Source: Eubacterium sp. (GTDB lineage Bacteria; Bacillota; Clostridia; Oscillospirales; Acutalibacteraceae). Taken from it: 64,000 nt of DNA. The DNA lies in assembly GCA_017463985.1 (NCBI GenBank), contig JAFUEH010000008.1, forward strand, positions 1-64,000. The letters run 5' to 3'. A program made the translations under genes and the position numbers. A model generated the notes under the pieces. The model was not told where the DNA came from. It made no database searches and worked only from the letters and a program-made list of their open reading frames with translations. Shown piece by piece: positions 1 through 64,000 of the stretch (the stretch's first letter is position 1; every line of letters begins with the position of its first letter).

Positions 1-142
1 CAAGACAGATTGAAAGATCTAAAAGCACGGTAATGCGTGAGGTAAAGAAAAATGTTGTTGTGTTCGGGGTTAACCCCGAACACAACAACATTTTTCTTTA
101 CCTCACGCATTACCGTGCTTTTAGATCTTTCAATCTGTCTTG
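1..142. repeat. Perfect 142-bp palindrome at the window edge
   Basis: Bases 1-71 are the exact reverse complement of bases 72-142, with no loop (centre GGGGTTAACCCC). It begins at the first base of the window and lies inside a transposase-like reading frame, so the same helix-turn-helix coding segment is present in both orientations. A loop-free perfect palindrome exactly at a sequence end is typical of a fold-back read or assembly artefact at a contig end, but two head-to-head insertion-sequence ends would look the same. Confidence 0.9.
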
Positions 143-221
143 CTATCTCTGCATAATTCTTGCCACTGTTCAGCAATCTTTCAATGATACATCTTTCGGG
201 ATAACTTAAATGCTGACTCAT
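1..221 (-). mobile_element. IS30-like transposase N-terminal fragment, runs off the window
   Basis: Reading minus from ATG at 221-219 (weak AGAAAGAG site upstream), an open frame of 73 codons continues past base 1. Residues 3-41 form the helix-turn-helix seen at the N terminus of IS30-family transposases: HLSYPERCIIERLLNSG, then EIARQIERSKSTVMREVKKN. After residue 41 the frame enters the mirrored half of the palindrome, so the later residues are probably not native protein. The DDE catalytic domain is not in the window. It could instead be a stand-alone HTH_38 regulator. Confidence 0.55.
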
Positions 222-442
222 TTCTTTCTCTTTCTGTCAGACAGCACTTAAATTCTATCTTTTTGTATTTCTTATTGCAACTTTTACCCCCAATCTTTCT
301 CCTTAAAGTTGCATTTACTTTTACAATTAACGGAGCCAAAATATGCATTTGAGAGACATTTTTTGGACAGTAAAACAGTATTTTGAAAAACGACTTGATT
401 ATTGATTTTATAAGCGCTAATATGCACTTGGAGGTGATTACC

Positions 443-2002
443 TTGAAAGGTGTAATCTATGCACGATACTCGTCTGATAATCAGCGCGAAGAGTCCATTG
501 AAGGTCAGCTTCGTGAGTGTAAGGAATTCGCAAAGCGTAATGATATTGATATAGTCGGCGAATACATTGACCGTGCAAAATCGGCTACAACCGACAGGCG
601 CCCTGACTTTCAGCGTATGGTTGCTGACAGCGCTAAACACGGTTTCGACGTTATTATCGTATGGAAATTAGACCGCTTTGCCCGTAACCGTTATGACTCT
701 GCTCATTACAAGGCACAGCTTCGAAAAAACGGTGTGAGAGTTATTTCTGCTACTGAAGCTATCAGTGAAGGTGCTGAGGGCGTTTTGCTTGAATCCGTTT
801 TGGAAGGTATGGCGGAATACTATTCAAAGGAGCTTGCAGAAAAAACCTTGCGCGGTATGACCGAAAATGCACTTGCCTGCAAGTGCAACGGACAACTGCC
901 GCTTGGATTTAAAGCGGATGAAAACAGGAATATTCTGATTGACGAGCAGTATGCTCCGATTGTTCTTGAAGCATTTAATATGTATGCAGACGGAGCAACT
1001 ATGAAAGATATAATGCGTAGTTTCAACGCACGGGGAATCAGAAATAAAAAGGGCAGACCTATCTCGTTAAACATCATAGCCGCTATGCTACACAACAGAA
1101 AATATATCGGCGAATACAGTTTTAAGGATATTGTTATTCCAAACGGAATTCCAACAATCGTTCCCGAAGAACTCTTTAACCGCGTTCAGGAAAGAATGGC
1201 GCTTAATGCGAAATCACCAGGGAGACATACTGCAGAAGAAGAATACCTTTTGACTACAAAACTATTTTGCGGAACCTGCAAGCGTATGATGACGGGAGAT
1301 AGCTGCCGAAATCGTTACGGCGTAAAATATCAGTATTATAGCTGTAACGGGCATAAATATCACAAGGACTGCAACAGAATGCCCGTTAAAAAAGAATATT
1401 TAGAAAACGCAGTTATAACAAAGGTGCGTGACAAACTACTGGATGATTCAGCAATTGAAAAACTTATAAAGCAGGTATTAGCTGATAAGGATAAGCTCAA
1501 CACGGTTCTGCCCGTTCTTCAAAAACAACTGAGGGAGGTTGAGAAAGGCATTGATAATATAATCTGTGCTATTCAGCAAGGTGTAAACAGTCCAACGGCA
1601 ACCAAACGCCTGAATGAACTTGAAAGCGAAAAGCGAAACCTTGAGCTTGCTATTGCAAAAGAAGAGATGACACACAGTACGCTGACCGAAGAAAAACTGC
1701 GAATGTGGTTTGAGCGTTTCAGAGGTCTTGATTTGAGCAAAATCGAGAACCGCCGAAGGCTTATTGACAGTTTCGTAAATGCAATCTACCTGTTTGACGA
1801 TAAGGTAGTTATAACGCTGAATTACGAGAATGGCACAGCAATAATACCATACGAAGAAATCGAAAGTTCGGACCTTGGTCCGTTGGTGAACTGTAAGGGG
1901 GAGCCAAATGAAGGGTACGCAAAAGCGTACCCTTTTCATTTGGCTCTTTTTCCTTTCCGTTCTCTCACCAACAGCATCTTGAAAACAGCCGAAGGCTGTT
2001 AA
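443..2002 (+). CDS. Large serine recombinase (site-specific integrase)
   Basis: A serine integrase that would catalyse insertion or excision of a mobile element. Start chosen at TTG 443 because GGAGGTGA lies at 430-437; the frame is open back to 383 but without a ribosome site. From this start (519 aa): resolvase catalytic domain at about 1-150 with YARYSS (Ser10 the likely nucleophile) and the arginine-rich WKLDRFARNR; a recombinase domain at about 160-260; a zinc ribbon with CGTC and later Cys/His residues near 285-325; a coiled coil near 345-420. The last 30 or so codons run through a terminator-like hairpin (1901-1951), so the native C terminus may be shorter and the tail may be read-through of element-end DNA. 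No cargo genes are visible to the right, so the element probably lies to the left, beyond the window. Confidence 0.9.
   Translation: MKGVIYARYSSDNQREESIEGQLRECKEFAKRNDIDIVGEYIDRAKSATTDRRPDFQRMVADSAKHGFDVIIVWKLDRFARNRYDSAHYKAQLRKNGVRVISATEAISEGAEGVLLESVLEGMAEYYSKELAEKTLRGMTENALACKCNGQLPLGFKADENRNILIDEQYAPIVLEAFNMYADGATMKDIMRSFNARGIRNKKGRPISLNIIAAMLHNRKYIGEYSFKDIVIPNGIPTIVPEELFNRVQERMALNAKSPGRHTAEEEYLLTTKLFCGTCKRMMTGDSCRNRYGVKYQYYSCNGHKYHKDCNRMPVKKEYLENAVITKVRDKLLDDSAIEKLIKQVLADKDKLNTVLPVLQKQLREVEKGIDNIICAIQQGVNSPTATKRLNELESEKRNLELAIAKEEMTHSTLTEEKLRMWFERFRGLDLSKIENRRRLIDSFVNAIYLFDDKVVITLNYENGTAIIPYEEIESSDLGPLVNCKGEPNEGYAKAYPFHLALFPFRSLTNSILKTAEGC
1901..1951 (+). terminator. Strong hairpin with T-run inside the recombinase 3' end
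   Basis: GAGCCAAATGAA-GGGTACGC pairs with GCGTACCC-TTTTCATTTGGCTC around an AAAA loop, followed by TTTTT. It has the form of an intrinsic terminator yet lies within the open frame. A second small hairpin (AACAGCC-GAA-GGCTGTT, 1984-2000) abuts the stop codon. Confidence 0.6.
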
Positions 2003-2391
2003 CTGGTTCGTTTGCGAGCGCTGCCGGTGGCAGATGAAGCGAGCAATAAGAACTGCCGAACGGTCAAAATTTTGCGCCGCCGTATCGGGCGAGCGCTAAA
2101 AATTTTGGGCACCGTTGGTCGAGGTTGTCGCACCAAATTATCCTCAAAATCCCGTTTTGACCACAATTTGACCACAACGCGCGTCAGAATAAATTTCATG
2201 ATTGAAATACATTGCTAAAGCAATGTATTAATAATCACTCCAATGATTCTTCCTTTTCAATCGAAAATTCGGCTTTGCCTGCTTTTTCGATTGGTTTGCA
2301 GCATCACAGACCACAATTCACCGGAATCATCACCCGTATTCCAACATATCAGAATTCAGTGACTTAATGAAGTTTGACAAACTGAAATTTA
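2003..2391. other. Intergenic stretch after the recombinase
   Basis: No convincing gene. It holds a 10-bp stem hairpin at 2206-2229 (AATACATTGC/GCAATGTATT, loop TAAA) and a looser inverted pair TCAATCGAAAA ... TTTTCGATTG around 2258-2294. Such structured DNA next to an integrase could include an attachment site, but a single copy does not define one. Confidence 0.5.
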
Positions 2392-2739
2392 TTATTTTGT
2401 GGGGTTTTCTAAATAAGCGTTATATTTCAGACCCCATTCGCCAAGAACTTCTGTGACTGTGCCAAATTCCATACCGATCTTGCTGAGGGAGTATTCGACT
2501 TTTGGCGGTATTTGGCTGTACTCCTTTCGGAGAATCAATCCCGCTTCTTCAAGTTGCTTGAGTTGTCGGGACAGAGTTGTTGCGGTCATGTCGTTTGGCA
2601 TCATTCTTTGTAGCTCATTAAATCGTATTGTACCGTTTTCTTTCAAAAGAAATAAAATATACAGCGACCATTTCCCGGACAGCACCTTTTGCGATGTGTA
2701 ATAGGGACATTGCCCGAATAACTCTTTATCTGTCGCCAT
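2392..2739 (-). CDS. HxlR-family transcriptional regulator
   Basis: 115 aa, the usual length for HxlR/MarR-like winged-helix repressors. The N-terminal Cys in FGQCPYYT is followed by KVLSGKWSLYILFLL, the recognition segment FNELQRMMPNDMTATTLSRQ and the wing KLEEAGLILRKEY. Members often sense thiol-reactive or redox signals through that N-terminal Cys; this is known of relatives, not shown here. It is divergent from the FMN-binding gene at 2873, which it probably controls. A GGAGGG ribosome site precedes the ATG. Confidence 0.9.
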   Translation of the reverse strand: MATDKELFGQCPYYTSQKVLSGKWSLYILFLLKENGTIRFNELQRMMPNDMTATTLSRQLKQLEEAGLILRKEYSQIPPKVEYSLSKIGMEFGTVTEVLGEWGLKYNAYLENPTK

Positions 2740-2767
2740 GATTCACCCTCCTAAGTGTCTTTTATGA

Positions 2768-2823
2768 TAGCAGTATCAAAAAAGATAGTACTTGTATTTT
2801 AGTTTGTTCATTGCTATTATAAT
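2768..2823. promoter_or_regulatory. Divergent promoter with HxlR-like dyad
   Basis: In the 133-base divergent spacer, AGTATC-AAAAAA-GATAGT (2772-2789) has a TATC-N6-GATA core of the size HxlR proteins bind. A TATAAT at 2818-2823 is the probable -10 for the plus-strand gene; its -35 is not clear. Confidence 0.4.
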
Positions 2824-2872
2824 TTCAGACTTACAAAAAGTCAATCACTTTTAAAACTTTGGAGGTATCATC

Positions 2873-3268
2873 ATGGAAAAGGTTCTTAAATTCTTAAACG
2901 AAGCGAAAACATTTTATATCGCTACCGCAGAGGAAAACGGTCAGCCGCGTGTTCGACCGTTCGGCGCTGCCGCAATTATTGACGGCAAGCTGTGTATCGC
3001 TACAAACAATCAAAAGGCTGTATATCAGCAGATGCAGAAAAATCCAAAAATTGAGATCAGCGGCATGACAGGCGGAAAGTGGATTCGTCTTTCCGCTAAG
3101 GTCGAAGAAATCGATACGGATGACGCTCGCAAGGCGATGCTGGAGGCACACCCTGAGCTCAGCGGTATGTATAAGTTTGACGACGGCATTTTTGCTATAA
3201 TCACATTGACGGAGGGCGCTGCTCAAATCTGTTCTTTCACCGACGCTCCCGAGGAAATCAAATTCTGA
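2873..3268 (+). CDS. Pyridoxamine-5'-phosphate-oxidase-like FMN split-barrel protein
   Basis: 131 aa. Matches small flavin-binding split-barrel proteins of the PNPOx-like group: FYIATAEENGQPRVRPFG is the first strand pair and flavin loop, followed by KLCIATNNQKAVYQQMQKNPKIEISG. Relatives bind FMN or related cofactors and many have no assigned substrate. A clear GGAGGT site precedes the ATG. The radical SAM gene starts 14 bases after its stop, so the two are probably co-transcribed and controlled by the divergent HxlR regulator. Confidence 0.85.
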   Translation: MEKVLKFLNEAKTFYIATAEENGQPRVRPFGAAAIIDGKLCIATNNQKAVYQQMQKNPKIEISGMTGGKWIRLSAKVEEIDTDDARKAMLEAHPELSGMYKFDDGIFAIITLTEGAAQICSFTDAPEEIKF

Positions 3269-3282
3269 GGTGAAATTCCAAA

Positions 3283-4152
3283 ATGAGTGGTAACATCATT
3301 TACGCACCGCCGATGGATATTCCTTCTTTCCAACTCTCCGTTACGCAAGGCTGCAGTCATAACAAATGCACTTTCTGCAATATGTTTCAAGGCATCCCGT
3401 TTCGTGCTGTCCCTATGGACGAGATCGAGAGCGAATTGCAAGAGGCGTCTGTTGGTCCCGATTCCATTGACCGTGTTTTTATGGACGGTGGGGATGCGTT
3501 CGTGCTTCCTGCAAGCCGCCTCCTCGAAATTGCAGAATTAATCCATCACTATCTCCCAAAAGTCAGGGTTATTAGTTCCTACGCATCCGTCAAGAACATC
3601 AAAACAAAAACGGATGACGAATTGCATGCGCTGGCACAGGCGGGGATCGGTGAAATCAATATTGGTGTGGAATCGGGGTTGGATGATGTACTGACTTTCA
3701 TGAACAAGGGGTTTACGCTTTCCGATGCGAGGCGGCAGCTTCTTCGGTTGAGAAAGGCAGATATTCCATTTTCAATGAACATTATCGGTGGTGCTGTAGG
3801 CGTAGAGCGTATTCACGAAAACGCTCTTGCAAGTGCGGAACTCTGTAATGAGGTCAAACCCGCCTTGATTTACTTCATGGGGCTTCAAGTCAACGCGGGA
3901 ACCGAACTGGAACGCAGAATCCATGCTGGTGAATTCCGGAAAGCCAACCTTGGAGAATATCTCACAGAAGAATTGGCGTTTTTGCAGCGGTTGGATTTGG
4001 ATAACTGCACCTACTATGCCGCGCACATGCTCAATCCGATCCCCCTTGTCGGCGCTCTTCCGAATGACAAAGAGAGACTTTTGCAAGAATTACGTAATGG
4101 GATCAGCCAATGCCAACAACAAGGGCTTCTTAAATATCAACAGAATTATTAA
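3283..4152 (+). CDS. Radical SAM protein (Elp3/HemN-like fold), function unknown
   Basis: 289 aa. The N-terminal GCSHNKCTFCNMF supplies three cysteines in C-x4-C-x2-C spacing, which would hold a [4Fe-4S] cluster for S-adenosylmethionine cleavage. Further SAM-barrel segments are MDGGDAFVLP (about residues 66-75, the GGE-like motif), INIGVESG (about 124-131) and FSMNIIGGAVG. The C-terminal domain seen in coproporphyrinogen dehydrogenases is not evident. The substrate cannot be read from sequence. Confidence 0.8.
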   Translation: MSGNIIYAPPMDIPSFQLSVTQGCSHNKCTFCNMFQGIPFRAVPMDEIESELQEASVGPDSIDRVFMDGGDAFVLPASRLLEIAELIHHYLPKVRVISSYASVKNIKTKTDDELHALAQAGIGEINIGVESGLDDVLTFMNKGFTLSDARRQLLRLRKADIPFSMNIIGGAVGVERIHENALASAELCNEVKPALIYFMGLQVNAGTELERRIHAGEFRKANLGEYLTEELAFLQRLDLDNCTYYAAHMLNPIPLVGALPNDKERLLQELRNGISQCQQQGLLKYQQNY

Positions 4153-4158
4153 GCAGAA

Positions 4159-4207
4159 AACGATCCTTGACTATGTTTGACACACATAGCTAGGACCGTT
4201 TTGTTAT
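4159..4207 (+). terminator. Terminator after the radical SAM gene
   Basis: Imperfect long hairpin: AACGATCCT...CTATGT pairs with ACATAG...AGGACCGTT, then TTTTGTT. It closes the plus-strand pair. Confidence 0.65.
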
Positions 4208-4259
4208 GGTCTGTTTGATAAATCCCGATATGTCGTCTTCATTATACCATACTGCATAC

Positions 4260-4289
4260 AAAAAGTACACCGTCGATTGCTCGACGGTG
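4260..4289 (-). terminator. Terminator after purF
   Basis: On the minus strand CACCGTCGA-GCAA-TCGACGGTG (9-bp stem) is followed by TACTTTTTG, 22 bases past the purF stop. It ends the nitrogen operon. Confidence 0.75.
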
Positions 4290-4311
4290 TTGGTTATTGT
4301 TAGAAATAGAT

Positions 4312-5769
4312 TTAATCTAACACTTGATAGTAATCGGAAAAGTGACCGAGCTTTTGATCAAATTTGTTTTTCGCAATTTGGGTTGGAACGGCGATGGGAT
4401 AGTTGCCTGTAAAGCAGCCGTCGCAAAAGCATACGTTGGCACCCTTTGCGATTTTGTGCAGGGCTTCCACGGAAAGATAACCGAGCGAATCAACGCCGAT
4501 TTCGTTCGCAATTTCCGCCACGGTTTCATATTTGCAGGCGATGAGTTTATCGCTGCTATCGACATCCGTACCGAAATAGCAGGCGTGGCGAAACGGCGGA
4601 GCAGACACACGCATATACACTTCCTTGGCGCCTGCTTCACGGAGCAGCCTTACAATTCTGGCGCAGGTAGTACCGCGTACAATAGAATCATCAATCATAA
4701 TCACACGCTTGCCCTTAATATTTTCCTGCATCACATTCAGTTTAATTTTAACAGCATCCTCCCGTTCCGACTGGGAGGGCTGAATAAAACTTCTGCCGAT
4801 ATAACGGTTTTTGATAAAACCGATACCGTAAGGTATTCCGCTCTCCTCGGCATAACCGAGCGCCGCGTCAAGCCCGGAATCGGGCACGCCGATAACAATA
4901 TCCGCCTCCACCGGATGTTCCTTAGCAAGATATTTGCCTGCTCTCCTGCGTGCCTGATGAACGGAAGCACCGTCAATCACGGAATCCGGACGGGCAAAGT
5001 AAATATATTCAAAAACACAGATACTGCTTTTTGATTTATCACGGCAGTGAGTAGTGTTAGACCGAAGTCCGCCCTCGGAAATCACCAGAATTTCGCCCGG
5101 TAAAATATCCCGAACAAGCGTTGCGCCTATTGTATCGAGCGCGCAGGATTCACTGCTCACGCACCACGCACCGTCCGCTGTTTTGCCAAGGCAGAGCGGA
5201 CGAAAGCCGTTCGGGTCACGAAAAGCAATTAGTTTTGTCGCCGTCATCACAATACAGGAATATGCGCCCTTCACGGTGCGCATCGTTTGTTCAATCGCTT
5301 CCTCTGTGGTTTTGCATTTGAGGCGATTGGAAACGATAGAATACGCAATTGCTTCCGTATCGGATGTGCCGTGAAAAATGCCGCCCGAAAGCTCAAAGTC
5401 CTTGCGGATTTCATCGGCATTCACCAAATTTCCGTTATGGCAAAGGGCAAGATTACCTTTGATATGCCGGATAACAAGCGGCTGAATATTGCTCATATCC
5501 TTGCCGCCCATGGTGGAATAGCGCACGTGCCCGATTGCCATATTTCCTTCACCGAGCGAATTCAATTTTTCGGGAGTAAACACGTCCGGAACGAGTCCGC
5601 TGCCCTTGTAATGACTGAATACGCCGTCATCATTCACGGCAATTCCGCACGCCTCCTGCCCTCTATGCTGGAGGGCAAACAGGGCAAGATAAACTGACTG
5701 TGCAACCGTAGTGGTTTTGTTTTCAAAAATGCCAAACACGCCGCATTCCTCGTGTAATGAATGAAACAT
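4312..5769 (-). CDS. purF: Amidophosphoribosyltransferase
   Basis: First committed step of purine synthesis: glutamine + PRPP to 5-phosphoribosylamine. Start at 5769 (MFHSLHEECGVFG, AAGGAG eight bases upstream); 485 aa, normal for the family. Residues 1-240 are the N-terminal-nucleophile glutaminase domain; the catalytic Cys in EECGVFGIFE follows a short propeptide, as in Bacillus PurF. The C-terminal phosphoribosyltransferase domain has the PRPP loop VIMIDDSIVRGTT. Cysteines near the C terminus (CFCDGCF) and an earlier HACYFGTD fit the Fe-S-containing PurF type. It is the last gene of the glutamate synthase operon, with 10 bases to the upstream gene, rather than of a pur operon, tying purine synthesis to glutamine supply. 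Confidence 0.95.
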   Translation of the reverse strand: MFHSLHEECGVFGIFENKTTTVAQSVYLALFALQHRGQEACGIAVNDDGVFSHYKGSGLVPDVFTPEKLNSLGEGNMAIGHVRYSTMGGKDMSNIQPLVIRHIKGNLALCHNGNLVNADEIRKDFELSGGIFHGTSDTEAIAYSIVSNRLKCKTTEEAIEQTMRTVKGAYSCIVMTATKLIAFRDPNGFRPLCLGKTADGAWCVSSESCALDTIGATLVRDILPGEILVISEGGLRSNTTHCRDKSKSSICVFEYIYFARPDSVIDGASVHQARRRAGKYLAKEHPVEADIVIGVPDSGLDAALGYAEESGIPYGIGFIKNRYIGRSFIQPSQSEREDAVKIKLNVMQENIKGKRVIMIDDSIVRGTTCARIVRLLREAGAKEVYMRVSAPPFRHACYFGTDVDSSDKLIACKYETVAEIANEIGVDSLGYLSVEALHKIAKGANVCFCDGCFTGNYPIAVPTQIAKNKFDQKLGHFSDYYQVLD

Positions 5770-5779
5770 AGGATTCTCC

Positions 5780-6511
5780 TTAATTTGGGGTATATAAATT
5801 GGCATAGGGACGGGAGGTAGCAGGCACTAATTTTTTAAACGGCTTGCGCATTACCTCGTCAAAATCCGTGCCGAAATATTTGCAGTAGTTTTTCACATAG
5901 CCTTCAAGTTCCGTCCTGTCCTCCGCTGTCAAACTCATCACCTTGATATTCGGAGAAAGATTTTCCTTTGGGAACACACCTCGGACAAAAATTTTTCCGC
6001 CGTGCATACCCGAAGCGCAGTGCGTGCCGAACAGCTTATCGCCCCGTTTTAGGTTTAGACCAAGCAGTACAATCGTGCCGCCTGCCATATATTCGCCGAG
6101 GAAGGAGCCTGCGTTTTCACCGATGACAAGCACGGGCTTCATCGCGCGAAACTCTTTCATATGAATCCCACCGCGACAGGAAACATTATCGCGGATATAA
6201 ATTTGTCCGTCGCGCATACCGTAACCGAGCGCATCGCCGCTGTGGCCGTGAATCACAATTTCACCGCCGCCCATCGTATTGCCGACAGCGTCCTGACCAT
6301 GACCGTAAAGAATAATTCTGCCGCCGTTCAGGTAACAGGCAAGGTCATTCCCTGCCGTGCCGTGAATTTCGACCGTTTTTCCTGCTTCCAGCGCGCATCC
6401 GATATAGCGCTGACCGTTAACGTCAGTAACAACTGCTTTCTTTTTGGAAAGGAGTTCTTTTTTTATTTCCTCATTCACCTCCGCATATCTGCGAAGTCCT
6501 GCATTAATCAT
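5780..6511 (-). CDS. Glutamate synthase GXGXG (GltB C-terminal) domain protein
   Basis: 243 aa. This is the right-handed beta-helix domain of the glutamate synthase large subunit made as a separate protein. Repeated turns run YLNGGRIILYGHG, MGGGEIVIHG, MRDGQIYIRD, MAGGTIVLLG and MHGGKIFVRG. In full-length GltB it is structural and couples the glutaminase and FMN sites. ATG at 6511 is preferred because AAAGGAG lies eight bases before it. Its 5' end overlaps the oxidoreductase gene by 4 bases, implying coupled translation. Confidence 0.92.
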   Translation of the reverse strand: MINAGLRRYAEVNEEIKKELLSKKKAVVTDVNGQRYIGCALEAGKTVEIHGTAGNDLACYLNGGRIILYGHGQDAVGNTMGGGEIVIHGHSGDALGYGMRDGQIYIRDNVSCRGGIHMKEFRAMKPVLVIGENAGSFLGEYMAGGTIVLLGLNLKRGDKLFGTHCASGMHGGKIFVRGVFPKENLSPNIKVMSLTAEDRTELEGYVKNYCKYFGTDFDEVMRKPFKKLVPATSRPYANLYTPN

Positions 6512-7758
6512 TGAAACCACTCCTTTCTGCTTTCCTTATCAAACAGTAACAGCGACGGCGTATCAGCAATATCGCCTTCAAGCGAGGAAAGCGCCACCCT
6601 GTTTTCAATCAGTCTTGTATAAATGCCGGCATTTTCGCTTGCATTAATCAGCACGAAACCGACAAGGCGGTCGCCCTCTAATATCAGCCTTTTATACTGC
6701 TCATCGTTTTGAATGATTCTATCGCTATATTGCTCACCCTCGGCGTTAATCAGACCGCAGGTACAAATGCGCAGTCCGTAAAAATCAATCGCGTTGACGG
6801 AATACGTGCCGTCAAGCGCAAGGCTGCCGCCTGACATTTGCGCACCTGCTGCCATTCCCTGATATACGGCGTTGGGCCACAGCGCAATCATCTTTTTGGT
6901 GCCGTCAAGCATATCTACCGAAACGGTGCAATCGCCCGCTGCGTAAATGCTTTCATCGCTCGTCTGCAAGGTAGCAGGATTCGTGATAATGCCTCGGTTT
7001 ACCTCCAGTCCAGCCTTTTCGGCAAGCTCGGTTTCGGGACGCACGCCTACAGCAAGGATGAGCAAATCGCATTTTAATTCCTTTCCGCTTTTCAGGATAA
7101 CGGAGGTAATTGTTTTGCCCTTGCTTTTCGCCGCGGCAACCGTATCGCCCAGATGAAAGCGAATATGTCCGTTTTCTTCAACGTATTTCTTCACGCGTTT
7201 AGAAGATTTTTCGTCAAGAATAGAGGGTAAAATGCGCGGTGAAAGTTCCACGACATCTACGCTTTTGCAGATTTTGGAAAGTCCTTCCGCCGCCTTCATA
7301 CCGATAAGGCCTGCGCCGATCACAACCGCTCTTGTACTTTGATTCGCTGCGTTTTTTATTGCCTTTGTTGCGGCTAAATCAAGGAAGGTGAAGGCGTTAC
7401 TTTTGCCGAGCACATTTTTCATCGGCGGAACAAACGGCTTTGAGCCTGTACAGATACAGAGTTTGTCGTAGGGCACATCTTTTCTGCCGACCCTAACCGT
7501 TTTCTTTTCTCTGTTAATACCTTTTACCTCAGCATCGGTAACGATGTTAATTTTATTTCGCTGATAGTAGGTGGGCTTGCGCAGCGCCATACTGCTTTCC
7601 TTCACCGCACCCTTGAGATAATAACTGATGGACGGTCTGCTGTAAGGAAGAAAATGTTCCTTTGTGAAAACCGTAATTTCTCCGCTTTTATCCTCTTTTC
7701 TGATTTGCTCGGCACAGGCAAGCCCTGCCGCAGAGGCACCTATAATAATATATTTCAT
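6508..7758 (-). CDS. NAD(P)H:FAD-dependent oxidoreductase of the glutamate synthase operon
   Basis: 416 aa pyridine nucleotide-disulfide oxidoreductase-fold protein. The N-terminal FAD motif is IIIGASAAGLACAEQI, the central NAD(P) motif VVIGAGLIGMKAAEGL (about residues 144-160), and the second FAD motif IYAAGDC (about 271-277). It resembles NADH-rubredoxin/nitrite reductase subunits, without their extra C-terminal domains. Between the ferredoxin gene and the GXGXG gene, overlapping both by 4 bases, it is the likely electron-input subunit replacing GltD. Electron donor preference cannot be read. Confidence 0.88.
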   Translation of the reverse strand: MKYIIIGASAAGLACAEQIRKEDKSGEITVFTKEHFLPYSRPSISYYLKGAVKESSMALRKPTYYQRNKINIVTDAEVKGINREKKTVRVGRKDVPYDKLCICTGSKPFVPPMKNVLGKSNAFTFLDLAATKAIKNAANQSTRAVVIGAGLIGMKAAEGLSKICKSVDVVELSPRILPSILDEKSSKRVKKYVEENGHIRFHLGDTVAAAKSKGKTITSVILKSGKELKCDLLILAVGVRPETELAEKAGLEVNRGIITNPATLQTSDESIYAAGDCTVSVDMLDGTKKMIALWPNAVYQGMAAGAQMSGGSLALDGTYSVNAIDFYGLRICTCGLINAEGEQYSDRIIQNDEQYKRLILEGDRLVGFVLINASENAGIYTRLIENRVALSSLEGDIADTPSLLLFDKESRKEWFQ

Positions 7759-8195
7759 TTTGTACCTCCTAAATCAGCATAGACAAGCGCTCGGTTCGGG
7801 CAATTTTTCATGCACGCAGGCGTATCCTCACCCTGACACAAATCGCACTTTACTGCGAACTTACCCGTTTTAATACAACCGAACGGGCAGACCGCAAGGC
7901 AGGTCATACAGCCGATGCACTTCTCCTCATTAACCGTGACAACACCTGTCCTTTTATCCTTTGTCATCGCGCCCGTGATACACGCCTGCACGCACTTCGG
8001 GTTATCACAATGACGGCAGTTGACCGCCGCCGAGTGCCATTTATCCCCATAAACCGTTACTCTTGAAAGTGGCGCAGGCTCCTCATATTTATTCGCCTTC
8101 AGCACGTCCTTTGACTTTGAATGAGCGGTTTTGCAGTAGACCTCACAAAGGCGGCAGTTCAGGCATAATTCTTCTTTTGCAATTACTTTTTTCAT
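7755..8195 (-). CDS. Four-cluster ferredoxin-like electron carrier (HycB/NrfC type)
   Basis: 146 aa with four groups of cysteines: CLNCRLCEVYC, CRHCDNPKCVQAC, CIGCMTCLAVCPFGC and CDLCQGEDTPACMKNC. This is the pattern of polyferredoxin electron-transfer subunits with about four [4Fe-4S] clusters. It overlaps the flavoprotein gene by 4 bases and follows the synthase core, so it probably passes electrons from the FAD subunit to the FMN/Fe-S core. Ferredoxins of this kind are not part of classic bacterial GltBD. Confidence 0.88.
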   Translation of the reverse strand: MKKVIAKEELCLNCRLCEVYCKTAHSKSKDVLKANKYEEPAPLSRVTVYGDKWHSAAVNCRHCDNPKCVQACITGAMTKDKRTGVVTVNEEKCIGCMTCLAVCPFGCIKTGKFAVKCDLCQGEDTPACMKNCPNRALVYADLGGTK

Positions 8196-8219
8196 AGTTA
8201 ATCTCCAACCTGTTTTGAC

Positions 8220-9722
8220 TCATTCGCCGGCGTGCTTGATGCCGAGGATTTCAAGCTCTTTTTCGGTTAAGCCGATACCTCTGAGCATTAAGCGGTTCCC
8301 TCTTAATGAGTCAACCGAGTTGATACCCATTCCGCCCATAATTTCTTTAATTTCGTGATTCCATGCGTTGATGAGATTTTCCACACGCACGTGCATAATA
8401 TCGGGATTGAGGCGCTTCGTCAGTTCGGGGCGCTGGGTAGCAATGCCCCAGTTACACTTGCCCGTATTGCAGGTTTGGCACAGATGACAGCCCATCGCAA
8501 TCAGCGGTGCAGAGGCGCAGTAGCACGCGTCGGCGCCAAGCGCGATTGCCTTAACAATATCCGCTGAGCAGCGAAAAGAGCCTGCCGCAACAAGTGAAAT
8601 GCTTGAACGAATACCCTCGTCACGCAGCCTTTGGTCAGCAGCAGCAAGAGCAAGTTCAATCGGGATTCCGACATTGTCCCTTATTCTTGTAGGCGCTGCA
8701 CCCGTGCCGCCTCTGAAGCCGTCAATGACAATAATATCCGCACCGGCTCTGGCACAGCCCGAAGCAATCGCCGCTACGTTATGCACGGCAGCAATTTTAA
8801 CGGAAACGGGCTTTTGATTATCCGTTGCCTGCTTGAGCGACCAAATCAGCTGGCGCAAATCCTCAATCGAATAAATATCGTGGTGCGGCGCAGGCGAAAT
8901 AGCGTCGCTTCCTTCGGGAATCATACGGGCGTTAGAAACCTCAACGTTCACCTTTTCTCCGGGGAGATGTCCGCCGATACCGGGCTTTGCGCCCTGACCG
9001 ATTTTATTTTCAATAAAGCGTGAATGATTCAAATAGTCCTTATGGACGCCGAAACGACCTGACGCTACCTGAACAATCGCGCAATCGGTATATTCCTTCA
9101 AATCAGGATGCAGTCCGCCCTCGCCGGTATTAAACAGCGTGCCAAGATTTTTCGCCGCCATGGCAAGGCTTTTTTGCGCATTGAGGCTGATAGAGCCAAA
9201 GGACATTGCCGAAAACATAATCGGCGTTTCCAAAATCACCTGCGGCGGCATCGCCACGGTAGATTTTCCTTTTTTCTCCACGGTGATTTTTTCGGGCTTT
9301 CTGCCTAAAATCGTGCGAATTTCCATCGGCTCACGGAGGGGGTCAATGGACGGATTTGTTACCTGCGAAGCGTTGAGCAGTATTTTATCCCAATAAATCG
9401 GATACGGCTTCGGCGTTCCCATCGCAGAAAGCAGCACGCCGCCTGTTTCTGCCTGACGGCAGATTTCCTGCTGATACTGCGGCGTCCAGTTGGCGTTATC
9501 TCGGTAATCGCAAACATATTTTTCGATTCTCAAAGCACCTGTCGGGCACAAATCCACGCAGCGGTGGCAGGCAACGCAGGCGTTAGAATTCGCCAAAACC
9601 GTTTTATTATCATCCGCAAAATAGTGACATTCATTGGAGCACTGACGAACGCAGCAGCCGCAGTTGATACAAAGTTCCTTGTCACGCACAACGGTAAACC
9701 TTCGGGGGATGTAATTCACCAT
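8220..9722 (-). CDS. gltB: Glutamate synthase core (FMN domain with N-terminal ferredoxin domain)
   Basis: 500 aa, archaeal-type GltB core. Residues 10-75 carry two [4Fe-4S] motifs (CINCGCCVRQC and CVACHRCVDLC). The FMN barrel follows: SAMSFGSIS, GEGG, GQGAKPGIGGHLPG, ISPAPHHDIYSIEDL, VSVKIAAVHNV and IDGFRGGTGAAP. The [3Fe-4S] ligands are in CHLCQTCNTGKCNWGIAT. It converts 2-oxoglutarate plus ammonia, delivered from the separate glutaminase subunit, to glutamate. Two bases separate it from the glutaminase gene. Confidence 0.95.
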   Translation of the reverse strand: MVNYIPRRFTVVRDKELCINCGCCVRQCSNECHYFADDNKTVLANSNACVACHRCVDLCPTGALRIEKYVCDYRDNANWTPQYQQEICRQAETGGVLLSAMGTPKPYPIYWDKILLNASQVTNPSIDPLREPMEIRTILGRKPEKITVEKKGKSTVAMPPQVILETPIMFSAMSFGSISLNAQKSLAMAAKNLGTLFNTGEGGLHPDLKEYTDCAIVQVASGRFGVHKDYLNHSRFIENKIGQGAKPGIGGHLPGEKVNVEVSNARMIPEGSDAISPAPHHDIYSIEDLRQLIWSLKQATDNQKPVSVKIAAVHNVAAIASGCARAGADIIVIDGFRGGTGAAPTRIRDNVGIPIELALAAADQRLRDEGIRSSISLVAAGSFRCSADIVKAIALGADACYCASAPLIAMGCHLCQTCNTGKCNWGIATQRPELTKRLNPDIMHVRVENLINAWNHEIKEIMGGMGINSVDSLRGNRLMLRGIGLTEKELEILGIKHAGE

Positions 9723-9724
9723 AA

Positions 9725-10825
9725 TTATTCATCCTCCTTATCATCAATTTCAAGCGGAACAAACACAGGGTCCGCACCGCTAACCGACCAAACCTTATCC
9801 GGTTCAGGGCAAATAATACGGATTGCGCTTTCCTCACTGGCAAAATAGGCTCTGTCACCCTTTGTTGCAGCGGTTAGCGAACGCAATTTAAGACGATCAT
9901 TAATCGCAAGCAAGCCCTTGTTTGAGCCTAAAATGACCGAAAACGGTCCGTTGACGAGCGCACCGCTGTATATCGCACGGAGGTTGGTAAAATATTCCTT
10001 TTTCTCCGCATCCATCCGCTCTATTTCGTCCCATTCGGGAGCGGTTAAAACATCCGCCGCCACATTCGTCGGCAGACCGTGATGACGGATTAAGTGATCA
10101 AACAGATAGGTAATGACTTCGGTATCCGTCTGCATCGTACATTTATAGCCGAACTGCTCAATATAACGGCGGTTGGCGTCATAACTCGAAATCTCGCCGT
10201 TATGGACGATAGACCAGTCAAGGATATTAAACGGGTGCGCACCGCCCCACCAACCGGGCGTGTTTGTAGGGAATCTGCCGTGCGCTGTCCAAAGATAGGC
10301 GTTATATTGATCCAGCATATAGAATTCGCCCACATCCTCGGGATAGCCGACTGCTTTAAAACAACCCATATTTTTGCCTGACGAAAAGATATAGGCGCCG
10401 TCAAACACTGCGTTGACCTTCGTCACACACTGCACCACATATTCACCCTCATCAAGCCTTGAATTTTTCATACGGACTCTGTTTACCCTGCCAAAGTAGC
10501 GCCAGATGTCCGGTCCGTTTTCAATGGAATCCACCTTTTTGGTGGGTATTCTTTCGGCAACATCAATGTTGAAATGCTTGAATAAAAACTCCTCGCATTT
10601 TTGGTGTGCCTCCTTATTTTCGTAAAAAATATGAAAAGCATAATCGTTCTTATGCTCGGGATAAATTCCGTAAGCCGCAAATCCGCCGCCAAGCCCGTTG
10701 GAGCGGTCGTGCATCAATGAAATGGATTTTATGATTTCAGAGCCGTTAATCAAACCGCCCTTTCTGTCAATAATCGCCGCAATCGCACAACCTGACGGAA
10801 TTCTCACCTGTCCTTCCTTTAACAT
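9725..10825 (-). CDS. Glutamate synthase glutaminase (GATase type 2) subunit
   Basis: 366 aa class II glutamine amidotransferase. The likely nucleophile is the Cys in PSGCAIAAI (residue 13), which implies removal of a short propeptide. Later motifs are AHGRFPTNT, the WSIVHNGEISSYDANRRY oxyanion/glutamine loop and QTDTEV. This domain is fused to GltB in most bacteria; here and in archaeal-type enzymes it is a separate subunit that hydrolyses glutamine and channels ammonia to the FMN core. Confidence 0.93.
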   Translation of the reverse strand: MLKEGQVRIPSGCAIAAIIDRKGGLINGSEIIKSISLMHDRSNGLGGGFAAYGIYPEHKNDYAFHIFYENKEAHQKCEEFLFKHFNIDVAERIPTKKVDSIENGPDIWRYFGRVNRVRMKNSRLDEGEYVVQCVTKVNAVFDGAYIFSSGKNMGCFKAVGYPEDVGEFYMLDQYNAYLWTAHGRFPTNTPGWWGGAHPFNILDWSIVHNGEISSYDANRRYIEQFGYKCTMQTDTEVITYLFDHLIRHHGLPTNVAADVLTAPEWDEIERMDAEKKEYFTNLRAIYSGALVNGPFSVILGSNKGLLAINDRLKLRSLTAATKGDRAYFASEESAIRIICPEPDKVWSVSGADPVFVPLEIDDKEDE

Positions 10826-10846
10826 ACTTTTCTCTCTTTCCCAAAA

Positions 10847-12430
10847 TTATTTGCCGCTTTCTCCATAGTTGGAGAGAACACGGGCAGAGGGGTCGTTAAC
10901 GTCACAGCCCTCCCACTCCTTGTTCGGCATCCAGAAATCCGTAATCATTTCCGCTTGATTCGGATAGTATTTTTCAAATATTTCACGGTATAATAGCGAT
11001 TCCTTTGTAAAGGGTCTTGCGTGGGTGTATTTCATCCTTAAGGTATCGAATTCCGAATCCATATACTGCTCCTCAGCATATTCCTTAAGATAATCCACCA
11101 TTGAATGACCTACCGCATCGGAAAAGGCCGCCTTTTCACGCCATAAAATTGACTCGGGCAGAAGTTGCACACCGTCAAAAGCATGGCGCAACAGGTATTT
11201 GCCCTTGCCATATTTGTTCATTTTCATTTCAGGGTCAAGGCTCATCACATAGCGCACAAAATCCAAATCGCCAAAGGGCACTCTTGCCTCTAAGGAGTTG
11301 ACGGAAATGCAGCGATCCGCACGCAGAACATCATAAATATGCAGCTCCCTGATGCGCTTTTCCGCTTCCTTTTGAAACGCCTGTGCAGACGGCGCAAAAT
11401 CCGTATATTTATATCCGAACAGTTCGTCGGAGATCTCACCGGTCAGCAGTACGCGAAGGTCCGTTTTTTCGTGAATTGCCTTGCAGATAAGATACATTCC
11501 CATACTTGCACGGATTGTGGTAATATCGTAGGTGCCGAGCAGTTTAATCAGTTCTTCAAGTGAAGAAATAACTTCCTCAGGAGTCATATAAATTTCGGTG
11601 TGATGACTGCCGATAAACTCCGCCACCTGACGTGCGTATTTCAAATCAATCGCGTCCTCGCTCATACCGATCGCGAAGGTTTCAATGGGTTTATTGCTTT
11701 CCTTTGCCGCGATAGCGCAAACAAGCGAGGAATCAAGCCCGCCCGAAAGCAAAAAGCCTACCTTTGCATCGGACACAAGACGCTTTTTTACGCCGATAGT
11801 TAATTTTTCCCTAATGTTCTTACAAGCGGTTTCCACGTCATCATCAATGACCGTTTGCACTTTAGCAATATCGCAATAGCAAATAAATTCGCCGTTTTTG
11901 TAATAATGTCCCGGAGGAAACGGCATAATCTTTTTCACAAGACCGACAAGGTTTTTCGCCTCACTTGCAAAGACGACTTTATCAAACTCATCATAACCGT
12001 AATACAGCGGACGAATACCGATGGGGTCACGTGCGGCAATAAATTCACCGGATTTGCCGTCATAAATAATACAGGCAAATTCCGCGTCAAGCCTCGCAAA
12101 CATCTCTGTACCGTATTCAAAATACATAGGCAAAATAATCTCGCAGTCGCTGTCGGACTGAAAGGTATAGCCCTTTTGCCTGAGCAGCTCGCGTTCCTTT
12201 TCAAAGCCGTAAAGCTCGCCGTTACAGACAACATAGCTGCCGTCAAGCAAAAATGGCTGCATACCCGATGAAGTCAGTCCCATAATTGAAAGGCGGTGAA
12301 AGCCGAGAAGTCCTTTTCCCGTATCAATAATTCTGCTGTCGTCAGGTCCGCGCGATTTTGTGCGGCCAAAGCCCTTTTTAAATATTTTTAAATCCGCCTC
12401 GGGGCTGCAATAGCCCATAATTGAACACAT
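10847..12430 (-). CDS. asnB: Asparagine synthase (glutamine-hydrolysing)
   Basis: 527 aa. Cys2 (MCSIMGY) is the glutaminase nucleophile, followed by RGPDDS, HRLSIMG and VVCNGELYG. The synthetase domain has the ATP-pyrophosphatase loop LLSGGLDSSLV at about 228 and LLTGEISDELFGY. The length fits AsnB. Its position between the ammonium transporter and glutamate synthase genes puts amide-nitrogen storage under the same control. Confidence 0.95.
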   Translation of the reverse strand: MCSIMGYCSPEADLKIFKKGFGRTKSRGPDDSRIIDTGKGLLGFHRLSIMGLTSSGMQPFLLDGSYVVCNGELYGFEKERELLRQKGYTFQSDSDCEIILPMYFEYGTEMFARLDAEFACIIYDGKSGEFIAARDPIGIRPLYYGYDEFDKVVFASEAKNLVGLVKKIMPFPPGHYYKNGEFICYCDIAKVQTVIDDDVETACKNIREKLTIGVKKRLVSDAKVGFLLSGGLDSSLVCAIAAKESNKPIETFAIGMSEDAIDLKYARQVAEFIGSHHTEIYMTPEEVISSLEELIKLLGTYDITTIRASMGMYLICKAIHEKTDLRVLLTGEISDELFGYKYTDFAPSAQAFQKEAEKRIRELHIYDVLRADRCISVNSLEARVPFGDLDFVRYVMSLDPEMKMNKYGKGKYLLRHAFDGVQLLPESILWREKAAFSDAVGHSMVDYLKEYAEEQYMDSEFDTLRMKYTHARPFTKESLLYREIFEKYYPNQAEMITDFWMPNKEWEGCDVNDPSARVLSNYGESGK

Positions 12431-12458
12431 TTTTCTCTCTCCCTTTTATATACCTTTT

Positions 12459-12477
12459 GGGCGGAGGAACTCCGCCC
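12459..12477 (-). promoter_or_regulatory. Intercistronic hairpin between amtB-glnK and asnB
   Basis: GGGCGGAG-TTC-CTCCGCCC on the minus strand without a T-run, so more likely an mRNA processing or stability element than a terminator. It could set different levels of transporter and enzyme mRNA. Confidence 0.5.
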
Positions 12478-12489
12478 TTGTATTATTTA

Positions 12490-14238
12490 TTAAATGTCAT
12501 CTTCTCCTTGAAGTGCGTCATAACCGTGTTCACCAGTGCGAACCTTAACAACATCGTCAACCTCATAGATAAAGATCTTGCCATCACCGATATTGCCTGT
12601 ATAAAGCACTCTGCGCGCAGCTTCCACAACATCCGAAACAGGAACTGCGGAAACCACCATTTCAAGCTTCATTTTCGGATTGAGATTCATTTCTTCAATC
12701 TCAACACCACGGTATTTTTTAATGTTGTGTCCCTTCTGTACGCCGCAACCCATCACGTTGGTAACTGTCATACCGGTTACGCCGATCTCGTTCATCGCGT
12801 CCTTGACGTCCTCAAAACGCGCAGGATTAAATACCATAACAATTTTGGTAAGCCTTGGCTTGTTTTTCGTCAAATAGGATTCTACAGGAACCGCTCTCTC
12901 AACAGGCTCTATCGGAGCACCTACCTCCTTTGCCTCAGGCAACACAGCCTTCATAGAAGCTGAGGTTGCCACTGCCATAGCAGGCATAAAGTCAGCATAG
13001 GCTGACGGCAGATTATGTTCCGTTGCGTCAAGACCCTTGATTTCTTCTTCCTCGGTAACACGAAGTCCGTGGAATTTTTTAATCGCCGTAAACACGATAA
13101 GCATTGTGCATACTGTCCAAGCCGCAACACAAACGAAACCAAGTGCTTGAATACCGAGCTGCTTGAAACCTCCTCCGTAGAACAAGCCTTTGCCGACGCC
13201 GTCAGCACCTGTTGAAAAAAGACCGACGGCAAAGGTACCCCAAATACCGTTAGCAAGGTGCACGGCGCAAGCGCCTACAGGGTCGTCAATATGTAATTTT
13301 TTGTCAATGACCTCTACCGCAACTACAACCAAAATACCCGAAACAGCACCTATGATGATGGAACCGAGTGCGTCCGTGCAGTCGCAGGGTGCAGTGATGG
13401 CAACCAAGCCAGCCAGCGAAGCGTTCAGGCTCATTGAAACATCGGGCTTGCCGTCCTTCACCCACGTAAATATCATCGTAACAACCGTTGCAACGGCAGG
13501 TGCCAACGTGGTGGTCACAAAGATGGATGCCAGAGAATCAACGCTTGTAGCAGCCGCACCGTTAAAGCCGTACCAACCGAACCAGAGAATAAATACGCCG
13601 AGCGCACCGATTGTCAGGTTGTGACCGGGGATAGCCCTTGCGATTTTCTTGCCCGTTTTCTTATCCACCTTATACTTACCGATACGGGGACCGAGCATCG
13701 CCGCGCCGATAAATGCCGCAATGCCGCCCACCATGTGGATAGCCGTAGAGCCTGCAAAATCGTGGAAGCCGAGTTTATTGAGCCAGCCTTCGCTGTTCCA
13801 AATCCATCCCGCCTCAACGGGATAAACCACGGCAGAAATTACGGCTGAGTAAATGCAGTAAGCAGAAAATTTTGTTCTTTCCGCCATCGCGCCAGATACA
13901 ATCGTTGCAGCGGTTGCACAGAATACAAGGTTAAATACGAAGTTTGACCAGTCGAAGTTTGCATAATCGGTAAACACACCAAGTGTCGGAATACCGATCA
14001 GACCGCCGAGTGCCTCCTCGCCCATCATCAGCCCGAAGCCTAGCAGAATAAACATCACGGCACCGATGCAAAAGTCCATCAGGTTTTTCATAATAATGTT
14101 GCCGGCGTTTTTTGCTCTGGTGAAGCCGCTTTCTACCATCGCAAAGCCGCACTGCATAAAGAATACCAGCGCTGCACCGATTAAAAACCAAACGCCGAAC
14201 ACGCTGTCCGAAACAGCCGATAAAATTGAATCACTCAT
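12490..14238 (-). CDS. amtB-glnK: Ammonium transporter fused to a GlnK/NrgB-type PII protein
   Basis: 582 aa. Residues 1-405 are an Amt channel with about 11 membrane segments; conserved stretches include MVESGFTRAKN, GSTAIHMVGG (pore His region), GHNLTIGALGVFILWFGWYGFNG and AVHLANGIWGTFAVG. A linker of about 55 residues leads to a C-terminal PII domain (about 465-582): KIVMVFNPARFEDVKDAM, VQKGHNIKKYRGVEIEEM, and GDGKIFIYEVDDVVKVRTGE. At the T-loop position of the uridylylated tyrosine the sequence is RGVEI rather than RGAEY, as in Bacillus NrgB, so control is probably by nucleotide/2-oxoglutarate binding and not uridylylation. The fusion makes the channel permanently tethered to its regulator. 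Confidence 0.95.
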   Translation of the reverse strand: MSDSILSAVSDSVFGVWFLIGAALVFFMQCGFAMVESGFTRAKNAGNIIMKNLMDFCIGAVMFILLGFGLMMGEEALGGLIGIPTLGVFTDYANFDWSNFVFNLVFCATAATIVSGAMAERTKFSAYCIYSAVISAVVYPVEAGWIWNSEGWLNKLGFHDFAGSTAIHMVGGIAAFIGAAMLGPRIGKYKVDKKTGKKIARAIPGHNLTIGALGVFILWFGWYGFNGAAATSVDSLASIFVTTTLAPAVATVVTMIFTWVKDGKPDVSMSLNASLAGLVAITAPCDCTDALGSIIIGAVSGILVVVAVEVIDKKLHIDDPVGACAVHLANGIWGTFAVGLFSTGADGVGKGLFYGGGFKQLGIQALGFVCVAAWTVCTMLIVFTAIKKFHGLRVTEEEEIKGLDATEHNLPSAYADFMPAMAVATSASMKAVLPEAKEVGAPIEPVERAVPVESYLTKNKPRLTKIVMVFNPARFEDVKDAMNEIGVTGMTVTNVMGCGVQKGHNIKKYRGVEIEEMNLNPKMKLEMVVSAVPVSDVVEAARRVLYTGNIGDGKIFIYEVDDVVKVRTGEHGYDALQGEDDI

Positions 14239-14280
14239 GGTTTTCCTCCTATGTTTTCATTTGTATTTCCTTCCCGGAAA

Positions 14281-14376
14281 TGCTCTCCCTCCGCTGAAAA
14301 CCTATCGGCATCATGCGGTGTAAAGGCAGGGAGAGCACCCCTTTAGGAAGAGAGAACAAAACAAGCAGTCATTATA
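14281..14376 (-). promoter_or_regulatory. amtB promoter -10 and structured leader
   Basis: On the minus strand TATAAT (14376-14371) lies about 130 bases before the amtB start, without a good -35, as expected of an activated promoter. The leader folds into TGCTCTCCCT ... AGGGAGAGCA (14337-14281, 10-bp perfect stem) enclosing a 37-base loop with a nested ACCGC/GCGG pairing. No T-run follows. It does not match the glutamine (glnA) riboswitch consensus that I know. Confidence 0.5.
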
Positions 14377-14432
14377 GCCGCAAGCTGTCCCACTTGCTTT
14401 GTTGTCAGTAAGTAAAAGAATATTTTTTCTCT

Positions 14433-15776
14433 TTAATAGTTAATCATATATTTATCGATTTCCCACTGGCTTACACGGGTTTTGTAATCATCCCATTCTG
14501 CTTTTTTGCCGGCAATATAGTTGCCGAACACGTGTTCACCGAGCGTTTCTTGAATGAAGCTGTCCTTTTCGGCTTCTTTAATTGCTTCCTCCAGTGAACC
14601 GGGAAGGCAGTCAATACCCTCCTCGCGCAGCTCATCGTCGGAAAGAACAAATACGTTTTCGTCGTAGGACGGCTTCGGCACAAGTCCTCGCTTAATTCCG
14701 TCAAGCCCTGCTGCCAAGCAAAGCGCCATTTCCAAATACGGGTTACAGGTCGGGTCAGGACATCTCAGTTCTACTCTTGTTCCTTTGCCTCTGCTGGCAG
14801 GTATTCTTACAAGGCAGGAACGGTTTGACGTTGACCATACAAGATAGCTCGGCGCTTCATAGCCGGGCACCAGTCTTTTGTAGGAGTTAACCGTCGGGTT
14901 GGAGAACACGGCGATACCCTTGATATGTTCCATAATGCCGGCGATAAAGGAATACGCCTCTTTTGAAAGACCGAGTTCGCCGTCGGGGTCGTCAAATACA
15001 TTTTTGCCCGTTGCAATATCGTAAAGGCTCATATTTGTATGCATACCGCTGCCATTAATACCGTGAATCGGTTTTGGCATAAACGTTGCGTGAAGTCCGT
15101 GTTTGGTGGCATAGGTTTTCACCACGTGCTTAAAGGTCATAACTCTGTCAGCCGTAAGAAGTCCGTCGCCAAACTGGAAGTCAATTTCGTGCTGACCTTC
15201 CGCAACCTCGTGATGTGAAGCCTCAATCGTATAGCCCATATCCTCCAGCGCAAGACATATATCACGGCGGCAGTTTTCCCCGTGGTCAATCGGGTTGAGG
15301 TCAAAGTAGCCTGCTTCGTCGCCGGTTTCCAAGGTCGGCTTCCCGTCCTCATCCAGTTTAAAGAGGAAAAATTCACATTCGGGGCCGACGTTAAAGCCGT
15401 AGCCCATTGCCTTGGCTTCATCCATTACACGCTTTAACACGTTACGCGGATCGCCCTCAAACGGCGTAACATTGTCCGCTTTATATACCGAGCAAATCAA
15501 TCTGCCTGTCTGAATATTCTCATGCTTTCTCCAAGGCACGATCGCCCAGGTATCGTAATCGGGGTGCAGGTACATATCACTCTCATCAATTCTCACAAAG
15601 CCATCGATGGACGAGCCGTCGAACATACACTCGTTATCCAGCGCCTTTTCCAGCTGCGATACGGTAATCGCCACATTCTTCATAATGCCGAATAAATCCG
15701 TGAACTGTAGCCTTACAAATTCCACATTATTTTCCTTTGCACTCTGTAAGATTGCCTCTTTTGTCATTTTGCTCAT
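14433..15776 (-). CDS. glnA: Glutamine synthetase, type I
   Basis: 447 aa. Makes glutamine from glutamate, ammonia and ATP. Start at 15776 ([10 protein letters not shown]) with AGGAGG upstream. Beta-grasp domain with [10 protein letters not shown], metal-binding GPECEFFLF and [10 protein letters not shown], catalytic [27 protein letters not shown] and [25 protein letters not shown] segments. The length and the absence of the 25-residue insert indicate the GSI-alpha (Bacillus-like) form, which is feedback-inhibited instead of adenylylated. It is transcribed from its own promoter through a three-hairpin leader, and reads toward amtB-glnK 194 bases downstream. Confidence 0.96.
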
Positions 15777-15810
15777 TGTTTTTCCTCCTAATGTTTGTGA
15801 TATAGAGAAA

Positions 15811-15962
15811 GGCGCCTTTTGTATCAACAAAAGACGCCTTTGCCTTGAACGAAAAGCATTACCAACTAAAAAAGGAGCCTTTGAGAAAACCCAAAGACCC
15901 CATTGTCTTTCAGCAAATAATACCATAAAAGTAAGGAGTCCTTGAGTTACCTCAAAGACCCC
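15811..15962 (-). promoter_or_regulatory. Three tandem hairpins in the glnA leader
   Basis: On the minus strand three related 12-bp hairpins recur every 61-63 bases: H1 15962-15935 (loop GTAA), H2 15901-15874 (loop TTTT), H3 15838-15811 (loop TGAT). Arms follow the pattern GGGGTCTTTGAG/CTCAAGGACTCC. Each is preceded by a purine-rich AAGGCAACG-like tag and followed by a pyrimidine run (TTACTTTT, TTTTTT, TTTCTC), as in serial attenuators. H3 ends about 30 bases before the glnA ribosome site. Confidence 0.75.
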
Positions 15963-15978
15963 GTTGCCTTACAACTAA

Positions 15979-16007
15979 AGGTTACACCCGTTTAGCAAAA
16001 TTGTCAA
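15979..16007 (-). promoter_or_regulatory. glnA promoter
   Basis: Minus strand TTGACA (16007-16002), 17-base spacer, TAACCT (15984-15979). It places the transcript start just before the first leader hairpin. Confidence 0.6.
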
Positions 16008-16403
16008 TACGTAAATTGTTTTTTGTGAATTCTGCCGCTCTTTTATCAACTTTTGGGGAGAATATTATACACTTTTTCCAACGATCTTCTTGTTATTTAT
16101 TGTCATGGAACTATATACATAGAACGCCAAAATCAAGTAACAACTCGGCTTTTGGGATATGCGAGATAATTGTGGGCGAAATTTTTATTTTGGCATTTTA
16201 AGTCGTTCGTGACCATTTAATGTATAGCGTACAAAACGGACGATGTAACGCTTTTTATCCCCAAAATCGAGGGGAGCAAGGGTTTATCCTTGCTTTGTCA
16301 AGTTTGCCTTTTGAAACCGTTGCTATCACTGGCTTTAAAATGTCTAAAACCGTTACATCTATTGTAACGTCACACTTTTCTGCAGATGTTTTTAGAGAAC
16401 TTC
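16008..16403. other. Non-coding spacer upstream of glnA and of the HAD gene
   Basis: About 400 bases without a convincing gene. Short open frames here lack ribosome sites and recognisable motifs. Confidence 0.5.
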
Positions 16404-16432
16404 TTGAAAACAACCGTTTGATATATTACAAT
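16404..16432 (+). promoter_or_regulatory. Promoter of the HAD phosphatase gene
   Basis: TTGAAA (16404-16409), 17 bases, TACAAT (16427-16432). A GAAGC-ATGCG-GCGCTTC hairpin follows in the leader. Confidence 0.6.
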
Positions 16433-16494
16433 ATAATGGAGCGAAGCATGCGGCGCTTCTTATGAAATAAAACGTGACAAAAGGAGAAAATGAG

Positions 16495-17130
16495 ATGAAT
16501 GTATATGATTTTGACGGGACTATCTTTTATTCGGATTGCTCCATTGGTTTCGCCGTTTGGTGTATGAAGCGCCACCCGAAGCTTTTAGTAACATATCTTC
16601 CGCGCATTGCGAAGTATTTGTTCCTTTACAAAACGGGCAAGATTCCCAACCATGTGATGCAACGGAAAATGTTCAGTTATCTGACTATGGTGGATGATTT
16701 TGATGTGCAGATCGAGCGGTACTGGGACAAATATGAGAGCCGAATCTCCGATTGGTATTTGGCGCAGAAAAAGCCGGACGATATGATAATCAGCGCTTCT
16801 CCCGATTGTATTATCGGTCCGATTGCAAGGCGTCTCGGCGTAAATTATATGGCATCGGAATATGACCGAGAATTCGGGGTGTTTACCAACAATCTGATGT
16901 ATGCGAAAGAAAAAGCAAGGTATATCTTTGATCACGGTTTTCCGGTGATTGATAATTTTTATTCCGATTCGCTGGCGGATACGCCCCTTGCTCTGTGCGC
17001 AGAAAAAGCTCATCTTGTAACGAACAAAGCAACGACGGTGATTGACTGGCCGGACCTCGACCAAGATACCAAGGAAAAGGTGAAAGCGAAGATCGACACC
17101 GGTTGGAATGTTCACCTGAGGGATGACTAA
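16495..17130 (+). CDS. HAD-superfamily phosphatase (phosphoserine-phosphatase-like)
   Basis: 211 aa, starting at ATG 16495 with AAAGGAG eight bases upstream. Motif I is YDFDGTIFYSD at the N terminus (nucleophile Asp and acid Asp), motif II ISASPD near residue 100, and motif III/IV the Lys in AKEKARYIFD with DNFYSDSLADTPL. The insertion between motifs I and II suits the HAD-IB group (SerB-like). The substrate is unknown. Confidence 0.85.
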   Translation: MNVYDFDGTIFYSDCSIGFAVWCMKRHPKLLVTYLPRIAKYLFLYKTGKIPNHVMQRKMFSYLTMVDDFDVQIERYWDKYESRISDWYLAQKKPDDMIISASPDCIIGPIARRLGVNYMASEYDREFGVFTNNLMYAKEKARYIFDHGFPVIDNFYSDSLADTPLALCAEKAHLVTNKATTVIDWPDLDQDTKEKVKAKIDTGWNVHLRDD

Positions 17131-17163
17131 CAAACAATAAATTTACTAAAAAAGACTGATTTA

Positions 17164-18762
17164 ATGATGAAAATTACACCTGTTAAAACGAAATACAAAT
17201 TAGAACCTCAATCGGTTGACCTTGTCAGCGAGGATGTTCAGAGCTTTCTTACCATACTGAAAGCGCCGAAGAAAAACATTATTGCAACAAGGCTTTCCAT
17301 TGAGGAAATTTTGCTCGACCTTATGGACAAATATGGGGAGGAGCAGGAGTTTACCTATATCAAAAACAACTTTCTTGGCAAGCCTTACATAACGATTACA
17401 CTTGAAGGCGAGCCGTTTAATCCGCTTGAAAAGGAAAACGATGACGAATTCGGTAATTGGTCAAGCGCGCTGTTACAAAGCGCTAATTTCACCCCGTCCT
17501 ATTCCTTTGACAGGGGCGTTAACGCAGTAACCTTCCGCTTTTCAAAAAAGGAAATTAATCCGATCATTAAATTGGCAATTACCATTGCTGCGGCGCTTCT
17601 TGTTTCACTTCTGAAATTCGTTATTCCGGCAGAAAGCATTGAGTTTATTAAGGACAATTTACTTGATTCGTTTTATAATGCCTTTTTAGGACTGATGACA
17701 ACGATAGAAATTCCGCTTGTGTTTCTTTCGGTTGCGTGCGGTATTATAGGAATAGGCGACAGTACGGTGTTCGGCAAAATCGGCAGAAAAATGGTAAAGC
17801 GTTTTATTACCGTTATTCTGTTTTTTACCACCATCGCCGGTATCATTTTTTCTATGCTGTTCACTAACTTTACCGATAAAAGCAGCGGTGAGGTTTCGCT
17901 CAAGGTAGGCATTGATATGCTGCTCGATTTAATTCCCAAAAACCTGATTGAGCCTATTACAAGCGGCAACACGATGCAGGTTGTGCTGATGGCGACGTTT
18001 ATCGGTATTGCGGTAGTCGTGCTTGGAAGCAAGGCGAAAACAGTTTCCCGTTTAATCAACGAGAGCAACAGCATTATCGTTTATGTAACGAGTCTGATAT
18101 CGAAATTGATGCCTGTGTTTATCTTTATTGTCCTGCTGGATATGATGTGGAGCAAAAAGCTGCATATGTTTATTAATATGTGGAAGCCGATTGTTGCCTT
18201 CGTTGCTGTACTTGTGCTTATTACAGCATTAATGCTGATAACCGTTTCGGCAAAGAAAAACGTTAAACTGTCGGTGCTGATAAAAAAGATGCTGCCAACC
18301 TTCTTAATCAGCTTGGGAACAGCCTCCTCTATTGCGGCAAACGGTGAGTGCTCCGACGCTCTTTACAGAAGGCTTGGTGTCAACAAGCGCTTTGTTGAAT
18401 TCGGTCAGCCTGTCGGCGGCGTGATATTTATGCCGTCAACAGCTATTAACTTTATGGTATGCGCTTTATATATGGCGTCATATTACAAGGTGAATGTTTC
18501 GGTTCTTTGGTTTATTGTTGCTATTATTATCTGCACCTTTGTTGCCGTCGCCACTCCTCCCGTTCCGGGCGGCGCCATCGCAGCCTATACCGTTATTTTT
18601 GCACAGCTCGGCATACCGAGCGATGCGCTTGCAATAGTCGTTACAATGGATATCGTTTTTGATTTGATAGCAACCGCTTTTGACAGTTCATTTTTACAGC
18701 TTGAGCTTATCAGACAAGCAGATGAAAATAAAATGTTAAATTTTGATGTTTTAAGAAAATAA
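17164..18762 (+). CDS. Dicarboxylate/amino acid:cation symporter with N-terminal RsbW-like ATPase domain
   Basis: 532 aa. From about residue 135 it is a DAACS-family (GltP/DctA) transporter with eight or so membrane segments, including re-entrant motif regions ASSIAANGECSD, FGQPVGGVIFMPSTA, PPVPGGAIAAYTVIF and DIVFDLIATAFDS. Residues 1-125 are not part of that family: RLSIEEILLDLMDKYGEE is an N-box-like helix and LEGEPFNPLEKENDDEFG the G1-type loop of RsbW/SpoIIAB anti-sigma kinases, ending with a strand like VNAVTFRF. The N-box Asn is replaced and the later glycine loop reads EFGNWSS, so ATPase activity is doubtful. A regulatory or STAS-binding role is inferred from neighbouring STAS/phosphatase genes. 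Confidence 0.85.
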   Translation: MMKITPVKTKYKLEPQSVDLVSEDVQSFLTILKAPKKNIIATRLSIEEILLDLMDKYGEEQEFTYIKNNFLGKPYITITLEGEPFNPLEKENDDEFGNWSSALLQSANFTPSYSFDRGVNAVTFRFSKKEINPIIKLAITIAAALLVSLLKFVIPAESIEFIKDNLLDSFYNAFLGLMTTIEIPLVFLSVACGIIGIGDSTVFGKIGRKMVKRFITVILFFTTIAGIIFSMLFTNFTDKSSGEVSLKVGIDMLLDLIPKNLIEPITSGNTMQVVLMATFIGIAVVVLGSKAKTVSRLINESNSIIVYVTSLISKLMPVFIFIVLLDMMWSKKLHMFINMWKPIVAFVAVLVLITALMLITVSAKKNVKLSVLIKKMLPTFLISLGTASSIAANGECSDALYRRLGVNKRFVEFGQPVGGVIFMPSTAINFMVCALYMASYYKVNVSVLWFIVAIIICTFVAVATPPVPGGAIAAYTVIFAQLGIPSDALAIVVTMDIVFDLIATAFDSSFLQLELIRQADENKMLNFDVLRK

Positions 18763-18768
18763 AAAAAG

Positions 18769-18809
18769 CCTCCTATGGTAGATTGGAAAAAGCTACCATG
18801 GGAGGTTTT
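18769..18809. terminator. Bidirectional terminator between symporter and phosphatase genes
   Basis: CCTCCTATGGTAG pairs with CTACCATGGGAGG (13 bp, one G-U); T-run follows on the plus strand and an A-run precedes it, so it can serve both converging genes. Confidence 0.85.
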
Positions 18810-18823
18810 CTGTATCGTTAGTG

Positions 18824-20887
18824 CTACTGAATCTTTTTTCTGATCGTCAGGATGTTTTCGCCGTTTTCGCGTTGATAGGAAACATCGTCCATCGTTTTCT
18901 TGACGAGAAAGACGCCAAGCCCTCCGATTTCACGTTCATCTGCCGAAAGCGTTATGTCCGGGTCCGCCTTTTGAAGAGGATCATAGGGGAAACCGCTGTC
19001 CTTAAACACCAAAGTCAGCATACCGTCGGAGAGGCTCAAATCAACCGTTGCAGTTCCCGCCTCGTCGGGGTAGGCGTAACTCGCAATATTGACAAAAATT
19101 TCTTCAACGCAAAGGTCGAGCTGCGTTTGTGTTTTCATCGGGCAGTCAATCTCTTCCAAATACGCGTCAAGAAAATCTGTGATATGTGAAAGGTTTTCGA
19201 GTTTCGCATCAACAGTCAGCGTTTTCATTAGCAAATCATCCTTCATTTCAAGGCAAAGCATGGTAAGGTCGTCAAATTGCGGTGCATCGCCAACAAAGGC
19301 ATTGACGTGATCCCAAACGGTGTTTAGTATCTCCTGCGGAGAGCAGTTTCGTCCGGCATTCAGTGCATTCAGCATACCGTCCGTTGTAAACATCCTGTTT
19401 TGCGAGTCAGTCGCCTCAGGCACACCGTCGGTATAAAGGAAAATCTTATCGCCCTTGCCGAGCCTGATTTCAAAATTTTTGTATTTCAGTCCCTCCATGG
19501 CGCCAATCACAGGGCCGTGGCGGTTTTTAACAATCTCAAAGCTGCCGTCTGCTCGGTAAACAGCAGGGTCGTCATGTCCTGCATTGGCGGCGGTAATGAT
19601 GCCCGTGGAGATTTCAAGAATTCCCATCCATACCGTAACAAACATATCCGCGCTATTATTTTCGCAAATGCGGTCATTCACAAAGGTGAGAATTTCGCCC
19701 GGTGTACCGCCCATCAGCGTGCGGTCGTTAATAAGAATTTTCGTAACCATCATAAACAGCGCCGCCGGCACACCCTTGCCGGAAACGTCAGCCATCACCA
19801 GCGCTAAATGATCGTCGTCAATCAAAAAGAAATCGTAAAAATCTCCTCCGACCTCCTTGGCAGGGGTCATAGAAGCGTAGATGTCAAACTCCGTACGGTT
19901 TGGATAAGCAGGGAATAACGAAGGAATTGAAGCCTCCTGAATCTGGCTTGCAATACCGAGCTCCGTACCGATGCGCTCTTTTTCCGACATAGCTGTCTGC
20001 AGATTCGTCATATAGGTCGCAACGCCGTTTGCAAGGCTCTCTACATTTTTGGAAAGCCCTTGCAGCTCTCCGCCCGTATTAACGTCCGCATCTTCAAAAA
20101 ACAGCTCCTCGGGGTTTACACCGCTTTGCATTTTTTTAACAAAATTATCGCTGCTCTTTGCAATTCTTATGATAGGACCGGTAAGATAGCGGCGAATATT
20201 GAGTATATATGCCGCAACAATGATTGCCATGAAGATAACGGCAGTCAGAATGACCGTGGCAATGTAGCGATGCATGCCGACATTGATGCGGTTGATATCA
20301 ATCTCAACGCAGAGTAGCCCTGCTGCGTTACCGTCACTGTCGAACAGCACGCGGTAGCCATTGAGCATATGCCCGTATTCGTCCGAATATCCCTCAAGCG
20401 TGCCGCTTTCGCGTTTGCTGTTTTGTATCGCCTGTTGCAGGATTAGCAGCGTATCGTCTGCAAAACCGCCCTCCTCACAGGGCTTTCCCATATAGGTATA
20501 AATCTCCGAAAGGGGCTTTCCTGAGGATAGCTCCTCACTGTTTTTCGCATTGATGGCGTAGTGCAGGCTGTGAATATCGTCAACATCCTCAAAATAGATG
20601 GCATAGAGGTATTCAATGTCGGAACTGTCTTTAATCACATTGAGCTCGGAGCGAAATTCCTCATACCCTTTCGGCATATCACGCTCGGCAATCATCTCTC
20701 CGAAACCATATTCCTCAGCGGCACGGTAAGCGTATTCCAGAACGGTTTCGGCATAGGAAGAATAGCTGTCCATCACACTGTTGTAATACAGCTTGTAACC
20801 GATCAAGGCAATCATTACCGTGAGAATCGCCATAAAACCGATTGTCATCATCACGGTTTTCGCTGAAATACTCAGTCCTTTTTTCAT
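18824..20887 (-). CDS. Membrane sensor phosphatase: extracellular sensor, PP2C (SpoIIE/RsbU) and RsbW-like ATPase domains
   Basis: 687 aa from ATG 20887; an upstream in-frame ATG at 20926 overlaps the STAS gene. A membrane segment near 10-32, an extracytoplasmic region to about 205, a second segment (VILTAVIFMAIIVAAYIL), then a HAMP-like/coiled-coil linker. The PP2C_SIG phosphatase has MTPAKEVGGDFYDFF, ADVSGKGVPAALFM, ANAGHDDPAVY, YTDGVPEA and QFDDLTMLCL (metal-binding Asp residues). The C-terminal HATPase_c_2 has the intact N box LCVEEIFVNIASYAYP and GGLGVFLVKKTMD. Phosphatase and anti-sigma-type kinase in one chain act oppositely on STAS proteins; it follows a STAS gene. Confidence 0.92.
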   Translation of the reverse strand: MKKGLSISAKTVMMTIGFMAILTVMIALIGYKLYYNSVMDSYSSYAETVLEYAYRAAEEYGFGEMIAERDMPKGYEEFRSELNVIKDSSDIEYLYAIYFEDVDDIHSLHYAINAKNSEELSSGKPLSEIYTYMGKPCEEGGFADDTLLILQQAIQNSKRESGTLEGYSDEYGHMLNGYRVLFDSDGNAAGLLCVEIDINRINVGMHRYIATVILTAVIFMAIIVAAYILNIRRYLTGPIIRIAKSSDNFVKKMQSGVNPEELFFEDADVNTGGELQGLSKNVESLANGVATYMTNLQTAMSEKERIGTELGIASQIQEASIPSLFPAYPNRTEFDIYASMTPAKEVGGDFYDFFLIDDDHLALVMADVSGKGVPAALFMMVTKILINDRTLMGGTPGEILTFVNDRICENNSADMFVTVWMGILEISTGIITAANAGHDDPAVYRADGSFEIVKNRHGPVIGAMEGLKYKNFEIRLGKGDKIFLYTDGVPEATDSQNRMFTTDGMLNALNAGRNCSPQEILNTVWDHVNAFVGDAPQFDDLTMLCLEMKDDLLMKTLTVDAKLENLSHITDFLDAYLEEIDCPMKTQTQLDLCVEEIFVNIASYAYPDEAGTATVDLSLSDGMLTLVFKDSGFPYDPLQKADPDITLSADEREIGGLGVFLVKKTMDDVSYQRENGENILTIRKKIQ

Positions 20888-20922
20888 GGCTGTTGGTTCC
20901 CTCTTTGCTTCGGCTGCTATCA

Positions 20923-21210
20923 TCATTCTATATTCATAATGTCGGTAAAGCCCGTCATTTCAAGCACTTCCATCACGTCATCGCATACATGGATGAGTTT
21001 CATGTTTTTAGCAGCCTTTTTCGCTTTCAGTAAAACGCGAAGTCCTGCCGACGAAGTGTAAGGCATATTTTCCAAATCTAAAATCAGCTCCGTCACACCG
21101 TCCAAATTATCAAAAACTGCCTTTTCAAGTTCGGGCGCAGTCGTAGTATCCACACGACCCTCTATTTTCAGGGTGAGCAACGAGCCGTCCTTAATCACAT
21201 CAACTTTCAT
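20923..21210 (-). CDS. STAS-domain anti-sigma-factor antagonist
   Basis: 95 aa, RsbV/SpoIIAA-like. The phosphorylatable loop is PYTSSAGLRVLLKAKKAAK; the preceding DLENM strand is typical. Upstream in the operon is the STAS-kinase fusion and downstream the phosphatase/ATPase protein, its probable partner. Confidence 0.93.
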   Translation of the reverse strand: MKVDVIKDGSLLTLKIEGRVDTTTAPELEKAVFDNLDGVTELILDLENMPYTSSAGLRVLLKAKKAAKNMKLIHVCDDVMEVLEMTGFTDIMNIE

Positions 21211-21258
21211 CTGATATCTCCTTTAATCTATTATTTTCACGGGCAAGCCCGTTTTTTA

Positions 21259-22422
21259 CTAAAAGCTGAGACTGTCCATTTCGGGAACAAGCCTGCACAG
21301 CTGCTTTTTACAATTATCAATCACATCCTGATTATCCGGCTCCCGTTTAAGGGTTCTTCTAAGCAATCTTGTATAGGAAATAATACTCGATTTTTTAACA
21401 ATATCGCCGATGAACGCATCGTCCTTGCCTTCAAAATAATATTTTAGTGAGCTCATCCAGAACCTTGTTGCGGTATCGCGGTCAATGCCTAAAAAGTGCT
21501 TGATTACCTCATGATCAAGCTCGCTAAAGCCCTGATAGGCAAGATACATCTGTCCAAGCTCAAAAATTGGATGCCCGACAGACAGCGTATCCATATCAAT
21601 CAGCAAATTTTCATCCCCCTGGCGCATAATATTTTTTATATGATAATCGCCGTGCAGCATCGTATTGGTTTCGGGAATTTCCTCAAAAAGGCGCAGAAGC
21701 TTGCTGCCGATTTCCTCGGGAAGAGATGGCATAACATATTCTGCCCAGCCGATTGTCTCCTGTCTTTTGCTCGGCAGTTCACCGTCCTTCAATTCGGTGG
21801 AATGAATGGTTTTCAGTATTTCCACGCTCTGTCTTGCCAGCTCCTCAACGTCCTCCCCCTCATTAATAAGCTGTGAAAAGGACTTTGCATTAAGCAGCTC
21901 AAAAACGGAACCGTATAAATCACCCACCTGAACGACATCATAGGGAATGGCGGTCGGGATGCCCATAATAAACGCTTTTCTTGCCAGCTCGCGCTCGTTG
22001 TGAATTTCTTCAAGAGAATCGGGCAGCTTATAGACCTTAACGATGGTATCGGGGTCGGTACGGTAAACCTTACCGTTAGAGCCCTCACCGATGACCTCAC
22101 AGCCCTCTACGGATATTTTTCGGTACGCTTTGGAAATCTCCATCATTTCGGTAAAGCCTGTCATATCAAATATTTCATAAACATCCGATGACGCGTTGAT
22201 AATCTTCATTGTCTTATGCGCTTTTTTCAGACGAAGAATCACACGCAGTCCGGCACTGGAAATATATTGCAGCTCTGTGGCGTCTAATACAAGCTCACCC
22301 TCAAAGCCCTCAACAACGGAAAGGATTTCCGCCTCCGCCATAGCGGCGTTGGTCGAATCAATGCGTCCGCCGAGAAACAGCGTGCATACGTTTCCGTCTA
22401 TTTGTGATTTTAACTCAAACAC
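21259..22422 (-). CDS. STAS domain fused to an aminoglycoside/choline-kinase-like phosphotransferase
   Basis: 387 aa, GTG start at 22422 with GGAG nine bases upstream. Residues 1-98 are a STAS domain (YISSAGLRVILRLKKA). From about 105 an APH-family kinase fold: GEGSNGKVYR (P-loop), VKVYKL (ATP Lys), HGDYHIKNIM (catalytic Asp and Asn) and LIDMDTL (metal Asp). All key kinase residues are present, so it should phosphorylate something; whether a small molecule or a protein is unknown. The arrangement suggests a kinase switched by the neighbouring STAS/ATPase/phosphatase circuit. Confidence 0.88.
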   Translation of the reverse strand: MFELKSQIDGNVCTLFLGGRIDSTNAAMAEAEILSVVEGFEGELVLDATELQYISSAGLRVILRLKKAHKTMKIINASSDVYEIFDMTGFTEMMEISKAYRKISVEGCEVIGEGSNGKVYRTDPDTIVKVYKLPDSLEEIHNERELARKAFIMGIPTAIPYDVVQVGDLYGSVFELLNAKSFSQLINEGEDVEELARQSVEILKTIHSTELKDGELPSKRQETIGWAEYVMPSLPEEIGSKLLRLFEEIPETNTMLHGDYHIKNIMRQGDENLLIDMDTLSVGHPIFELGQMYLAYQGFSELDHEVIKHFLGIDRDTATRFWMSSLKYYFEGKDDAFIGDIVKKSSIISYTRLLRRTLKREPDNQDVIDNCKKQLCRLVPEMDSLSF

Positions 22423-22449
22423 TTTCTTTTTCTCCTATGTTCATTGATG

Positions 22450-22773
22450 TCAACTAAAGTTTTCCTTGATAAAATATACTTCAGCTGCGGAGTCAGTCAC
22501 CATAACGCTCTCCTGGTGAAAGAACGAGCAAAGATCCTTCGCAATCTCGGCCACTGTATCTTTGGGAATGTCCATCAGCGTCAGTGCAAGTGTTTTTTCT
22601 TCTACATAACTGCCGTCCTCATGAAAATATCCGCCATCGATGACGTGCACGGAAAACGCTACCCGATAAGCGTGGCAAACGGTTTTCAAAACCGAAAGAT
22701 ATTTTTCCGTATTGTGCTCTTGCACGTGGCTCTCGGCGTCGTTCAAGCCGACGTATATCGTTGTTTGCCGCAT
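22450..22773 (-). CDS. Small protein, DUF3574-like
   Basis: 107 aa from ATG 22773 (AAAGGAG six bases upstream; an adjacent ATG at 22776 is also possible). TTIYVGLNDAESH at the start, VHVIDGGYFHEDGSYVEEKT in the middle and FHQESVMVTDSAAEVYFI at the end resemble the DUF3574 pattern of a GLND strand, a glycine-rich loop and a QESV segment. The function is unknown. It lies between alsD and the STAS-kinase gene in one transcription direction. Confidence 0.7.
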   Translation of the reverse strand: MRQTTIYVGLNDAESHVQEHNTEKYLSVLKTVCHAYRVAFSVHVIDGGYFHEDGSYVEEKTLALTLMDIPKDTVAEIAKDLCSFFHQESVMVTDSAAEVYFIKENFS

Positions 22774-22792
22774 CATCTGCTCCTTTGCATTT

Positions 22793-23521
22793 TTATCTGT
22801 TTCCTTGCTCAACTTCCTCGATCTCGTCCTGCGACGCTTCTTTAAGAGAGTACGTATCAAATGCCGCTTCTCTTGGTAACTGTATTTCAATTCTGTCCAT
22901 TTTCTGCAACAGGCATTCTCCTGAGCGCATAGAGACATCAAATACGTGACCGCCGAGCTTTCTGTCCTCTGACAAAAAGTGCATGTGCCATCCCGAGGCG
23001 TTTATGCCGTCCATATAATCGGGATAATATACGCATACCAGCGTTCCGTACAGTTTTTCAAAACGAAAGTCTTTCTGCGTTTTTGAAAGAATCTCTTTTA
23101 ATGTAACGTGCTGTGAGCGATAAGGCGCGCCTGCGCGAGCCTGTATTGTGTTAAAGTACCCGTCTATCCTTGCGATATGTATGCTGTTCAGCCCAAAATC
23201 TTCATCTACTTTTAAGGTGAGTTCCTGCTTTATGGCTTCAATATTCTGCTTTTCTTCTATTTTGAATTTTCTGCCGTCTTTTACAAAGCCTGCAACCGCA
23301 AAGGGCACCCCTGCCGAGCCTTCTGAGTTAGCTACACTTCCGTCAGGCTTAGCCCGATAGCACACGCCGTCTAGCAGAATCATTTCACCGTCAACATTTT
23401 CAAAAGTGCCGAGCCCTGTATCGCCTTGCGCCAACAACTCTTGCACGGTAACAACCGGTCTTGTATAACCAAGTGCTAACGCCTGCAAGGTGGAAACCTG
23501 ATATATTTTATTGGATTTCAT
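22793..23521 (-). CDS. alsD: Acetolactate decarboxylase
   Basis: 242 aa. Converts 2-acetolactate to acetoin. The zinc ligands are the histidines in GWHMHFLSEDRKLGGHV; upstream segments QLLAQGDTGLGTF-like (AQGDTGLGTFENVDGEM), YRAKPDG and PFAVAGF match the family. No acetolactate synthase gene is adjacent. Start ATG 23521 with AGGAGG. Confidence 0.93.
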   Translation of the reverse strand: MKSNKIYQVSTLQALALGYTRPVVTVQELLAQGDTGLGTFENVDGEMILLDGVCYRAKPDGSVANSEGSAGVPFAVAGFVKDGRKFKIEEKQNIEAIKQELTLKVDEDFGLNSIHIARIDGYFNTIQARAGAPYRSQHVTLKEILSKTQKDFRFEKLYGTLVCVYYPDYMDGINASGWHMHFLSEDRKLGGHVFDVSMRSGECLLQKMDRIEIQLPREAAFDTYSLKEASQDEIEEVEQGNR

Positions 23522-23541
23522 TTGTCGTCCCTCCTAATGGG

Positions 23542-23593
23542 ATTGTCACAAGCGTCATTGTATCATAAAAATGTGACAATATCAAGATATTGT
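23542..23593 (-). promoter_or_regulatory. alsD promoter overlapped by two dyads
   Basis: Minus strand TTGATA (23585-23580), 17 bases, TACAAT (23562-23557). The dyad ACAATATC-AA-GATATTGT (23576-23593) covers the -35. ATTGTCACA and its exact complement TGTGACAAT (23542-23550 and 23572-23580) bracket the -10. This layout suggests tight repression. Confidence 0.6.
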
Positions 23594-23641
23594 GGCAAAT
23601 TCAAGATGGATAGAAATAACGAATATGGCATTCACTTTTAA

Positions 23642-23725
23642 ATGATGTGCGGCAGCACACTGACAATATTTCCTCGTGAAAACGGCGGAACAAAAGTAAC
23701 GGTTTTCATTCCTCATAAGGCATAA
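23642..23725 (+). pseudogene. Possible 3' remnant of a sensor histidine kinase gene
   Basis: A 27-codon frame, CGSTLTIFPRENGG then TKVTVFIPHKA and stop, resembles the last strand pair of a HATPase domain (G-T-x-V-T-V-x-x-P). It is followed at once by a terminator hairpin, as the end of a deleted gene would be. No upstream kinase sequence remains. Confidence 0.4.
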
Positions 23726-23728
23726 ATG

Positions 23729-23759
23729 AACAGGCAAGCCCATCGCTTGCCTGTTTTTT
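23729..23759 (+). terminator. Orphan terminator
   Basis: AACAGGCAAG pairs with CTTGCCTGTT, then TTTTTT. It serves no intact plus-strand gene, which supports the idea of a deleted gene here. Confidence 0.75.
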
Positions 23760-23993
23760 GTAAATTTTCACTGCTCAAGATCTGTAAAATTTTGCTTTTA
23801 TCGTTTTAAAATATAGCCTCATGCCCCCTTGTTCGAGGGCGGTAATTTCTATCGGATGATAGCGAAAATCGACAAAATCGAAGTCCCGAAGCCCTTGTAA
23901 ACGCTCACTTTTCAAAATCCAAAAAAATATGAAACCGCCAAAACTGGCTTCATTGAAATTTATAATAATTTGTTTGATAATTCCAATTAAAAT

Positions 23994-24030
23994 AAGACCT
24001 GCTTTCGGCATATTGCGGTGAGCAGGTCTT
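23994..24030 (-). terminator. Terminator of the second phosphatase gene
   Basis: AAGACCTGCT/AGCAGGTCTT 10-bp stem, then ATTTTAATT on the minus strand, four bases beyond the stop at 24035. Confidence 0.75.
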
Positions 24031-24034
24031 GGTT

Positions 24035-25681
24035 TTATATTGCGAAGCGGTCGCTTTCTGTTAAATCTTTCAGTTCTACGCAAAGCATCGTTAAGTCATC
24101 AAACTGCGGTGCATCGCCAACGAATGCACCGACAGACGCATTAACGCCCTGCAAAATATCCTCCGGCGTTTTTTCCTTGTATCTGTTGAGCGCATCAACC
24201 ATTCCGTTAAGTGTGAACATCTTTTCGTCCTTGTCCGTTGCCTCCGGAACACCGTCGGTATAAAGGAACAGCTTATCGCCCTTGTTCATCTGAAGCTCGT
24301 AGTTATGATAAGGAAATTCCTCCATAACGCCGATAGCAATATCGTGATTCGTTTTGAATAGTTCAAAGTCTTCGCCTTTATGATACAGTGCTGGATCATC
24401 GTGACCTGCGTTACAGGCAATCACCTTGCCCGTTGACAGTTCCAAAACACCGAGCCATACCGTTACAAACATCCCTGCATCGTTACGTGCGCACACAACA
24501 TTATTCACATATTCAAGCACCTCGGCAGGTGTGCCGCCTATTCTGATTCTGTCAGCAATCAGAATATTGGTTACCATCATAAACAGTGCTGCAGGGACGC
24601 CCTTGCCTGAAACATCGGCAATTACGAGCGCTAAGTGGTCATCATCCACAAGGAAGAAATTATAGAAATCGCCGCCAACCTCTTTAGCAGGAGTCATTGA
24701 AGCGTAAATATCAAACTCCTTGTGATCAGGAAAAGCAGGAAACACATTAGGAACGGCGCTTTTCTGAATCTTTTTAGCAATGGAAAGCTCAGTGCCGATA
24801 CGCTCCTTTTCAGCAGTAACAGCAGTCAGATTGTCAATATATTCCAGCATCTCAGTTTCCATTTCGTCAACAGCGTGAGCAATGCTGCTAATCTCGGTAA
24901 CGGTGCTTAATTCGCCGAGAGTATTTCCTTTTGTGTTCTCCTTTGCGAAACGGGTTGTTTCCTCTGACACCCTTCTGAGCGGAGTAACAAAATGCTTGCG
25001 CATATACCGAGCGTAAAAGATAACAATTAGTACGATAAGTATTATCGCAGAAACGGCAACCTTAACGAGATATTCGTTTCTGTTCTCCGTATCTGTTAAC
25101 GGAAGCTGAACACAGATAACATAGTTCACCTTACCATCTTCATCTCTATCAGGAATCAGCGCAGTAATATTCGGTTTCTTTTCGCCTTGAAGAGTGTCTT
25201 TCCCGATAACAAATGCGGTGTCTACATCTCCCGCATATATCTCATTAAGGTTACGGCTAAAGATTTCGCCCTCTGTCTTTACCTGTTCGCCTACGGATAA
25301 AGGCGTATAGGCATCATCCATATCGGAAACTGTATGAAAAACGGTGGTATATTGCCCGTAATCAGCTGCATCTGCGCAGATTACATAAATCATCGTGGCG
25401 TACATTGTGTTGCACAGGGACTGTATCTGTTCTGCGCTGTGCTTCCATTCCTCATCATTACCGCCGTTTTTCAGATACTGCTCAATATGGTTTGAGTTGA
25501 TATATGTTTGTACTGTGCGCCCAATTTCAACCGCCTTCTCACCGTTTTGCCTTCTCATATTATCGGTAAAGGAAGAAAAACCGATAGTGCCGGCTATAAT
25601 GCTGTATATCAAAATTAACAGCGTAGCGGCGCTGATGATTTTGAAGGCAAGGTTGTTTTTTGAAAAACTTTTGGGTTTCAT
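24035..25681 (-). CDS. Membrane sensor phosphatase, SpoIIE/RsbU type
   Basis: 548 aa from ATG 25681, which overlaps the end of the STAS gene (TAATATG). Membrane segment near 12-35, extracytoplasmic sensor to about 190, second segment (VSAIILIVLIVIFYARYM), HAMP-like linker, and a PP2C_SIG domain with MTPAKEVGGDFYNFF, IADVSGKGVPAALFM, CNAGHDDPALY, YTDGVPEA and QFDDLTMLCVEL. It is closely related to the phosphatase at 18.8-20.9 kb but lacks the C-terminal ATPase domain. It probably dephosphorylates the co-transcribed STAS protein. Confidence 0.92.
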   Translation of the reverse strand: MKPKSFSKNNLAFKIISAATLLILIYSIIAGTIGFSSFTDNMRRQNGEKAVEIGRTVQTYINSNHIEQYLKNGGNDEEWKHSAEQIQSLCNTMYATMIYVICADAADYGQYTTVFHTVSDMDDAYTPLSVGEQVKTEGEIFSRNLNEIYAGDVDTAFVIGKDTLQGEKKPNITALIPDRDEDGKVNYVICVQLPLTDTENRNEYLVKVAVSAIILIVLIVIFYARYMRKHFVTPLRRVSEETTRFAKENTKGNTLGELSTVTEISSIAHAVDEMETEMLEYIDNLTAVTAEKERIGTELSIAKKIQKSAVPNVFPAFPDHKEFDIYASMTPAKEVGGDFYNFFLVDDDHLALVIADVSGKGVPAALFMMVTNILIADRIRIGGTPAEVLEYVNNVVCARNDAGMFVTVWLGVLELSTGKVIACNAGHDDPALYHKGEDFELFKTNHDIAIGVMEEFPYHNYELQMNKGDKLFLYTDGVPEATDKDEKMFTLNGMVDALNRYKEKTPEDILQGVNASVGAFVGDAPQFDDLTMLCVELKDLTESDRFAI

Positions 25682-25682
25682 A

Positions 25683-25979
25683 TTATTCAATGGTAAAAAG
25701 GCGTGTAAAGCCAATCATATCAAAAATTTCTTTTACGCTTTCGTGCATATTAAGGATTTTAACAGTGCCCTGCTTGCTCATAGTCTTTTTTATCTGTAAA
25801 AAGGCACGCAGACCTGCGGAGGAAACATATTCCACCCCGTCTATATCCAGCACCAAATCCGTGATACCGTCAAGATCATCAAGCACTGTCTTTTCAAATT
25901 CGGGAGCAGCGGCTGTGTCCACTCTGCCTGAAACAAATACTGTAAGTTTACTACTATCTCTATCCATTGAAGTTTGCAT
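25683..25979 (-). CDS. STAS-domain anti-sigma-factor antagonist
   Basis: 98 aa with YVSSAGLRAFLQIKKTM as the phosphoacceptor segment. Its stop overlaps the phosphatase start, so the two proteins are made together. No cognate kinase or sigma factor is next to it; the ATPase domains at 17.2 kb and 18.8 kb are candidates. Confidence 0.92.
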   Translation of the reverse strand: MQTSMDRDSSKLTVFVSGRVDTAAAPEFEKTVLDDLDGITDLVLDIDGVEYVSSAGLRAFLQIKKTMSKQGTVKILNMHESVKEIFDMIGFTRLFTIE

Positions 25980-26009
25980 AAGTATTTTGCCTCCTGATTA
26001 ATATAGTAT

Positions 26010-26038
26010 ATTCTATCACAGTTTCAAGAATTAAACAA
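26010..26038 (-). promoter_or_regulatory. Promoter of the STAS-phosphatase pair
   Basis: Minus strand TTGTTT (26038-26033), 17 bases, TAGAAT (26015-26010); AGGAGG follows before the ATG at 25979. Confidence 0.55.
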
Positions 26039-26087
26039 GTAAAAAGGAGTGAACTTTCAACGAAAACCCGCAAAGCATTTTTTCACA

Positions 26088-26885
26088 TTATAAATGTTCT
26101 ACCATATATTGAACGATTTTAGCACAGTTGGCGGCTGCCTTTGCTTCAAACTCTTGGTATTCCACAATTTCGCTTTCATCGGACTTGTCGGAAATGGCAC
26201 GAATAACGACATAGGGTGTGTTATTCAGATAACAGGTCTGCGCAATGGCAGCGCCCTCCATTTCGCAACACATACCGCCGAAATTATTGATGATTTTATC
26301 CTTTTGCTCTTTGGTGGAAATAAATTGGTCGCCTGAGCAAACTCTGCCTTCAAAAACATGAATATCGGGAGCGGCTTCCTGCACAGCCTTCACCGCTGCT
26401 GCACGGAGCGTTTCATCGGCGGGAAAAGCGTAAAGTCCCGTATATGGGATTTCGCCTTTTTGAAAGCCGATAGCCTCCACGTCGTAATCGTGCTGCACGG
26501 CATCTACGGATACAACAATGTCACCAATGTCAATTTGATTATCCAGTGAACCTGCAACGCCCGTATTAATGATTTTTATACAACCGAATTCGTTAATCAG
26601 CGTATGCGCACAAATACCGGCATTTACCTTGCCCATACCGCATTTTACGATAACAACGCTCTTTTCACCAAGCGTTCCCTCGCAAAACTCCATTTCGGCA
26701 ATTTTGGTAGTGTTCGTAATATTTGCAGCCTCTTTTAAGGAGGTTACCTCAACATCCATTGCACCGATAATACCGATAACCTCTTTCGTTTCAGCGGTTT
26801 TTGACTCTCCTTTTGAGCAAGCGACAAATATGGCGCTTACTGTCACTAAAGCAATACCGATAGCTGCTATAAACTTCTTTTTCAA
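26088..26885 (-). CDS. mtnN: Exported lipoprotein MTA/SAH nucleosidase
   Basis: 265 aa. The nucleosidase domain starts at about residue 36: IGIIGAMDVEVTSL (general-acid Glu), CGMGKVNAGICAHTLI, NTGVAGSLDNQIDIGDIVV, GDQFIS, CCEMEGAAIAQ and VIRAISDKSDE (catalytic Asp). It cleaves methylthioadenosine and S-adenosylhomocysteine, normally in the cytoplasm. Here residues 1-23 are a signal peptide ending in the lipobox FVAC, so the enzyme should be lipid-anchored outside the membrane, where it may salvage nucleosides or act on signalling precursors. It follows the wall GH3 gene by 15 bases. Confidence 0.9.
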   Translation of the reverse strand: MKKKFIAAIGIALVTVSAIFVACSKGESKTAETKEVIGIIGAMDVEVTSLKEAANITNTTKIAEMEFCEGTLGEKSVVIVKCGMGKVNAGICAHTLINEFGCIKIINTGVAGSLDNQIDIGDIVVSVDAVQHDYDVEAIGFQKGEIPYTGLYAFPADETLRAAAVKAVQEAAPDIHVFEGRVCSGDQFISTKEQKDKIINNFGGMCCEMEGAAIAQTCYLNNTPYVVIRAISDKSDESEIVEYQEFEAKAAANCAKIVQYMVEHL

Positions 26886-26900
26886 ATCTATACCCCCTAA

Positions 26901-29297
26901 TTATTTTATCTGCTTCTTTGTTTTCTTAACTATGATAAGGGTAGCAAAACCTAATGCTATCATCATAGCGCTTATAAAAAGACCGTTCCAAATCTCAGCC
27001 CCTGTTTTGGGCGAGATTTTAGAATTACTTTTAACGGTGTTGCTGTCTTTATTTTCGCCTTTTGTTGTAGTTTCTGTTATCTTCTCCGTTGTTTTTTCCG
27101 TTGTTTCTTCGGAGGTGTTCTCACTCTTAGTCAGCGTGAAGGTCGTTGTCAGTTCGCCGTTATAGACAGCCACCTTCAGTGTATGCTCTCCTGCGGAAAG
27201 TGATTTTGTAAATGCGTCCTTGAAGGTCAAGATTGTGCTTCCCTTTGAGAGTGTGTATTGGTCATTATCTACTACGATATCATCCACGAACACCTGACCT
27301 TCGGCAACAAAGAGGTCGTAATCCATATCAAATTCAAAGGTAAGGTTTTTGTCCGTCGTTATATCAAAGGTTTGCTTTTCACCCTTAATAAAGTGATATT
27401 CCTTTTCATACTGCAAGCCATAGCCTCTTTCATAGATATAATCAGAGGTATAATGATATTCACCGTCAAGCTCAGGAATATTGACGGGGAGCGTACCGAG
27501 CCTTGCATCTATATCAAACGCTGTGTAAATACCTGCAGGGATGCTAACGCCGTAGGTCGGAACAGAGCCTTTTGAAAAATCGGGCTTTTCATTCATTCCC
27601 TTGCAGGAATAAGCAAGCAAAATGGCGTCGCCCTTTTGAAGCCTTGCCGCATCATAAGGAAGGTTACAGCTGACGAAGGCAATTTTGCCGCCGTTTTCGT
27701 GAACATAATCCGCAACAGCATCAAGGTTACTGTATTGCGCCGCTGCTAATCCCGCCTCGCTATACTGCTCCGTAACGGCTATCACATTTTTTGCACCGCT
27801 GACGGCTTCCTTCATTTCGTCAAGCGTAGCATTTCTTGTGAGGAATACGGATACATCCATATCCTTTTCAATCAATCCGTCCTCTTTCAGACGGTCAATC
27901 GCATATTCGCCGGCTAACACCTCATTGGCATAAGGCACAAAAATAACCGTCTTTTCGCTATGATTAATCGGGAGGTAATGATCATCATTTTTCACCAGCG
28001 TAATGGATTTTTTGGCAATATCCCATTCCTTATTGTGGTTCGCTTCTGAGCCGACAATGCTGTTTGCGTTTTTATTTTTTCCCGAAAGGTCTGAGCCGTC
28101 ATAAACAGACATCAGCCCATTCTTTTCTTTTAAGGTCAATATTCTCTCAACAGCCTTGTTGATATTGTCCATGGATATTTCGCCTGCATCAGCAAGAGCG
28201 GCAACATCCTTGATATACTGTTCAAGAGCGTCAATTCCGTCTGCAGTGCCTGTGTCAACGGGCATAAGAATAATATCCACGCCGGCGTTAATGGCAAGCC
28301 TTGCAGAATCTAAAGGATTAAAATGCTCTGCAATCGCCGCCATATTCATCGCATCGGTTACGACAACGCCGTTATACCCCATATCCTTTCTTAAAACATC
28401 CGTGATAATGGTTTTGGAAAGCGTGGCAGGCAGTTCAATTTCACTGCCGTCCTTGATAGAGATATAGGTTTCCTTTTCTATTTTCGGATACTGAATATGC
28501 GCCGTCATAATGATCTGCGCACCGTTTTCAATACAAAAAGCAAACGGAACAAGTTCGTTATTTTTCAGTTCGTCGTAGGTCTTTTCAATTCTCGGCAAGC
28601 CCGTGTGGCTGTCCGTTGAAGCATCGCCGTGACCGGGAAAATGCTTTAAGGCAGTGATAACGCTTTCGCTTTTTAAGCCGTGCATAAAGGCATTGCCGAA
28701 GGTGGCGGCTGTATCGGCATCGTCAGAAAAGGAACGCACGCCGATAACAGGGTTGGAAGGATTGCTGTTGACATCCACTACGGGCGCAAAATCAACATTA
28801 TATCCAATAGCGTTTAATTCCTGGCCGATGATTTTACCAATGTCATAGGCATTTTGACTGTCACCCGTTGCGCCAAGCGCCATATTACCGGGACCTTGCG
28901 TTCCGTGTGAAAGCCTTGTAACGCCTGCGCCCTCCTGATCAACGGAAATAAGCAGCTGCGGTCTTTTTTCATTTGCAATATTCGCCGTCTGCATTTCATC
29001 AATCAGTTTCAGTGCCTGTTCGGTTGATGTGTTATTCTGCGCAAATAAAATGACGCCTGCAAAGTCATATTTGGCAATCATGCTTTTTTGCTTTTCGTTA
29101 AGCTCTGTAACGCCTGTACCGTCATAGTAACGGAAGGTGGGCATCAGCATTTGCGCAATTTTGTCCTCGGTTGTCATATCGGCAATAACAGCCTCCTTTG
29201 ACAAAGAGGTTGTCGCCGAGGCTGTCATCGCAGGAATAAGCAGCTGAACAAGCAAAGTCAATGCCGTAATAATGGAGATTATTTTGTGTTTGCTCAT
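26901..29297 (-). CDS. Wall-anchored GH3 beta-N-acetylhexosaminidase (NagZ-like)
   Basis: 798 aa. Signal peptide 1-29 (ending TASATT). GH3 domain: DQEGAGVTRLSHGTQGPGNM, the NagZ His/Asp loop KHFPGHGDASTDSHTGLP (about residue 217), and nucleophile Asp in VVVTDAMNMAAI. An alpha/beta-sandwich domain follows, then an X2-like Ig domain (STILTFKDAFTKSLSAGEHTL), a Thr/Glu-rich spacer and the sorting signal SPKTG with a membrane segment and basic tail. It probably releases GlcNAc from peptidoglycan or glycans at the surface. No sortase gene is in the window. Confidence 0.92.
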   Translation of the reverse strand: MSKHKIISIITALTLLVQLLIPAMTASATTSLSKEAVIADMTTEDKIAQMLMPTFRYYDGTGVTELNEKQKSMIAKYDFAGVILFAQNNTSTEQALKLIDEMQTANIANEKRPQLLISVDQEGAGVTRLSHGTQGPGNMALGATGDSQNAYDIGKIIGQELNAIGYNVDFAPVVDVNSNPSNPVIGVRSFSDDADTAATFGNAFMHGLKSESVITALKHFPGHGDASTDSHTGLPRIEKTYDELKNNELVPFAFCIENGAQIIMTAHIQYPKIEKETYISIKDGSEIELPATLSKTIITDVLRKDMGYNGVVVTDAMNMAAIAEHFNPLDSARLAINAGVDIILMPVDTGTADGIDALEQYIKDVAALADAGEISMDNINKAVERILTLKEKNGLMSVYDGSDLSGKNKNANSIVGSEANHNKEWDIAKKSITLVKNDDHYLPINHSEKTVIFVPYANEVLAGEYAIDRLKEDGLIEKDMDVSVFLTRNATLDEMKEAVSGAKNVIAVTEQYSEAGLAAAQYSNLDAVADYVHENGGKIAFVSCNLPYDAARLQKGDAILLAYSCKGMNEKPDFSKGSVPTYGVSIPAGIYTAFDIDARLGTLPVNIPELDGEYHYTSDYIYERGYGLQYEKEYHFIKGEKQTFDITTDKNLTFEFDMDYDLFVAEGQVFVDDIVVDNDQYTLSKGSTILTFKDAFTKSLSAGEHTLKVAVYNGELTTTFTLTKSENTSEETTEKTTEKITETTTKGENKDSNTVKSNSKISPKTGAEIWNGLFISAMMIALGFATLIIVKKTKKQIK

Positions 29298-29350
29298 TTG
29301 ATTGACTCCTTTATTATTTTCTTAAATATTCTGACGATACAGGGAAAATC

Positions 29351-29447
29351 GAAGTAGGTATCGGGGAACGGTTCATCCTTTAAGCATAGGAGATGCGAAC
29401 CCGACAGCCCCTATGCTTAATGTGAAGTGCCACCATTCGCCTACTTC
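29351..29447. ncRNA. Rod-like inverted-repeat element upstream of the GH3 gene
   Basis: Outer arms GAAGTAGG/CCTACTTC (29351-29358, 29440-29447) enclose an 11-bp perfect stem TTAAGCATAGG/CCTATGCTTAA (29380-29390, 29410-29420) whose loop carries GAACCCGACAG. The 27-base inner segment (29384-29410) recurs with two mismatches at 49841-49867. It could be a leader RNA or a small mobile repeat; neither is proven. Confidence 0.5.
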
Positions 29448-29457
29448 TTAAAACATC

Positions 29458-29482
29458 AGCACGGGCTTATGTAACCCGTGCT
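29458..29482 (-). terminator. Terminator after the SPKTG surface protein gene
   Basis: AGCACGGG/CCCGTGCT stem, then GATGTTTTAAG on the minus strand. It separates the operon starting at 31.7 kb from the GH3 gene. Confidence 0.6.
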
Positions 29483-29504
29483 AATTAGAATTTCAATGAT
29501 GTTG

Positions 29505-30557
29505 CTAATTATTTTGTATTCTCTTTTTCCTGCCGCACACAAGAAGTCCTGCACCGCCGACAAGCATAGCGGAAAAGGCAGCGATAGGTGCTTTAGCGCC
29601 GGTTTTGGGCGAGGTCTTTGATGTGCTTTTCTTGTCGTCTTTTTTACTTGTTTGTGTATTATTCGTTGTTTCAGTTGCCGTTTCCTCAATCGTGAAATCG
29701 GTTTGTGCTGTACCGTCAAGATATTCAAAGGTCAGCGTATGCTTACCTGCCGCAAGGGTATCGAGATATTCGGCATTTAACTTAACAATGGTGCTACCTT
29801 CTTCAACGGTATAGTCAGTGTTGCTAAGCTCTTCGCCGTCAACAGACAGGCTTTGGAACTTGTCGTAAGAGCCGTTAGCTGTTACCGTTAAAGTTTCGCC
29901 CCTCTTGATGGTTTGATTAGCGCCCTCGATAACCTCATAATCAATGGTATAAGGCGTTACCAGTTCATCATAGTAACAGTACCACTCATCACAAACCTCA
30001 TAGATTCCAGCCGGATATTCGGAATCTGCTGTGCGCTCTACCTGCTTTACCGTGTGCTCATGCTTTTCTACGGTAATAGCGGTCGTAAAGTCGTCTGCGC
30101 TGTCCTGATAGCCAACCACATAGTAGGTTTCACCGGCTTCCAGTTTAGCTGTGAATTTCAACGTGCCGATATGTTCAACATCCATGCCACTTTCCGCGAG
30201 TTCACTTTTTTCTTCATCGCTCAGGCTGCTTAAATCCATAAAGAATACCATACTTTGTGTAGCAGTATAGTCCTCTGCATACAAATCTACCGCGATAACA
30301 CCGCTCGCAACGTCTTCATCGGAAGCGTTCATATTCGTGTATTCTTTATCGCATGTAAATGTGTACCAGCCGTCCTCTGTCGGTACGAACTTAGCAAACT
30401 TGTTTTCATCCTCATCACTACCGTTTTTCGGCATCGTGATAGTAACGCTTGCGCCAACGGAAAGTTCAGGCACGTCTTCTGCAAAAGCAGTTAAATTCAA
30501 AACAAGGCAACTAAGAAGCATTGCTGTAGCCGCAATAATAGATAAAACCTTTTTCAT
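29505..30557 (-). CDS. Secreted wall-anchored protein with X2-like domain
   Basis: 350 aa. Signal peptide 1-26 (CLVLNLTAFA). Residues 30-165 are a beta-rich domain (GWYTFTCDKEYTNM, KLEAGETYYVVGYQDSAD); residues 205-285 an X2-like Ig domain (TVEEGSTIVKLNAEYLDTL, AAGKHTLTFEYLDG). A Thr/Lys spacer leads to SPKTG, a membrane segment and RKKR tail. Last gene of the DUF3592-AIM24 operon (24 bases after AIM24), so part of the operator-defined regulon. The function is unknown. Confidence 0.82.
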   Translation of the reverse strand: MKKVLSIIAATAMLLSCLVLNLTAFAEDVPELSVGASVTITMPKNGSDEDENKFAKFVPTEDGWYTFTCDKEYTNMNASDEDVASGVIAVDLYAEDYTATQSMVFFMDLSSLSDEEKSELAESGMDVEHIGTLKFTAKLEAGETYYVVGYQDSADDFTTAITVEKHEHTVKQVERTADSEYPAGIYEVCDEWYCYYDELVTPYTIDYEVIEGANQTIKRGETLTVTANGSYDKFQSLSVDGEELSNTDYTVEEGSTIVKLNAEYLDTLAAGKHTLTFEYLDGTAQTDFTIEETATETTNNTQTSKKDDKKSTSKTSPKTGAKAPIAAFSAMLVGGAGLLVCGRKKRIQNN

Positions 30558-30581
30558 AATAACCTCTCTTTTTATTTTTAA

Positions 30582-31268
30582 TTAATCATTTGAAACCGTT
30601 GTTTTGGTAATGAACGGATCAATCGCCATCGCGGTTTTTTGAATCGGCATGGTCTGCAGAATGACATGGCCGGGGCCTTTGACAACCGTGTTGAACAATC
30701 CTTCGCCGCCAAAGAGAACATTCTTTACGCCCTTAACCGTTCTTGTGTCCATAGAACAGGAAGCGTCCATTGCCGCAAGATAGCCTGTATCAATAATTTT
30801 GCAGTCGCCGGCAGGAATGTCATACTCAACAGCGGAGCCGTCGATCTCAATGAAAACAATACCGTTGCCGCTGAACTTCTGCATAATGAAGCCCTCTCCG
30901 CCAAACAGACCTGCCTTGAGCTTCTTCTGGAAAAATACGGAAACATCAATGTTGCCGTAGCTCGCAAGGAAAGCGCTCTTTTGAGCAATAACGGGTTTAT
31001 CGGGAGTCACCTCGATTGCTCTGATAGAGCCCGGGAAAGAGGAAGCAAACGCAATTTCGCCTGCTTTGTTCGCATGGTAAATGTTGCTGAACATTTTTTC
31101 GCCCGTGAACATTTTGCCGAACATCTTGCCGATGCCGCCGCCCTGTGTTTTCATTTCAATTTCGTCGTCCATCCAGCTCATTGAGCCGCCTTCGCACTTC
31201 ATTTCTTCGCCTGCTTCGAGCTGACAAAGTAATACGGGAAGGTTGCCGCCTTCAATTTTGTAATTCAT
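30582..31268 (-). CDS. AIM24/TIGR00266-family protein
   Basis: 228 aa. The pattern GGNLPVLLCQLEAGEEMKCEGG, SFPGSIRAIEV, LFGGEGFIMQKFSGNGIVF and CSMDTRTVKGVKNVLFGGEG is characteristic of the AIM24 family (mitochondrial biogenesis protein homologues in bacteria, of unclear role). Translated 13 bases after the DUF3592 gene, under the same operator-type promoter. Confidence 0.9.
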   Translation of the reverse strand: MNYKIEGGNLPVLLCQLEAGEEMKCEGGSMSWMDDEIEMKTQGGGIGKMFGKMFTGEKMFSNIYHANKAGEIAFASSFPGSIRAIEVTPDKPVIAQKSAFLASYGNIDVSVFFQKKLKAGLFGGEGFIMQKFSGNGIVFIEIDGSAVEYDIPAGDCKIIDTGYLAAMDASCSMDTRTVKGVKNVLFGGEGLFNTVVKGPGHVILQTMPIQKTAMAIDPFITKTTVSND

Positions 31269-31281
31269 AAATGGTCCTCCT

Positions 31282-31707
31282 TTACCTTCCGGTAATGAAT
31301 TTTCTGATTAAAGTAACCAAGCCTGCAACGGCAACTAACGCACCGAGGACGATAAAGATAACGCCGCCCTTCGTCGGGCTGAGAGAGGAATACTTATCAG
31401 GATTTTTGGACTGAACAAGAATTTCTACCGTGTCACCGACCTGCAAATTGTCGTCCTGTTCGGGTGCAAGCACATGTTCATACGGTTCGCCGTCAAACTC
31501 ATAGTCGATATAGGCAGTATTGACAAGGTGATCAGGCTCATCAGGGTCTGCTGACTCTTCCCACTCCTGCTGAATGTCAACAACGGTTGCTGTGATTTGC
31601 GTGTCGTACAAATCTTTTTCCGAGATCGTCTTTATCCCGACAACAACAAAGATGATGCCGACCACAACGGCTGCAATGGACATAATGATTGGTAAGATTT
31701 TTTTCAT
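31282..31707 (-). CDS. DUF3592-like membrane protein
   Basis: 141 aa from ATG 31707 with AAGGAGG upstream. An N-terminal segment (IIMSIAAVVVGIIFVVVGI) and a C-terminal segment (VIFIVLGALVAVAGLVTLI) flank a beta-rich domain of about 80 residues (VVDIQQEWEES, AYIDYEFDGEPYEH, GDTVEILVQSKNPDKY), the DUF3592 layout. First gene of an operon with AIM24 and the SPKTG protein. Confidence 0.82.
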   Translation of the reverse strand: MKKILPIIMSIAAVVVGIIFVVVGIKTISEKDLYDTQITATVVDIQQEWEESADPDEPDHLVNTAYIDYEFDGEPYEHVLAPEQDDNLQVGDTVEILVQSKNPDKYSSLSPTKGGVIFIVLGALVAVAGLVTLIRKFITGR

Positions 31708-31743
31708 ATTGAAACCTCCTTTTAAATATAATCTTACATTATA

Positions 31744-31788
31744 ACTATACCACAATGAATTCCGTTTGTCATTCACCGGAATGGTTAA
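31744..31788 (-). promoter_or_regulatory. Regulon promoter P1 (DUF3592-AIM24 operon)
   Basis: Operator TTAACC-ATTCC-GGTGAATGACA (31788-31767), where ATGACA (31772-31767) is the -35; 17-base spacer; TATAGT -10 (31749-31744). Confidence 0.85.
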
Positions 31789-31821
31789 AAAAAGAGAACC
31801 TCCGAAGAAGTTCTCTTTTTT
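31787..31821. terminator. Bidirectional terminator downstream of the 822-aa protein gene
   Basis: AAAAAGAGAAC pairs with GTTCTCTTTTT across nine bases; it touches the upstream edge of the P1 operator. Confidence 0.8.
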
Positions 31822-31834
31822 AGTATGATTTTAA

Positions 31835-34303
31835 TTATGCCGTTGCGTCAGCCTTGTTCTTTTTACGTTTAGGAAGGATAACGCCCGTTGTACCTACGAT
31901 ACCGAGTGCAAGACCGCCGATTGCGGCAAGAGCAAGGTAGCCGTAGTTGAAGGCGGACGCCGTAGCCGTAAATGCGCCTTCATCCGTCTGCCAGTAGAGG
32001 TACATGCCGCCCTTCTTGCTGTCGTTGCGGTAGCAGTATGCGGTGTCGTCCAAAAGGGTGGGCGCGGAGGAGCAGAACATGTGCAAAAATCCGTTGCTGT
32101 TCGCGGGCTTTTTGGTGTCGCCGTAAACTCTCGTCAGGGAATCCGCAAGGATCGGGTCGCCCTTGGCGGAAGATCTGTTCACGTAAAGCGCAAGCCATTC
32201 CTTGCCCACGTCGCCGTTGAGATCCGCCGCATCGCCGCAGCCCCACTTTTGATAATCGGAAACGCCGGACTGCGCGTTTTTATGAATACCGACCGTTTGC
32301 CGGTTGCACTTGACGACCTCGTAATAGGCGAACTGGTCGAAGGTGATGAGCTGCTGCTGTTTGCCGTTTTCATCGGTATAATAACTTACGATATCCGCCT
32401 CGTCCACGATCATGAGCGGAATCTGGGTGAAATCACGGTTATAGAACTTGACGAGCTGCGCCGCCTCCACCGCGGCCGCCGCGATCATCAGCACTGCGCC
32501 GACGCCCATCACGATTTTGCCGGCAGCGCTCATACTCTTCGCACCGGCAAGGTTCCTTTGCGCATCACCAAGGCATTTAGAATAGAACTGTGAGCCATTT
32601 ATAAAGTCGCATGTTTGCCACGTTTCAGTCCATCCATTTACTAATGTAACATTTTGCGTTGATTCGTGAATTACGCCTCCCGCTTCTTCTATCAATTTTA
32701 GCTCATTATTAAAGAGATTAACATCTGCAGTGAATTCAGCTACATCCTTCGCCGCTCTGTACGCCACGACCGCTCCGGTAACGAACGTTACCAAGCCGAC
32801 GCTGGCCGCCGAGTAGAAAATGATATTTGCGATGCCGCCTTCATCCCACCATTCGTCGTAGGGGTCTCTGCCGAGATTTTTCTGCATCCGCGCCTTGCTG
32901 GTGATTGCCACGCCGTTGCGGAAGATGGCGCGATTCATGCCACTGTAAATAGAGATGATGTCTTTTTCTTCATCCTTGAAGATCTCATCAAGCGAGGGAA
33001 ACTCTGCTTCCATCGCGTCGTCGCTGTTCATACCAAGCGTGAACAGCTTGGTCAGCGGCAGCAGCTCCAGCGCCGCCCGCTGCCCCTTGGAGAGCGCCAC
33101 CGCGATGGGCGCGAAGTATTCCAGCTCCTCGCTGTAATCGTCGTCCTCATCCTCGGGACGGAACAGATCGTAAAGCGTACTGCCCCAGTCGCCGGAATAA
33201 TCCACCGTTTTCAGAAGGAAATAATAATCCTCCACGCTGCAGTAGCGGTCGTATTCTGTATCATACCGGGCAGCGTCCGTTTCCTGCAGGTCTGTGAAAT
33301 ACGCCTCCACGACTTCGCCGTAATCGTCGACAGGCTCATTTTCGCTGTCCAGGAATCCGTTCTCTTGGCAATACTCTTCAAACCAGAGGATATCCTCATG
33401 GACATCCGTCCATCGCTCTGCAAGAATCTTTGCGGAGTCCTCGTAATGTTCCGCCAGCACGCCGAGCGCCGCGGAGGGCGCCAGATCCTGACCGGCGACA
33501 GCGGGCACAAGCTCCCCGATCCTGTCGGTCAGATCCGTGCCGGTGAAGGAGTCGAGCCGGTCAAGCCAGGAATCCTCATTCGCGTCGGTTGCCAGCGCCA
33601 ATATCTGCTCGATGGCGATCACCGCAAAGCCGGTGCTTTCCAGAATGATCTGCTGCAGGTCCGCCACGTTCATTTTCTCTTCCTTGGAGAGCTTGTTATA
33701 CGCCTCGTCGCCGATTTCGGTCTTCGTCTTGTTCAGGAACAGGTCGCCCAAAGGCTTGCCGGTGTCGTTGACAGCGTATTCGTCATCGTTACCGTCATAG
33801 AATTTATTCAGCAGATCGTGGGCGTACTGCGCGCGCTTCTGCCCGCCTTCGCTTCCCTCGCCGTTGTAATTGGCGCGGTATTCCTCCAGAGCGGGAACGA
33901 AGGTCATGATAAACTCGTTGATGTCGGCCTTTTTCTGTTTCACAAGGGCCTCGTAATCGTCGAAGCTGTAGCCGCCGCCCAATTGGTTCATGGTCGCCAT
34001 ATCGGTGATGGCGCCATTCGGGTCGTTCGTGCGTTTTATGCCGAGGTAAGCGACGGATGTGGTAAAGCCCGGGGCCTCGGAGGTTTTGTCCTCGTTGAGG
34101 TCCGCGACCGGCTCCCAGCCGTTGTCGATGAGCCACTGCCGCGCCTTATCGCGGTCCGTGCCGGTAGCGACGTACACGTCGCTGATGTATTTGCCGTTTC
34201 CCGTAGAGTCGGCCGCCGCCTGCACCACGCTCACCGGCGCGATAAAGGCTGTGAGCGCCGCCAACAGGCAGGCAAGGAGTTTGGTTAAAAGTTTTCTGTT
34301 CAT
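31835..34303 (-). CDS. Exported multi-domain membrane protein, YLGYK/ITDI family, unknown function
   Basis: 822 aa from ATG 34303 (AAAGGAT site). Signal peptide 1-29 (VVQAAA). Residues 34-110 are one copy of a repeat shared with the two large proteins upstream: YISDVYVATG ... VAYLGIKRTNDPNGAITDMATM. A long acidic helical region follows, then two internal membrane segments (FYSAASVGLVTFVTGAVVAY and IVMGVGAVLMIAAAA) and a C-terminal domain ending in a membrane segment and KRKKNK tail without a sorting motif. An AT-rich block (32581-32750) sits in an otherwise GC-rich gene. It has its own operator promoter directly after the 1817-aa gene. Confidence 0.8.
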   Translation of the reverse strand: MNRKLLTKLLACLLAALTAFIAPVSVVQAAADSTGNGKYISDVYVATGTDRDKARQWLIDNGWEPVADLNEDKTSEAPGFTTSVAYLGIKRTNDPNGAITDMATMNQLGGGYSFDDYEALVKQKKADINEFIMTFVPALEEYRANYNGEGSEGGQKRAQYAHDLLNKFYDGNDDEYAVNDTGKPLGDLFLNKTKTEIGDEAYNKLSKEEKMNVADLQQIILESTGFAVIAIEQILALATDANEDSWLDRLDSFTGTDLTDRIGELVPAVAGQDLAPSAALGVLAEHYEDSAKILAERWTDVHEDILWFEEYCQENGFLDSENEPVDDYGEVVEAYFTDLQETDAARYDTEYDRYCSVEDYYFLLKTVDYSGDWGSTLYDLFRPEDEDDDYSEELEYFAPIAVALSKGQRAALELLPLTKLFTLGMNSDDAMEAEFPSLDEIFKDEEKDIISIYSGMNRAIFRNGVAITSKARMQKNLGRDPYDEWWDEGGIANIIFYSAASVGLVTFVTGAVVAYRAAKDVAEFTADVNLFNNELKLIEEAGGVIHESTQNVTLVNGWTETWQTCDFINGSQFYSKCLGDAQRNLAGAKSMSAAGKIVMGVGAVLMIAAAAVEAAQLVKFYNRDFTQIPLMIVDEADIVSYYTDENGKQQQLITFDQFAYYEVVKCNRQTVGIHKNAQSGVSDYQKWGCGDAADLNGDVGKEWLALYVNRSSAKGDPILADSLTRVYGDTKKPANSNGFLHMFCSSAPTLLDDTAYCYRNDSKKGGMYLYWQTDEGAFTATASAFNYGYLALAAIGGLALGIVGTTGVILPKRKKNKADATA

Positions 34304-34334
34304 ACGAATGATCCTTTCTTCATCTGATATTTCT

Positions 34335-34379
34335 ATCATATCATTTCGTTTCCCGTTTGTCATTCACCGGAATGGTGAA
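34335..34379 (-). promoter_or_regulatory. Regulon promoter P2 (822-aa protein)
   Basis: Operator is a perfect dyad here: TTCACC-ATTCC-GGTGAA, continuing to ATGACA (34363-34358, -35); 17 bases; TATGAT -10 (34340-34335). The operator lies three bases beyond the stop of the 1817-aa gene, with no terminator between. Confidence 0.85.
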
Positions 34380-34381
34380 TT

Positions 34382-37300
34382 TTAACTCACCTGTTTGAGT
34401 TCGCCGAAGGTCGTCTTTGCGCTGTAGTAGCCGAATTCCGGCAGCCGGGCGTTTTCGCGAATTTGGAACGTGCCGTTGCCATTGGCGATCTGCCGGTCCA
34501 CGTACATATACACGCGGCGGTCGGCAGTGTGCCAGCCGGAATTGCCGATTCCGGGTAAAACGCCCTCGTTCAGCGAAAAACGCGTTGCCCCCTCGCCTGA
34601 GGGATTGTAATTCAACGGCGAGCCGGATACGCCCAGCACGCACTCCCAGATGGGGTTCTGATAGTAGGCGGACGAAAAATCTTTTTTGCCGTAGGCGTAA
34701 TAGGTGTTCTCATACACAGCCGCCAGATCCTCCGCCGTCGCCATCCGCGGGGAAATATCGCCGTAGGTAAAGCTCATATTCGTGATCGGCGCGATCAGGG
34801 CCTCCGCCTTCGGCGCGTAATAGAAGCTCTTTGTGGTGTAATACAGATACAATCCCTCACCGCCGTTCCCCTCGTTGAGCGAGACGACCTCCGAGCCGAC
34901 CTTGAGATTGTGCTTTAAGAGCTTATATTCAACGCCCGCGCCGTTCGCAGCCGCGTAATCGTTGAACGTGAGCGCCTTGTTCACTGTCTTTGCGGCGTAT
35001 GCGCCATTGACATTGATCTTCTCCGGCGGGTCGTCGCCCTGATAAAGGAAGATATCCGTAATGCCGTTCTTCGCCGTGGCCGTGCGCCGGTAGCCGATGG
35101 CAATCCATTTGTCCGAGAAGGAATTGTAATTACAGTTCACGTCCGTCGCGCCGAACGCGCCCGACGTGCTGATCATATCGATGTACGCGTCCCGCTTCGA
35201 GTCGCCCACGCCGATATAGATCCCCTCGTAATAGGGCAGATCCGCACGGTTGTAGCCCAGGTGGATGTACTTTTGCTCGTCCGGACGCTTGCGCAGCTGG
35301 CTGAAGGAGGGCAGCTCCAGATCGACGCGATCAGCGTCGGAAACCGTATAGGTGGAGTTATAGCCGTTGATGAAGATCTCGTCGTTCACCGCCAGCTTCG
35401 TGATGGGGGCTGTGTAGCCGCTCGCGCCGGTGTTGGGGGTATAGTAGAGGAAATAGGATCCTTCCGACGATTTCACCGGGCCGCCGGCAAGATAACACTT
35501 GGTAGAACCCGCGTTCAGCGTGGAGGAGGCAATTTCATCGTCGGAATACAGCTTCAGAAGACCATAGGCGGCGTTTTTCTTTACGCCGGTACGCACGACG
35601 CCGATATAGGCGCAGTTTCCGGTTTTCTCATAATCGTCCGCCGATTCGTCCTCTTGCGAGGTAGCGTGTCCGTCCCAGCGATAGTACGCCGCCTCGTTCC
35701 CTCGCACCCATTTGCCGTTATCCAGGGAGCTTACGTTGGTATTATTCAGGTGCAGATCGTACCACGGGTGGGTGTTGGACAGATCCACGGGCATGATCTC
35801 CGCCATCTCCGTGATCATGGGGTAGCTGGAAATATCGTCGCAGGCTTCGGCAATCGAGGGCCACTGCTTTGACATATTGGAATAAAGGTCCGCAATGGCT
35901 GATTCCGGCGTTTTGCCAACGCCGCAAAAGATCGCGGTCACGTATTCCTTTGCCGCGTATTCATTGTTGACCGGCAGAATCTTTGCCTTCTGCGTCACCT
36001 TGTTGTTGTCGTTCCTGACTTCCTCGCGGTCGATCCCTCTGCCGCCCGCGTCGGTTTTCAGATAGAGATACAGGTATTTTGAGCCCTTGTTGGTGGTCTC
36101 CAGCGCAAGGTTCATCGGGTGTTCGTAATCGCCGGGGGTACGCAAATCGCACAGCGGCACAAAGCCGCCGGGCGTTTCGGGATTTTCCTGCGCACAGAAC
36201 GTAATATCCTCGCGTCGGAGGGGGCTGACGCCGTCGCGCGGCCCGGCGGTCAGCAGATAACGGGTCAGGATCTCCGTTTCATAGGCGTTTCCGTCGCCGT
36301 CCTTTGCCATCCACGACAGATCCGATTGCTGCTTCGCCTCATAATTGGTATACAGCGGGAAGTGCATCGTGTTTACGTTATAATAGCTCGCGCTGATCCC
36401 CGCGTGCATGATCGGGCAGCCCTGTATGCTGACGCTGCACGGAAGGAATGCGCCGGCAGGGGTTGTAAGCCCGGTATATTTGAGCTGTGAGGTCGTTTCC
36501 GTATACGGCGCGACGAGTCCCGCGATCCCGGTAATAGCGCGATAGGGGTTGTAGGTGTAGGAAACGCCGAAATACATCGCCGTGTGATAGATCATGTGGT
36601 CGTTTTCATCCCGGCTCACGTTATCCCACAGCTCGTACATGACGCGGTTGGTTTCCATATACATCGACCAGCCGCCGTCGTTACATGCCATGATCTTCCC
36701 GTCGAAGACGGTGTGGAACTGCTCGTAGGTATAGGTGTTGAGCACGCCGCCGCCTCTGTCATACCATACGGTGCCGAGGGTCATTTCTCCGGCGGAATCG
36801 GACATGACGCGCAGGGGCTCGCCGTCCTCCTCCAGCAGCTCAAAGCCGTTGTTGGCGGCATAGGACTGCATGAATTCTTCGTTGGAGCCGTATTTGCTAA
36901 ACTCAGTTTTATTGTCGCCCGCAAGAAAGTAGGAGAAGCCGCCCACGTACTGCGGCTGCGGTTCGCCGTTTTCATTCTCAGCCTTATACTGCGTCTTCGG
37001 CGTGAAGTAGATATAAAGGCCGTTTTCCGGGTCCTCCTCGTCCAGATAATACCGCGCGTAGTCCTTGGAGCTGGACACGTAGTTGTAGCCGCCGATGGTG
37101 GCGGAAAAGTAGCCCTTGACGTCGTCCTCCCAGTCCTCGTCGTCGATCTTAAGGATATTGTCGCTCCATCTGTGACTGAAATCTACCGCGTTGCCGCCGC
37201 TGAAGAGGCAGACCGGCTCCATACCGCAGCCAAGCTCCAGACGGTGGTCGAGAATCTCAAGCCCTGTGATCGGCGAGCCCGCCGAGGGGCTGCTCGTGAT

Positions 37301-39835
37301 ATACAGGCTCATGCCGTCCGGCGTGGCGCCGCCCTTTTCCTCGCCTGCCTTGGCGTAGGAGGCGTCGCCAAACGTATAGGCGAAATTCGGATTTGTTACG
37401 GTGTTGCACACGCGGATGTCCCGGATGGCGCTGTTCTCGTCGGGCGTGAGCTGATAGCCGAGAATGGTGTAGCCGTCGTAGGGCGTCAGGTTCACGTCAA
37501 AATACTCATAGTGGTTATCTTTCAGGTAATTGACAGCGTCCTCTTTCTTTTCTGCCCAGGATAGATGCACGGAGGAAATGAAGGTCTTGTTGTCGCCCTC
37601 CACGCCAATACTGATCGACTCCCCCTTGCCGGGAATGAACACATACAGGGGCGAGCCTTTCGTGTCGTTTACCTCCACGTCGTTGACGTTGACAGCCGTG
37701 CTGTTGATAATCAGCGACAGCGGGCGATAGCCCTCCGGCGGCTGAGGATCGCTTCCTGTCACGAAAGGATCCTCGCCCGGGACCACTTCGATGGGATCGC
37801 CGCAGGCGGGCGCTTTGGAATAATACATTGTGATCCAGCGGTCGTAGTTGCTCTGATAGGCGTTCAGTTCCGCGTGGTCAGCGGAAAGGTGCTCCATATT
37901 GAGCAGCTGCCACGTCGCCCAGTTTTTGGATTTCAGCGTTTTGCTATAAGCCGTCAGGGCGTGGTTGAACACGTCTTCCGTTGCGTTGCTCGTAACCGCG
38001 TCATAGCGCACCCTGTACTTGCCGTCAGCGTTCGTGCGCACGTCGGAGACGATATCCGGAATGCCCTCATAGCTGATCTCCTCTCTGGATTCCAGCGCAC
38101 CGGTGAGCTCAAGAATGGTCCAGACCAGCATGACAAGCCCCACCACCATCGCGACGTAGCTTAGCACCTGCATGGCGCAGAACAGTGCGCCGAAGACCGC
38201 GAAGCCGACCGCGGAACCGAGAGCGCCCGCCGCCAGATTCATGCCAACGACGGCAAGGCAGTTTGTGCCCAACGTCCAGAGAGACTGGCTGGCAAACAAA
38301 GTAACGAGCATGATCGCGCCGCCGTAGCCGAGTGTCGCGATATCGATCACGGACAGGATCTGAACTTTATCGCTGCCCTCCTCGCGAGCTTTCGCGTTTC
38401 TGGATTCGCGCAGGTCCACACCGGAAAGCTCCGCCTCGCGCGACGCATCGGTCTGTACGATCGTCTTACCAAACAACCCGGTATCTGAATCCATCCACAG
38501 GTACGCCCTGCCGTCCTCACAACCAAGAGCTTTCAGCTTCTGCATCGCCTCTTTGACCGCCTTGTCGCGTTTTGTGGCGTAATCCTCCGCCTGGAACAGC
38601 CCATCCACAAGCCGCGCAAAGCCGCCAAGCGTCAAGGCCACGGTCTGCGCGCCTGTCAGCGCCGCGACGATCGGATATACTGTGGCGGGATGGTCCTCAA
38701 GCGTCTCGTCCTGCGCCAGTTCCATTATATATTCGGCGAGGGTCATATCCACCGTATAGGTCTCGGTCTGCCGCGCCGTATCTTCTGTTCCTGTCTCAAG
38801 CAGATCGGCGTTGGAAACGATCTGTTCTCCCTTCTTCTGATACGGCAGGGATTCCAGCAGCTGATACGTTTTCAGCGCCTCGCTATATTCCGGGAAACGG
38901 CAGTTATCGCCGGCTTCAGTGAGCTTTTCATAGGCGTTTTCGTCCGTCATTCCTTCCAGCTCCGGATACCCCAGCGTTTCGCCGTATTCGTCCAGGAGGC
39001 GTTTTGCCTCTGTGTAATTCTCGCTGAAAGCGCGGATCTCCCTGATAAACGCCTTTGCGGGGTCCTGATAACGCTCGTCATACTCATTGCGCTCGGCGGA
39101 GTTCGCGTCCTCGTACGCCTTTGTAAGCTCGCTCTCTCTGGCGCGGTCCACCCAGGTGGAACCGTCCTCATTATAGTCGGAAACGGCGCTGCAGAGCAGC
39201 TCGGTGATCCGGCTGAGCACCATCACGCTGCCCCGCTGGATAAATTTTTCAAAAAACGTGATATCCGCCTCATTCAGCAGGAAGTTTCCGAAAAGATTGT
39301 CCTCGGCGTTATGCGACTTCGTCTCGTCCACATAGAAGAGGTTCAGCGAATCGTACGCCAGCAGCGCGTTGGGGCTGCCCGCCTCCACCTTCTGGCGGAA
39401 ATCGCTCACCAGCGCCATGATCTGCCCGGCTTCGTTCTTGAATTCGGTCACGTGCTCGTCCAGAAATTCCTCATACGTCATTTTTTCAAAATGCGTATAT
39501 TTCATATCCAGCAGCGTCAGATCCGTGATCGCGTCGCCGGGATCCTCCGTGGTCTTATAGCCCATATAAATGCCCATCGGTTCCAACATTCCGCTGTAAG
39601 AGGACGCGCCCTCATTGAGGTTGGCGGAGGAGAAGATATAGCCCTCTGCCTCGCAGTAGCTGCGCGCCTGCTCCTCGGTTTCGCCGTAAAACATCTTCAC
39701 TTCGCTCATATAAGTTTTAGCGAGCTCAGTATCCTGTTTCGTTTCAGCAAGCGCAACCGTCCAAGGCTGCGCGCTGAACAGTAAGCAAACTACCATAAAT
39801 GCCGCAATCATTCGTGAAATTAATTTATTCTGCAT
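34382..39835 (-). CDS. Giant exported protein (1817 aa) with YLGYK/ITDI repeats
   Basis: Signal peptide 1-31 (WTVALAE). N-terminal repeat: YMSEVKMFYG ... GIYMGYKTTEDPGDAITDL; then a helical region to about 480 similar in layout to the 822-aa protein. Membrane hairpins lie near 500-590 (AIMLVTLFASQSLWTLG, VVGLVMLVWTILEL). The remaining 1200 residues hold further diverged repeats: FISSVHLSWA ... YTILGYQLTPDENSAIRDI, YVTAIFCGVGKTPESAIADL, IAIGYRRTATAKNGITDIFL. No enzyme motif or sorting signal is visible. The gene is GC-rich (a hand count of 38221-38280 gives 38/60) compared with the operon genes before it. It overlaps the upstream gene by 11 bases. Confidence 0.82.
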   Translation of the reverse strand: MQNKLISRMIAAFMVVCLLFSAQPWTVALAETKQDTELAKTYMSEVKMFYGETEEQARSYCEAEGYIFSSANLNEGASSYSGMLEPMGIYMGYKTTEDPGDAITDLTLLDMKYTHFEKMTYEEFLDEHVTEFKNEAGQIMALVSDFRQKVEAGSPNALLAYDSLNLFYVDETKSHNAEDNLFGNFLLNEADITFFEKFIQRGSVMVLSRITELLCSAVSDYNEDGSTWVDRARESELTKAYEDANSAERNEYDERYQDPAKAFIREIRAFSENYTEAKRLLDEYGETLGYPELEGMTDENAYEKLTEAGDNCRFPEYSEALKTYQLLESLPYQKKGEQIVSNADLLETGTEDTARQTETYTVDMTLAEYIMELAQDETLEDHPATVYPIVAALTGAQTVALTLGGFARLVDGLFQAEDYATKRDKAVKEAMQKLKALGCEDGRAYLWMDSDTGLFGKTIVQTDASREAELSGVDLRESRNAKAREEGSDKVQILSVIDIATLGYGGAIMLVTLFASQSLWTLGTNCLAVVGMNLAAGALGSAVGFAVFGALFCAMQVLSYVAMVVGLVMLVWTILELTGALESREEISYEGIPDIVSDVRTNADGKYRVRYDAVTSNATEDVFNHALTAYSKTLKSKNWATWQLLNMEHLSADHAELNAYQSNYDRWITMYYSKAPACGDPIEVVPGEDPFVTGSDPQPPEGYRPLSLIINSTAVNVNDVEVNDTKGSPLYVFIPGKGESISIGVEGDNKTFISSVHLSWAEKKEDAVNYLKDNHYEYFDVNLTPYDGYTILGYQLTPDENSAIRDIRVCNTVTNPNFAYTFGDASYAKAGEEKGGATPDGMSLYITSSPSAGSPITGLEILDHRLELGCGMEPVCLFSGGNAVDFSHRWSDNILKIDDEDWEDDVKGYFSATIGGYNYVSSSKDYARYYLDEEDPENGLYIYFTPKTQYKAENENGEPQPQYVGGFSYFLAGDNKTEFSKYGSNEEFMQSYAANNGFELLEEDGEPLRVMSDSAGEMTLGTVWYDRGGGVLNTYTYEQFHTVFDGKIMACNDGGWSMYMETNRVMYELWDNVSRDENDHMIYHTAMYFGVSYTYNPYRAITGIAGLVAPYTETTSQLKYTGLTTPAGAFLPCSVSIQGCPIMHAGISASYYNVNTMHFPLYTNYEAKQQSDLSWMAKDGDGNAYETEILTRYLLTAGPRDGVSPLRREDITFCAQENPETPGGFVPLCDLRTPGDYEHPMNLALETTNKGSKYLYLYLKTDAGGRGIDREEVRNDNNKVTQKAKILPVNNEYAAKEYVTAIFCGVGKTPESAIADLYSNMSKQWPSIAEACDDISSYPMITEMAEIMPVDLSNTHPWYDLHLNNTNVSSLDNGKWVRGNEAAYYRWDGHATSQEDESADDYEKTGNCAYIGVVRTGVKKNAAYGLLKLYSDDEIASSTLNAGSTKCYLAGGPVKSSEGSYFLYYTPNTGASGYTAPITKLAVNDEIFINGYNSTYTVSDADRVDLELPSFSQLRKRPDEQKYIHLGYNRADLPYYEGIYIGVGDSKRDAYIDMISTSGAFGATDVNCNYNSFSDKWIAIGYRRTATAKNGITDIFLYQGDDPPEKINVNGAYAAKTVNKALTFNDYAAANGAGVEYKLLKHNLKVGSEVVSLNEGNGGEGLYLYYTTKSFYYAPKAEALIAPITNMSFTYGDISPRMATAEDLAAVYENTYYAYGKKDFSSAYYQNPIWECVLGVSGSPLNYNPSGEGATRFSLNEGVLPGIGNSGWHTADRRVYMYVDRQIANGNGTFQIRENARLPEFGYYSAKTTFGELKQVS

Positions 39836-42800
39836 CTGCCTTTTCTCCTCCTTTCCGCTTTTTGAAATAGAACAGCGTTCCTGCTGTTATTAAAATTATC
39901 ATTATTGTACCTATAATAAAGACTGCTTTTCCGTCTGAGAAAACGGAGGCTCTGAGCTGTGTATCCTGATCTTCCGTATCCGTCAGCTCCAGCCTGCCGT
40001 AATCGGCGATGAAATACTCCTCAAGCTGATATATACTCGTCAGGTTGTTGCCGAGCCTTACATTGCCGCCTGATTCACTGCGCAGGTGGATCTCGGAATC
40101 CGGTTCAAGACCGTGGTCGAATATATATGCGCCGTCCTCCAGCACAAGGTTATCAAACGAGCCCGTGCCGTCATTATTCTTAATCACTGTGACGCCTGCC
40201 ACGTCTATCGAGCCTGCAGAGTCAATATACAGTCCGCCGCCTTCATCACCTGATGAGTTAGCAGTTACCGAGCAGTCCTGCATATATAAGTAGTTATTAT
40301 CAAAATACAGTGCGCCGCCGTTATCGCCTGCAGTATTTTTTATAAAGGTGCAGCCGATAAACCATGTTTTATCGTCCGTATTGCAGTAGAATGCGCCGCC
40401 GTTATCGCTTGATTTATTGGACTCGAAGCGTACGTTTTCAAAGTAAACCTCACCGTCGTCCTGATAAAATGCGCCACCGTCGTCATCATCTGCACTACAG
40501 TTTTTAATCGTGCCGCCTATCCATTCGGTTTCGCCACGGTCCTGATGTACGCCACCACCGAAATTTTCAATAGCGGTACAGGAAATGAGGTTTACGTTCT
40601 CGCAATTAAGCTTGTTATCATCGTCCTCAAGATAAATGCCGCCGCCGTAGTCAAGCGCTTTGCACTGTCTGATTGTGCAGTTTTTCATCGTTACCTTGGC
40701 GTTATCTCTCATATAGATAGCACCGCCCTCGTTTTGATAAAAGACTGCCATACTCGTCCAGCAGTTTGTAATCAGAACATTGGTAAGCTCTGCCGAGCCG
40801 TTATCGTTCAGCTTGATTGCGCCGCCCTTATCGGTAGTACCGCCGTTATAGAGCGTGCCGCCCGTCATAACAAGCGTGCCGTTACATTCAATCAGTCCTG
40901 CGGTGTTATCGCTTCGTCCGCCCATAATGCAGCCGCCCGTAAAGTTGCCGCAGCTTGCACGATTCGGGTTAGAATCTATGATTGTCAGCTTTGAGCCGCT
41001 GCCGACTTTAATACATTCGCCGTTATCCTGCGTCTTTTTAATCGTGCGGATAATCGGGTAACCGTTAAGGTCAAGCGTTACATCTTGACCGTGGGTAAGT
41101 TCAAGCACGTTTTCCAGCAGCCATGCGCTTTCAAGACGGATAGTAAGGTCTTCGCCGTTTCTTGCCTTGTTCCATGCGTCCTTAACCCTGGTATAATCCT
41201 CCCATTCGTTTTTATCCGCGTTGCCGACCTTTGAATTGCCGTAGTTTTCAAAGGTAATGCTCATATAGTCGCTGCCCCATTTTGAAGACATGAAGGGCCA
41301 TGAGCGGATGATTACTTCCTTACTTTCCATTGCTTCGCCGCTGCCGTTTACCCACATTTTGGCTTTCAAGCCGTAGGAACGGAACGTGAAACCGCCGCCG
41401 AAATCGGGCGTTGCGAAAACGGCTACGGGGGTTGCTGCGCCGAGATAGAAGGTGTGCGACTGCTTTTCGCCCTTGTCGTCAAGGTTATTTCGGTTAACCA
41501 CCCAGAGATGCAACTCACCTGCGGAGTCAATGAGCTCAATCGGCAGGTTATCGCTGTTCCAACCGCCTGCGTCATCGGTACATTCCAATTCCACTTTTAC
41601 CGTTACACGCATATCCTCGGGTACTTCATCATAGACGCCAAATTTTGCCTTGACGGTGTAACTTTGATTGATATTATCAGTAAGGGTAAGTTTGTCCTCT
41701 GTATAGGTGGTAACAACTTCTTCCGGCCAGTCGTACTCGCTACCGCTCTCGCCTTTTATTTTTCCGACTTTACAGCTTTTGACCTCAAAGCCTTCAAACA
41801 CACAGCCTGCAGCCGGCGTTGCTTTCAGCGTTACCTTGCCTGAGGCATAATCACCCACGCCGCTTACGGTGCCGTATTCGCGGTTATACTCCGCACGTAC
41901 CTGATATTCTTCGTTTACATAGGAACTGCCCTTTTTTGTTACCTTGGAAGATCCGAAGGTCGGGTACGGGTCGGAACCGATATTCTGGGTGAAAACTTCC
42001 TTAATATTTCCGCCGTAACTATCCGGTATAGCACGGCTCAGATCGCCGTCTTCATAGTTCAGCGCCCAACAGGAATGACCGTTTATGACCTCTTCAGCCG
42101 TATCCCATTGGTCGGAGCCCGCGTCGCCGTTCCCGATGACATGCGGACCCGTCGCGTTCATCGCAACGCAGCCCATGGATGCATCTTCATTTTTGCCCTC
42201 AATCGCGCCGACGTCTTTGTTGCCGCGGACGGGACCGGCGTTGAAACAATGATAGACTCTTCCTTGGCCGGAGATGCCGCCGACCTGGCAGTCGCCGCTT
42301 ACGCTACCGAGATTAATGCAACATACGACGCGTCTGCCCTGCGTTATGCCGATAATACCGCCGATATAGTCGTCACCCGTGGATTTCACTTCGCCGTCGT
42401 TAAAGCAGGCGAAAATGATTCCGTCATTCGCCATTTGGCCGCAGATGCCGCCGATACGCTCGGATTTTCCGCCGCCGCCAATCGTGCCGTGGTTAGCGCA
42501 GAATTCAATTCTGCCGCCGTCCAAAAAGCCGCAAATGCCGCCGCCGTAATCCCAGTTATGGTTCACCATACCATTATTAACGCAGTAACGGACCACGCCC
42601 ATTGAATAACCTACGATTCCGCCGCGGTTCGGGTCGTCGTCGTCATTGTTGACCGTTGCGTTTTGCGTGCAGTGCTCAATCATACCACCCCTCACACAGA
42701 CGCCTACAATGCCGCCCTCGTTATCGTCGGCAGCGTTTGTAATTCTGACCTCGCTGTAAATATTGACAAGGTGCCCGCATGCAAGCCAGCCGACGACTCC

Positions 42801-44720
42801 GCCGACGTGATAATCGCCATATACGGCGCCCTTTACTGCAAGGTTACTGATAACACTTCCGTTAACAACGCCGAAAAGACCGTTGTAGGTTTCCTTAGAT
42901 GTAACAGACAGACCGATAATGGCGTGACCGTGACCGTTAAAGCTTCCCTTAAAGGGATAGTCCGGCGAACTACCGATACGGCTCCATCCGTTACCCGCAA
43001 GGTTAATGTCGCGCATCAGGTGAATCGTCTTGAACTGCATACTGGTCCCGCGACTTACAAGGTAACTGAGCCCCGCAAGGTCGGAAGCGGAGTTGATATA
43101 TAAATCGTAGTCATACTTATGGTCTTCATACCACTCCGTGGTTACGCTGCCATCCCAAAGGTCAGCGTCGGTTACCTCACAGTCGTGAATTCTGGAGCCC
43201 CACTCGTCCATCGTTTCCACCGTAGAGGTATGCACAAAGCGGAAGCGTTCGTCATTTCCTCTATGATTACTGTAAAGCCAAAGCCATGTGCCGCTGCCGA
43301 GACTGCCGCCCTTTGCATTCCACACAAGCGCGTAATTGAGTTTACTGTGGAAAATATAGGCGCCGTCGTTTGTGTTTTCAAGGCTCCACAGTTGCTTGTC
43401 AGAGCCGTCATATTCTCCCATAGCAAGGTACTGCTGTTCGACTGCAGTGCCTTTATCCACCTGAATAACCTTATTATCATTTTTGCTCTTGAAATAGTAA
43501 TAGTCGCCACTTTTGCCGACGATCCAGGTCTGATTCTCGCCGCGGTGTTCCTTCCACAAGCAAAGCCATCCATCGCTTGTTTCATCAACGGCCGCCCAGC
43601 CTGCATGACAGGGTACAATCGCATATTCCTCGTCAAGACCGTAGCGGTCCAAATCCGTCGCCTCGCCGGATACATCCGCATTGAGAGTGAACTGAAATCT
43701 CTGAGCCGCACTGTGATTAGCGTTCCACAGTGTGACAGCGTTGCCGTTATTCGCGAGGTTACCATTGTTATCAATAACAAAATTCTGATTCAGCTTGCTG
43801 CAAATCTGATAAAAGCCCTTGCCCTCGTTATTGACTACCCATAGCTGCTTATCCGAGTGGTCAAAATCAGCAAGCTTCAGCGCAGCGCCATTCTTTGCCA
43901 CACCACCGTCAACCTCGAGCACATTGCCTGATTCGTAGTCCTCAAAATAGAAGTAGCCCTCTAACTCGCGGATAATAAAGGTATTGGTCTTTTTAGGCTT
44001 AATAGTCCAGATCTGTGTCGTGCCTTTTGAAGAAAGCTCAACAGCCGAGCTCGTAATCGTCTGAGGGCTAATGTAATAACTCTTTGAAACGTCGGCAGCT
44101 AATCTTGATAAACCAAAACTTTCAAATTTGAAAAAGAACTCATGCTCGGTAACGTTATTTTTCCAAAGCTGAACGTTTGTGCCCGCCGTTTCCTTATTGC
44201 CTGCTAAATTAAAGGAAAAGCGTGTATTGAGCTTCGGGCGAATGGCAAAACCGTCTTGCTTTTTTACAAGCTGAAAAAGCTGCTTATCCGAGCCATCATA
44301 ATTTCCAAGCTCCATACGTGTGCGTGCTTCTGCGTTGCCGCCGGCAAGCTGAAGCACCTTATGGGTAGCAGTATCTTCAAAGTAATAATAGTCGCCGCTG
44401 CCGTGCACAACCCACGATTGTGTGCCGGCAGAGTCCTCGAACCAGCTTTTAAGCTCAGTCAAACCGTCCGAGCCTGTGACTACCGCCATTTCCCGTGAAA
44501 TCTTGGGAACGATATAAAAACTGTTGCCCGAATCGGCAATTTCCTGCAATGATGATGCATAGACGTCACTGTCATCCATATACACAACTTCTGCATCAGG
44601 GTCGGTAAATTCATCAACGGAGTCGAAGTCGAAGCCCAACGCAAAAGCGTTAAACGGCACGGACACAATCATCACCAGCGCAATAAGAAACGCCGCTATT
44701 CTTTTTCTCATGCCGTTCAC
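39825..44720 (-). CDS. Giant surface protein (1631 aa): ricin-type lectin, GLUG repeats, beta-helix
   Basis: Signal peptide 1-28. Residues 45-500 hold three ricin-B-like beta-trefoil blocks (QSWVVHGSGDYYYFEDTAT, TNVQLWKNN, KQLWVVNNEGKGFYQI, AVTLWNANHSAAQRFQF), suggesting carbohydrate binding. Residues 560-910 are GLUG-type repeats (FNGHGHAIIGLS, YNGLFGVVNGS, VGGVVGW, GGICGFLDGGRIEFCANHG). After beta-sandwich regions, residues 1250-1560 form a right-handed beta-helix (GGAIYMRDNAKVTMKNCTI, GGGIYLEDDD, GGAFYCNTDD). A C-terminal membrane segment and KKRKGG tail anchor it, without LPXTG. Likely an adhesin or glycan scaffold; overlaps both neighbours. Confidence 0.85.
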   Translation of the reverse strand: MNGMRKRIAAFLIALVMIVSVPFNAFALGFDFDSVDEFTDPDAEVVYMDDSDVYASSLQEIADSGNSFYIVPKISREMAVVTGSDGLTELKSWFEDSAGTQSWVVHGSGDYYYFEDTATHKVLQLAGGNAEARTRMELGNYDGSDKQLFQLVKKQDGFAIRPKLNTRFSFNLAGNKETAGTNVQLWKNNVTEHEFFFKFESFGLSRLAADVSKSYYISPQTITSSAVELSSKGTTQIWTIKPKKTNTFIIRELEGYFYFEDYESGNVLEVDGGVAKNGAALKLADFDHSDKQLWVVNNEGKGFYQICSKLNQNFVIDNNGNLANNGNAVTLWNANHSAAQRFQFTLNADVSGEATDLDRYGLDEEYAIVPCHAGWAAVDETSDGWLCLWKEHRGENQTWIVGKSGDYYYFKSKNDNKVIQVDKGTAVEQQYLAMGEYDGSDKQLWSLENTNDGAYIFHSKLNYALVWNAKGGSLGSGTWLWLYSNHRGNDERFRFVHTSTVETMDEWGSRIHDCEVTDADLWDGSVTTEWYEDHKYDYDLYINSASDLAGLSYLVSRGTSMQFKTIHLMRDINLAGNGWSRIGSSPDYPFKGSFNGHGHAIIGLSVTSKETYNGLFGVVNGSVISNLAVKGAVYGDYHVGGVVGWLACGHLVNIYSEVRITNAADDNEGGIVGVCVRGGMIEHCTQNATVNNDDDDPNRGGIVGYSMGVVRYCVNNGMVNHNWDYGGGICGFLDGGRIEFCANHGTIGGGGKSERIGGICGQMANDGIIFACFNDGEVKSTGDDYIGGIIGITQGRRVVCCINLGSVSGDCQVGGISGQGRVYHCFNAGPVRGNKDVGAIEGKNEDASMGCVAMNATGPHVIGNGDAGSDQWDTAEEVINGHSCWALNYEDGDLSRAIPDSYGGNIKEVFTQNIGSDPYPTFGSSKVTKKGSSYVNEEYQVRAEYNREYGTVSGVGDYASGKVTLKATPAAGCVFEGFEVKSCKVGKIKGESGSEYDWPEEVVTTYTEDKLTLTDNINQSYTVKAKFGVYDEVPEDMRVTVKVELECTDDAGGWNSDNLPIELIDSAGELHLWVVNRNNLDDKGEKQSHTFYLGAATPVAVFATPDFGGGFTFRSYGLKAKMWVNGSGEAMESKEVIIRSWPFMSSKWGSDYMSITFENYGNSKVGNADKNEWEDYTRVKDAWNKARNGEDLTIRLESAWLLENVLELTHGQDVTLDLNGYPIIRTIKKTQDNGECIKVGSGSKLTIIDSNPNRASCGNFTGGCIMGGRSDNTAGLIECNGTLVMTGGTLYNGGTTDKGGAIKLNDNGSAELTNVLITNCWTSMAVFYQNEGGAIYMRDNAKVTMKNCTIRQCKALDYGGGIYLEDDDNKLNCENVNLISCTAIENFGGGVHQDRGETEWIGGTIKNCSADDDDGGAFYQDDGEVYFENVRFESNKSSDNGGAFYCNTDDKTWFIGCTFIKNTAGDNGGALYFDNNYLYMQDCSVTANSSGDEGGGLYIDSAGSIDVAGVTVIKNNDGTGSFDNLVLEDGAYIFDHGLEPDSEIHLRSESGGNVRLGNNLTSIYQLEEYFIADYGRLELTDTEDQDTQLRASVFSDGKAVFIIGTIMIILITAGTLFYFKKRKGGEKADAE

Positions 44721-46357
44721 CTCGCTTCCTCTGTTTTCTTAGATTTCTTTTTACGAATAATAACCGTTGCTACACCCGTTCCTACGATGGCAACACCGCC
44801 GAGAAGGAGAGCCACCCAGCTATGCTTGCCGAAGATGGAAGCAGGTAATTTACTTTTACGTTCTGTACGCTCGGTGTGTTCTACGATAGGTGTTTCCACT
44901 AAATTATCACGAAGCCCCATCAGCTGTGCCGCATTTTGAGGTAAGCCCTCACGCGCTGTCAGCATTGCAATTTTAACGAACTTTGCTTCCTGTTCTGCTT
45001 CGGTGGTCGCTTCCGTTACTTTTTCCGTGGTCGTTTCGGTTGTAGCTTCTTCCGTAGTTTCCTCGGTTACTTCTTCCGTGACTTCCTCGCTTTCCTGCTC
45101 TTCAGCCTCGGTAACTTCTTCGGCCATAGCTTCTGTTGTTGCTTCGGTCGTCGCCTCAGTAGTCGCTTCGGTAGTCGTCTCCGTCGTGGTTTCTTCCGCT
45201 GCCGACGGCGCATTATCAAACAGCTGCACGGGGAGTTTTGTCATAACGGTGTGATCGTCCCAAATCGCAGAATAAAGATCCTCATTCATTCTGTAGGTAT
45301 ACGCGGTGGTCGCGCCCTGCGAGAAGAAATATCCGTTCACCCATGTTCCGAAGAGGGAATTTTGCTCGTCCTCTATCTTTTCTGCATAAAGCATAGCTAC
45401 GGGATTTCCTGCTTTTGTATTCTTTGTTTGGTATAAATAGTAAGGCGTTTGTGCTTCAATCGGATTGCTTGAAACTCTTACATATTCCACGCCTGAAATG
45501 CTGATTGCTTCGCCGGTAAGGTTGGCGCTTGGTGTCGCCGACGCATCGGCAGTCTGCGCCTCTACCATAGCGTCAACGGCTTCGGCAGAAACAGCGGTAA
45601 GGCTCGTGATGGCACTTTCCTTATCCGCCGTGCGCTTATAGACAAGGATGGTATAGGTTTCGTCTGAATTGTCAATATCGCCCTCAACGTAATAATTGTA
45701 GCCGCGCTCGCAGGCGGTATAAACAGCGTTCCATTTATCCGTGTCGGTAACAACGCCAACCTCGCTGATATAAGGGCTAACGAGTCCGTCACGGATTTGC
45801 GCCAGATAGACCATAGCGCTGTCGCTCGCACTTTCTATATCGGCAGGCGTGCCGTTTGCCATACGCACGATTTCCGCGCCGTCATTCGTAATCGGATAAA
45901 TTTGATTTTCGTTGCTGCGCAAAACGTCAAGCCCAACGAGCGGAGCGCCTGCATTCTCGTCATTAGTGAAATACAGGTAGCCCGAACCGCCGCCGATGCC
46001 CTCATCAACATCAACCTTGCTTGAAAGAGTATATTCAATACCGTTATTATCTTTAACAGCGTTGCCGCCGTCCGTTGAAATCACAATATTGGTAATCGGC
46101 TTTCCCTCATTCATTTTGTAGCCCAAATATACCTGCTTATCTGAATTGGATGTCATATTCAACCCTGTCAGCATTACCGAATAGCCGTCTGCCTCCAGTT
46201 TATCAACGGCACCTGTGCCCGCTTCAAGCTTTATATCAGTGATAAAGCGTGTGTTGGCGGCAAGGGCAGTCGTTGCAAACGGCAGCAGCATAGTTGCCGC
46301 AAGCATCGCTGCCGTCAGCACTGAAAGGATTCGCCTCGTTATAGTTTTTATATTCAT
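44717..46357 (-). CDS. Surface protein (546 aa) with YLGYK/ITDI repeats and Thr/Glu-rich stalk
   Basis: Signal peptide 1-33 (FATTALAAN). Two repeat copies: RFITDIKLEAG ... KQVYLGYKMNEGKPITNI, and YISEVGVVTD ... YTILVYKRTADKESAITSL. Residues 395-465 are a low-complexity stalk of TTEAT/EEVTEE units. The C terminus has a membrane segment (VALLLGGVAIVGTGVATVII) and RKKKSKK, no sorting motif. Its stop overlaps the start of the 1631-aa gene. Confidence 0.82.
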   Translation of the reverse strand: MNIKTITRRILSVLTAAMLAATMLLPFATTALAANTRFITDIKLEAGTGAVDKLEADGYSVMLTGLNMTSNSDKQVYLGYKMNEGKPITNIVISTDGGNAVKDNNGIEYTLSSKVDVDEGIGGGSGYLYFTNDENAGAPLVGLDVLRSNENQIYPITNDGAEIVRMANGTPADIESASDSAMVYLAQIRDGLVSPYISEVGVVTDTDKWNAVYTACERGYNYYVEGDIDNSDETYTILVYKRTADKESAITSLTAVSAEAVDAMVEAQTADASATPSANLTGEAISISGVEYVRVSSNPIEAQTPYYLYQTKNTKAGNPVAMLYAEKIEDEQNSLFGTWVNGYFFSQGATTAYTYRMNEDLYSAIWDDHTVMTKLPVQLFDNAPSAAEETTTETTTEATTEATTEATTEAMAEEVTEAEEQESEEVTEEVTEETTEEATTETTTEKVTEATTEAEQEAKFVKIAMLTAREGLPQNAAQLMGLRDNLVETPIVEHTERTERKSKLPASIFGKHSWVALLLGGVAIVGTGVATVIIRKKKSKKTEEAR

Positions 46358-46363
46358 AAGTGT

Positions 46364-47008
46364 TTACCCCTCTGAGTGAGAATTTTTCGCTACCTTTCCT
46401 CTGTTCAGAATAACAATGGGAATGTAGGTGACAATCGGCATCAGAATGCCTATATACTGATATTGCGACTGTACCAGCAAATTGAAAATAGCATGATAAA
46501 TAATTGCCGCTGAAAGCAAAGCGAAGGTTCCGCTATAGAAAAGCTTGCGGCGTTTTTTGATATAGGAAATACCCATACCGACCGCAACGGTGCACATACC
46601 GTGTACCAAACCTGCGCCGAAGCCTCTTGCCAGCGCCCAGAAAATTGTTACGTTTTCAATATTCTGCGTGAGAATAACGATATTTTCCAGTACCGCGAAG
46701 CCTACGCCGACCGCATAAGCGTTTGTTACAAGCTCTCTGCGGTCATCCGAAATGACGATAGCATAGTAAAGTATCGGCAGGGCCTTAACAATTTCTTCCG
46801 TAAGCGGCGTAATCGTGGTCGTAACATAAAATGAATTGTTGTGAAAGGCTCTGAGCAAGATGCCGTTGAGTTCGGATACAAACAAACAGGCAAAAATACC
46901 CGCGAGCATAAAGCTCATAATCCGGCGTGCTTTCTTTTCAAGCAAAGGAAGCATTAAGCCGATGGATATGGTTAAACAGATAAATGCAATATAACTTAAA
47001 TTGTCCAT
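46364..47008 (-). CDS. PrsW-family intramembrane metalloprotease
   Basis: 214 aa with about eight membrane segments. TPLTEEIVKALPILYYA carries the EExxK motif typical of PrsW, FAVLENIVIL the conserved Glu-Asn, and GLVHGMCTVAVG and YHAIFNLL the histidines of the proposed zinc site. PrsW in Bacillus cuts the anti-sigma factor RsiW; here no sigma/anti-sigma pair is in the operon, so processing of the co-encoded surface proteins or of a kinase is the more local possibility. Starts inside the end of the 219-aa gene. Confidence 0.88.
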   Translation of the reverse strand: MDNLSYIAFICLTISIGLMLPLLEKKARRIMSFMLAGIFACLFVSELNGILLRAFHNNSFYVTTTITPLTEEIVKALPILYYAIVISDDRRELVTNAYAVGVGFAVLENIVILTQNIENVTIFWALARGFGAGLVHGMCTVAVGMGISYIKKRRKLFYSGTFALLSAAIIYHAIFNLLVQSQYQYIGILMPIVTYIPIVILNRGKVAKNSHSEG

Positions 47009-47655
47009 TTATTTACACCCCTTTCCAATACAGGCATCAGTGCAAGCATAACAGCGCACTGCAAAATATATACAATAATGATGCATACGGCGGGAAGATT
47101 GAAGGTTTTTACCGTCATCTCCACCATACAAAGAAATGCATAAATCAGCGCAACAATATTATATGGGCGGATAGCACGAATTAAGCCAAAATCCACATCC
47201 TTAATAATAATATGCTTTAAATGGAAATATGCCGCCTGTGCAATAAAGAGCGATACCACGGCGTAGGGAATCGTTGTTCCCGAAAAGCCGTTAGTAGCCG
47301 GAATAACGCACCAGATGGCAATTACAACAGCAGGCGCTGCCAAGGCGATAATTCTCGTTTTTTTGAACGCCTTTGAACCGTCGTCGACAAGGGAATCCAT
47401 TTGACCGAAATTGGCGCTGAACAGGAACATAAAACTTCCGATAATGCCAAGCAAGCCAACGTGAAAACCGCTTCTGATTTGCCCGTTCACAAGCAACTGC
47501 AACGCTTCAAAAACCCTTCCCAGCATTGCACATCCAACACTAAAAACAATCATTCGGATATACAGCGCATCATTCTTTTTTAGTAATCTGAACAAGCCGT
47601 AGTTAAATCCGACTTCAGCACACGCTGCCAATGCAAATGATAAAGCTACATACAT
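46996..47655 (-). CDS. Polytopic membrane protein (219 aa), unknown
   Basis: About seven membrane segments, e.g. YVALSFALAACAEVGFNY, LLGIIGSFMFLFSANFG, IIALAAPAVVIAIWCVI, IVALIYAFLCMVEMTV and CIIIVYILQCAVMLALM. No motif recognised. First gene of the 13-kb operon; AGGAGG ten bases before the ATG. Overlap with the PrsW gene suggests the two membrane proteins work together. Confidence 0.8.
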   Translation of the reverse strand: MYVALSFALAACAEVGFNYGLFRLLKKNDALYIRMIVFSVGCAMLGRVFEALQLLVNGQIRSGFHVGLLGIIGSFMFLFSANFGQMDSLVDDGSKAFKKTRIIALAAPAVVIAIWCVIPATNGFSGTTIPYAVVSLFIAQAAYFHLKHIIIKDVDFGLIRAIRPYNIVALIYAFLCMVEMTVKTFNLPAVCIIIVYILQCAVMLALMPVLERGVNKWTI

Positions 47656-47691
47656 ACGTAAAATTCCTCCTTATGCTTTTTTACAATTATC

Positions 47692-47736
47692 ATTATAAAT
47701 TGAAAAACGCGCCATGTCATTCACCGGAATGGTTAA
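47692..47736 (-). promoter_or_regulatory. Regulon promoter P3 (13-kb surface-protein operon)
   Basis: TTAACC-ATTCC-GGTGAATGACA (47736-47715), 17-base spacer after ATGACA, TATAAT -10 (47697-47692). Confidence 0.88.
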
Positions 47737-47816
47737 AATAATAGATAAAATCAAAAAATCGCCCTGCCGATTTCTCGGCAAAGCGAATTCTTTATCTTTT
47801 ATTGCGGTTTCTGCGG
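47715..47816. repeat. 102-bp direct repeat, copy 1
   Basis: Identical to 48325-48426; includes operator, -35 and a terminator. It marks a tandem duplication of the lipoprotein/VanY locus. Confidence 0.9.
47753..47786 (-). terminator. Terminator of the small lipoprotein gene
   Basis: On the minus strand TCGCTTTGCCGA-GAAA-TCGGCAGGGCGA then TTTTTTGATTTT. Confidence 0.85.
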
Positions 47817-47821
47817 GCAGG

Positions 47822-48193
47822 TTAGTCGGCTACCCTTGTGTAGGTCATAACAGTACCCGTGTCGGTATCCTTCATCGTGAGGGTACTGCCGTTGATAGTG
47901 TACTCCCAAGTCTGTGTGGAGGACGAACCTTCGTAGGTAATCTCGACAGTGGTGCCTTTATCGGCATAGGAGAAGTTCATTGTTGCTCCTCCGCCCATGT
48001 CCCATGCACCGCTGCCGTCATCGTTAAAGATGTAGGAAGAGCCTTCTGCTTCGTTAGCAGCCCATGTTCCAACCAGTGGTGAGGCGGTTTCGCCGACTTC
48101 CTTGCTTGTCTTATTGCCGCAGGCAGTAAAACATAGAACGATCATTATGACGCTGACGGCCAACGCAATTCCTTTAAATAATTTGCTTTTCAT
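47822..48193 (-). CDS. Small lipoprotein (truncated duplicate of the VanY lipoprotein)
   Basis: 123 aa. Signal peptide with lipobox CFTACGNK; residues 38-120 are a lipocalin-like DUF5640-type beta domain (LVGTWAANEAEGSSYIFNDD, TWEYTINGSTLTMKDTDTG). It is nearly identical to residues 1-120 of the carboxypeptidase encoded next to it but stops at TRVAD, the VanY domain having been deleted. Promoter, leader and terminator are also duplicated, so it is likely expressed. Confidence 0.88.
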   Translation of the reverse strand: MKSKLFKGIALAVSVIMIVLCFTACGNKTSKEVGETASPLVGTWAANEAEGSSYIFNDDGSGAWDMGGGATMNFSYADKGTTVEITYEGSSSTQTWEYTINGSTLTMKDTDTGTVMTYTRVAD

Positions 48194-48301
48194 TTGTTTT
48201 TCAACTCCTTTGTTTCTTGTTTGGCTTTGTTCATTTTCCTTTTGAGATGACGGCTATACAGAAAATTAAGCAGATTCCATAAAGACCGCCTTCTATCATC
48301 A

Positions 48302-48346
48302 ACTATAACACATTCTCAAAAGCTTGTCATTCACCGGAATGGTTAA
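48302..48346 (-). promoter_or_regulatory. Regulon promoter P4 (small lipoprotein)
   Basis: TTAACC-ATTCC-GGTGAATGACA (48346-48325), 17-base spacer, TATAGT -10 (48307-48302). Confidence 0.87.
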
Positions 48347-48426
48347 AATAATAGATAAAATCAAAAAATCGCCCTGCCGATTTCTCGGCAAAGCGAATTC
48401 TTTATCTTTTATTGCGGTTTCTGCGG
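48325..48426. repeat. 102-bp direct repeat, copy 2
   Basis: Exact second copy of 47715-47816. Confidence 0.9.
48363..48396 (-). terminator. Terminator of the VanY lipoprotein gene
   Basis: Same hairpin and T-run as at 47753-47786, in the second repeat copy. Confidence 0.85.
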
Positions 48427-48435
48427 AAGGATTGA

Positions 48436-49749
48436 TTAATAACCGAAATCAACAATTTCCCAGCCGCCGTCCGCGGTGCGAGCCAGCCACCACTGATAGT
48501 CTGCGTAGTCGAAATTCGGGTTAAGTCCGCTATCTTCAGTATTGTCAGAGGTGTGGAAATCCATCAAAAATTCTGCGACCTGCGTATACTTCGCATCAGG
48601 CTCCTTTTTATTCATCCGCGCAAGATTTTCGTCGTTTGCCGCCTCATCACCGGCATAGCGAATGCTTTGTAGCTCACAGCCGGGCCAAAATGCGAATTTG
48701 CATTTAATCTGGATGACAGCAGCCTTCAGTTCTTCTTCTGTGTAGATTTTTGAAGTGCCGTAATTAATATCGACCTTCGCGCCGCTCGCCGTACCGAGAT
48801 ATTCTTCAAAGGTGATGCCCTTATCCATAATCTCTTTTGCGGTGTCTGTGCTGTCAATATAGCGGATGTGCCATGGCTCATAACCGTAGCCTGTGATATG
48901 CTCACTACCGTCGAGATAGCGGAGAATAAAGCCGTAATCGGCAAGGCGCTCATGGATTTTTGCCCACACATCGGTGTACTTAATCATATCCTCATTAGCA
49001 GTCACATCCTCACCATCAATGATTAGATACAAATCAAGAGCAAGTCCCGTGTGATGCTCAGAATAGCCGGGGGTCGCAACGGTTTTCAGCGCATAATCCT
49101 TGCCGTACTTCTCGGTAAAGCGATCCATAATGTCCTGCTGCTCTGCAACGCTTCTGCGAGCGGAATCAAGATCAACAAAGATATCCTCTTTTTCAAGCGC
49201 TTCCTTGAGCTTCAGATATGCGTCATAGGCCTTCTTTTCCACCTCGACATCATCGCCGACAGAGTTGGTCATGTGTACAATCTCAAGTTTGTCTTCCCAA
49301 TCGTCGGGGAGCTTGTGTGTCTTATTGACAAGCGCCATATAGTCAATGCCGGTGGTCTTGGCTGCATCCGAAGCTGTGTCGGCGCCTACCTTTGTGTAGG
49401 TCATAACAGTACCCGTGTCGGTATCCTTCATCGTGAGGGAGCTGCCGTCGATGGTGTATTCCCATGTCTGCGCCGAAGATGTGCCTTCGTAGGTAATCTC
49501 GACAGTGGTGCCTTTATCGGCATAGGAGAAGTTCATTGTTGCTCCTTCGCCCATGTCCCATGCACCGCTGCCGTCATCGTTAAAGATGTAGGAAGAGCCT
49601 TCTGCTTCGTTAGCAGTCCATGTTCCAACCAGTGGTGAGGCGGTTTCGCCGACTTCATTGCTTGTCTTATTGCCGCAGGCAGTAAAACATAGAACGATCA
49701 TTATGACGCTGACTGCCAACGCAACTCCTTTAAACAATTTGCTTTTCAT
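48436..49749 (-). CDS. Lipoprotein D-alanyl-D-alanine carboxypeptidase (VanY/LD-peptidase family)
   Basis: 437 aa. Lipobox CFTACGNK; residues 38-122 the same beta domain as the small lipoprotein; residues 140-310 a peptidase M15B/VanY domain with the zinc motif SEHHTGLALDL and EPWHIRY (third His), and ARRSVAEQQDIMD upstream. It would trim the terminal D-Ala or a related link of peptidoglycan stems. The C-terminal 120 residues (AVIQIKCKFAFWPGCEL, DYADYQWWLARTADGGWEIVDFGY) are an unassigned domain resembling DUF4829-like NTF2 folds. Not evidence of vancomycin resistance: no vanHAX genes are present. Confidence 0.9.
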   Translation of the reverse strand: MKSKLFKGVALAVSVIMIVLCFTACGNKTSNEVGETASPLVGTWTANEAEGSSYIFNDDGSGAWDMGEGATMNFSYADKGTTVEITYEGTSSAQTWEYTIDGSSLTMKDTDTGTVMTYTKVGADTASDAAKTTGIDYMALVNKTHKLPDDWEDKLEIVHMTNSVGDDVEVEKKAYDAYLKLKEALEKEDIFVDLDSARRSVAEQQDIMDRFTEKYGKDYALKTVATPGYSEHHTGLALDLYLIIDGEDVTANEDMIKYTDVWAKIHERLADYGFILRYLDGSEHITGYGYEPWHIRYIDSTDTAKEIMDKGITFEEYLGTASGAKVDINYGTSKIYTEEELKAAVIQIKCKFAFWPGCELQSIRYAGDEAANDENLARMNKKEPDAKYTQVAEFLMDFHTSDNTEDSGLNPNFDYADYQWWLARTADGGWEIVDFGY

Positions 49750-49840
49750 TTGTTTTTCAACTCCTTTATTTCTTGTTTGGCTTTATTCATTTTCCTTTTG
49801 AGATGACGGCTATATACAGAAAATCAAGCAGATTCCATAA

Positions 49841-49867
49841 GCATAGGAGACACGAACCCGACAGCCC
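49841..49867. repeat. 27-base insert in the VanY leader, second copy of the GH3-upstream element core
   Basis: The leaders at 48.2 and 49.8 kb align closely except that this copy has about 30 extra bases, GCATAGGAGACACGAAC then CCGACAGCCC, matching 29384-29410 with two changes. Confidence 0.75.
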
Positions 49868-49887
49868 AAAACCGCCTTCTATCATCA

Positions 49888-49932
49888 ACTATAACAGATT
49901 CTCAAAAGCTTGTCATTCACCGAAACGGTTAA
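49888..49932 (-). promoter_or_regulatory. Regulon promoter P5 (VanY lipoprotein)
   Basis: TTAACC-GTTTC-GGTGAATGACA (49932-49911), 17-base spacer, TATAGT -10 (49893-49888). Only the five central bases differ from P1-P4. Confidence 0.87.
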
Positions 49933-49947
49933 AATTATATATAATAA

Positions 49948-49992
49948 TTAACCGGAGTGGTGAATGACAAAGAAAATATACAGTGTTATAAT
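49948..49992 (+). promoter_or_regulatory. Regulon promoter P6 (kinase/response regulator)
   Basis: TTAACC-GGAGT-GGTGAATGACA (49948-49969), 17-base spacer, TATAAT -10 (49987-49992). Divergent from P5 with 15 bases between the two operators, implying autoregulation. Confidence 0.88.
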
Positions 49993-50040
49993 TAATTTAA
50001 TTATAGGTAATGATATACAGAAAGAGGTGAGAATACAGCA

Positions 50041-51330
50041 ATGCTGACGAATTTTTTAGCAGGTAATTTTATTGCGCTGATAATTTTGTTATCGCTTTCG
50101 GTAACAATTGTAGTCAATAAGCAGCTGGCCGTGCCTGCCACAGGTTATTTTGCCGCAGGTATTCTCACGCTACTGATAATTATCATAGCGGACGGCGTTC
50201 GATTTTTTACGGAGCGAGGCAGTATGTTTGCCGAAAATGAGGAATTGCAGTTTCATCTCAGAGTAATTATTGCTGCGCTTGATAATATCCTGCAACCTAT
50301 TGTGATTATGATTTTAGCCTTCATCGTTCTTCCGAATAAGAAATATCTTGTGCTTTTTGCCGTCCCTGCCGCTATCAATATCGCTGTATATGTTTCGGCC
50401 TGCTTTGGTAGCACGGCGTATGACCTGATTGACATAAGCAGCCGCTGGCATACGAGCTTTATCGGTATGACGGTGAATTATACAATCATATTCTATCTGT
50501 TTTTGCTGATGCTGTTTTCCGTTATTTACTTTAAGTGGGACGAATTCAAACGAAGCGGTATCGTGCTTTTAATCGTTTTACAGATTGTGCTTGTCATCGT
50601 TCTTGAAGGCTTTAACATAGTACGGGGTTATACGAATGCCATTCTCGCTATGGGCATACTTGAATATTACTTCTATCTGTCCGTTATTCACCAGCACGAA
50701 ATGAATGACGCGATTATGCAAAAGGAGCTGACGATCACTAAGCACAAAACCTCCTTACTGCGCACACAAATGCACCCGCATTTTATTATCAATGCGCTGA
50801 GCATTATTCGTTCATTAGTCAGAAGAGATACGCCGAGAGCCGTGCAGTGCATCGACGCCTTTGCCGATTATCTTAAGGTGCATATCCGCGCTATTGAAAC
50901 CGACGAGCTTATTGATTTTGAGCAGGAGCTTCGCCATGTGAACGCCTATCTTTCGCTCGTTCAGGCGGATCGTTCCCGCACAATTGATATTCAGTATCAT
51001 CTGCAGGTAAAGGATTTTCGTCTGCCGCCGCTCTCCTTAGAGCCGATTATTGAAAACGCCGTTAAATACGGCACAGGAAAGGATAACGGCGTGATTGTCA
51101 TTTCCACGCAGGAAACGGACGATAACATACAAATTACCGTTGCCGATAACGGCACGGGCAATCCCGAGCAGAACGCACAGATAAAAGGCACCGGTATCGG
51201 CATTGCCAACACACGCCAGCGCCTTGCCCTTCAGTGCGAGGGCACTCTTGATACAGAACAGACGGAAAACGGAATGACGGTTACAATGACAATTCCAAGA
51301 AAACTAACGCAAGCGGAGGTGAGCCTATGA
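50041..51330 (+). CDS. LytS-like membrane histidine kinase
   Basis: 429 aa. About six membrane segments in residues 1-220 form the sensor. The phosphoacceptor region is QMHPHFIINALSIIRSL with His247; the ATP-binding domain has LPPLSLEPIIENAVKYG (N box, Asn339), ADNGTG (G1) and KGTGIGIANTRQRL (G2). This is the PF06580/HATPase type usually paired with LytTR regulators. Here the partner, overlapping by 4 bases, is a REC-Xre protein. The ligand is unknown. Confidence 0.93.
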   Translation: MLTNFLAGNFIALIILLSLSVTIVVNKQLAVPATGYFAAGILTLLIIIIADGVRFFTERGSMFAENEELQFHLRVIIAALDNILQPIVIMILAFIVLPNKKYLVLFAVPAAINIAVYVSACFGSTAYDLIDISSRWHTSFIGMTVNYTIIFYLFLLMLFSVIYFKWDEFKRSGIVLLIVLQIVLVIVLEGFNIVRGYTNAILAMGILEYYFYLSVIHQHEMNDAIMQKELTITKHKTSLLRTQMHPHFIINALSIIRSLVRRDTPRAVQCIDAFADYLKVHIRAIETDELIDFEQELRHVNAYLSLVQADRSRTIDIQYHLQVKDFRLPPLSLEPIIENAVKYGTGKDNGVIVISTQETDDNIQITVADNGTGNPEQNAQIKGTGIGIANTRQRLALQCEGTLDTEQTENGMTVTMTIPRKLTQAEVSL

Positions 51331-51920
51331 AAATATTGGTTGCAGACGACCACCAGTTGATTGTTGACGATATTCTTGACGAACTGAGCAAAATTGTGCC
51401 CGATGCAAAATGTATCGGCACGAACGACCCGAGCGCCATTCTCGGACTTGTTGACAAGCATCACTTTGACGTCATTTTTATGGATATTGACCTTGACTAT
51501 ACCAACGGCATTGACCTTGCCGAACAGATTTTGGCGAAATATCCGCACACGAATATTATTTACGTTACCTCTTATTCACAGTATGCGTTGGACAGTTACC
51601 GTACAAAGGCGAGCACTTTTCTGATGAAACCCGTCAGCACGGAAATGCTGAAAAACGCCTTGCAAAATCTGCGCTATCCCGTTTCCGAAATCAAGAACGA
51701 GGAAATTGCACAGATGTCACAAGGCGGCGTAAAGCTCGGTCTAAAAATACACAAGATCCGTGAGGAGCGTGGCATTACAACAACCCAACTTGCGGAGCAA
51801 CTTGGCTGTGCGCTGCAGACGGTTTACCGTTGGGAAAGCGGCACGCGCCTACCGGATATTCCTACGCTAATGAAAATCGCACAGGTTCTCGGCGTAAGCC
51901 TTGATGAGCTCACAAGATAA
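51327..51920 (+). CDS. Response regulator with REC and Xre/HTH_3 domains
   Basis: 197 aa. REC domain 1-115: acidic pair Asp7-Asp8 (VADDHQ), phosphoacceptor Asp53 (FMDIDL), Thr in YVTSYS and Lys in FLMKPVS. From about 132 a Cro/CI-type helix-turn-helix: IREERGITTTQLAEQLGC, ALQTVYRWESGTRLPDI, LGVSLDELTR. LytS-type kinases normally signal to LytTR proteins, so this output is unusual. Xre domains bind short inverted repeats, matching the TTAACC-N5-GGTGAA dyad at six promoters including its own. GGAGGTG precedes the ATG. Confidence 0.93.
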   Translation: MKILVADDHQLIVDDILDELSKIVPDAKCIGTNDPSAILGLVDKHHFDVIFMDIDLDYTNGIDLAEQILAKYPHTNIIYVTSYSQYALDSYRTKASTFLMKPVSTEMLKNALQNLRYPVSEIKNEEIAQMSQGGVKLGLKIHKIREERGITTTQLAEQLGCALQTVYRWESGTRLPDIPTLMKIAQVLGVSLDELTR

Positions 51921-52256
51921 AAAAGTCCGCCTGAATTTCAGGTGGACTCAGAGTGTTGAAAAACTACAAATGTATAAAATTCAACACTCTGGCAGACGTT
52001 GACAAAGTGCACAGAATTCCGTTTTCTTGTGAACATTGCTGTGCGATGGTACCGCTTGTTCGCAAAAAACGGAAAACGCCAAAAGGCTTGGAAATTCGAT
52101 GTTTCCAAGCCTTTTAAACAGTTGGGTTGCTGAGTAAACGGGACGCCGAGGGCGTCGTCCCCTACAAGCATTTATATTTTACACTCTTCCTTCTTGGCGT
52201 GGTTATGGGTGCTTTGTCGACTGTCTGAGTCCGCCTGAATTTCAGGCGGACTTTTA
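51919..52256. repeat. MITE-like structured element between the convergent genes
   Basis: The element starts with hairpin AGTCCGCCTGAATTTCAGG-TGGACT and ends with the nearly identical 52228-52253 copy; inside, GGACTCAGA (left) and TCTGAGTCC (right) are inverted. Further hairpins are GAGTGTTGAA ... TTCAACACTC (51950-51988), AAAAGGCTTGGAAA/TTTCCAAGCCTTTT (52080-52116) and an imperfect GGGACGCC ... GGCGTCGTCCC (52140-52160). No gene. The terminal hairpins act as terminators for the response regulator (plus) and the pseudokinase (minus). Confidence 0.6.
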
Positions 52257-53501
52257 TTATGCCATTACGGGTTTTTGGGGAATTATCATCGTGACTGTAG
52301 GACCGTCAGTTTCCAGCGTTCCGTCGCATTGCATCTCAAGCCTACTGCGTGCGGTTTCAAGTCCGCTTGCGTTCTCAGCGCGTTCTGTTTTGTCAGCATT
52401 TGCAGTTAAACACACCCTGACCTGTTCGTTTTCCTTGAATGTCTGGATAACCAACGCCTCGTCGTTTCCTGCTTTTTCGCCGATACAGTAAGAAGCAACT
52501 GTTTCCAGCAGCAAAGGCGGCAATTCAAAATCAGAGGTTTCCAAATCGCTAATCAGTTCAACCGTTCGGTTTTTCTCTATCTTGAGCAGTTCCAAATACG
52601 CCTTAACGCAGTCAATCTCCCATTGAAAAGCAATCGGCTTATCATCGCGGATGGCGTTAAGATGAGCACGCAGATAGGATGAAAAACTGTCTATCGCCGC
52701 CGCAGAGGCGGTTTTATCCGTTTTGGCAAGCGAACGGATCACGCTCAGCGTATCAAAAATAAATTCCGAATGAAGCTGACCTCTCAAGAGCAAAAGCTCC
52801 TGCTGCGCAATATGCAGTTCCTTTTCCTCAAAAAGCTCGCTCATTTCTTCCTGATAAACAGTAGCAAGATAAATATAGTAAAGCAAAACGCAAAACGCAG
52901 CGACAGTTGTTGCATAACCTGTTAAAATATTTCGGTTCTCTAAAAAAGCTGTCAGCAGCGCCGCTAAAACGATTATCATAATAATCGTTCCTGTCTTAGT
53001 ATTACCCCGTCCGAAATAGCGAATGGAATAAACCACAAGCAGAATAACATATAAAAATTGCACTACATAAACTAACTGTATATGGAATACACCGCCTTGC
53101 CAGCCGTCGGAGTCGATATAAAATGCAATTTTGCTTCCAAATAGGGCGGTTGAATACCAAACGGAATTAATAACAGCAGGGATAACACAAAACAGTTTGG
53201 CTTTTTGTTTAGGCTGGATAACTAATACTTCAATCATGATGACAATCGGTCTAATCATATAACTTATTGCGTCAACCACCGTTCGTATAAATATGGGGTC
53301 AAAATCCGGCTTTTGTTCAAGCTCTCTTGCAAGAAATGCGTTGACAAAGTCCAGCACCGACAGCAGCATCACAACAACAATCAGCGCATAAAAATATTGC
53401 GTTGCCGGTATTTTCAGTTTTCTGTTGACAATCATCATAATAATCAAAGCAATGATAATCATAATGGTCAAAAAGTTTGAGGTTAAATAGGTTAATATCA
53501 T
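52257..53501 (-). CDS. LytS-like pseudokinase, paralogue of the adjacent kinase
   Basis: 414 aa. The N-terminal membrane domain aligns with the kinase at 50.0 kb (TSNFLTIMIIIALIIMMIVN, KIPATQYFYAL). In the H box the kinase QMHPHF is QLHSEF here, with Glu246 at the phosphoacceptor position. The N box LPPLLLETVASYCIGE lacks the Asn, and the glycine loops are reduced to NASGLETARSRL. Both autophosphorylation and ATP binding should be lost, while the length and frame are intact, so it is not a random pseudogene. It may form heterodimers with the kinase or compete for its signal. No strong ribosome site is seen at the ATG. Confidence 0.88.
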   Translation of the reverse strand: MILTYLTSNFLTIMIIIALIIMMIVNRKLKIPATQYFYALIVVVMLLSVLDFVNAFLARELEQKPDFDPIFIRTVVDAISYMIRPIVIMIEVLVIQPKQKAKLFCVIPAVINSVWYSTALFGSKIAFYIDSDGWQGGVFHIQLVYVVQFLYVILLVVYSIRYFGRGNTKTGTIIMIIVLAALLTAFLENRNILTGYATTVAAFCVLLYYIYLATVYQEEMSELFEEKELHIAQQELLLLRGQLHSEFIFDTLSVIRSLAKTDKTASAAAIDSFSSYLRAHLNAIRDDKPIAFQWEIDCVKAYLELLKIEKNRTVELISDLETSDFELPPLLLETVASYCIGEKAGNDEALVIQTFKENEQVRVCLTANADKTERAENASGLETARSRLEMQCDGTLETDGPTVTMIIPQKPVMA

Positions 53502-53529
53502 AATTATTCACACATAAAATTTATTTCCT

Positions 53530-53560
53530 AAATCGTACCACAACGCGTACGATTTTGCAA
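53530..53560 (-). promoter_or_regulatory. Pseudokinase promoter with embedded dyad
   Basis: Minus strand TTGCAA (53560-53555), 17 bases, TACGAT (53537-53532). The 9-bp inverted repeat AAATCGTAC-N8-GTACGATTT (53530-53555) spans the whole spacer; it differs from the six-promoter operator, so control is separate. Confidence 0.6.
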
Positions 53561-53853
53561 GACGGTGAAAAATTATGGCTTAAATACAGTAAATAATCAG
53601 GCAATGCAGGTTAAGGTTGTTATGGTTGCTTAACCACAGTACTCAAACACGGACAATTCATTGTTATTTGGTCAATTATAACGAAATTTCTTGTTGACTC
53701 ATCTTTCCCGTCACTGCTTTTTATAACAAGGCTGTCCACAAATTGACACACACAATATGTATTGTCTGTTTTTTGATGATATTTACTTCAACAATTTGCA
53801 GCAAAGAGCGTCATGATAAGATTTCGGCTGACCACAATATACAGTGTTGATTT
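53561..53853. other. AT-rich spacer upstream of spo0A
   Basis: No gene or clear structure seen in about 290 bases; short A/T tracts only. Confidence 0.5.
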
Positions 53854-53974
53854 TTGTCAAAGCCTGCTATTTTGTGTAGAATGTGATGTTTTTTCACTTT
53901 TTTAAGTGAATTTTTATTGCATTTTGCCAAAGGGTATGCTATCATAAGGAACGAATTGGAAATTCCTTCCAATT
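53854..53974 (+). promoter_or_regulatory. Two candidate spo0A promoters with an intervening hairpin and a dyad
   Basis: P1: TTGTCA (53854-53859), 17 bases, TAGAAT (53877-53882). A hairpin TTCACTT-TTTT-AAGTGAA (53893-53910) followed by TTTTT lies between. P2: TTGCAT (53917-53922), 17 bases, TATCAT (53940-53945). Then AATTGGAA-N5-TTCCAATT (53954-53974) lies at the transcript start of P2, a plausible operator. Confidence 0.6.
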
Positions 53975-53997
53975 ACTAAATCAAAGGAGGTATGGCA

Positions 53998-54753
53998 TTG
54001 AGCAATCGCTTTAATGTCTTGATCGCCTATGAAGGCGACGAAATCGGAACAGCTTTGAAAAAAGCACTGGAAGAGCTCGGCGCGTCTGTAACGCTGTGCC
54101 CGCGTGATGGAGAAAAGGTGTTTGCCTGTTTAGAGAAGGATGAATATGAACTGGCCGTGTTTGACGTATTTATGCCAACGGCAGACGGACTGGAGGTTTT
54201 GGAGAAAGCCAAAAAGCAGCTCGTCAAGAAGCCGCTTTGCGTGATCGTGTCCGGTGTAGACACCGCCCTGTTTGAGCAGCAGATTCTCCACGCCGGCGCA
54301 GATTACTATTTCATTAAGCCGATCAATGTGGCGCAAGCGGCGAAACGGATCGAAGGTCTTTGGAAGTGGAAAGGCGCGAAGGAGTCCGGCCCCGGCATTG
54401 CGGACGTGGACGTGGTGATTTCGGACATTATGCGCCAGATCGGCGTTCCGGCACATATCAAAGGCTATAAATACCTGCGCACGTCGATCCGCCTTTGCGT
54501 GGAGGATGCAGAAATGCTGAGCTCTGTCACGAAGATATTGTATCCGACAGTCGCCAAGCAATATAATACCACCGCCAGCCGCGTAGAACGGGCGATCCGC
54601 CACGCGATCGAGGTGGCATGGAGCCGCGGCGATGTGGACGTTCTGTCCTCGTTTTTTGGCTACACGATCCAAGCGGAGCGCGGCAAGCCGACGAACAGCG
54701 AATTCATCGCAATGATCGCAGACAAGCTCAAGCTGATGTATCATCTGGCATAA
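53998..54753 (+). CDS. spo0A: Sporulation master regulator Spo0A
   Basis: 251 aa. Start placed at TTG 53998, seven bases after GGAGG; the ATG at 53992 abuts the ribosome site. REC domain: Asp56 (FDVFMP), Ser/Thr position VSGVD, Lys in YFIKPIN. The usual acidic pair is changed: IAYEGDE replaces the VADDNRE-like motif, so Mg binding may differ. The C-terminal effector domain is very conserved: [47 protein letters not shown]. It directs entry to sporulation and stationary-phase genes. Confidence 0.96.
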
Positions 54754-54819
54754 CAGGCGTAAACAGACAACAACAAAATATTCTCCATCAACCAAACCAT
54801 CTTAAAACAGACAAACAAA

Positions 54820-54858
54820 AACACCGGAATCCGCTGCAAAGCGGATTTCGGTGTTTTT
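54820..54858 (+). terminator. spo0A terminator
   Basis: ACACCGGAATCCGCT pairs with AGCGGATTTCGGTGT, then TTTT. Confidence 0.88.
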
Positions 54859-54873
54859 ACAGTCCCCTGCTTT

Positions 54874-55009
54874 TTATAAATCAATATATCTTATCACGTC
54901 ATCGGCGGTGCAATAATAGATCTCGTTCTTTCTTAATCGAGTCAGGCGTACTGTACCACTGAGAGCTCACCGGATGACATATAACAAATCCATCACCTTT
55001 TATACGCAT
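54874..55009 (-). pseudogene. Possible frameshifted gene remnant
   Basis: Reading minus, MRIKGDGFVICHPVSSQWYS is open in one frame and LRKNEIYYCTADDVIRYIDL plus stop in another, overlapping near 54930. Together they look like one small domain broken by a frameshift. No family recognised. It lies downstream of the AT-rich two-gene cassette. Confidence 0.3.
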
Positions 55010-55082
55010 TGTACCAAAGGCGATGGACAGTATGGGGGTATTTAAGATTTAATTATTTCATTCATATTTTGAATGTTTTCTG

Positions 55083-56633
55083 TTAGATATAGCCAATGCT
55101 ATAAGCGCTTATAATACCTCTGCGAAGAATACGGCATTCTATTTTCTCATAAGAAAAATATTCAGGAGAAAAAGTGTTAGGTTGAAACTCAGCAATATCA
55201 AGTGTAATGCTATGGAATGATGTAGGCTCAAATATTTCAATTCCCGACTCTGCAAGGATTTCCTCAGGTATTTCGTAGTTTTGATTCACTAACCCAAAAA
55301 AAGTAAATCCAGAATGTACACAGTACGAAAGGAGTAACTTTTCTGTTCCTTTATATATAAATCCGCCAATAACACTTCCAATAAAGCTTCCAAGCATATA
55401 TGAGAAAGCAAAGCCCTCTGGCAAAATAGCACTAAAAGCGATACCGCCAACAACGGAAGCGACGGTAGTAAATATGTTTTGTGTTACCTGTGTAGCAAAT
55501 TCGGTTTTATTGATTTTTCCAGCAGCAAAATATATTCCGCTCTCTATCGTTCCGACAGTTAATACAACCGCCGCTGCAATAATTGAAGTCCCGTTAGCAC
55601 TTTCAGCGAATTGCAGCAGTTCCAAACCGAATTTTTCTGTTCTGAAAGCTGCGACTAATGCGGCAGTAACTGAGCCATTAATGAAGCCTTTTGCAGTTGC
55701 GCTTAATGCCGCTATCCCGTTTTGCTTCAATTCTTCTGCGCTGATTTCTCCATCTGCAACTAACTTTGATATACCATTAACAACGATTGGTGCAAGAGAA
55801 ATCATCAGCGATATAGCCGCTGCTGAAACCCCTGCACGCATTGCCTCTCTGAAAATATCTTGTTGTTTAACAAGCTCGCTTAAATCTATTCCACATTCTT
55901 TAAGTAGTTCTTTGTCGATTTCGCCGTCTCTTGCCGCCATAGCAAGCTTTTGTGCTTGTTCACGCGTGAGCTGAAGGGAAGAGTTTCCTTCTCCGTCGGA
56001 TACCGTATCGCTAAGTGTTGCCAATACTTCTTTTAACCGCTCCGCTTTCTCCAAATCTCCTGTTGCTATTGCTTTTGCAATGCGCCTTTGACAAAGCTCT
56101 ACGGCTTTGTCAAGTTGATCGGAAGGAATCACCTTTGTCTGATTGCTATACAAAGATTTATATCCGTCTTCAAGCGGAATTCCTCTTTTTTTCAGATAAG
56201 TTTCAAAGTCATCATAACTTTTTCCTTCGCGGATAGCTTTGCTTCTTAGTTCCATATAGTTTTGGAAATGACTTTTGGATTGTTGTGACAATGAAGCAGA
56301 AGCGTTTTTGTAGTATTTTAAACTTGCTTCTCCACCGTTTGCAACAATATCGGGCGATGCGTAAGTATTAACATCGGGAGCATAAGCGGAGGGGTCTTTC
56401 CCTCTTATGACACGGTTTAAATTCAATGTGTCGGAATGCCATATTTCTGCAATAAATCCCTGCATTTTAGAAATGTCAAGACTTCCGGACTGAGCCTTCT
56501 GTGTCATCTTTTCTCCCAGTGTATTGATTTGGTTGTTGATTTCACCAATCCAAAAATCACTCATTTCTTTTCCAAGAGCTCCGGAGATATTGTCGGCAAC
56601 ATATTTATATCCATCACTGAATGAGCTTTTCAT
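55083..56633 (-). CDS. Unknown protein (516 aa) with a glycine/alanine-rich membrane core
   Basis: Not recognised. Residues 1-250 are soluble and charged, with FIAEIWHSDTLNLN, YASPDIVANGGEASLKYYKNA and a helical DLEKAERLKEVLATLSD region. Residues 265-440 contain four or five hydrophobic Gly/Ala/Ser-rich segments (AGVSAAAISLMISLAPIVV, TSIIAAAVVLTVGTIESGIYF, TTVASVVGGIAFSAILPEG, SYMLGSFIGSVIGGFIYKG) as in pore-forming or membrane-inserting proteins. The last 75 residues are soluble. It starts three bases after the 277-aa gene. Base composition is AT-rich compared with spo0A and the WYL gene. Confidence 0.75.
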   Translation of the reverse strand: MKSSFSDGYKYVADNISGALGKEMSDFWIGEINNQINTLGEKMTQKAQSGSLDISKMQGFIAEIWHSDTLNLNRVIRGKDPSAYAPDVNTYASPDIVANGGEASLKYYKNASASLSQQSKSHFQNYMELRSKAIREGKSYDDFETYLKKRGIPLEDGYKSLYSNQTKVIPSDQLDKAVELCQRRIAKAIATGDLEKAERLKEVLATLSDTVSDGEGNSSLQLTREQAQKLAMAARDGEIDKELLKECGIDLSELVKQQDIFREAMRAGVSAAAISLMISLAPIVVNGISKLVADGEISAEELKQNGIAALSATAKGFINGSVTAALVAAFRTEKFGLELLQFAESANGTSIIAAAVVLTVGTIESGIYFAAGKINKTEFATQVTQNIFTTVASVVGGIAFSAILPEGFAFSYMLGSFIGSVIGGFIYKGTEKLLLSYCVHSGFTFFGLVNQNYEIPEEILAESGIEIFEPTSFHSITLDIAEFQPNTFSPEYFSYEKIECRILRRGIISAYSIGYI

Positions 56634-56636
56634 TAA

Positions 56637-57470
56637 CTACATCTCCATAAAAGAAGCCAAATAATCAAAATAAAACTTTAATACAGCGTATTCATACATC
56701 TGCTTTGTCAATTCCTTCTCAACATCTTTTCCTTTTTTAAAGTTAATCGCCTTTGGCACTATAAATGCCACAGCAGAAAGTAACATCAGCGGAGGAACTG
56801 CTGCAGTCAATAGACTTGCAGATGCCAAAAAAACGCCTTCAGACATAACTACTCCGGCGATCCCGCTTGCAGCAGCAGAAGCAGCAGAAGCACCACCAAC
56901 TGCTGTACCAATGCCCGTAGCAGCACCCGTTGTTGCAAACACGGCAGAAGCAGTATTGCCGGCTTTATTCAAACTGTCTGATTGTTTCTTTTGCAGCGCT
57001 TCAATTGCCTTTGCGTGGTTATTTATATGATTTTTAAATTTTCTGCTAAGCGTTTGATAATTTTTAAAGAAATGATTATAAAGATGCTCGTGATCTCCGC
57101 TCTTAGTGATTGATTGAGGATCAACGGTAATAACGGCTTTGTTTCCGAGCCAACCAATATTTACACCATAACTTTCAGCATCATTGTCTTTAATAATAAG
57201 ATTAGGTATAATATTTTTTGACGCCTGTGTTTCACCAATAAATAATAATTTTTGTTTTGATGAAGTGTGCGCACGGTTATCCTTATAAATATCGCTTGTC
57301 CAGATAGCCGAATCCACGGAACCGTCCATTATGCCGATGATCTTCTTGACATTCCCTTCTTCATCAATTTCGTCATCCTTAGAACTGATAAGCATAGACA
57401 TAAGCTCACAATATACATCTGTTTTTTCGTCGCCTACGAGAATCAGCTTTTTACTGTTTCCATCAAACAT
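56637..57470 (-). CDS. Unknown protein (277 aa) with C-terminal membrane segments
   Basis: Not recognised. Residues 1-130 are soluble (KKLILVGDEKTDVYCELMS, IIGIMDGSVDSAIWTSDIY, QKLLFIGETQASKN, VNIGWLGNKAVITV), of a kind reminiscent of small sensor domains. A charged helix (NHINNHAKAIEALQKKQSDSL) leads to Ala/Gly-rich segments (AATGIGTAVGGASAASAAAS, GVFLASASLLTAAVPPLMLL). Translationally linked to the 516-aa gene. AT-rich: 57181-57240 has 16 G+C of 60 by hand count. Two membrane proteins behind a WYL regulator fit a defence or toxin-type cassette, but this is inference. Confidence 0.75.
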   Translation of the reverse strand: MFDGNSKKLILVGDEKTDVYCELMSMLISSKDDEIDEEGNVKKIIGIMDGSVDSAIWTSDIYKDNRAHTSSKQKLLFIGETQASKNIIPNLIIKDNDAESYGVNIGWLGNKAVITVDPQSITKSGDHEHLYNHFFKNYQTLSRKFKNHINNHAKAIEALQKKQSDSLNKAGNTASAVFATTGAATGIGTAVGGASAASAAASGIAGVVMSEGVFLASASLLTAAVPPLMLLSAVAFIVPKAINFKKGKDVEKELTKQMYEYAVLKFYFDYLASFMEM

Positions 57471-57522
57471 ATAGATGCCTCCTTAAAAATTAGTATACAT
57501 TATTTTACTATTATTGTTTAGT

Positions 57523-58437
57523 TTAGTCAATAATTTTAACCTTATCTCCTTGCAGCATAAGCCACATATCCAGCCCTTGGCCGAAGGCTTCGGCGGTCAT
57601 GGTGTAAACGCCGTTTTGCTCGCTTAACACCTTGGCGGTAGGGACCTTATCGAGCATGGCTTCCAGCACGCCGCTGTACTCAAATTTGACACGCTTCAGC
57701 TCGCCGCCGTACATATACAGCACGCGCTGACGGAACTCGCCGTCGCTGAATTTATCCTTGTACGGGATATCGAATTTCTCGCCTGTTTCCTTGATTTTTT
57801 CCATACGGTCAATGCGGAAAATAATCGGATAATCCACCTCAAAGCCGAAGGTGATCAAATAGAAATAGAACTCGTTAAACAGAATGGAAACCGGCTTTAC
57901 CCTGCGCTTACTGCGTCTGCCGTCCTGACGGGAATAGTAAAATTCAATCACCTTTTGACCCACGATATATTCCGACAGCTGCCAAATCACCTCCAGCAGA
58001 TCCTTACCGTGCTGCAGGGGCAGATAGTTGAAAAACTCGCTGCGGATGATTTTCTCCGCCGTGGCTCTGTCCTGCGGACTGATCTGCATCATCAGCTTTT
58101 GCAGCAGCTCCGTCATTTCTTCCTTATTGAAGGCACGGCTTTCGAGCAAAATTTTACACACGGCAAGCGCCTCCTTATTCGTCAGCCACTCCCGCTCCAA
58201 GCGCACAAGGTAATATGCATCCCGCGCCTTACTGTACTTGATAGCGGTTTCAAACTCGTCAAAATGCGTTTCCGCAAGATAGGCGCGCAGATCCTCAAAA
58301 TCGCGCTGCACCGTTTTCTTGGATATGGCAAATTCGTTTGCTAACTGTTCTTTATTCAACTCCTCGCCCTTGTTCAGCCGTTCGTACATACTGAGCAGGC
58401 GAAAGCCCTTGTTGGCACTAAAATCTAAAAAATCCAT
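57523..58437 (-). CDS. WYL-domain transcriptional regulator (YafY-like)
   Basis: 304 aa. N-terminal HTH_11: GEELNKEQLANEFAISKKTVQRDFEDLRAYL. The WYL domain, about 140-235, has VIEFYYSRQDGRRSKRRVKPVSILF and FYFYLITFGF in place of the Trp-Tyr-Leu core, then a WCX-type C terminus (YSGVLEAMLDKVPTA, FGQGLDMWLMLQGDKVKIID). Such proteins bind nucleic-acid or nucleotide ligands and often control defence genes. It is 52 bases upstream of the two unknown genes, in the same direction. Confidence 0.9.
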   Translation of the reverse strand: MDFLDFSANKGFRLLSMYERLNKGEELNKEQLANEFAISKKTVQRDFEDLRAYLAETHFDEFETAIKYSKARDAYYLVRLEREWLTNKEALAVCKILLESRAFNKEEMTELLQKLMMQISPQDRATAEKIIRSEFFNYLPLQHGKDLLEVIWQLSEYIVGQKVIEFYYSRQDGRRSKRRVKPVSILFNEFYFYLITFGFEVDYPIIFRIDRMEKIKETGEKFDIPYKDKFSDGEFRQRVLYMYGGELKRVKFEYSGVLEAMLDKVPTAKVLSEQNGVYTMTAEAFGQGLDMWLMLQGDKVKIID

Positions 58438-58539
58438 TTTCTCACCTCATACGCATTATATCACAATAGATGGACAAATAAAGGGTAATTTACTATGCTC
58501 TTATAGCATTTTGCGCTGAATAAATCGTATTACTATCAC

Positions 58540-58574
58540 AAAAAGCCATTGTATCCGCGTGTATACAATGGCTT
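58540..58574 (-). terminator. Terminator of the galU-tadA operon
   Basis: AGCCATTGTAT pairs with ATACAATGGCT; TTTTTG follows on the minus strand, 26 bases past the tadA stop. Confidence 0.8.
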
Positions 58575-58599
58575 AGCGATATAACTGTGCTAGGCACGG

Positions 58600-59049
58600 T
58601 TATTTTTTATTTCTCAAATTTTTAAAGAAGGTGCTGAGCAGGTCGGCACATTCCTGTTCCATCACGCCGCCGATGATCTCGGGATGGTGGTTATAGGGCA
58701 AGACGCTGAAATCAGCCACCGAGCCGAACGAACCGGCCTTGCTGTCATAAGCACCGAAATAGACGGTTCTGATCCGCGAATTGATCACTGCGCCGGCGCA
58801 CATCGGGCACGGCTCCAGTGTAACGTACAGATCGCAGCCCTGCAGACGCCAGCCGCCGAGCAGCTTACAAGCCGCGTCAATGGCCTCCAGCTCCGCATGG
58901 CAAAGCGCATTATTGCTCGTCTCGCGGCGGTTACGGCCCGTGGCGAGGATCTTTCCGTCACGGACAATCACCGCGCCAACCGGCACCTCGCCCTCAGCGG
59001 CGCACTGCTGCGCCTCCTGCAGCGCGGCGCGCATAAATACGTTTTCCAT
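58600..59049 (-). CDS. tadA: tRNA-specific adenosine deaminase
   Basis: 149 aa. Makes inosine at the wobble base of tRNA-Arg(ACG). Zinc/catalytic motifs CHAELEAID (His, Glu) and EPCPMCAGAVI (two Cys), with VPVGAVIV and RNRRETSNN upstream. Last gene of a four-gene operon, three bases after the CPBP gene. Confidence 0.95.
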   Translation of the reverse strand: MENVFMRAALQEAQQCAAEGEVPVGAVIVRDGKILATGRNRRETSNNALCHAELEAIDAACKLLGGWRLQGCDLYVTLEPCPMCAGAVINSRIRTVYFGAYDSKAGSFGSVADFSVLPYNHHPEIIGGVMEQECADLLSTFFKNLRNKK

Positions 59050-59052
59050 CCG

Positions 59053-60180
59053 TTATACCTTCGTAATGTACTGAGAGGTCTCCCAGATCAGAATACAGAA
59101 CGGGATAAAGAAGCCCGGCACAAGGCAGAGCAGCTTTTCCGCTAAATTCAGCGCATAGGGCTCCTTAGGTTCCTTTTCTGTTTTGGGCGGAAGCAATTCT
59201 TTTTTCACCAGCATATAGATCAGCGCCGCAACGCCTAGCACGATCCAGGCGATCACGATACCAGTGGCCACATTTTCCGCCACCGTTTCACCGGCTGCGT
59301 AATCCAATACCTCTTGCGTAACAGAAATGCCGTTATTGAGCGCATGAACCAGCATTGCCGGAATCACGCTGTCCGTTCTGACGGTAATATAGCCGAGCGC
59401 CAAGCCGACCAGCATCGCGAACACAAATTGGATCATATTACCGTGAATCAAGCCAAACACAATGCTGACAGCGATCACGCCAAAGGCCTTACCGTGCTTG
59501 CGCAGCACGCTGAGCGTGCAGCAACGGAAGGCATACTCCTCGAACAGGCCGGGGACGATAGAGGTGGAGAAGATTACAGCAATACTGGAAATAACACTGT
59601 TTGCGACCGGAAATTCCGGTTGGGAAAGCTCATAGCCAAACAGATCATAGATCCATATTACAAAATCGGTAATATAGTTGGCAGCCATGCAGCAGCCCAT
59701 GCCAAAGCAAACCCACAAGGCCATCTTTTTGGCACCAAGCTTTTGAACAGGGATCAGCGGCTGTACCGATTTTTTCTTCATGATCAGCCACATCAGCGTA
59801 AACGGCACGGCGAGCGAGCAGACGTGCGTGGCGATAATGTTAAAGCAGTTCGCAAAGGTAGCGTCCGTTTCGATCAGATAATACTTCCCTGCACTGTCCA
59901 GCGCCCTCACAAACAGTACGCTGACAATGATCATAGCAATAATTGTCGCGCCGATGACAATGCCCTTGAGAATGATCTCATTGCGCTCCTTTTTGCGCTT
60001 ATCCTTGTAATACATCATTTTTTGCCATTCAGGATTATTCGCTGCCGGCGCTATAAAGACAGGCTGCGGCCGGTAATACATCGGCGGCGCCTGATAATAC
60101 GGCGGTGCTTGGTAATAGCCGTTCTGCTGTTGCGGCGGCTGATTGGTTTGCTGGGGATAATTTTCTGGATATTGGTTCAT
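59053..60180 (-). CDS. CPBP-family intramembrane metalloprotease
   Basis: 375 aa. The N-terminal 45 residues are Pro/Gln/Tyr-rich (QPPQQQNGYYQAPPYYQAPP), cytoplasmic. About eight membrane segments follow. Motifs: LFEEYAFRCC (EExxxR), VFGLIHGNMIQF (FxxxH) and LVHALNNGIS (HxxxN/B). Relatives (CAAX/Abi proteins) include bacteriocin-immunity and protein-processing proteases. No peptide gene is adjacent. Confidence 0.92.
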   Translation of the reverse strand: MNQYPENYPQQTNQPPQQQNGYYQAPPYYQAPPMYYRPQPVFIAPAANNPEWQKMMYYKDKRKKERNEIILKGIVIGATIIAMIIVSVLFVRALDSAGKYYLIETDATFANCFNIIATHVCSLAVPFTLMWLIMKKKSVQPLIPVQKLGAKKMALWVCFGMGCCMAANYITDFVIWIYDLFGYELSQPEFPVANSVISSIAVIFSTSIVPGLFEEYAFRCCTLSVLRKHGKAFGVIAVSIVFGLIHGNMIQFVFAMLVGLALGYITVRTDSVIPAMLVHALNNGISVTQEVLDYAAGETVAENVATGIVIAWIVLGVAALIYMLVKKELLPPKTEKEPKEPYALNLAEKLLCLVPGFFIPFCILIWETSQYITKV

Positions 60181-60197
60181 GTCTTAATTTCCTTTAT

Positions 60198-61076
60198 CTA
60201 AAGAGTTGTTGCTAATTCTTTCAAATAGGCCTTCAGACCTTCACTGACCTCCGGATGCTGCAGTCCGACCTCAATATTCGCCTGCAGGATACCGAGCTTG
60301 TTGCCCATATCGTACCGAACGCCCTCGTAATCAACGGCGATCACACCGTCGCGCTGCGCCAGCGTTTTCATAGCGTCCGTCAGCTGCAGCTCATTGCCGG
60401 CTCCCTTAGGCGTATGCTCCAGGATCTCAAAGATCTCCGGCGGCATAACCACCCGGCCGAGGATGGAGAAATAGCCCATAATCTCCTCCGGCTTCGGCTT
60501 TTCGATCATATCGGTACACAGATGATTCCTGCCCTCCAGCGGTTCTGTTTTCAGCGAGCAGTACCGCGTGATTGCCTCTGCGTCAACCGCCTTAACGCCG
60601 ACCGCGCCCTTGCCGTATTTTTCATAAGCTTCGATCAGCTGCTTCGTCACCGGATTGTCCGAAATGATCACATCGTCGCCGTACAGCACGGCAAACGGCT
60701 CGTCACCGACAAAGCTCTTAGCGCACAGCACCGCGTGGCCGAGGCCGCCCGTTTCCTTTTGGCGCAGGAAGTAGATGTTGCCGAGCTTAGCGGGCGCTTC
60801 CACATCCGCTAAAATATCTGCCTTGTCCGGATTGGCAGCCAGCTTCGTCTCCAGCTCAAAGGCGTGGTCAAAATGATCCTCGATCGCTTCCTTGCCGCGG
60901 TTGGTAATGATCAGCACCTCTTCAATACCGCTGGCAAACGCCTCCTCTACGATATACTGAATCGCCGGCTTGTCAACAATATTGAGCATCTCCTTGGGCA
61001 CTGCCTTCGACGCCGGCAGTACGCGCGTACCCAGTCCGGCAGCAGGGATAATCGCCTTTCTGATTTTCATCTTCAT
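60198..61076 (-). CDS. galU: UTP-glucose-1-phosphate uridylyltransferase
   Basis: 292 aa. Produces UDP-glucose. The nucleotidyltransferase signature KAIIPAAGLGTRVLPASKAVPKEML is at the N terminus; later VDKPAIQYIVEEA, FAVLYGDDVI and EKPKPEEI. Start at 61076 or the second ATG two codons later. Part of the operon with the zinc-ribbon protein, CPBP protease and tadA. Confidence 0.95.
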   Translation of the reverse strand: MKMKIRKAIIPAAGLGTRVLPASKAVPKEMLNIVDKPAIQYIVEEAFASGIEEVLIITNRGKEAIEDHFDHAFELETKLAANPDKADILADVEAPAKLGNIYFLRQKETGGLGHAVLCAKSFVGDEPFAVLYGDDVIISDNPVTKQLIEAYEKYGKGAVGVKAVDAEAITRYCSLKTEPLEGRNHLCTDMIEKPKPEEIMGYFSILGRVVMPPEIFEILEHTPKGAGNELQLTDAMKTLAQRDGVIAVDYEGVRYDMGNKLGILQANIEVGLQHPEVSEGLKAYLKELATTL

Positions 61077-61085
61077 CCTTCTCCT

Positions 61086-62066
61086 TTACAGCATCATACT
61101 GATAAAATACCATGCCAGCATTGCCAGCAGGGGCGGCAGATAAGCAGTGCCGCCGCGCTGCGCCAGGACCATTCTTTTCAGCTGCTCGCCGGCAAGCGGC
61201 ACGCCGTCCTTCTCGACCGAAACCGACAGCGTATCCTCATCCAGCTGCTGCTTAATTTTTTTAACACGCTCTACCGCGGATTTTTTATACAGATAATCCG
61301 CACACGCGGCGAAAGCCACCGACAGCAGCACCGTCACCGCAATATACGCCAGACGGATCAGCATAAAGGTTTTATAATCGCTGAGCGCTGCCATCTCCGT
61401 CACCATAGCGGTCATATCACCGATACCGCGATCGCCCTGTGAAAGCGCCGTGGCATATTGCTCAAAGGCGGCGGCAGTGAGCGGCGCCAGCCTTGTCAGC
61501 GCAAAACCCTCCGCGTAGCCAAGCACAAAATCCAGCACGAACAGGAAAATGCCTTGTCGGTACATCTTACGGTAGAAAAAGTAATACGCACCGAAGAAAA
61601 AGGCGCCCCAGTTCCAACCGAGCCGTTTGCCGGTTTTTTCCTGCTTTTTAAATTTGCCGATAAAGCGCGGTACATTCGTACGCACCGTAGCTGCCACATC
61701 CGCCACGCTTTCGCCGTCGATCGTATCGGTATCCCTTTCATAAGGATTCTGCGACAGCGGTATCGCAAACGGTGAAAAGCCCTGGCGCGGCGCCGCCTCC
61801 GGTGACGCGTCGGCAGCCTCGGCGGCAGCATTGCGGTCAGCCAGCAGCGCTTTTGCTTCGGCAACAATGTCTTCGCTCGGCTTCTCCTTGGTTTCCTCGT
61901 AGAAGTTAAAGCCCTCGGCATGGCGCGCCTCGTTAGCGCAATGCGTCAGCTGCTGATAGCAGGCGCGGTGATGCGGCGTGCCGCAGTCGGGGCAAAAGAC
62001 GACATCGTCGTCCTCCCGGAACGCTTTGCCGCAGACGGGACATTTTTGATTTTTCGTTAATTGCAT
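61086..62066 (-). CDS. Zinc-ribbon membrane protein with DUF2628-like region
   Basis: 326 aa. N terminus holds two CxxC pairs plus His/Cys (CPVCGKAF, FCPDCGTPHHRACYQQLTHC), a RING/zinc-ribbon-like module. After a disordered Ala-rich stretch, KRLGWNWGAFFFGAYYFFYRKMY matches the DUF2628 pattern, with two further membrane segments and a C-terminal one (GGTAYLPPLLAMLAWYFI). The function is unknown; first gene of the galU operon. Confidence 0.82.
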   Translation of the reverse strand: MQLTKNQKCPVCGKAFREDDDVVFCPDCGTPHHRACYQQLTHCANEARHAEGFNFYEETKEKPSEDIVAEAKALLADRNAAAEAADASPEAAPRQGFSPFAIPLSQNPYERDTDTIDGESVADVAATVRTNVPRFIGKFKKQEKTGKRLGWNWGAFFFGAYYFFYRKMYRQGIFLFVLDFVLGYAEGFALTRLAPLTAAAFEQYATALSQGDRGIGDMTAMVTEMAALSDYKTFMLIRLAYIAVTVLLSVAFAACADYLYKKSAVERVKKIKQQLDEDTLSVSVEKDGVPLAGEQLKRMVLAQRGGTAYLPPLLAMLAWYFISMML

Positions 62067-62105
62067 AGCCTTCTCCCGAATATCAAGATATAAATAGTCA
62101 CATTA

Positions 62106-62134
62106 ATTATATCCTTTATAGGATAAAAAATCAA
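62106..62134 (-). promoter_or_regulatory. Promoter of the galU operon
   Basis: Minus strand TTGATT (62134-62129), 17 bases, TATAAT (62111-62106). Confidence 0.7.
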
Positions 62135-62170
62135 TTATTTGTTTAAAATAGAGTAAATAGTTTATTAATC

Positions 62171-62199
62171 TTGCAAAATGCTGACGAATGCATTATAAT
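62171..62199 (+). promoter_or_regulatory. prfB promoter
   Basis: TTGCAA (62171-62176), 17 bases, TATAAT (62194-62199); GGAG follows seven bases before the ATG. Confidence 0.75.
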
Positions 62200-62230
62200 A
62201 TTAGAATAATTTTATGTTTGGAGACCTGTA

Positions 62231-63355
62231 ATGATTATTTACGAAGAGCTGACGCAAAGGCTGAGTGCTTTTGAAAAGCCGATTCAGAATTTAAAAGAAG
62301 CGCTGAACATAGACGCGCTGACAAAAGAGATTGCCGCGCTGGAGGAGGACAGCGCACGTCCTGATTTTTGGGACGATATGGAAAACAGCCAAAAGACCAT
62401 GCAGCGCATCGGCAGCCTGAAAACCAAGGTGGCCTCATGGGAAGGACTGAAAAACGACTATGAGGACGCGCTGGTTATGATTGAGCTGGCGGACGACGAG
62501 GAGGACGAAAGTCTTTATGACGACTGCGTTGCTTCCGTGAACAATATCGAAAAACGCGTAGAACAGATGACGCTTTCCACCCTGCTGAGCGGCGAATTTG
62601 ACGACAGCAATGCGATCCTGACCTTCCACGCCGGCGCCGGCGGTACAGAGGCTCAGGACTGGGCTGAAATGCTGTTCAGAATGTACAACCGCTGGGGCGA
62701 GCGCCACGGCTACAAGGTATCCACGCTGGATTATCTTGACGGCGATGTAGCCGGTATTAAAAGCGCTACCATTCTGATCGAGGGCGAAAACGCCTACGGT
62801 TACCTGCACGGTGAAATGGGTATTCACCGGCTGGTGCGCGTATCGCCGTTCGATTCCTCCGGCAGGCGGCACACGTCGTTCGCCTCGCTCGAGGTCATGC
62901 CCGAGATCAACGACGATGTCGAGGTTGAGATCCGTGAGGAGGACATCAAGATGGATGTTTACCGTGCCTCCGGTGCCGGCGGCCAAAAGGTCAACAAGAC
63001 CTCCTCTGCCGTGCGTTTAACCCACATTCCGACCGGCATTGTCGTATCCTGCCAGATCGAACGCTCACAGCACCAGAACCGCGAGGTGGCAATGCGTATG
63101 CTGAAATCCAAGCTGGTGGAGATCAAGGAACGCGAAAATTTGGAAAAAATCGAGGACATCAAGGGCGACCAAAAGGAGATCGCCTGGGGCTCACAGATCC
63201 GTTCTTATGTATTCATGCCTTACACCATGGTCAAGGACCACCGCACGAATTTTGAAATGGGTAATATTACCGCTGTCATGGACGGCGATCTGGACGGCTT
63301 TATTAATGCATATCTGAAAATGAAAAGTATAGAAGGTAGTGAAAACAATGACTAA
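62231..63355 (+). CDS. prfB: Peptide chain release factor 2
   Basis: 374 aa. Terminates at UGA and UAA. Codon-recognition motif SPF in VSPFDSSGRRHTSF; the GGQ motif in ASGAGGQKVNKTSSAVR. The frame is continuous from MIIYEELTQRLSAF: at the position of the usual autoregulatory frameshift (about codon 25) the DNA reads ATTTAAAAGAAGCGCTGA out of frame with no CTTTGAC heptamer, so the gene lacks the programmed frameshift. It overlaps the MgtC-family gene by 8 bases. Confidence 0.95.
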   Translation: MIIYEELTQRLSAFEKPIQNLKEALNIDALTKEIAALEEDSARPDFWDDMENSQKTMQRIGSLKTKVASWEGLKNDYEDALVMIELADDEEDESLYDDCVASVNNIEKRVEQMTLSTLLSGEFDDSNAILTFHAGAGGTEAQDWAEMLFRMYNRWGERHGYKVSTLDYLDGDVAGIKSATILIEGENAYGYLHGEMGIHRLVRVSPFDSSGRRHTSFASLEVMPEINDDVEVEIREEDIKMDVYRASGAGGQKVNKTSSAVRLTHIPTGIVVSCQIERSQHQNREVAMRMLKSKLVEIKERENLEKIEDIKGDQKEIAWGSQIRSYVFMPYTMVKDHRTNFEMGNITAVMDGDLDGFINAYLKMKSIEGSENND

Positions 63356-64000
63356 CATTATCACCAACATGGACGTAACCACCCTGAGCGGCTTTGCCGT
63401 ACATCTGCTGGCCTCCGCTGTATTAGGCGCGCTGATCGGCTTAGAGCGTCAGTATACACGCCACCCTGCCGGCATCCTGACGAACCTGCTGGTTTGTTTA
63501 GGCTCCTTTGCCTTTACGGCATTTTCCTACTTATGCTTCCGTCAGGGCGTTGACCTTACCCGTGTGGCCGCCGGTATTGTATCCGGTATCGGTTTTCTCG
63601 GTGCCGGCGTGATCCTGCGCGATGGCGGCAATATCCGCGGTCTGAACACTGCGGCAACCGTGTGGTCCAGCGCCGCCGTCGGCATCCTCTGCTGTATCAA
63701 TAACCTACTGTACGCAGCCATGGTAGCCGCCGCGATCGTGTTCCTGCACTTAGTGCTGCATCCCCTGTCTCAAAAGCTGGACAAAATCAGAAGATATGAC
63801 AAAACAGCCAGTCCGGACGAGGAAGCCGTGTACCGTATCTCCGTTGTCTGTCCCGAGGAGCAGGAGCTGGAAATCAGGAAAAACATCATGAGTGTTATCA
63901 AAAATGAACCCAATGCGTTGTTACATACGCTGGAAACCGTTAACAGCCATTCTGACGAAAACAACAAGAAGATCCGCGCGTATATCACCACACGCACCAA
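63348..64000 (+). CDS. MgtC/SapB-family membrane protein, cut by the window end
   Basis: Starts at ATG 63348 within the end of prfB; 217 codons visible, no stop before 64000. MgtC signature: HLLASAVLGALIGLERQYTRHPAGILTNLLVCLGS, then AAGIVSGIGFLGAGVILRD and IRGLNTAATVWSSAAVGILCC. Followed by a cytoplasmic domain from about 150. Members are linked to Mg/phosphate homeostasis and ATP synthase control; the precise role in Clostridia is not settled. Confidence 0.9.
   Translation, partial: MTNIITNMDVTTLSGFAVHLLASAVLGALIGLERQYTRHPAGILTNLLVCLGSFAFTAFSYLCFRQGVDLTRVAAGIVSGIGFLGAGVILRDGGNIRGLNTAATVWSSAAVGILCCINNLLYAAMVAAAIVFLHLVLHPLSQKLDKIRRYDKTASPDEEAVYRISVVCPEEQELEIRKNIMSVIKNEPNALLHTLETVNSHSDENNKKIRAYITTRT

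Follow-up and report, generated by a model that had tools for sequence, protein, structure and literature searches.

A REC-Xre two-component pair predicted to control its own surface-protein cluster through one operator

The window analysed here, a stretch of 64,000 nucleotides from an uncultured gut bacterium, holds a sensor kinase and response regulator (P0001 and P0002) and six promoters that share one dyad (Table 1). The locus raises the question of which protein reads this dyad and with what effect on the genes behind it. Comparison of sequences across relatives suggests that the pair is likely to control its own gene cluster through a single operator, at which P0002 would act as a class II activator; this REC-Xre protein very probably switches the whole cluster. 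The parts are ordinary and their combination is new.

Table 1. Features of the cluster, with the genes assigned to each operator
Feature	Position	Strand	Description
P1-served genes	29505..31707	-	DUF3592 31282-31707; AIM24 30582-31268; CBM_X2/SPKTG protein 29505-30557
Operator P1	31772..31788	-	TTAACC-ATTCC-GGTGAA; -35 ATGACA, 17 bp, -10 TATAGT 31744-31749; serves DUF3592-AIM24-CBM_X2 genes from 31707 downwards
P0010	31835..34303	-	822-aa anchored protein; start at 34303 preferred over longer ORF
Operator P2	34363..34379	-	Perfect dyad TTCACC-ATTCC-GGTGAA; -10 TATGAT 34335-34340; serves 822-aa protein; counterparts L177, L179
P0009	34382..39835	-	1817-aa secreted protein; N-terminus akin to P0010
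P0008	39825..44720	-	1631-aa ricin-B-lectin surface protein
P0007	44717..46357	-	546-aa secreted protein, C-terminal membrane anchor (by eye)
P0006	46364..47008	-	PrsW intramembrane protease
P0005	46996..47655	-	219-aa membrane protein; seven long helices in low-confidence model
Operator P3	47720..47736	-	-10 TATAAT 47692-47697; serves 13-kb operon P0005-PrsW-P0007-P0008-P0009; counterparts L047, L049, L050, L051
P0004	47822..48193	-	DUF5640 lipoprotein; paralogue of P0003 N-terminus
Operator P4	48330..48346	-	-10 TATAGT; serves 123-aa DUF5640 lipoprotein; upstream part duplicated with P3
P0003	48436..49749	-	Lipoprotein, DUF5640 and VanY carboxypeptidase domain
Operator P5	49916..49932	-	-10 TATAGT; serves VanY-domain lipoprotein; spacer duplicated with P4
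Operator P6	49948..49964	+	-10 TATAAT 49987-49992; serves kinase-regulator pair (autoregulation)
P0001	50041..51330	+	Sensor kinase; hydrophobic N-terminal half (by eye); His_kinase (PF06580) and HATPase_c; PHF and EN boxes intact
P0002	51327..51920	+	Response regulator; REC and HTH_3/Xre; recognition helix QTVYRWE, residues 164-170
P0016	52257..53501	-	Pseudokinase, P0001 paralogue; E in place of the phospho-accepting H; N-box and G-boxes missing

The kinase-regulator pair

P0002 is a response regulator with an output domain of the Xre family: its receiver (Response_reg, Pfam E 1.7e-17) has residues D7, D8, D53, T81 and K101, invariant in 21 aligned sequences, and an HTH_3 domain (PF01381, 60.8 bits against a cut-off of 23) occupies residues 141-195. 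The receiver is of the LytTR type: the best NCBIfam scores of P0002, for BtsR and LytR, cover the receiver and fall well short of the curated cut-offs. No LytTR output domain was detected by Pfam at E 0.01, HTH_3 standing in its place, and sequence searches with the whole of P0002 or its HTH part returned no solved REC-HTH_3 protein.

The sequence-only reading had called the kinase LytS-like. This holds for the His_kinase (PF06580) and HATPase domains of P0001 and fails for the sensor, as neither 5TM-5TMR_LYT nor GAF was found in Pfam at E 0.01. Each of the 24 cognate kinases compared (L008 being a repeat of L049) retains the PHF and EN[AS] motifs. The pair is therefore like the LytSR/LytTR-type systems (BtsSR, LytSR, AgrCA) in its kinase domain and receiver, and unlike them in output and sensor domains. 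LytTR operators are direct repeats, whereas the predicted P0002 operator is a dyad.

Six operator-promoters and their setting

All six sites of the form TTMACC-N5-GGTGAATGACA-N17-TATRRT claimed from the letters alone were recovered. The pattern GGTGAATGACA-N17-TATRRT matches the window six times, at just these positions, and never in 100 shuffles; TTAACC-N5-GGTGAATGACA with up to three mismatches finds the same six sites alone (shuffle mean 0.15, largest 1). The five bases at the centre, described earlier as variable, do differ at P5 (GTTTC) and P6 (GGAGT) but are ATTCC at each of P1-P4. The -35 of the window promoters, ATGACA, matches at five of six bases, the -10 is good and the spacing is 17 bp. 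The dyad ends one base into the -35 hexamer, which puts the predicted operator at a class II position (abutting or overlapping the -35). A gene stands downstream of each site.

P3 and P4 have 87% of their upstream 100 bp in common; 95% of the 22-bp spacer, together with the gene start, is common to P4 and P5. This shared sequence marks both pairs as partial duplications, and the six sites therefore do not represent six independent origins. Outside the operator and promoter, P1, P2, P5 and P6 are mutually unlike.

Random scatter of the motif through the genome was not observed. A scan of the whole genome (97.26% complete; 2,581,250 bp) for the motif followed by a 16-18 bp spacer and TATNNT finds six matches, every one in the window (backwards control, 0). 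The bare dyad TTMACC-N5-GGTKAA occurs at eight places, six of them in the window; for the two outside, neither strand shows a -10 at 22 bp. These stray exact dyads and two two-mismatch matches (one at the same place) were considered as further operators and rejected, none having a -10 at 22 bp. Family-wide, the pattern matches in 11 of 398 genomes; outside the source genome (G000) this amounts to 10 single matches against 2 in the backwards control, and among those 10 genomes only G279 has a close REC-Xre regulator, the other nine having none at E 1e-50.

P0005, the first protein of the main operon, has no Pfam family at E 0.01, and only the helix count was taken from its AlphaFold model (mean pLDDT 64, low confidence). 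Profile comparison showed no homology of P0005 to the membrane domain of the kinase (probability 0.1%). Viral carriage was likewise rejected, with no relative among viral contigs, and a plasmid collection gave no match at E 1e-15.

Docking layout in relatives and predicted activation

We compared P0002 with 24 Clostridia relatives and scanned 22 loci (396,062 bp) for dyads placed before a -10 element. One layout recurs across these loci: nnnnCC-N5-GGnnnn exactly 22 bp before the -10. Dyads with the inner CC/GG (at most one mismatch) number 27 at this distance, in 17 of the 22 loci, against a mean of 1.19 and a maximum of 5 at 36 other offsets; dyads lacking CC/GG show no excess in the same scan (20 at 22 bp vs 21.9 elsewhere). 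For four of 29 regulators (L057, both in L067, and L130) no operator was found. The dyad centre is more varied in relatives than in the window (AACGC, AAAGC, GTTCC, ATTCT, GTTTT, AGTAT, GATTC, AACAC, GGAGC).

Had the motif been peculiar to this genome, it would be missing from orthologous promoters; it is present before the 219-aa/PrsW operon, the kinase and the 822-aa protein. The first of these is preceded by the operator in four of the five loci showing both operon and upstream region (L047, L049, L050, L051); in L054 the operator stands before the orthologue of the 546-aa protein and not before the 219-aa/PrsW operon. The kinase promoter has it in L047, L048, L049 and L055 and lacks it in L050, L051 and L054, and the 822-aa orthologue has it in both genomes seen (L179, and L177 before the second tandem copy). 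No orthologue of P1, P4 or P5 occurs in the relatives' stretches compared. In three orthologous promoter sets the -10, which the motif search did not demand, is 87-100% identical (pairwise means), with 31-48% for the 17-bp spacer and 28-42% for the flanks; the operator plus TGACA is 78-88% identical, in part a consequence of the search, which located the sites by this element. The operator also precedes other secreted or surface products in relatives.

This arrangement suggests how the cluster may be switched. The membrane kinase P0001 would phosphorylate the P0002 receiver; receivers would pair and so bring two Xre domains together on the 17-bp dyad, which is centred near -43 and spans about -51 to -35; and bound P0002 would most likely recruit RNA polymerase as a class II activator. 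The predicted regulon is local: besides the pair itself it takes in the PrsW surface-protein operon, a further anchored protein, the two lipoproteins and the DUF3592-AIM24 genes. Lambda CI at PRM uses this same operator register (centred near -42/-43), and P0002 resembles such Xre/CI-type activators in its HTH_3 domain and the 17-bp dyad of its predicted operator. It differs in that it would dimerise through a receiver that can be phosphorylated, which would place the activator under a kinase.

The same regulator at the same operator might instead repress, blocking at -43 the contact of sigma with the -35 until released by phosphorylation or by the pseudokinase. We consider this improbable, though Xre proteins are often repressors, both the -35 and the -10 of the window promoters are good and 17 bp apart, and the dyad takes in one base of the -35. 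Nearly all of the dyad is upstream of the -35, and its register is fixed; a repressor would work from other positions as well, yet the 22-bp distance is kept. Moreover, the -35 matches at only two to four of six bases in 11 of the 27 sites of this layout; such promoters would hardly need repressing, and a poor -35 suits an activator.

Recognition helix, half-sites and the wider family

If P0002-type proteins read the dyad, helix and half-site should change together, and across relatives the dyad does vary along with the Xre recognition helix. Regulators with Q164 and Y167 (Q..Y) go with TT[AC]ACC, P..Y with ATTACC, P..H/Q mostly with ATTTCC, R..Y with TTGACC and S..V with ATTGCC. Base 3 is A or C with Q164 and T or G with other residues in all 25 regulators having an assigned half-site, and base 4 is A with Y167 and another base with other residues in 24 of the 25, the exception being L053 (TTTACC). 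The residue pairing was chosen after the sites had been seen, and half-sites, including some not at 22 bp, were assigned by hand. In the 27 distinct genomes scanned, the TTMACC type occurred in 8 of the 10 Q..Y genomes and in none of the 17 others, ATTACC in 4 of 4 P..Y genomes and 1 of 23 others, and ATTTCC in 4 of 9 P..H/Q genomes and 0 of 18 others. The two Q..Y genomes missed by the exact pattern carry one-mismatch forms (L058, L131); of the five P..H/Q genomes without ATTTCC at exactly 22 bp, L053 has TTTACC, and in the other four the nearest fitting -10 is at 21 (L060), 23 (L064, L069), or 10 or 15 (L068). G876 encodes one R..Y and one P..Y paralogue; a TTGACC site lies near the gene of the former and several ATTACC sites near that of the latter. 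At least seven half-site changes and five helix changes yield only one to three independent pairs, so the sign test is underpowered and cannot reach significance, and the link is not significant after phylogenetic correction. The concerted change indicates a REC-Xre protein of the P0002 type as the predicted reader. Within helix 3, invariant R168 probably contacts the invariant CC/GG step; the base just outside that step would probably be read by residue 167, and the outer bases by residue 164.

The symmetric change of both half-sites with the helix also bears on a quite different reading, in which the motif is the promoter of an unusual sigma factor with GGTGAATGACA as an ECF-like -35 and no regulator bound. 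The element is contiguous with the -35, but the dyad has a free 5-bp centre and the -10 and 17-bp spacing are of the sigma-A type, and we regard this reading as very unlikely. PrsW is the site-1 protease of the Bacillus SigW system, and the cluster is like that system in having a PrsW-family protease in its main operon and, in L055, again behind the operator; among the cluster proteins P0001-P0016, Pfam finds no anti-sigma or sigma domain. It is scarcely credible that the repeats arose by the copying of some mobile or duplicated element and are devoid of regulatory meaning: the duplications shared by P3/P4 and P4/P5 would fit, but P1, P2, P5 and P6 have only operator and promoter in common, counterparts persist in relatives despite diverged flanks, and each of the six sites has its gene.

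Returning to activation by P0002, we lean slightly towards the view that the REC-Xre regulators of Clostridia may be a family not recognised so far, in which all members dock by the same rule (a 17-bp dyad with a 5-bp centre and inner CC/GG, placed 22 bp before the -10) and two residues of helix 3 encode the specificity. Each member would have a private operator and a local regulon of secreted or surface products, and one branch would maintain a dead kinase paralogue as brake or sensor subunit. The regulon products named in this connection are PrsW-lectin operons, an S41 peptidase, a cell-wall hydrolase, SpoIIE-STAS, MBOAT/AlgX and Nif11 peptides. With the docking rule, regulons of this kind could be sought in genomes that lack annotation. 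The relatives offer a natural series for comparing regulator, operator half-site and helix residues, making DNA recognition by phosphorylation-coupled Xre domains directly testable with a few short DNAs, and the cluster would represent an undescribed surface-protein set of gut Clostridia tied to one signal. The accessible part of the P2TF catalogue (PMC3532121) places HTH_3/HTH_XRE proteins in the Xre family and treats response regulators as a class, and that part describes no REC-Xre regulon or operator rule. Nor was a REC-Xre regulon found in the accessible literature searched with strict terms, which lay largely outside subscription papers and preprints.

The conserved paralogue of the kinase beside the pair, a predicted pseudokinase, is new here. 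In P0016 and four related copies (two partial), PHF is replaced by SEF or SDF and EN is lost, so these proteins would not be active histidine kinases. P0016 probably tunes the kinase through mixed dimers, and its place beside the pair makes it a case in which the function of dead histidine kinases could be tested.

Operator sites in the window and at orthologous promoters

All six operator sites (P1-P6) lie where the sequence-only reading had placed them, and the 17-bp spacer that it claimed for every site is present in 6/6. The motif does not occur at random: these are the sole sites of such form in the 2.58-Mb genome, where a reversed-pattern control gave zero matches. The bare dyad occurs at eight places genome-wide, and the two beyond the six have no −10 element at 22 bp. 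Across the family, 11 of 398 genomes matched the operator pattern, the ten besides the window's own each having a single match; because the reversed control also matched two of these 398 genomes, the single matches are background, which six sites in 18 kb are not. Each site is followed by a gene whose ribosome-binding site, judged by eye, is plausibly spaced. For the 842-aa reading frame that overlaps P2, a start at 34303 is more plausible and gives 822 aa; for the 164-aa frame that overlaps P1, the more plausible start is 31707.

Over the 100 bp of upstream sequence P3 and P4 share 87%, and 95% of the spacer is common to P4 and P5; some sites were therefore born of local duplication. P1, P2, P5 and P6 have only the operator and promoter in common. 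The five-base center, described earlier as variable, varies more in relatives but is ATTCC in 4/6 window sites.

Relatives of P0002, the REC-Xre response regulator (receiver PF00072 fused to HTH_3 PF01381), were taken from a scan of genome contigs (best 80 of 125 encoding loci). The regulators of 24 of these 80 loci (L047-L070) are 48–90% identical to P0002 with both domains present (that of L049 has a gap in the HTH); the remaining 56 are 23–37% identical. The gene order P0005 (219-aa membrane protein)-PrsW-P0007 (546-aa)-P0008 (1631-aa ricin-B-lectin surface protein) is kept next to the kinase-regulator pair in 5/24 loci (L047, L049, L050, L051, L054), a count in which several other loci end at contig edges. 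P0009, the 1817-aa protein, comes next wherever the contig extends, and also in L177 and L179.

The operator recurs at orthologous promoters, upstream of the P0005 orthologue in four of the five loci with conserved order (in L054 it precedes the P0007 orthologue instead) and of the orthologue of P0010, the 822-aa protein, in both genomes showing that gene (G048 and G871; in G048 it precedes the second of two tandem copies). At the kinase promoter it is found in L047, L048, L049 and L055 with 1–2 changes; L050, L051 and L054 lack it there. Pairwise identity at orthologous promoters is 87–100% for the −10, 31–48% for the spacer and 28–42% for the flanks; operator plus TGACA reaches 78–88%, a value that is circular in part, since this motif served to find and anchor the stretches. 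A further target in G048 (L178) is a 251-aa secreted protein with a perfect dyad upstream. P1, P4 and P5 had no orthologue in the stretches of relatives examined.

The 1817-aa and 822-aa proteins have related N-termini (E 5e-9); by eye, the 546-aa protein has a similar short signature; none of the three matched a Pfam family at E 0.01. The 822-aa protein is continuous in the window and, over the part covered, in L179.

Dyad layout and the recognition helix

In more distant loci the half-site changes and the layout is mostly constant. We scanned 22 loci (396,062 bp: the window, L176, L180 and 19 of L047-L070, five that we judged near-duplicates being omitted) for 6+5+6 dyads with inner CC/GG and ≤1 mismatch. 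Twenty-seven lie 22 bp before a −10, compared with a mean of 1.19 and a maximum of 5 at 36 other offsets, and 17/22 loci have at least one. Dyads without CC/GG gave no peak at 22 bp in these loci (20 vs a mean of 21.9). A scan that dropped the CC/GG condition peaks at center 5, with concentric echoes at centers 3, 7 and 9. The distance is 21 bp in L060 and 23 bp in L064 and L069; L068 fits none. At the 27 sites the −35 matches 2 to 6 of 6 bases (2–4 in 11/27), and TGn precedes the −10 in 15/27. Judged from sequence, P0002 likely acts as an activator.

Half-sites, assigned by hand, are available for 25 regulators and go with residues 164 and 167 of helix 3 of the Xre domain, whose roles we presume from comparison with 434 and lambda. 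Q..Y pairs with TT[AC]ACC (10 regulators), P..Y with ATTACC (4) and P..H with ATTTCC (7) or TTTACC (1, L053); P..Q with ATTTCC, R..Y with TTGACC and S..V with ATTGCC occur once each. Neither R168 nor the CC/GG step varies. No half-site was found for 4/29 regulators inspected (L057, both regulators of L067, and L130 with its truncated HTH).

In a receiver-only tree the Q..Y regulators are scattered, and ATTTCC appears at two separate places, each with P at 164 and non-Y at 167. Support is 98/96 for L052 + L067 + L129, and just 83/81 for that group with the window's group. The minimum is seven half-site changes, five helix changes and seven for the two combined, which allows each helix change to coincide with a half-site change; a sign test of the link is powerless, with 1–3 independent pairs. 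Genome scans, with duplicates counted once (30 handles, 27 distinct genomes; L127 and L128 repeat L050 and L052, and G048/G869, G279/G870 and G419/G872 were judged the same from identical match coordinates), found the TTMACC type in 8/10 Q..Y genomes vs 0/17 others, ATTACC in 4/4 P..Y genomes vs 1/23 others (G873), and ATTTCC in 4/9 P..H/Q genomes vs 0/18 others (Fisher values 2e-5, 3e-4 and 7e-3, relatedness ignored). The operator and its reader, the REC-Xre protein, are well supported.

One genome (G876) contains both L056 and L062, and thus two REC-Xre paralogues, whose nearby operator types differ (TTGACC vs ATTACC).

The kinase, its inactive paralogue and the genes served

The REC-Xre regulator family is rare and patchy: at E 1e-50 it occurs in 5/398 genomes of the taxonomic family and 2/391 of the class, the window's genome counted in each. 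L047-L070 are labelled as Clostridia, and many were sampled from rumen or gut. In 22/24 loci the regulator adjoins a P0001-like kinase (PF06580), convergently in L054. Of the other two, L058 has a contig that ends inside the kinase, and none was seen in the stretch of L056 examined.

The window's kinase-regulator pair adjoins P0016, a paralogue of P0001 with 35–37% identity to the cognate kinases of L047-L050, and counterparts of P0016 lie next to the pairs of L047, L048, L049 and L050. In 5/5 copies (two partial) E or D replaces the H of PHF, and neither the N-box nor the glycine boxes remain; PHF and EN[AS] are kept in 24/24 cognate kinases examined (L008 repeating L049; L064 and L065 left out). 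The copies are 63–66% identical to P0016, which suggests that selection keeps them as non-kinases, perhaps as a partner or brake. The individual parts are of known kinds; a literature search did not find the combination of a LytTR-type receiver on an Xre output, a fixed docking rule, private half-sites and a dead kinase.

The varied genes behind family operators (listed below) make the switch seem reused across relatives, frequently for secreted or surface products.

Features of the window and of related loci
Locus	Position	Strand	Feature
Window	31835-34303	-	822-aa protein
Window	34382-39835	-	1817-aa protein
Window	52257-53501	-	Conserved pseudokinase P0016; phospho-accepting His to Glu/Asp and ATP-binding boxes gone in five related copies (two partial)
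Window	53992-54753	+	Response regulator with Spo0A C-terminal domain, just past pseudokinase
L047	10011-11672	-	SpoIIE-type phosphatase gene after pseudokinase
L050	12002-13910	-	SpoIIE-type phosphatase gene after pseudokinase; STAS gene beside it
L052			SpoIIE phosphatase + STAS downstream of operator
L055	3752-3768		Dyad between divergent promoters, 22 bp to each −10
L055			PrsW + S41 peptidase downstream of operator
L056			STAS downstream of operator, then methyltransferase-STAS and NRPS-like genes
L058			MatE-HATPase; operator one mismatch from TTMACC form
L059			Very large secreted protein downstream of operator
L060			Cell-wall hydrolase; operator distance 21 bp
L061	16836-16852		Dyad between divergent promoters, 22 bp to each −10
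L061			HD-domain protein ~500 bp downstream of operator
L062	8095-8111		Dyad between divergent promoters, 22 bp to each −10
L062			MBOAT + AlgX downstream of operator
L062	13984-17426	-	Nif11 region, noted together with L142 1613-1999
L066			Cell-wall hydrolase downstream of operator
L142	1613-1999	+	Nif11 leader-peptide gene ~110 bp downstream of operator
L177	5787-10888		Two tandem homologues of 822-aa protein, each in two frames that overlap at the same position

Near the REC-Xre regulators of L052, L056 and L062, SpoIIE or STAS genes turn up again, a hint of some connection to partner switching; no SpoIIE-type phosphatase was seen at the corresponding place in the window. At the Nif11 loci a peptide natural product may be under control of the switch. 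The L142 region also contains a C39-peptidase transporter (ABC) and another weak Nif11 match.
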